The notes under the pieces were generated by a model. The model saw nothing but the letters and a program-made list of their open reading frames with translations. It was not told the DNA's origin and searched no databases. DNA of 28,395 bases, from positions 1 to 28,395 of the forward strand of contig JADGIG010000057.1 in NCBI GenBank assembly GCA_018985235.1, given 5' to 3'. The stretch comes from Sanchytrium tribonematis. Its lineage: Eukaryota > Sanchytriomycota > Sanchytriomycetes > Sanchytriales > Sanchytriaceae. Each line of letters opens with the position of its first letter. Positions within the stretch are counted from its first letter, which is position 1. Made by a program: the position numbers and the translations under genes. This document shows positions 1-28,395 of the stretch, in pieces.

Positions 1-149
1 CTGGTCTATCTGGCTCAAATACCCACTGTGACGATATTTTAACACCAATTGTTAAATCAGTGCAAACCATATCAGAAATTGTATTTTCAAAGACAAGTGT
101 AGATAAAAATTTCATGTTACAAATTAATTCAATTTACTTTTTGGACTAA
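1..149. other. Window-edge segment with open frames on both strands, possible partial gene
   Basis: No gene can be fixed here. On the plus strand a frame is open from base 3 to a TAA at 147-149 (48 codons), which would be the tail of a convergent gene overlapping the desaturase end by 26 nt. On the minus strand an ATG at 115 opens a frame of 38 codons to the left edge, which would begin only 8 nt after the desaturase stop. Neither translation is recognised. The plus option needs a larger overlap, and the minus option a tighter same-strand gap, than any other pair in the window. One is probably the edge of a real gene; sequence to the left would decide. Confidence 0.3.
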
Positions 150-1513
150 AGCCACCAGCTAAGTTTGCAACAAATCTTAAGGCTTTCAAAACCATTCCAT
201 TACCTTCAACAAAGCCTACAGACTTATATTCAACATTCAATTTTTTTGCCAAAGTTTGTAGCTGTTTTCTAACAGTTCGCAGCCTATTTCGAGGCAGCCT
301 AGGAAACACATGATGCGTTGTTTGAAACTGAAGACCACCATGTAACCAGTCCAACCAGGGAGAACATTCAACATCCATCGTAGTTCTTAGCATTCTGTGA
401 ATCATGCTTTCATAATCTGGGGTATTTGTGTCCATCGCAAAGTGAGAAAGCGTGATTTGGACATGTAAAAGTGCAGTCAATGCGTGACAAATTAAGGTAT
501 ATACTAATTTTGTCCATAATCCAGGAATAAATGTAAGTAGATAGAAATACCAGGTGCCGAAGAGTCCCATACAAACAACTTCCAGCTTTCGATGTTTAAT
601 TTTATCTTTTGTTAAAATTCCAGCTAAAAATACTAAGCTTTGAACATACAAATTAAATCGAGCAAACATTAAAACAATGTAATAAATCTATGTAAATCAG
701 GATTACGTAATGTTGATACTGGACAACAAACTGAGAAAGCCTATCGAAGGTCAGCTTGCGACCGTGGAAACTGCTGTAAATTGAGTTAAAAAACTCCGTT
801 GTAACAGCAAAGAAAGGCAAATGCTGGATATCTGGATCGTGGTGAGGATCATTTGTAATAATATGATGTATATTATGCGAGTGTTTCCACCATCCCATCG
901 AAATACCTCCAAACAAGTCACCAATCAAAATGCCTATGACGTAATCAACCGGTTTATGCGTAACTCCGTAATGCCCCAAGTCGTGTCCCACAAAGGCAAT
1001 TTGATGCCAAAAAAACCCAAGAGCAAAAGCCGATAATATGTAATACTCGCAATAAATTAAATACAATGAAAAAGCTGCAAGAGAAACACATTTAACTAAT
1101 TCTCGATAATAAAATGAATAGTCAGTATTGTAAAGTCCTGCTTGCAACAGTTCCTTGTGCATATCAATCACAGCCTCTCTTTGTTCAGTCATTTTAGTAT
1201 CAGTATGTAACAAATCCAGCTGGTCTTGGATTCTACCTCTTTCTGCTTTAGAGTAGTTACATTTTTTGTTCCAAACAATTGCATTTTTCTGCAAGATCCC
1301 TACAGAATAATGCTTAAGATAAGATAAGGTCTGCTCGGGATGTAAAGTCATAAAATAATCGGTCATATCTTGATATTTGCCATGTTCAAGAGCAAGTCTG
1401 CCACCAGGGTGCCTATGCTTGAAGTCACCTATATCAATAACATAAGGGCTTACAAAGAGCCATTCAGTTTCGAAATCCGTCGTATCCAGCTTTTCATCCC
1501 ATCGAGCAGACAT
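124..1513 (-). CDS. Cytochrome b5-fused front-end desaturase (delta-8 sphingolipid desaturase type)
   Basis: Two exons, 1513-707 and 687-124, give 456 aa. This is an ER-membrane desaturase that inserts a double bond into a sphingoid base or fatty acyl chain using electrons from its own cytochrome b5 domain. The b5 haem motif HPGG is at residues 35-38 with a second likely haem histidine at 58. The three histidine boxes are HDLGH (177-181), HSHNIHH (211-217) and QTTHH (391-395, followed by VFPRLPR). The third box has Gln in place of the first His, typical of b5-fused front-end enzymes, but TT where IE or VE is usual. Hydrophobic segments lie around 143-170, 190-206 and 280-345. A 19-nt intron at 688-706 splits the conserved QHY/IYY...FARFNLY region. 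Substrate choice (sphingolipid or fatty acid) is inferred from overall resemblance. There is no AATAAA at the stop. Confidence 0.9.
688..706 (-). other. Ultra-short intron, 19 nt, GT-AG, phase 0 (desaturase)
   Basis: Sense-strand sequence gtaatcctgatttacatag. Removing it joins ...QHY to IYYIVLMFARFNLY, the conserved stretch of b5 desaturases. If retained, the frame drifts into 17 unrelated residues and a stop. 5' hexamer GTAATC; branch-like TTTAC with A at -6; TAG end. Confidence 0.93.
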
Positions 1514-1670
1514 TTAAAATTTCAATGTTTCAAGCGAAATTGATTTTTGGCAAAAGTGATACCCCGGTGTTCCGCTTTATATGTTTGATAAAAAGAATTT
1601 ATTCGCCTCTTCATGTTAATTAAATGAGGTTGGAAGATTCTCATATCATCAGGCCCTGATGAATAAATAT

Positions 1671-3255
1671 TTATTCCACTAATTTTAATCCTTCATCTGC
1701 TTTCACAATTCGAATAGTGTTTGTCTTGCCAGATCCTCCAGCCCAGCCATGAATTACCAAAACTAGATCATTGACTTTTAAGAGCTTACGCTCGATGGCC
1801 GTGGCGATTGCTTTTTGGAGACGTTCGTCCACCTGATTCTGCCATTCCTCTCCCTTTAATGGCCTGTCTTTCGGCATCTCATGAAGAACAGGATAGCAAC
1901 CTCTATACAGATGACATTGTCTGGCGGTTGAAGCAGACTTTGTTACAGTAATAATTGGAACCTGAGGTCTATATTTAGCAACCAGTCGAGCGGTTGTACC
2001 CGTAGTGGTCAAAACCACAATGGCGGACACTTGCTGCTCGATGCAAGCGTTTACTGCCGAGCTAGCTATAGTCTCTGACGTTTCCAACATCACTTTTTGA
2101 CAACTTTGAATAGCCAAAAATAATGGGGGATAACAGACTGAACTTTCACCCTCAACGCAGAGCTGGTGCATCATTTTCACAGATTCTACAGGAAACTTTC
2201 CTTTGGCTGTTTCACCGCTAAGCATAACACAATCAGCACCATCCAAAACAGCATTTGCTACATCGCTGCATTCAGCTCTAGTCGGTCTCGGAGAATTTGT
2301 CATAGATTCCAACATCTGTGTGGCACAAATGACTGGCTTTCCAATAATGTTACATTTGGCGATCATCATTTTTTGAGCAACAAAAACTTTCTCTAATGGA
2401 ATTTCCATACCCAAATCACCTAAATAAATGTTAATTACCTCTTGCTACCATCACACCATCAGTGACACCTAAAATTGCATCAAAGTTTTTAATTCCTTGC
2501 TGATTCTCGATTTTCGAAATGACTTTGACATGTTTTCCACCTTCAGAAAGTAAATCTTTGATTGCCATAACATCATCTGCTCTTCTAATAAATGACGCAA
2601 ACACCATATCAATTTCTTTTTCAATACCAAACTTGATATCAGATATATCTTTCTCACTTAAAGCAGGAAGTTCCACATTTGTACCCGGCAAATTGACATT
2701 CTTTCTTGATGTCAATGTATGTGTGTTAAGTGCTTTTGCTTTGAGATTTAAATCATCTACTTTTGACAAAATTTCTAGCGATAAATTACCATCTTCGATA
2801 TAGACTAAACTCCCAGGTTGCATATGACTAATTCCTTTGTAATCGATATAAATTTGCTTTTCACTGCAGTCATCCTTAAATTTGGAATCAGTTGTTAAAA
2901 TAATATCTTGTCCTTTTTCGACTGTATAAGTACCATCGTCCTTGACTAAACCAGTTCTAATTTCTGGACCTTTTGTATCTAATGCAATAGCAATAACAAC
3001 TTTAGGTCGTTGCGCCCTTGCCTTTTTAACATTCTCAATGGTCTGACCATGAAAATCATGATCGCCATGACTGAAATTCAATCTAGCAATATTCATTCCA
3101 GCATCAATTAAACTCAAAATAAACTCGACAGAATTATTTTTGCCAATTGTGCATACAATGGCCGTTTTTCTATAATTTCCCATGCCTTCCATGACATTAA
3201 TATTTGCTGTCCACTCAAGTCTAGTTGAAATAGTTCCCTCTCTGCGTTTAGACAT
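1671..3255 (-). CDS. Pyruvate kinase
   Basis: Two exons, 3255-2439 and 2419-1671, give 521 aa, close to the usual 500. The enzyme transfers phosphate from phosphoenolpyruvate to ADP in the last cytosolic step of glycolysis. Motifs in order: IARLNFSHG (56-64, substrate-binding Arg58), ALDTKGPEIRTG (91-102), the catalytic-lysine motif ISKIEN, VMVARGDLGMEIPLEKV spanning the intron, then the MLESM and AECSDVANAVLDGADCVMLSGETAKG segments. The C-terminal domain ends near VLVIHGWAGGSGKTNTIRIV. The frame is open up to an ATG at 3339, but that would overlap the divergent inhibitor gene, so the ATG at 3255 is preferred; its SKRREGTISTRLEWTANINV lead resembles yeast enzymes. The usual TIGP loop reads TIGKNNS, so the proline is missing. 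AATAAA (1670-1675) overlaps the TAA stop. Confidence 0.95.
2420..2438 (-). other. Ultra-short intron, 19 nt, GT-AG, phase 1 (pyruvate kinase)
   Basis: Sense-strand sequence gtaattaacatttatttag. Splicing turns ARG-N-stop into the invariant ARGDLGMEIP of pyruvate kinase. Retention gives a stop after one codon. 5' hexamer GTAATT; branch-like TTTAT with A at -6; TAG end. Confidence 0.95.
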
Positions 3256-3294
3256 GTCAAATGGCAATCTCCTCGAAACCGCGATTGCAATCAA

Positions 3295-3513
3295 ATGGGA
3301 AAATATATTGTTGTTTTGAAAAAAGGATCTGAAGCTCAATTAGGTCTAGTTAAAAAAGACTTGGAGTCCAAAGGCGGAAAAGTCACTAACACTTTTGATG
3401 GAACGGTATTACTGGGGCACAGCGTAGATTTGCCGGATTCACATGTGGCAACTATGGAAAATCATCCACACATTGATTATATTGAAAAAGATGGCGAAGT
3501 TAAAATTCAATAA
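3295..3513 (+). CDS. I9-family proteinase B inhibitor (Pbi2-like)
   Basis: 72 aa, about the size of yeast Pbi2 (75 aa). The whole protein is one inhibitor I9 domain, the fold otherwise used as the propeptide of subtilisin-like proteases: it opens KYIVVLKKG, has a central helix (SEAQLGLVKKDLESKGGKV) and ends HIDYIEKDGEVKIQ. The free-standing form with no protease attached and no signal peptide fits a cytosolic inhibitor of vacuolar proteinase B, with a role in vacuole fusion known for the yeast protein. It is divergent from pyruvate kinase, with only 39 nt between the two ATGs. The stop sits inside AATAAA (3509-3514). The kexin at 10207 is a different subtilase type and an unlikely partner. 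Confidence 0.9.
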   Translation: MGKYIVVLKKGSEAQLGLVKKDLESKGGKVTNTFDGTVLLGHSVDLPDSHVATMENHPHIDYIEKDGEVKIQ

Positions 3514-3523
3514 ACATTTATGC

Positions 3524-4027
3524 TCAAGTCAGTCGACATTTTTGAATTAGCTTTTCTATATTTTGCAAATTTTGAAGAATGTTAATTTTTTTCTCCAAGC
3601 TAGCTTTTAAACGATGCCTGGTAATTGTGTCTTCAGCCTGCTTTAAATTATCGAGTTCAGATTCTTCATATTTCTCAATTTTTTGTGTCAAGGTTTCTTG
3701 CAACTTTAACAAATTGCTTTTAAATTCAAGCAAATCTACATTGTAAGGCAAATTAACACCAAAACGATCATTAAACTCTTCCTTGAGATGATTCTCTACA
3801 GAATTTATATCCAAAGCATTTATTTGCTTCACAATATTAATATTTTTCTGACCAAGGTGTAAATCTAAAAGATTTTGGTACTCTTCATTGAGAGAAACGG
3901 CTTGCCTTTCTAGCATTACAATCTTGTCACGAATTTTGCGCACCTTTGAGGTTTGCGCCTTTTCCAGTTTCAACTGCATATAATTTGATTGAATTACTTC
4001 AAACTTGGGAAGATCAAAGTCATGCAT
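3524..4027 (-). CDS. Coiled-coil protein of unknown function
   Basis: 167 aa from an ATG at 4027. Not recognised. Almost the whole protein is predicted helical with heptad-like spacing: a first coiled coil around residues 18-60 (LKLEKAQTSKVRKIRDKIVMLERQ), a short break with NLPYNVDLLEF near 93-103, and a second coiled coil around 105-165. No enzyme motif, signal peptide or membrane segment is visible. The length and two-coil layout recall small subunits of microtubule or kinetochore complexes, and the NLP break is weakly like HAUS2, but this is only a suggestion. It converges on the I9 inhibitor with 10 nt between stops. Confidence 0.8.
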   Translation of the reverse strand: MHDFDLPKFEVIQSNYMQLKLEKAQTSKVRKIRDKIVMLERQAVSLNEEYQNLLDLHLGQKNINIVKQINALDINSVENHLKEEFNDRFGVNLPYNVDLLEFKSNLLKLQETLTQKIEKYEESELDNLKQAEDTITRHRLKASLEKKINILQNLQNIEKLIQKCRLT

Positions 4028-4157
4028 TAAGGGGATAATTTACGTCCGGATAATTGTTCTACTATCAGAACGGAAGTAAATTTCTTTCCAAGTTTAAGAA
4101 AACTGCGCTACTTTTGTACATGTTAAGATCGTGAAAAAGGAGTACAATAAAACAAGA

Positions 4158-4721
4158 ATGCGAAATTCTGAAATCTTACTTAACTGGCCAAATTTAGTAG
4201 GTTACGTAAGAATATTGCTGTTATTGGGATTTCTTTTAACAGAACAAATAGAATTGTATATTGTGTCATACCTATTGGATGCACTTGATGGCTATTTGGC
4301 TAGAAAATATAATCAATGTACCCTTTTTGGAGCAACCTTAGATATGGTTGTCGATCGAATTTCCTCATCGGTGATATTGTTAACAAGACTCCAATCTTCT
4401 GTGAATTTATTTTATGTTCTTTTGGATTGGACCAGTCATTTTGTTCATATGCAAAGCGCTTTATTAAGCAAGTCCAAATCCCACAAAAATGTAGATTACA
4501 ATTCTAAGCTATTGCATCTCTACTACTATAATCGGACAATTTTATTTTCTATTTGTTTTGGCTACGAGCTATTTAATATTTGCAACTTCATTGGATGGAA
4601 ACACGATTGGATTTACTACAGCAGTGGTATAATATTCTACTTAAAGCATTTGATTCATGCAGTGCAGCTTGGAAAGGCTTTAGAAGCAATTCTGCATATA
4701 GATTTGGCTAAAGCTGATTAA
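4158..4721 (+). CDS. PIS1: CDP-diacylglycerol-inositol 3-phosphatidyltransferase (phosphatidylinositol synthase)
   Basis: 187 aa. Makes phosphatidylinositol from CDP-diacylglycerol and myo-inositol in the ER membrane. The CDP-alcohol phosphotransferase signature is perfect: D41-x2-D44-G45-x2-A48-R49-x8-G58-x3-D62-x3-D66, the metal- and CDP-binding site. It is preceded by NWPNLVGYVRI, the usual first helix of PI synthases. Further hydrophobic segments at about 15-40, 68-90, 115-140 and 150-170 fit a six-helix protein. The frame extends upstream to a GTG at 4131, but the first ATG is 4158 and places NWPN near the N-terminus as in the family. AATAAA (4730-4735) begins 8 nt after the stop. Confidence 0.92.
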   Translation: MRNSEILLNWPNLVGYVRILLLLGFLLTEQIELYIVSYLLDALDGYLARKYNQCTLFGATLDMVVDRISSSVILLTRLQSSVNLFYVLLDWTSHFVHMQSALLSKSKSHKNVDYNSKLLHLYYYNRTILFSICFGYELFNICNFIGWKHDWIYYSSGIIFYLKHLIHAVQLGKALEAILHIDLAKAD

Positions 4722-4764
4722 ATTGATGAAATAAAATATTTTAAGGCCATTTCAATTTCCATTT

Positions 4765-6345
4765 ATGGGCTTGAATCCACAAAATAACTGGGCAGAATCT
4801 CAGGCAAATGATGTGCGAGGCAAAGACAGATGGAAATATCATCATTATCGCGTGGATGAGACCGATTTAGAATTTTCACAACAATGCCAAGCTTTTCAAG
4901 CTGAGAAACTTGTAATACAAGATTCCGAAAACTATGCCTTAGAAGCCGTGCCTTGCGAAAATCATTCTTTACAAAAGGCAGATGTATTGGAAAGCTTGAA
5001 AGGCTGGGCTGACCAACTAAATTTCCCACTTAATGATTTTAATGTAGATGTAATCGTTTATTTGGCAGAACTAAAACGATGGAGGATGAATACAGGCTTG
5101 ACCACCGTGGCCTCAGCGGAAATCGAAGAATGGGAAGCAAGGCAAAATCAATTGGCCGAGCTACATAAAATAAGGCAAAACAATCTTCATTCTGAGTTTA
5201 TGAACTACCTTGAATATAAAACAGATGCTTATGAAACTCGAATAGCAAAAAGAAAATCGAAAAATCAATTAAGACTGCAATCGTTGAAAGATAACTTAGT
5301 AAGCAAAAAAAATAAGCAATTGAATAAGCTTTGCCATTTTAACAAGAAAGATATCAAATGTTGGACTGAATTAAATCAAGCCAAACATTCAATTGCAGAA
5401 CCTAATTTAAAGCTCACTAGCGCAAAAAATTATTCAAACCTGCCTGATTTTCCAATTGAAGTCGAAAGATGCTTTGGGATTTCTAACAATATTGAACAAT
5501 TTGTATCAACTAATATCGCAAAAGATGGCGATAAGTTGGTAGAGATCAAATTGGATGGTCATGGTGATCGTGTTAATGTTGTACAGAAAGTATTATCTGA
5601 CGATGACCTTCAGATTTCAGCCTCAAAAGATATTTTTGAGTCTCAAGCTGCAATTAAATCGACTCTTTATAGAAAAAGATACAGTAGACTCTTTAAGAGG
5701 AAATACATTATAGATGCCATTAAAGCCAAGGACTGTGACTTTTCCTATACTTATGAATCAGATTCAGAGATTGACGAAATAGAAACTGAAGTTGATTTTA
5801 GTCTGGAACCAGTTTGCAGAGAAATCGATGTTGCAATCAAAAATGAATTACAATCAATTGAAATAGAAAAAGCGATAATTGCATTAGCCTCTGCCGCCAC
5901 TGCAGAAAAATTAAAAAATGCTCAAATTGAATTTGAGCATCACTCGGAGAATGAAATCAACAACAGAATCAAACAGCAGAAGGAATTAGAAGAATCTCAC
6001 CTTTATAGACAGCACGCCACCACTTTTGTCCAACAATGCTTACTTGGTTGTGCGCGCCATTTGGTTTTACAATATACTGAACAAAATTGTTTAATAGCCT
6101 TGAATGATCTGAGTGATAAATTAGTTAAAAATATCGATTTATCTGGAACATTAATTCAAAATTCTATCGTAAGCGGTCTCAATGAAAGAGTTATTGATAG
6201 TTATTTAAATGCTAAAAACAAGTTGGTAGAAAACACAATTAATTCTTGTTTTGGTACAACAATGTCACAACCTAGAAAAGAAGTGCAAATTGATAAAGAG
6301 AAAGTCAAAGATGCGGCCATGAAAGACCTAAAATCTTTAATATAA
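4765..6345 (+). CDS. CFAP91-like axonemal radial-spoke base protein (probable)
   Basis: 526 aa, charged and largely helical. Several blocks follow CFAP91/MAATS1 (FAP91 of Chlamydomonas), which links the calmodulin- and spoke-associated complex to radial spokes: ADVLESLKGWADQLNFP (79-95), VDVIVYLAELKRW (99-111), then EIEEWEARQNQLAELHKIR (123-141) and a basic helix ending KKNKQLNKL. A long C-terminal helix (about 355-480) resembles the conserved E/K/R-rich tail. Family members are usually 650-770 aa, so this copy would be shortened, mainly at the N-terminus. The match was judged from remembered family features, not an alignment. If right, the organism builds motile flagella. An alternative is an unrelated coiled-coil protein. 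AATAAA (6344-6349) overlaps the stop. Confidence 0.8.
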   Translation: MGLNPQNNWAESQANDVRGKDRWKYHHYRVDETDLEFSQQCQAFQAEKLVIQDSENYALEAVPCENHSLQKADVLESLKGWADQLNFPLNDFNVDVIVYLAELKRWRMNTGLTTVASAEIEEWEARQNQLAELHKIRQNNLHSEFMNYLEYKTDAYETRIAKRKSKNQLRLQSLKDNLVSKKNKQLNKLCHFNKKDIKCWTELNQAKHSIAEPNLKLTSAKNYSNLPDFPIEVERCFGISNNIEQFVSTNIAKDGDKLVEIKLDGHGDRVNVVQKVLSDDDLQISASKDIFESQAAIKSTLYRKRYSRLFKRKYIIDAIKAKDCDFSYTYESDSEIDEIETEVDFSLEPVCREIDVAIKNELQSIEIEKAIIALASAATAEKLKNAQIEFEHHSENEINNRIKQQKELEESHLYRQHATTFVQQCLLGCARHLVLQYTEQNCLIALNDLSDKLVKNIDLSGTLIQNSIVSGLNERVIDSYLNAKNKLVENTINSCFGTTMSQPRKEVQIDKEKVKDAAMKDLKSLI

Positions 6346-6380
6346 TAAAACTTGGTATTTTGCGGGCCTTCTAAAAAACG

Positions 6381-6422
6381 TTGGTTTTGACCAATCACTT
6401 TTTCAGAACACCTCATTGGTCA
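6381..6422. promoter_or_regulatory. Cluster of three CCAAT boxes in alternating orientation upstream of the BSD2-like gene
   Basis: TTGG at 6381, tgaccaat at 6388-6395 and attggtca at 6415-6422. The last two form a perfect 8-bp inverted repeat with a 19-nt spacer, 47 nt before the ATG at 6469. CCAAT boxes are bound by the Hap/NF-Y complex in fungi and animals. That this cluster acts as a promoter is inference. Confidence 0.4.
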
Positions 6423-6468
6423 GAACTTGATTGATTAAAATAAATTCCCAGATCTCCCCTTCTACAAA

Positions 6469-6945
6469 ATGACATCGTACGAAAGAGTCCCAGATTATGA
6501 ACAACCAAATTCTTCAGAGACTTCGCCTCAAGCTGTACAAGCCACTCCAACTACTCACCATTTGGGAACATCGACTCACGATGCCGTTTTTGCTGATTTA
6601 CCCACGTATGACGATATAATAAAAGATCCGACTCCACAATATGAAGATGAAGGGCTAGAAATTGGTGATTTACCCACTCTTATTTTATCTGCTTTATGCA
6701 CCATGGTATTTCAGTTAATTGGGTTCATGCTATGTTACATGTTTTCTACTTCTCATGCTAGTAGACTGGGTGCAATGGCTGGTCTAGGAATTAATATTTT
6801 CCAATATGCAGTCTACTTTCGTGAACGTCATATGAGAGATCCCTATACTGCTGGTATTGCATATTTAATAATGCTTGGTGGAATTGCATTGACAGCCGAA
6901 AGCCTGTTTTCTTTTATAAGACTTAGAAGGTTGCAGCAGAGATAA
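6469..6945 (+). CDS. BSD2: Bsd2/NDFIP-family adaptor of Rsp5/Nedd4 ubiquitin ligases
   Basis: 158 aa. Family members sit in Golgi/endosome membranes and bring Nedd4-type ligases to membrane cargo such as metal transporters. The N-terminal 65 residues are hydrophilic and carry PY-like motifs LPTY (residues 44-47, DLPTYDD) and TPQY (about 54-57), the kind bound by WW domains. Three hydrophobic segments follow: about 68-92 (PTLILSALCTMVFQLIGFMLCYMF), 99-118 and 127-148. The stretch TSHASRLGAMAGLGINIFQYAVYF is the family core (yeast Bsd2: TSHAA..GSRAGLG). The length is short compared with yeast Bsd2 (321 aa) and nearer NDFIP1 (221 aa). AATAAA (6944-6949) overlaps the stop. Confidence 0.88.
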   Translation: MTSYERVPDYEQPNSSETSPQAVQATPTTHHLGTSTHDAVFADLPTYDDIIKDPTPQYEDEGLEIGDLPTLILSALCTMVFQLIGFMLCYMFSTSHASRLGAMAGLGINIFQYAVYFRERHMRDPYTAGIAYLIMLGGIALTAESLFSFIRLRRLQQR

Positions 6946-7021
6946 TAAATATTTATACCAATCGTTGTACAGATTCCGCTGAAACTATGGAGTCAAATGT
7001 TTATGGTTTTCAAGCCCACCG

Positions 7022-8282
7022 ATGCTTGAAGTTTTACTATTTTCAATTTTAAATGGAATACTACTCATCCTAGTTCATTCGTTATCGTCAAAGAGACTTA
7101 CAAATTCAGAATTGATCTTTCAAATTTTAACAGTTGCTTATACGATATCAATGGGGTTATATTTTGATTATGCAGACGCATGGTTGTCAGCACTATCAAT
7201 TTCAATTTTATTCGTTCCAGCAATAGCGATGATTAAATTAGGATATGTTGAATACCAACTACAAAATAGATATCACGAAAAAATGAAGTCGATTACAAAC
7301 GATTTATTTGAAATTAAGAAAAAGAATGAGTTTGCAGAAAATGACTTGGATCATCCGGTATTATATGTATCTAAAGTGATTCAATCAAATAATGTGGTAG
7401 CTTTTAAAGCATCTTCACTTCTTAAATGGTCAGGCTCATTTATTTTGGTTTTACTCATAATTTTATTTAATGCTCCCTTTAGCGACAAGAGAAGTCAACA
7501 TTTTGATTTTGAAAAGATTCTTGCTATCTACTCTGCTAGTGTTCTACTCTCGCTAATATTTCTATTCAAGACAATTAAAAAGAAGCAATTTGATTCACTT
7601 AAAAGGTCTCATTTTTTAATTACTGAAGTGTTTTTAGAATTGCTAATTTTCATTGCAATTATTTGTTTGTATGCTCTGAAATTAGATGGATTGCGACTTC
7701 TCACATTGGGACACTTGACAATACATCACTTTGGAATATTTATGTTTTATATTCGGAATTTTCCACGTAAAAATGCCAACAGGCAAACACAGAAATATGA
7801 AGAGTTTGAATCATTGCTAGCAGACACCATCATGTACACCAAATTTAGACTTTATTGCTCCAGAATGAGAGATGAAAGAAAAATAATATTTCTGGAAGCG
7901 TACAAAGAATGTGAAAGCATGGCTTCTATCAATATAATGAAAGGATGTTCTTCATTTGCTGTTGCCTTGTCAGGCTTAGAATTGGCTCCAAAATCAAGCT
8001 CACTTGAGAGCATGAAGCAATCTGAGAAAAGAGTACAAAGACTTCACAACGCAACGTATGAAATTTATCAGCTTTTTCTCGACGAAGGCAATTGACATTA
8101 ATTTAGGGTCGCCTTACTTATTACGTGATGTTTCCACTAAAGAGATTAGTCTTGTTCGACAGAATCGCGAAACTTTAGATTTTACTTCTTTAAATCCAAT
8201 TTATATTGAAGTTTGCAAATATTTGTATATCTGGCATTATGACAATTTTTTAGACCAGCAAGATTCGGAAGAGTATAATTAA
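7022..8282 (+). CDS. Seven-transmembrane RGS protein (7TM-RGS)
   Basis: Two exons, 7022-8087 and 8107-8282, give 413 aa. Seven hydrophobic segments are visible at about 3-21, 30-48, 53-75, 137-154, 166-183, 198-219 and 225-244, followed by an RGS domain at about 261-405. RGS domains speed GTP hydrolysis by heterotrimeric G-protein alpha subunits. The domain starts FESLLADTIMYTKFRLYCSRMRDERKIIFLEAY, has IYQLFLDEGSPYLL at the splice junction, and ends LDFTSLNPIYIEVCKYLYIWHYDNFL. The 7TM-plus-RGS layout is known from plant RGS1 and fungal GprK-type proteins. A GC-AG intron of 19 nt splits the RGS domain; without splicing the protein stops at DEGN and loses the last helices. It converges on the nucleoporin gene with 2 nt between stops. 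Confidence 0.88.
8088..8106 (+). other. Ultra-short intron, 19 nt, GC-AG, phase 1 (7TM-RGS)
   Basis: Sequence gcaattgacattaatttag. It is nearly the pyruvate kinase intron with GC instead of GT. Splicing gives FLDEGSPYLLRDVS, matching the loop after the IY..FL helix of RGS domains. No GT-AG choice in this interval restores the frame while keeping that helix. Branch-like TTAAT with A at -6; TAG end. Confidence 0.85.
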
Positions 8283-8284
8283 AT

Positions 8285-18002: not shown

Positions 18003-19124
18003 TTGCCGCTGGCTGAGAAGTTTTTCCCTATTTAAAAAGTAGTCTGATGGAATAGAGGAAATGATTGGAATGAGTCTTTTTTGTTTTGGCAAAGCCAAAT
18101 TCACACTTATTTCTGTAGCTGAATAACTCTCAAACTCTTGTTTTTTTGTCGCAACTGAATTCCAAATTGAATGGCGCTTCATAAATAATGATAAATTGTT
18201 GGATCGCCTTAAAAAATTAGAAATTTTTCCCATAAAAGTTGATATTCCCTCAACATTTCTACTATACTTCGGATAAAGGTGTTGACTCTGAGGTGAGATG
18301 TTTTCTTGATAGTCAGTAGCTAATAGATCCAAATAAGCGGAAACTTTATAAATACCTTCTAATACGAAGTCGTAAAATTTTTGATTTGATAAAAGTCCTT
18401 TGAAATGTTCAAATTGGCTGCTTAAAACAAAATTTTCGCTTCTCTGCGATCTACACTTTTTAATAATAACGTTATAAATAAAAAATGATCTCTTTAAGAA
18501 AATATCAATCTCATCCTGGCTTATTTCTTCTCCGGTGGCTATGTAATTACAATTAATATTCTCTATTTGATTCATCAATTTCCACAAAGTAACATAAACT
18601 TTAAATACTCCGGGTGCTCTTAAGTGCTTTTCATCTAATGTAAATACATCTTGAGGCTTCGTAGAAGATAATCCAACATCAACTTCAAAGTTAAATGCAA
18701 CTTCTGTCCTAAGTAATTTGCGATTTTTGATCAAATAGTCAAAGAAAGAATATGCGTCAGATGGTCTTAAATTATCAAAATAATCAATTACATAAACGCT
18801 TTGCTTCACTCTGCTAGTAATTGCATATTCTTCAGACTTTGTATATATAAATCTTATCAACTCTAATAATTCTACTATTCCTGGATCTTCATTATTTTCT
18901 TTCATTAAATTTAAAGCGCTGTCTGAGATAGCTTGGTATTTCTTCTCGTCCACTATGTCTATAAAATCAGGTTCGCAAAGAATTTGCAATAGCTCCTTTC
19001 TCTTTGACGGCCATATGGAATAAAGGTAAAATATCTGGTCAGTATGTCGAATATCACTGGTAAGTATATTTTTCAGGTCCATATCATTGCGAATAGCTTC
19101 GATTAGTGAATTTTGATCATTCAT
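17994..19124 (-). CDS. Helical protein, possibly THO complex subunit 1 (Hpr1/THOC1)-like
   Basis: 376 aa from the ATG at 19124; the frame continues upstream to 19238 but that part overlaps the hydratase start on the other strand and shows no family features. Mostly helical. Parts recall THOC1/Hpr1, the mRNA-export THO subunit: VFKVYVTLWKLMNQIENI near 203-220, FEHFKGLLSNQKFYDFVLEGIYKVSAYLDLL near 262-292 and a later helix-plus-WNSV segment in the position of the WNSWK motif. The match is weak and made by eye, so function is tentative. Only 30 nt separate this ATG from the divergent hydratase ATG, and its 3' end overlaps the orphan gene by 9 nt. Confidence 0.75.
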   Translation of the reverse strand: MNDQNSLIEAIRNDMDLKNILTSDIRHTDQIFYLYSIWPSKRKELLQILCEPDFIDIVDEKKYQAISDSALNLMKENNEDPGIVELLELIRFIYTKSEEYAITSRVKQSVYVIDYFDNLRPSDAYSFFDYLIKNRKLLRTEVAFNFEVDVGLSSTKPQDVFTLDEKHLRAPGVFKVYVTLWKLMNQIENINCNYIATGEEISQDEIDIFLKRSFFIYNVIIKKCRSQRSENFVLSSQFEHFKGLLSNQKFYDFVLEGIYKVSAYLDLLATDYQENISPQSQHLYPKYSRNVEGISTFMGKISNFLRRSNNLSLFMKRHSIWNSVATKKQEFESYSATEISVNLALPKQKRLIPIISSIPSDYFLNREKLLSQRQSD

Positions 19125-19154
19125 TGTTTTCAAAATCCCCGTTTGTGTAAAGTT

Positions 19155-19971
19155 ATGTTCCGCTCCAAGACATTGCTTTCCAGCTGGGAGTACATTCAAA
19201 CAAAATCTGTAAACAAAGTCGGTGTTGTAACTTTGCATCGCCCAAAAGCGCTAAATGCTTTGTGTACTCCACTTTTTAACGAATTGATCAAAAGCTTGCG
19301 AGATTTTGACCATGATCCAAATATTGGAAGTATCGTATTGACAGGAAGCAAAAAAGCCTTTGCAGCTGGTGCAGATATTAAAGAAATGAAGGATACGAAT
19401 GGCATTCAAAATTACAAATCCGATTTTCTTGGCTTTTGGCAAGATATAGGTATTCTCAATTCATTTAGCAAAAATTAGGAAACCGATTATTTCAGCGGTT
19501 AATGGATATTGTCTGGGCGGTGGTTGTGAATTAGCGCAACTCACAGATATCATATATGCTGGAGATTCTGCTATGTTTGGTCAACCTGAAATTAAACTAG
19601 GTACAATTCCAGGCGCAGGAGGTACCCAGAGACTCACAAGAGCTATTGGAAAGTATAAAGCTATGGAGTTGGTACTCACTGGCAGAATGATGAATGCACA
19701 AGAAGCATACCAAGCCGGATTAGTTGCAAGAGTATTTAAATCGGATGAATTATTTGACAAGACTATGGAACTTGCTCAAGAGATTGCCAGCTTTTCAAAG
19801 CCTGTTACAATGATGGCAAAAGAAAGTGTCAATAAGGCCTTTGAAACCACACTGACTGAGGGATTAATTTTTGAACGCAGATTATTTCACTCTACCTTTT
19901 CCACTGAGGACCAGAAAGAAGGAATGGCCGCGTTTGCTGAAAAACGAAAGCCCCATTTTAAAGATCAATAA
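19155..19971 (+). CDS. Enoyl-CoA hydratase, probably mitochondrial (ECHS1 type)
   Basis: Two exons, 19155-19449 and 19469-19971, give 265 aa. Hydrates 2-enoyl-CoA to 3-hydroxyacyl-CoA in fatty-acid and branched amino-acid breakdown. AAGADIKEM (70-78) and LGGGCE form the oxyanion hole; the two catalytic glutamates are Glu119 (GGGCEL) and Glu139 (GQPEI), the correct 20 residues apart, followed by [10 protein letters not shown]. The C-terminus [12 protein letters not shown] is typical. The frame is open from a TTG at 19113; the first ATG (19155) gives [15 protein letters not shown], a short basic hydroxylated lead that may be a mitochondrial presequence. AATAAA (19970-19975) overlaps the stop. 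Confidence 0.95.
19450..19468 (+). other. Ultra-short intron, 19 nt, GT-AG, phase 1 (enoyl-CoA hydratase)
   Basis: Sequence gtattctcaattcatttag. Splicing gives [23 protein letters not shown], the conserved core of crotonases, whereas retention reads 11 unrelated codons to a stop. Branch-like TTCAT with A at -6; TAG end. Confidence 0.96.
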
Positions 19972-20015
19972 TAAACTTCATTATTGAATTTGGGAAAAGG
20001 GAAACACCAGGAGAA

Positions 20016-21884
20016 ATGCTAACAGACAAAGTTGGCGAACTCGTAAAATTGGTTAATACGGCGACATTTCCACCCAATTTAAAAATTAATGAGCTTATTT
20101 TGGCGATAGTCAGTAAGGTTCAGCAGAGATTAAATCTAGAAAAAACGGATTTCAGGGAAAAATCTTTTTCCTCGAAATTCCCATTCACTGATATTTTAGA
20201 CGAGCTTCTATTACTACATTTAAAAAAAGATCTCAAACGCAATAACTATCACTTTATTCCAAAATTGACTCATAAATACAATGCAAGAACTGAATGGCTT
20301 GCTCCTATTTCATCCGACTCTAAGCAAAGGTATCCACATCCCTACAGGTTCGAAATTCAAAATATTAAATATCCAGAATTCAACATAGTGGAAGTAATAA
20401 AAAGTGGACCCATGGGAGATTCTCAATATATAAATAGGAAGAGTCAAGTAGAAAAGTTGCTTGAAGATCTGAAGAAGGTCGATGAAATTGCTATTGATTT
20501 GGAGCACCATAGCGACGAAAGTTATTTAGGCTTGACTTGTCTTATGCAAATATCTACGAGATCAGCAGATTACATTGTAGATACAATTGAACTCCGAGAC
20601 GATTTGCAGATATTAAACGAGGTTTTCACAGACCCAAAAGTCACTAAAGTATTGCATGGAGCAGCTAGTGATATTATATGGCTTCAAAGAGATCTTGGCT
20701 TGTATATTGTGAATTTATTTGACTCCTTTCATGCATGTAAGCTATTGAATTTTCCAAAAAGATCGCTGAGTTATCTCTTAAAATTCTATTGCAACTATAA
20801 TACCGATAAATCATATCAACGTGCGGACTGGAGAACCCGTCCACTTCCTGCTAAGATGCTCTCTTACGCGCAATCTGACACTCATTTTCTACTGGAAATA
20901 TACGATCGCCTTAAGAATGCTCTCATAGAAAAGTCTTTGCTAAAGGAATGCCTCAAGCAGTCTGAAAGCACCTCTTTAACTGAATTCTACATTGAAGAAT
21001 ACGACTATGAAAATGGACTAAACTGTGGTTGGAAAAGTGGACTTAACAAATTCACATCCAAGAGTCGAAATGTGAACTTTGCAAACATACATCTATATAA
21101 AGAAATTCATTACTGGAGAGATCGTATAGCACGACAGGTGGATGTCAGTCCGCCCTATTTGATATCAAATTGGATTTTAGAAAATATAGCTGCAGGTTTA
21201 CCAAATAGCATGATCAAACTTAAAGCTTGTTTTAAGAATAAAATGTCTGACTCCGTAAAAAAGCACGTCGATGAGCTTTTTGAAGTTGTCTTGCATGCAT
21301 CTGAGTGTCAGAAATATATTAAAATAGATGCAGAGGTTCCAATCTCTAATTCAATTCCAACACATACAATTTTTACTTCAGCAAATGTAAATGTGAACCC
21401 CAAAGCTTACCAACTAAAAAGCGATTCATCAATTAAAACGATTGATTTTGAACATTTTAAGAAAATCACTCCATCGAAAGTAATGGACTCCATTATCGAA
21501 GATTATAGATCCAGCACGTGCAATCAGGAAAAATCAGACTTAAAGAAGCCCAACCTAAGCAAAATCGCATCCGGTGAGCCAAGTATGGGCGCATTGGATG
21601 ATATTATTTCATTGAACTCAGAGAAAGATTTAAAAAGAAAGAGCGAGACTAGTTTGAAAACGAAAATTGATCCATTCAGCAAATTGGAGGTGCTTGATGT
21701 CAAACGACAAAAAACTTCAAACAATAAGAAATCTAAACGGTCTAAACTCATAAGTACAAATCAAGTTCAAATAATTACGGAGAAAGATCCCAATCCAATT
21801 GAAATTAATAACAAAAAGCCGAAAATTAAAAAGAGAAAGTATATGGGCAAGGACGAAAAGCAAAAAATATTTAAAAGTAAATAA
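20016..21884 (+). CDS. RRP6: Exosome 3'-5' exoribonuclease Rrp6/EXOSC10
   Basis: 622 aa. Nuclear exosome-associated DEDD-y nuclease that trims rRNA, snoRNA and other nuclear RNAs. The N-terminal ~90 residues fit the PMC2NT domain that binds the Rrp47/C1D partner. The exonuclease residues are all present: Asp161 and Glu163 (AIDLEHH), Asp219 (HGAASDIIWLQRD), Tyr284 and Asp288 (YAQSD). An HRDC domain follows at about 365-430 (LYKEIHYWRDRIARQVDVSPPYLISNW). The last ~60 residues are highly basic (KKPKIKKRKYMG), as expected for a nuclear RNA-binding tail. It converges on the BuGZ-like gene with 1 nt between stops; AATAAA (21880-21885) overlaps the stop. Confidence 0.94.
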   Translation: MLTDKVGELVKLVNTATFPPNLKINELILAIVSKVQQRLNLEKTDFREKSFSSKFPFTDILDELLLLHLKKDLKRNNYHFIPKLTHKYNARTEWLAPISSDSKQRYPHPYRFEIQNIKYPEFNIVEVIKSGPMGDSQYINRKSQVEKLLEDLKKVDEIAIDLEHHSDESYLGLTCLMQISTRSADYIVDTIELRDDLQILNEVFTDPKVTKVLHGAASDIIWLQRDLGLYIVNLFDSFHACKLLNFPKRSLSYLLKFYCNYNTDKSYQRADWRTRPLPAKMLSYAQSDTHFLLEIYDRLKNALIEKSLLKECLKQSESTSLTEFYIEEYDYENGLNCGWKSGLNKFTSKSRNVNFANIHLYKEIHYWRDRIARQVDVSPPYLISNWILENIAAGLPNSMIKLKACFKNKMSDSVKKHVDELFEVVLHASECQKYIKIDAEVPISNSIPTHTIFTSANVNVNPKAYQLKSDSSIKTIDFEHFKKITPSKVMDSIIEDYRSSTCNQEKSDLKKPNLSKIASGEPSMGALDDIISLNSEKDLKRKSETSLKTKIDPFSKLEVLDVKRQKTSNNKKSKRSKLISTNQVQIITEKDPNPIEINNKKPKIKKRKYMGKDEKQKIFKSK

Positions 21885-21885
21885 A

Positions 21886-22500
21886 CTATTTACTCGACAA
21901 GTACGCTCGGAATTTAACATCTTCATAGATGTTTTCAGGGTTCGCAATTATGAGGAAAGCTGTTTCACTGAGCTTCGGCTGTTGGTAAGGAATTTTTTCC
22001 AAGTCAAAAACTTTTTTTCTAATGGGTGTCTCGACCTCTTTCACTTCAGGAGATTTCTCATCAACTTCTTCTTTTACTTCATTAGTAGGAGATACAACAG
22101 GTGCTGCAGTCGGGTATTGATAGTACTGCGCGTAGTACTGCATATAAGGCGACTGAACAATCTTTCTTTTCTTGATAGCTGGACGGATCGGCTCTGCAAA
22201 TCCCAATGGTAGGTCCATATTTCGTTGATTCGCCCTTTTCTCAATTAAAGCAAATGGCACACCTTCTAAACCATGAATTTCCAAATCAGTTTTACACCTA
22301 TCTGGGAGAGAAAATGGAACACTGGTCATCTCTCGTTTATGGACACTCAAATAATGTAGAGACAATGCAGTAGCTGTATTTAGTCTTTTTTGACACTCTT
22401 GACACTTAAAATGTTTGGCTCTTTGGTGTTGAATTAATATTTTCTCATCCGTAAAATCCCGATCGCAATAATAGCAAAAAGGCGGCATGTTTCCTTTCAT
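21886..22500 (-). CDS. BuGZ/ZNF207-like C2H2 zinc-finger protein
   Basis: 204 aa. Two adjacent C2H2 fingers at the N-terminus (C9, C12, H25, H30 and C33, C36, H49, H54) with the family wording CYYCDRDFTDEKILIQHQRAKHFKC, then VHKREMTSVPFSLPDRCKTDLEIHGLEGVP. This is the hallmark of ZNF207/BuGZ, which in animals binds Bub3 and microtubules and also splicing factors. The rest is basic and low-complexity with a Tyr/Gln-rich patch (SPYMQYYAQYYQYP). A clear GLEBS Bub3-binding motif was not seen, so the kinetochore role is not supported here; a splicing role is possible. Its ATG lies 24 nt beyond the stop of the upstream dioxygenase gene on the same strand. Confidence 0.88.
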   Translation of the reverse strand: MKGNMPPFCYYCDRDFTDEKILIQHQRAKHFKCQECQKRLNTATALSLHYLSVHKREMTSVPFSLPDRCKTDLEIHGLEGVPFALIEKRANQRNMDLPLGFAEPIRPAIKKRKIVQSPYMQYYAQYYQYPTAAPVVSPTNEVKEEVDEKSPEVKEVETPIRKKVFDLEKIPYQQPKLSETAFLIIANPENIYEDVKFRAYLSSK

Positions 22501-22524
22501 TTTGATGTTTCAGTGGAGAAATAT

Positions 22525-23046
22525 TTATTTTTGTTCTAGTTCTTTGAGATATTGCTTTCGAATGGGTAGATTTTCGGAATCGGGTGATCTATTGTGCGGG
22601 ATCCACTTAGGATTTAATTCAAATAATCGTAGAGCTTTGATGTATAGATTCTCATCAATTGTAAAACGATGATAAATACCAGCTGGAATAATTATAAAAT
22701 CTCCCTTTTCAACCATAATTCGAATCCATTTATCACCACTTTTAACGTCGCGTACATCGAAATATCCTTTTCCTTCAATGATAAATCGGATTTCAGCATC
22801 TTCGTGCAGGTGTTCTTCAAAAAACTTGTTCATCATTTCTTTCGGGGTCTTATCAGTCAAATGGACGATATCGTGGGCAGGGTAGATGTCAAGATATTCA
22901 TTAATCATCTCATTCACCACATCAGGCGTCATCTCAAATTTTTTGCACTTTATACCAAGTGCAGTTAAATGATCCATAGAAACGTCTTCACCTTTATGAG
23001 GCATAGTAAACGGCTCGTCGCTGTTTAAGAACTCGTATGCTATCAT
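22525..23046 (-). CDS. ADI1: Acireductone dioxygenase (ARD), methionine salvage
   Basis: 173 aa, normal family length. Oxidises acireductone to formate and the keto acid precursor of methionine; the metal (Fe or Ni) decides the product. The cupin metal ligands are all present: His79, His81, Glu85 ([16 protein letters not shown]) and His126 (PAGIYHRFT). The C-terminal block [14 protein letters not shown] is typical. No presequence, so cytosolic or nuclear. AATAAA (22524-22529) overlaps the TAA stop. The 217-nt spacer to the divergent phosphatase gene is the longest intergenic region in the window. Confidence 0.95.
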
Positions 23047-23263
23047 GAGTTGTTTCCCCCTTGCACCTTCTGATCTATCATGGGGATTATCAGTTGACTG
23101 GGCAAGTAGTCGTAATTTTTAAAACTTGAAAGATTTCTATTTTTGTCAATCTATTTACTTTGTGAAACCGCAAAAGTCATCCATCATTTGCGTCCAACCC
23201 GTGTGACTAAATTTTGTGACTGAAACATTTTTTTTACGTCAGAAAACATTTTCGAGGTTTATT
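23047..23263. promoter_or_regulatory. Divergent intergenic region between ADI1 and the CTD-type phosphatase gene
   Basis: 217 nt, the longest spacer here. It holds a TTACGTCA element (23234-23241), a match to the CRE/ATF-type bZIP site, 22 nt before the phosphatase ATG. No RNA gene, repeat or coding frame was recognised. Promoter function is inferred from position. Confidence 0.4.
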
Positions 23264-23920
23264 ATGTTATCAAGTATAGTGCAAAATATATGCAATTGCT
23301 TTGGTACTGCTAAGGTTCAAGAAACAAAATTAATCACCCAACAAACTGAAGCGCATGTAGATCAAAAACAAATTATTCGAAGTCAACAATTGCTCTTACC
23401 TTCTGCCACTTCGAATAAGAAAACCTTAATTATTGATTTAGATGAGACTCTTGTACACGCTTCATTTTCACCCATTGATAACCCAGATATAATAGTAGAA
23501 GTGGAGCTTGATAAAATTACCCACCAAGTTTATGTTTTATTGCGGCCGTATGCTCGCGAATTTATAATTGAAATGGCCAAATTATACGAGCTGGTTATAT
23601 TTACTGCTAGCTTATCCAAATATGCAGACCCCGTAGTTGATTTCATTGATACGATGCAGCTTATTAATTATCGACTTTATCGACATCATTGCACGTACCA
23701 CAATGGAATTTATGTCAAGGACTTGGCTCAGTTGAATAGGAGTTTGGAAAAGGTCATCATTATTGACAATTCGCCAGCAAGTTATGCCTTCCATCCTAGT
23801 AATGCTATTGGAGTTACGAGCTGGTTCTCTGATAAATCTGATACCGAACTGAAGCAATTAACTACGCTGCTTAAGGATTTATCTAATGTGAACGATGTGA
23901 GAACAATTTTGAAAAAATAA
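23264..23920 (+). CDS. FCP1/SCP-type HAD phosphatase (Psr1/CTDSP-like)
   Basis: 218 aa. Phosphatase of the C-terminal-domain small phosphatase group. The catalytic motif DLDET (Asp58, Asp60) in LIIDLDETLVH is followed by RPYAREFI, VIFTASLSKYADPVVDFID, RLYRHHC and VIIIDNSPASYAFHPSNAIGV, the standard order for the family. Cys10 and Cys12 near the N-terminus (NICNCFG) resemble the palmitoylated lead of yeast Psr1/2, which sit at the plasma membrane; this is inference. The frame is open from a GTG at 23216, but the first ATG is 23264. The substrate could be phosphoserine in RNA polymerase II or another protein. AATAAA (23916-23921) overlaps the stop. Confidence 0.92.
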   Translation: MLSSIVQNICNCFGTAKVQETKLITQQTEAHVDQKQIIRSQQLLLPSATSNKKTLIIDLDETLVHASFSPIDNPDIIVEVELDKITHQVYVLLRPYAREFIIEMAKLYELVIFTASLSKYADPVVDFIDTMQLINYRLYRHHCTYHNGIYVKDLAQLNRSLEKVIIIDNSPASYAFHPSNAIGVTSWFSDKSDTELKQLTTLLKDLSNVNDVRTILKK

Positions 23921-23951
23921 ACATATTCTTGTATAATTTTAAAACTTGGAG

Positions 23952-24266
23952 ATGCTTTGTCTGAATAACAAGTTGATTCGAGGCGAAGGGATATGTGATA
24001 AAAAAGGTTTGTATAACGGGGACGCTCTTTATTCTAATAACCCGCGCAAGGTACAATTATACATTTTAGACGATGAGTTGTTATATGCTGATTCCATTAA
24101 TATTGATGGTCAAATTGAAGAAGTACATCCACTTTTGGCCCCTTTGCCAAGACTATTTAATCCACAGCCTAACAAGGAACAAAGCGGCGGTATAAAATGG
24201 TACTGGTGGCTACTGTTGGGATGGTTTGTGCTCAATATTTTGGGAGGAGCATCGGCTGCCAAATAA
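23952..24266 (+). CDS. Small tail-anchored membrane protein of unknown function
   Basis: 104 aa from the first ATG; a TTG six bases earlier is disregarded, and an in-frame stop just upstream of it rules out a longer N-terminus. The N-terminal 75 residues are hydrophilic (KVQLYILDDELLYADSINIDGQIEEVHP), followed by PLLAPLPRLF and a single membrane segment, KWYWWLLLGWFVLNILGGA, ending SAAK. With no signal peptide it should be tail-anchored with its N-terminus in the cytosol. The proline-rich lead and WYWW helix faintly recall the C-terminus of EMC10, but the lumenal domain of that family is absent. It lies 31 nt after the phosphatase stop; AATAAA (24262-24267) overlaps its own stop. Confidence 0.72.
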   Translation: MLCLNNKLIRGEGICDKKGLYNGDALYSNNPRKVQLYILDDELLYADSINIDGQIEEVHPLLAPLPRLFNPQPNKEQSGGIKWYWWLLLGWFVLNILGGASAAK

Positions 24267-24308
24267 ATTTCCCACAAATTTAAAATCAAACTTTTGTGGC
24301 TTGTTTTA

Positions 24309-25796
24309 ATGACTCTTAGTAAACATTTTGTTACTGCTCCTGATATTGAGCGCGCACAAGTTAAGAACCTACAAGCATATCAGTATAAGAAATTATTATC
24401 ACAAATTATTACAGTGTCTTCGTATTCAGTGACATTGCTTGGCTCATTTTACTCAAGAGCCGAGATAGCAAGTGAAAATCTGGGAGAGCTATATAAGAGA
24501 CTTTCCAAGTTAGAACAGGCCCTGCCTAATATTCAAGATAGACTTATTGCCGAGCCATTTCATTTGGGCGAAGCCGAAAAACCACAACCTACGCTGATTA
24601 GTTCTTCATTCTTAAGTAAAGAATCAAGGCCAATGGAAATGATGGCTGTATATGAAAAATGCAAAAAGCCACCAGAATTACACAAACTGGACCAGTTTAG
24701 AAGTGATGGTAAAACTTGTATGCAGTTTTACTCGAATCCTAACTTTTTTGTTGAGGAATGGAAAAAAGTTATCGAAAAAGAGAACGAGGAAAAGAAGAAG
24801 AAGCGAAAAGAGAAAAAAGCACTTAAAGCTGAGAAAAACAAAAATGTATCCGCTGATGCTAATGAAATGGATCACAGGGTCGTCCCAGCAGCATTGGATG
24901 GTTCGCCTCAGGCAAATATAAGTGTTGAATATGAGAGCGACAAAAACATGAGTCCTGAAAATGACTACGTTATTGTCGAGGCTAACAATGAGCCAGCACC
25001 ATTGCCTGAAGCAGACGAGGAATTTGATCCTGAAAAGTTATTTAGCACTATAGACGATTTGATTCCAGGACTTGCCGGAATAGGGTTGTCTGAATCACCC
25101 GTAGACCCAATTCCTATGATGCAAGCTGCTCCATTCCAACCGCCTCAATTTGGAATGGGTGTACCTCAACCATTTCAAATGCCTCCTCCTGCAGTGGTAA
25201 ATTTAAGACAAACCAGTAATTTACAACGATCATCGCAAGAAAATCTGGTTGCCCCAACCCCTGTTCCGTTTGTTCAGTTAAAGCCTGTGCAAAATATCCC
25301 ACCTCCTCAATTAAATCACGCGCCTGTTGCACCAACATTTAACCCACCTACGTTAAATATACAAAGTCAGCAACTACCTCCCCCACCACAGATGACTCCG
25401 CAACAGATACCCAGACCTCAATCGGGAATTGCTCAGCTACCAAATCAAGTTCCAGCTCCTCAATTTAATAATGCTCCACCTTCACCAATGGCAAACATTG
25501 CCCCCCCTCCCCCTGGACCTCCAGTAGATCTACCGACATCCAAACCATTTGCTCCTCCTGCATTAAGAAAGGTGGAGAAAGTAGAACAGCCAGCCAAACC
25601 ATCAGTTGGACGTGATGGAATGTTGGGAGAAATTAAAACTGGAGCTTTCGCGCTAAAAAAAGTTGCAGCCTCTCAGGCTCCAGCTCCTGTCAAAAAAGAA
25701 GATACTACTGTCGCAGGTATATTGATGCGAAGGGTCGCCTTGGAGATGAGCGATTCGGATGGTGATGATCATGACGATGACGAAGAATGGGACTAA
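24309..25796 (+). CDS. SCAR/WAVE actin nucleation-promoting factor
   Basis: 495 aa. Activates Arp2/3 to build branched actin downstream of Rac. The N-terminal SCAR homology domain (about 1-150) ends with YEKCKKPPELHKLDQFRSDGK and QFYSNPNFFVEEWKK, diagnostic for SCAR/WAVE. A basic patch (EKKKKRKEKKALKAEK) is followed by a linker and a Pro-rich region (about 270-425). The C-terminal output region is complete: WH2 actin-binding motif MLGEIKTGAFALKKV (438-452), central helix VAGILMRRVALE (468-479), and an acidic end with Trp494 (DDDEEWD). The open frame begins at a TTG; the first ATG (24309) is used. AATAAA (25802-25807) lies 5 nt after the stop. Confidence 0.94.
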   Translation: MTLSKHFVTAPDIERAQVKNLQAYQYKKLLSQIITVSSYSVTLLGSFYSRAEIASENLGELYKRLSKLEQALPNIQDRLIAEPFHLGEAEKPQPTLISSSFLSKESRPMEMMAVYEKCKKPPELHKLDQFRSDGKTCMQFYSNPNFFVEEWKKVIEKENEEKKKKRKEKKALKAEKNKNVSADANEMDHRVVPAALDGSPQANISVEYESDKNMSPENDYVIVEANNEPAPLPEADEEFDPEKLFSTIDDLIPGLAGIGLSESPVDPIPMMQAAPFQPPQFGMGVPQPFQMPPPAVVNLRQTSNLQRSSQENLVAPTPVPFVQLKPVQNIPPPQLNHAPVAPTFNPPTLNIQSQQLPPPPQMTPQQIPRPQSGIAQLPNQVPAPQFNNAPPSPMANIAPPPPGPPVDLPTSKPFAPPALRKVEKVEQPAKPSVGRDGMLGEIKTGAFALKKVAASQAPAPVKKEDTTVAGILMRRVALEMSDSDGDDHDDDEEWD

Positions 25797-25834
25797 GAAA
25801 CAATAAATTCTAAATATAATTTAATAACTTCGTA

Positions 25835-25856
25835 CAAGAAATTTCGAAATTTCTTG
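25835..25856. promoter_or_regulatory. 22-bp perfect palindrome upstream of CCT3
   Basis: Core AAGAAATTTCGAAATTTCTT (25836-25855), flanked by C and G that extend the symmetry to 22 bp. It is 17 nt before the CCT3 ATG. It contains GAA and TTC triplets in alternating orientation like a heat-shock element, although the middle pair is spaced 3 rather than 5 bp centre to centre. Two copies of GAAATTTC sit head to tail. A role in heat-shock control of this chaperonin subunit is inference. Confidence 0.5.
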
Positions 25857-25873
25857 GTTAGAAACTCGGAGAA

Positions 25874-27530
25874 ATGTCTGCACCTGTCGTTGTCATCAAT
25901 ACTGGAACTGAAAGAACCAAAGGAAGGAAAGCCCAATTGTCATGTATTCAGGCTAGTGGAGCTGTCGCATCAATTATCAAAAGTTGCCTTGGACCTAAGG
26001 CAATGTTGAAAATGTTGTTGGATCCAATGGGCAATGTTGTACTTACTAATGATGGTAATGCCATACTTAGAGAGTGTGAAGTCACTCATCCTGCAGCAAA
26101 GTCAATTATTGAGCTAGCAAGAACTCAGGACGAAGAAGTTGGAGATGGTACAACAAGTGTAATTATCTTGGCTAATGAATTGTTGCAGGTAGCTCAACAA
26201 CATTTAAAATTGCATCCAATTGTTATCATCAATGCTTATAGAATGGCTTTGGAAGATGGATTGGCGTTGCTGGAAAAAATTGCGCAACCTTTAGATCTTA
26301 AAGATACTGAGAAATGTCAACAGATTATCAAATCCAGCATCGGAACCAAATTTGGAAGTAGATTCGATAAGCTTATCTGCGATATTGCTTGGAAAGCAGT
26401 CAATATCGTCAAAGAAACTGTATTTGGAGAAACAAGCGTTGAAATCAAACGATTTGTGAGGATTGAAAAAATTCCTGGTGGTTCTTTAACTGAATCAAGA
26501 ATCTTGAACGGAGTTTGCCTAAACAAAGATGTTACCCACCCTAAAATGAGAAGGGAGATCAAAAATCCTCGAATTGTTTTGTTGGACTGCACTTTAGAAT
26601 ATAAGAAAGGGGAATCGCAAACAAACATCGAGATTAGCAAGGAAGCCGACTGGAAGAAGTATTTGGAAATTGAGGAAGAGCAGATTAAAAAAATATGTGA
26701 TGAGATTTCCAGAGTAAAGCCAGATCTTGTAATTACGGAAAAAGGAGTTTCTGGTAATTTGAATTTACTTAGATCTTGCACAGCATTACTTGCTGAAAAA
26801 TAACATCACAGCAATCAGAAGAGTGAAAAAAACAGACAATGTCAGACTAGCTAGAGTTACTGGAGCCAGAGTCGTCAATAGACCCGAGGAACTAACTGAG
26901 CAAGACGTAGGAACTGCATGTGGTATTTTTAAAGTGGAACAAATTGGTGATGAGTACTTCACATTTTTAGAAGAATGTAAAGACCCGAAAGCTTGTACCA
27001 TAATTTTAAGAGGTCCAGCAAAGGACATCATTAACGAATTCGAAAGAAATGTTCAAGACGCTTTATGCGTTGCCAGAAATATTGTTTTGGACCCATTCCT
27101 ATGTCCGGGTGGCGGGGCAACTGAAATGGCTTTGTCAGTTGAGTTGGCTAAAAAAGCTTCTACAATTGAAGGGACTGAACAGTATCCTTATGCGTCTGTT
27201 TCGGATGCTTTGGAGGCAATTCCAAAGGTTTTAGCCTCAAACTCCGGTGCAAAGCCTATTCAAATTATATCTGATTTGAAAGAGAAATATGCAGCTGGGG
27301 AGCAGTTTGGATTTGATGGCAACAAGGTTAAAGTCGTTTCTACGAAGGAATTGGGTATCTGGGAACCAAAAAGTGTGAAAGTGCAAACCTTAAAAACAGC
27401 AATTGAAGCATCTTGCATGCTTCTGAGAGTTGATGACATTGTGAGTGGTATTGCTAAAAAACCAAAGGGAAATCCGTCCGTGGAAGAGAATGAGGCTGCT
27501 ATGGAAGCTGCTGCTGCAAATGAGCAATGA
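25874..27530 (+). CDS. CCT3: T-complex protein 1 subunit gamma (CCT3)
   Basis: Two exons, 25874-26753 and 26773-27530, give 545 aa, the normal length. One of eight subunits of the cytosolic CCT/TRiC chaperonin that folds actin and tubulin. Group II chaperonin ATP motifs: LGPKAM (39-44), LTNDGNAIL (57-65), GDGTTS (90-95) and PGGGATEMAL near the C-terminus. Gamma-specific wording includes VVINTGTERTKGRKAQ at the start, KDVTHPKMRR, DPKACTIILRG and KELGIWEPKSVKVQT. The intron at 26754-26772 lies in the apical-to-intermediate region. AATAAA (27533-27538) is 2 nt past the TGA. Confidence 0.97.
26754..26772 (+). other. Ultra-short intron, 19 nt, GT-AG, phase 1 (CCT3)
   Basis: Sequence gtaatttgaatttacttag. 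Splicing gives GVSDLAQHYLLKNNITAIRRV, the conserved CCT3 segment; retention reads 17 unrelated residues to a stop. Branch-like TTTAC with A at -6; TAG end. Confidence 0.96.
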
Positions 27531-27573
27531 GAAATAAATATCCTCCGTCAACTAGTGGCTTGGCCAATTTTTG

Positions 27574-28020
27574 ATGTTATATTTTCTACTGGTGATAAAC
27601 AAACAGGGAAAAACAAGGCTTTCAAAATTCTATACTCCTGTCGATGGCGCAGAAAGACTTTCCATTATCCAAGAAGTTCAGAAAAGTGTAGCACCAAGGG
27701 ATTCAAAATCTCAAAGTAATTTTGTAGAATTTCAATGGAAACCGAATCAAACGATCAAGTTGATTTATAAAAGATACGCTGGTTTATTTTTTATATTTGG
27801 AGTAGATAAAGACGCTAACGAATTATCAATTTTGGAAATGATTCACTTTTTTGTGGAAACTTTGGACCAATTTTTCGGAAATGTTTGTGAATTAGATTTA
27901 ATATTTAATTTTTACAAGGTATATCACGTTTTAGATGAAGTTTTTCTCGGTGGCGAATTTCAAGAAATGTCCAAGCCATTAATTTTAGCACGATTGACCC
28001 AATTGTCAAGACTTCAATAA
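27574..28020 (+). CDS. APS2: AP-2 clathrin adaptor sigma subunit
   Basis: 148 aa. Small subunit of the plasma-membrane clathrin adaptor, which binds dileucine sorting signals. The single longin-like fold is covered end to end: GKTRLSKFY, SNFVEFQW, KLIYKRYAGLFFIFGVD, FVETLDQFFGNVCELDLIFNFYKVYHVLDEVFLGGEFQE. ELDLIFNFYKVY and IYKRYAG are closer to sigma-2 (AP-2) than to sigma-1 or sigma-3. A loop of about six residues (WKPNQT) is inserted after NFVEFQ compared with the usual 142 aa. The open frame starts at a TTG just before; ATG 27574 is used. AATAAA (28016-28021) overlaps the stop. Confidence 0.93.
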   Translation: MLYFLLVINKQGKTRLSKFYTPVDGAERLSIIQEVQKSVAPRDSKSQSNFVEFQWKPNQTIKLIYKRYAGLFFIFGVDKDANELSILEMIHFFVETLDQFFGNVCELDLIFNFYKVYHVLDEVFLGGEFQEMSKPLILARLTQLSRLQ

Positions 28021-28128
28021 ATTGTTTCAAATATACTTTAAATGTGGTGTCCTGTATACAAGATGGCCATCAGAGGAACAATCTTGAAAATATATTTACT
28101 TCAAATATGTACAAAATAAATTGGATTT
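28021..28128. other. Convergent intergenic spacer after the AP-2 sigma gene
   Basis: 108 nt between two convergent stop codons, long for a convergent gap in this window. An AATAAA at 28115-28120 on the plus strand could be a second poly(A) signal for the AP-2 sigma gene. No coding frame or RNA is recognised. Confidence 0.35.
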
Positions 28129-28395
28129 TTAAAACATGGCCTTGTTTTTCAAAGCTGTGGCAAAAAAATCTCGTTTTATATTTTCAATGGTCGTGTCTTC
28201 CTGATTCAGACAAGTTCGCAAAGTCATTTTGAGGCTCTTGCCACTATAGCCTAGGGACACTAAATAAGAAAGCGGATATTCATAAAGTGCCTCTATTCCT
28301 ATGTTACGCACCAAGACTCGCTTTCTTAAGTCGCACTGAGCCTGATTTCTCTTGTTAGATATTGCAACCAGTTCTCGCTGTAGCTCAAAACGATT
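28129..28395 (-). CDS. C-terminal part of an unidentified protein, runs off the right edge
   Basis: The frame is open from the right edge (28395) to a TAA at 28131-28129, giving 88 residues. There is no need to start at the TTG at 28314, since the frame stays open upstream. The visible part is basic and probably helical: ELQRELVAISNKRNQAQCDLRKR, then IEALYEYPLSYLVSLGYSGKSLKMTLRTC and IENIKRDFFATALKN. No family is recognised. Convergent with AP-2 sigma. Confidence 0.65.
   Translation of the reverse strand, partial: NRFELQRELVAISNKRNQAQCDLRKRVLVRNIGIEALYEYPLSYLVSLGYSGKSLKMTLRTCLNQEDTTIENIKRDFFATALKNKAMF

Follow-up and report, generated by a model that had tools for sequence, protein, structure and literature searches.

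The window, that is, the whole 28,395-nt stretch of DNA analysed here, carries eight genes broken by a short interval, 19 nt long in seven genes and 20 nt in one, with GT-AG ends in 7/8 cases and GC-AG ends in 1/8. On the reverse strand, 19-nt intervals lie in a cytochrome b5/fatty acid desaturase gene (688–706, GT..AG; CDS about 124–1513), a pyruvate kinase gene (2420–2438; CDS about 1671–3255) and MCM5 (15801–15819; CDS about 14801–16721), where the Walker A motif itself is split (GDPGVAK/SQFLK); the 20-nt interval lies in an RGS-domain gene (14351–14370; CDS about 14203–14768). The forward-strand intervals, all of 19 nt, are found in a membrane-protein-like gene with an RGS domain (8088–8106, the GC-AG case; CDS about 7022–8282), a kexin-like protease gene (11421–11439; CDS about 10207–12361), a mitochondrial-type enoyl-CoA hydratase gene (19450–19468; CDS about 19155–19971) and CCT3, encoding T-complex gamma (26754–26772; CDS 25874–27530). 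All eight fall within coding regions, where 19 nt shifts the frame. The coordinates and the lengths (19,19,19,19,20,19,19,19) given in the original prediction were all confirmed on the window sequence.

At each of the eight sites only one phase leaves the junction flanked left and right by long open frames that score as coding (310 and 332 codons either side of the junction in MCM5, 300 and 248 in pyruvate kinase); the remaining phases were short or scored as non-coding, the longest being 57 and 35 codons, in MCM5, with negative scores. It had been claimed that excision restores conserved protein, and homology was indeed continuous over 8/8 junctions, the spliced products running on as members of known families. 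A Pfam domain crossed the junction in 7/8 (desaturase, pyruvate kinase, MCM5, enoyl-CoA hydratase, CCT3 and the two RGS domains, E=1.4e-13 at 14351–14370 and E=1.1e-6 at 8088–8106), while the kexin junction lies between two Pfam domains, at a point where the yeast kexin chain aligns uninterrupted. Aligned to PDB chains, MCM5, CCT3 and enoyl-CoA hydratase crossed the junction without a gap, and MCM paralogues at two further loci (L002 and L007) have an unbroken Walker A motif where MCM5 has its intron. The presence of short intervals in eight genes is thereby confirmed. Beyond the window, a domain crossed the junction at 8/10 sites, these having been chosen from 32 for resemblance to known proteins.

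Close relatives were present among ENA-derived proteins (P0001, P0241, P0243 and P0244). The desaturase in three relatives' database proteins derails at the residue of the 688–706 intron, and the derailed tails decode as introns of 19, 20 and 20 nt; across four genomes the desaturase intron occupies one residue, with lengths of 19, 19, 20 and 20 nt. The pyruvate kinase of P0001 is continuous over the junction, with no gap, as is the CCT3 of P0121 (82% identical; its name marks it as an ORF predicted on a contig). In a single-gene tree of modest support (81/95), pyruvate kinase falls among the fungi, next to Blastocladiomycota, the sister group of Sanchytriomycota. The host is a fungus close to Blastocladiomycota and most likely Sanchytrium tribonematis, a parasite of algae. 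These genes had been assigned to the nucleus of a free genome: the nuclear assignment stands, but 'free' does not suit a host that is most likely a parasitic sanchytrid. The G+C content of the sampled sequence was 35.3%, a value between 34.64 and 36.27 and closer to the lower of the two. A TPPP open frame measured 177 aa, which agrees with the 174 aa reported in S. tribonematis but not with the 180 aa in Amoeboradix gromovi. It is unlikely, though close relatives do occur among the ENA-derived proteins, that the introns are those of another sanchytrid or related fungus instead.

Genome-wide searches covered 6.34 Mb of contigs, and an intron catalogue was drawn from 308 kb. A strict 19-nt motif occurred 115 times in the 6.34 Mb, compared with 0 for the reversed motif. 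With the gap left free there were 150 matches, compared with 41 in the control, and lengths clustered at 19 and 20: the first 100 of the 150 comprised 73 of 19 nt, 15 of 20 nt, one of 25 nt and 11 of 32–45 nt. Without any motif, the 308 kb gave 39 GT-AG frame-joins at 19 nt, whereas the nine remaining lengths in that frame class between 13 and 40 nt averaged 16.2 (Poisson P about 1e-6; the background rises to 28 at 58 nt), in a scan calibrated on the eight window sites, a stricter earlier scan having given just 2 at 19 nt. GC-AG joins in this motif-free list showed no 19-nt excess (8, versus 7 at 16 nt and 13 at 22 nt). The catalogue holds 33 introns of 19 nt and 7 of 20 nt, 13/39 motif-free 19-nt joins being absent from it, and extrapolates roughly to about 500–700 introns in the 6.34 Mb examined. 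Pattern matches and frame-joins thus approximate the length histogram by which the original prediction was to be judged, with the anticipated peak at 19 nt and a second class at 20 nt. The peak is narrow and lies below 25 nt, so the introns form a uniform ultra-short class.

At 14 bits or more, the 19-nt motif was found 40 times forward and 6 times in reversed sequence; at a loose 6 bits its 89 forward occurrences did not exceed the 101 in reversed sequence. Reversed sequence also gave matches at almost all lengths at a 5′ plus 3′ motif score of 12–14 bits, and the length claim is therefore based on the set of frame-joins together with the pattern seen genome-wide. Motif-bearing frame-joins outside 19–20 nt numbered 66 (5 below 19 nt, 14 at 21–60 nt, 47 at 61–120 nt), 38 of which overlap or abut catalogued introns; the other 28 (16–120 nt) have no such contact and no length peak. 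A few of these 28 have long flanking frames, for example one of 95 nt in L029, suggesting that rarer, longer introns possibly occur besides the 19–20 nt class.

The introns share a simple anatomy: a GTAATT-like 5′ splice site (positions 1–6), two or three unconstrained nucleotides, a UACUAAC-like branch site, nA[CT]T[TA]A[TC], complementary to U2 GUAGUA, and then TTAG. The presumed branch A lies 5 nt before the intron end (−6), at position 14 of 19 or 15 of 20. Its distance to the 3′ end is equal in both lengths, so that the extra base of the 20-mers must lie upstream of it. In the motif-free list, A stood at −6 in 32/39 joins of 19 nt, and the combination of GTA, T at −8 and A at −6 was seen in 26/39 at 19 nt, compared with 0/16 at 16 nt and 1/14 at 22 nt. 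The corresponding catalogue values, A at −6 in 40/40 and yUnAy in 39/40, come from a set chosen partly on the displayed motif, which inflates the 40/40 figure. Pairing with U2 peaked, at 4.38 of 6, in the register that was expected, whereas 500 shuffles gave at most 3.63, a comparison that is partly circular. Introns were 79.7% A+T, and 10/40 of those catalogued were in phase 0.

Components of a spliceosome lie in the same contigs: U1, U2, U6 and Prp8 were all found within the 6.34 Mb, which also contains seven MCM loci. U2 and U6 snRNAs scored above the Rfam cut-off and have canonical pairing sites. The U1 candidate has a canonical 5′ end and scored 43.7 bits against a cut-off of 69.5, the model at a relaxed E of 1 having also matched 3/14 prokaryote controls, none over the cut-off. 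Yju2/Saf4 was present, and for U2AF65 (TIGR01642) there were 20 partial matches, all failing to exceed the cut-off. Slu7 (PF11708) and Prp18 (PF02840) gave 0 matches in contigs of at least 10 kb, two families that likewise matched no control genome.

By their GT/GC-AG ends, U2-complementary branch site, accompanying snRNAs and core proteins, and restoration of protein on exon joining, the intervals have the marks of U2-type introns. We put at about 94% the probability of the full explanation, that these are U2-type spliceosomal introns pared down to the signals needed for recognition and kept at a length of 19 nt or, less often, 20 nt in a fungal host; at the level of sequence properties, the idea of near-minimal spliceosomal introns in a fungal-type nucleus is supported. 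It is very improbable that the intervals are instead kept in mRNA and skipped by the ribosome, through programmed bypass or frameshifting, or removed at the DNA level. Such a process would fit eight intervals that are all coding and a 19-nt length that shifts frame, but the GT/GC-AG boundaries, the constant distance of a branch site complementary to U2, G as the last exon base (19/40 catalogued introns) and the presence of U1, U2, U6 and Prp8 are all features of splicing, and in 29/40 catalogued introns a retained interval would bring the ribosome to an internal in-frame stop. Less credible still is that sequencing or assembly errors, or pseudogenes, break the frames by chance. Amplified assemblies contain errors. 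The sanchytrid genomes were obtained after whole-genome amplification (PMC8371127), but errors would not yield 19–20 nt lengths, GT-AG ends and A at −6 in the motif-free list, nor motif counts of 115 versus 0 reversed, nor would they repeat at one residue in three relatives. That the window is a chlorarachniophyte nucleomorph is a negligible prospect, as the modal intron of 19 nt and A+T richness agree with one (PMC4035089) but 6.34 Mb of contigs far exceed the about 0.37 and 0.61 Mb of two nucleomorphs (PMC4035089), and pyruvate kinase places the sequence among fungi.

For U2-type introns of this length, U1 and then U6 would pair with the 5′ site, and U2 with a branch site only a few nucleotides away. 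With the 3′ AG a constant 5 nt from the branch A, no scanning would be needed, and the spliceosome may do without Slu7 and Prp18, step-2 factors whose usual role is to assist in placing a 3′ site that lies farther off in the active site; the lower limit on length may be set by the packing of the two RNA helices. A broader proposal, to which we give slightly less than even odds, is that the whole fungal phylum is fixed at 19–20 nt, with a fixed-geometry spliceosome in which the 3′ end invariably lies 5 nt from the branch A. As no 3′ site would need to be brought in, Slu7 and Prp18 would have been lost, and both the rule and the losses would match those of Stentor independently.

Introns of 19–20 nt are close to the shortest that a cell is known to excise. 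If our reading is true, fungi, and by extension a fungal phylum, join the few lineages that have independently reached near-minimal, uniform introns, and sanchytrids stand much nearer than the others to yeast, whose spliceosome structures are known. The 5-nt branch-to-end rule common with Stentor, together with undetected Slu7 and Prp18, would offer a testable case of second-step factors as rulers, needed only for a distant 3′ site. Published sanchytrid proteins are described as ORFs called on contigs without splicing (PMC8371127), so intron-bearing genes should be broken in that set; gene counts and claims of gene loss for the phylum would then have to be revised, with the minimum intron length set below 19 nt.

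Introns of other fungi are U2-type with a UACUAAC-like branch site, as here. In a survey covering 644 fungal genomes, the mean of 63 bp in Cryptococcus counts as relatively short, and the available part of the text names no 19-nt class (PMC8476143). No report of fungal 19-nt introns was found in the open-licence PMC literature, and the accessible parts of its sanchytrid papers mention introns only within reference titles. Uniform ultra-short introns are already known from chlorarachniophyte nucleomorphs, mikrocytids and heterotrich ciliates. The nucleomorphs of Bigelowiella natans and Lotharella oceanica share with the present genome a 19-nt mode, a narrow range, A+T richness and GT-AG ends with rare GC-AG, but they are of green-algal origin and under 1 Mb, rather than a fungal nuclear genome of which 6.34 Mb was covered here; their introns are mostly 18–23 nt, compared with 19–20 nt, and 58–59% in phase 0, compared with 10/40 (PMC4035089). 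Mikrocytids (Mikrocytos mackini and Paramikrocytos canceri) are likewise parasitic, with hundreds of introns of uniform length and conserved sequence per genome, but are Rhizaria with a strongly reduced spliceosome (17–19 proteins) and introns 3 nt shorter, at 16–17 nt (PMC10245619), contrary to the original view that only some ciliates go below the length seen here. Introns of the heterotrich ciliate Stentor coeruleus, at 15–16 nt (PMC9505925), form a class rejected for the present introns of 19–20 nt. That unrelated ciliate differs in introns 4 nt shorter, a 5′ site nearer the branch site and the want of a strong branch-site consensus (PMC9505925). Yet it retains U1 ACUUACCU and U2 GUAGUA, its Slu7 and Prp18 are listed as not found, and its branch A, for the most part the tenth base of 15 or the eleventh of 16, lies 5 nt before the intron end (PMC9505925), the very distance at which the putative branch A lies in the introns described here.

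All eight short intervals of the original prediction were present on inspection of the sequence, at the positions and lengths claimed, and each site had a single phase with long flanking open frames, the remaining phases being short or non-coding by score. Codons open on the two sides of the junction numbered 269 and 187 in the desaturase gene (688-706), 300 and 248 in pyruvate kinase (2420-2438), 368 and 57 in the RGS membrane-protein-like gene (8088-8106), 415 and 306 in kexin (11421-11439), 141 and 48 in the RGS gene (14351-14370), 310 and 332 in MCM5 (15801-15819), 113 and 166 in enoyl-CoA hydratase (19450-19468), and 297 and 251 in CCT3 (26754-26772). That removal of the intervals restores conserved protein was supported by homology at 8/8 sites: in a Pfam search of the spliced proteins, seven have a domain that spans the junction, and for kexin, whose junction separates two Pfam domains, alignment to the yeast kexin chain passes through it. 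MCM5, CCT3 and enoyl-CoA hydratase aligned gap-free at the junction to solved relatives, and the T-complex gamma chain that CCT3 matched best contains exactly the joined stretch EKGVSDLAQHYLLK.

The two RGS-domain genes (7022-8282 and 14203-14768), each split by a tiny intron, lie ≤8 kb apart, and one of them holds the only GC-AG intron in the window. A small protein with a Peptidase inhibitor I9 domain (3295-3513, + strand, E 3.6e-7) is encoded near the pyruvate kinase gene, in divergent orientation to it and on the same contig as the kexin gene. A protein at 24294-25796 (+) that has proline-rich segments and ends in an acidic DDDEEWD had no match in the Pfam search; it may resemble a WASH-type actin regulator. 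Four long ORFs (16773-18002, 17994-19238, 12849-14201 and 4765-6345) likewise had no Pfam match.

The preference for 19 nt was apparent without any motif. GT-AG intervals whose excision links two coding frames were listed from 308,186 bases in 35 sequences (the window, MCM and snRNA loci, and 25 stretches of 10 kb chosen blind to introns; sampled sequences L005 and L008 were left out because they overlap others). There were 39 such joins at 19 nt, whereas the nine other lengths between 13 and 40 nt that belong to this frame class had 10-22 each and 16.2 on average (Poisson P for the excess about 1e-6); the background rises with length, reaching 28 at 58 nt. Counting from the intron 3′ end, A stood at -6 in 32/39 joins of 19 nt, 4/16 of 16 nt and 6/14 of 22 nt, and GTA with T at -8 and A at -6 occurred in 26/39, 0/16 and 1/14, respectively. 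Most control dinucleotide pairs likewise favoured lengths of 3n+1, which true gaps of 19 nt would predict, and GC-AG joins in this list showed no excess at 19 nt (8 joins).

Across the genome searched (6,336,753 bases, 311 contigs), the strict 19-nt pattern GTAWTTNNNNYTWATTTAG matched 115 times and its reversed control 0 times; when the gap could take any length from 0 to 30, the matches numbered 150 versus 41 in the control, and a hand count of the first 100 matches listed gave 73 of 19 nt, 15 of 20, 1 of 25 and 11 of 32-45. Frame-joining with motif scoring yielded a catalogue of 40 introns (38 GT-AG, 2 GC-AG), of which 33 measure 19 nt and 7 measure 20. Approximated by pattern searches and frame-joins, the genome-wide length distribution peaks at 19 nt, as anticipated, with a second class at 20. 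The intron-blind stretches held 27 of the 40 (21 of 19 nt, 6 of 20), which scales to ~680 for the genome searched, and 8/33 catalogued 19-mers fit the strict pattern, which scales its 115 matches to ~470 introns of 19 nt; there are therefore roughly 500-700 tiny introns. No join of 18 or 21 nt in the 308,186-base sample passed motif scoring. At other lengths 66 passed, 38 touching catalogued introns and 28 apart from them, the latter dispersed over 16-115 nt; these could be shorter or longer introns, adjacent genes or chance. Partial motifs were seen, among others, in sampled sequences L014 (-), L017 (-) and L036 (+) at 16-17 nt, and in L029 (-) at 4052 (95 nt). Homology was inspected for 18/40 catalogued introns, comprising 8/8 in the window and 10/32 elsewhere, picked as recognisable; a domain crosses the junction in 8 of these 10, and in two (an MCM and a MutS-like gene) the junction lies between domains.

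The consensus of 35 frame-joined 19-mers was GTA[AT]TTnnnA[TC]T[TA]A[TC]TTAG. Forward and reversed motif gave 40 versus 6 hits at 14 bits but 89 versus 101 at 6 bits, so the motif discriminates at high scores only. In the motif-selected catalogue, A occupied -6 in 40/40 introns and yUnAy was present in 39/40. Pairing with U2 GUAGUA, scored on introns chosen with the same motif, was best in the register expected, at 4.38 of 6, ahead of 3.75 for the next one and of at most 3.63 among 500 shuffles. Phases 0/1/2 numbered 10/16/14, exon position -1 was G in 19/40, and retention would bring an in-intron stop in 29/40.

Database proteins from other genomes indicate that such introns extend to relatives. 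Three desaturases (P0243, P0244 and P0246; 61-66% identical) are cut off at the desaturase intron, losing family resemblance at the residue where the window's own ORF fragment, P0242, derails. In the back-translated tails, introns had to begin with GT, finish with AG and measure 11-30 nt, with length scored by fit of the remainder to desaturase exon 2. Decoded introns were 19 nt in P0244, 20 in P0243 (25 residues decoded), 20 in P0246 and 19 in the window; per 300 shuffled tails, 0, 0, 6 and 0, respectively, equalled the best score, making P0246, whose tail is shortest, the weakest case. A further desaturase relative, P0241, is continuous through the site, as are P0121 at the CCT3 junction and P0001 at that of pyruvate kinase. 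The name of P0121 (NODE_98) marks an ORF called on a contig, and its read-through therefore suggests an intron-free CCT3 site in that genome; P0001 and P0241, whose names lack this label, could be spliced predictions. Together, desaturase tails and read-through relatives point to tiny introns common to the clade, with some positions varying, and the CCT3 and pyruvate kinase sites suggest intron gain or loss inside it. More genes in this clade's protein sets are probably broken like the desaturase.

Sanchytriomycota are expected beside Blastocladiomycota, and a pyruvate kinase tree made the window gene and P0001 the sister group of the Blastocladiomycota sampled, with modest support (81/95). 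Seven MCM loci exceeded the cut-off in the genome contigs. A p25-alpha (TPPP) protein (G000 C34, a genome contig, 3065-3541, - strand, E 3e-36) has an open frame of 177 aa, which fits the 174 aa given for S. tribonematis in an excerpt of PMC10459994. According to the portion of PMC8371127 available, proteins of the S. tribonematis genome were predicted from contigs with TransDecoder, which does not splice.

One candidate each for U2, carrying GTAGTATC, U6, carrying ACAGAGA, and U1, carrying ATACTTACCTTG (43.7 bits, under the 69.5-bit cut-off), was found in the genome contigs, which also encode Prp8 (E 5e-63) together with a Yju2/Saf4 protein (E 2e-43). The step-2 factors Slu7 and Prp18 had no match in the contigs, a result that is suggestive only, since no control genome matched these families either and the smallest contig seen was 10,011 bases. 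In yeast, according to excerpts of PMC10711555, neither factor is essential over a short branch-to-3′ distance, Prp18 is likened to a ruler fixing the minimum distance, and the shortest natural distance is 10 nt (5 by the same count in the introns studied here); Cyanidioschyzon has neither factor. For Stentor, the text seen of PMC9505925 gives Slu7 and Prp18 as not found, with branch A mostly 5 nt ahead of the intron end. The sanchytrid introns may parallel these systems.

No fungal case of such introns was recognised within the open-licence literature searched, and we rate the sanchytrid introns as a further independent lineage of the known ultra-short class, the first fungal one found within that literature. 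In the available parts of the sources, chlorarachniophyte nucleomorph introns have a mode of 19 nt (496/1,011 and 654/951; PMC4035089), the length also most frequent here, whereas introns of 16-17 nt in mikrocytids (PMC10245619) and 15-16 nt in Stentor (PMC9505925) are shorter than the 19-20 nt of the introns studied here, whose presumed branch A lies 5 nt before the intron end, as it mostly does in Stentor.
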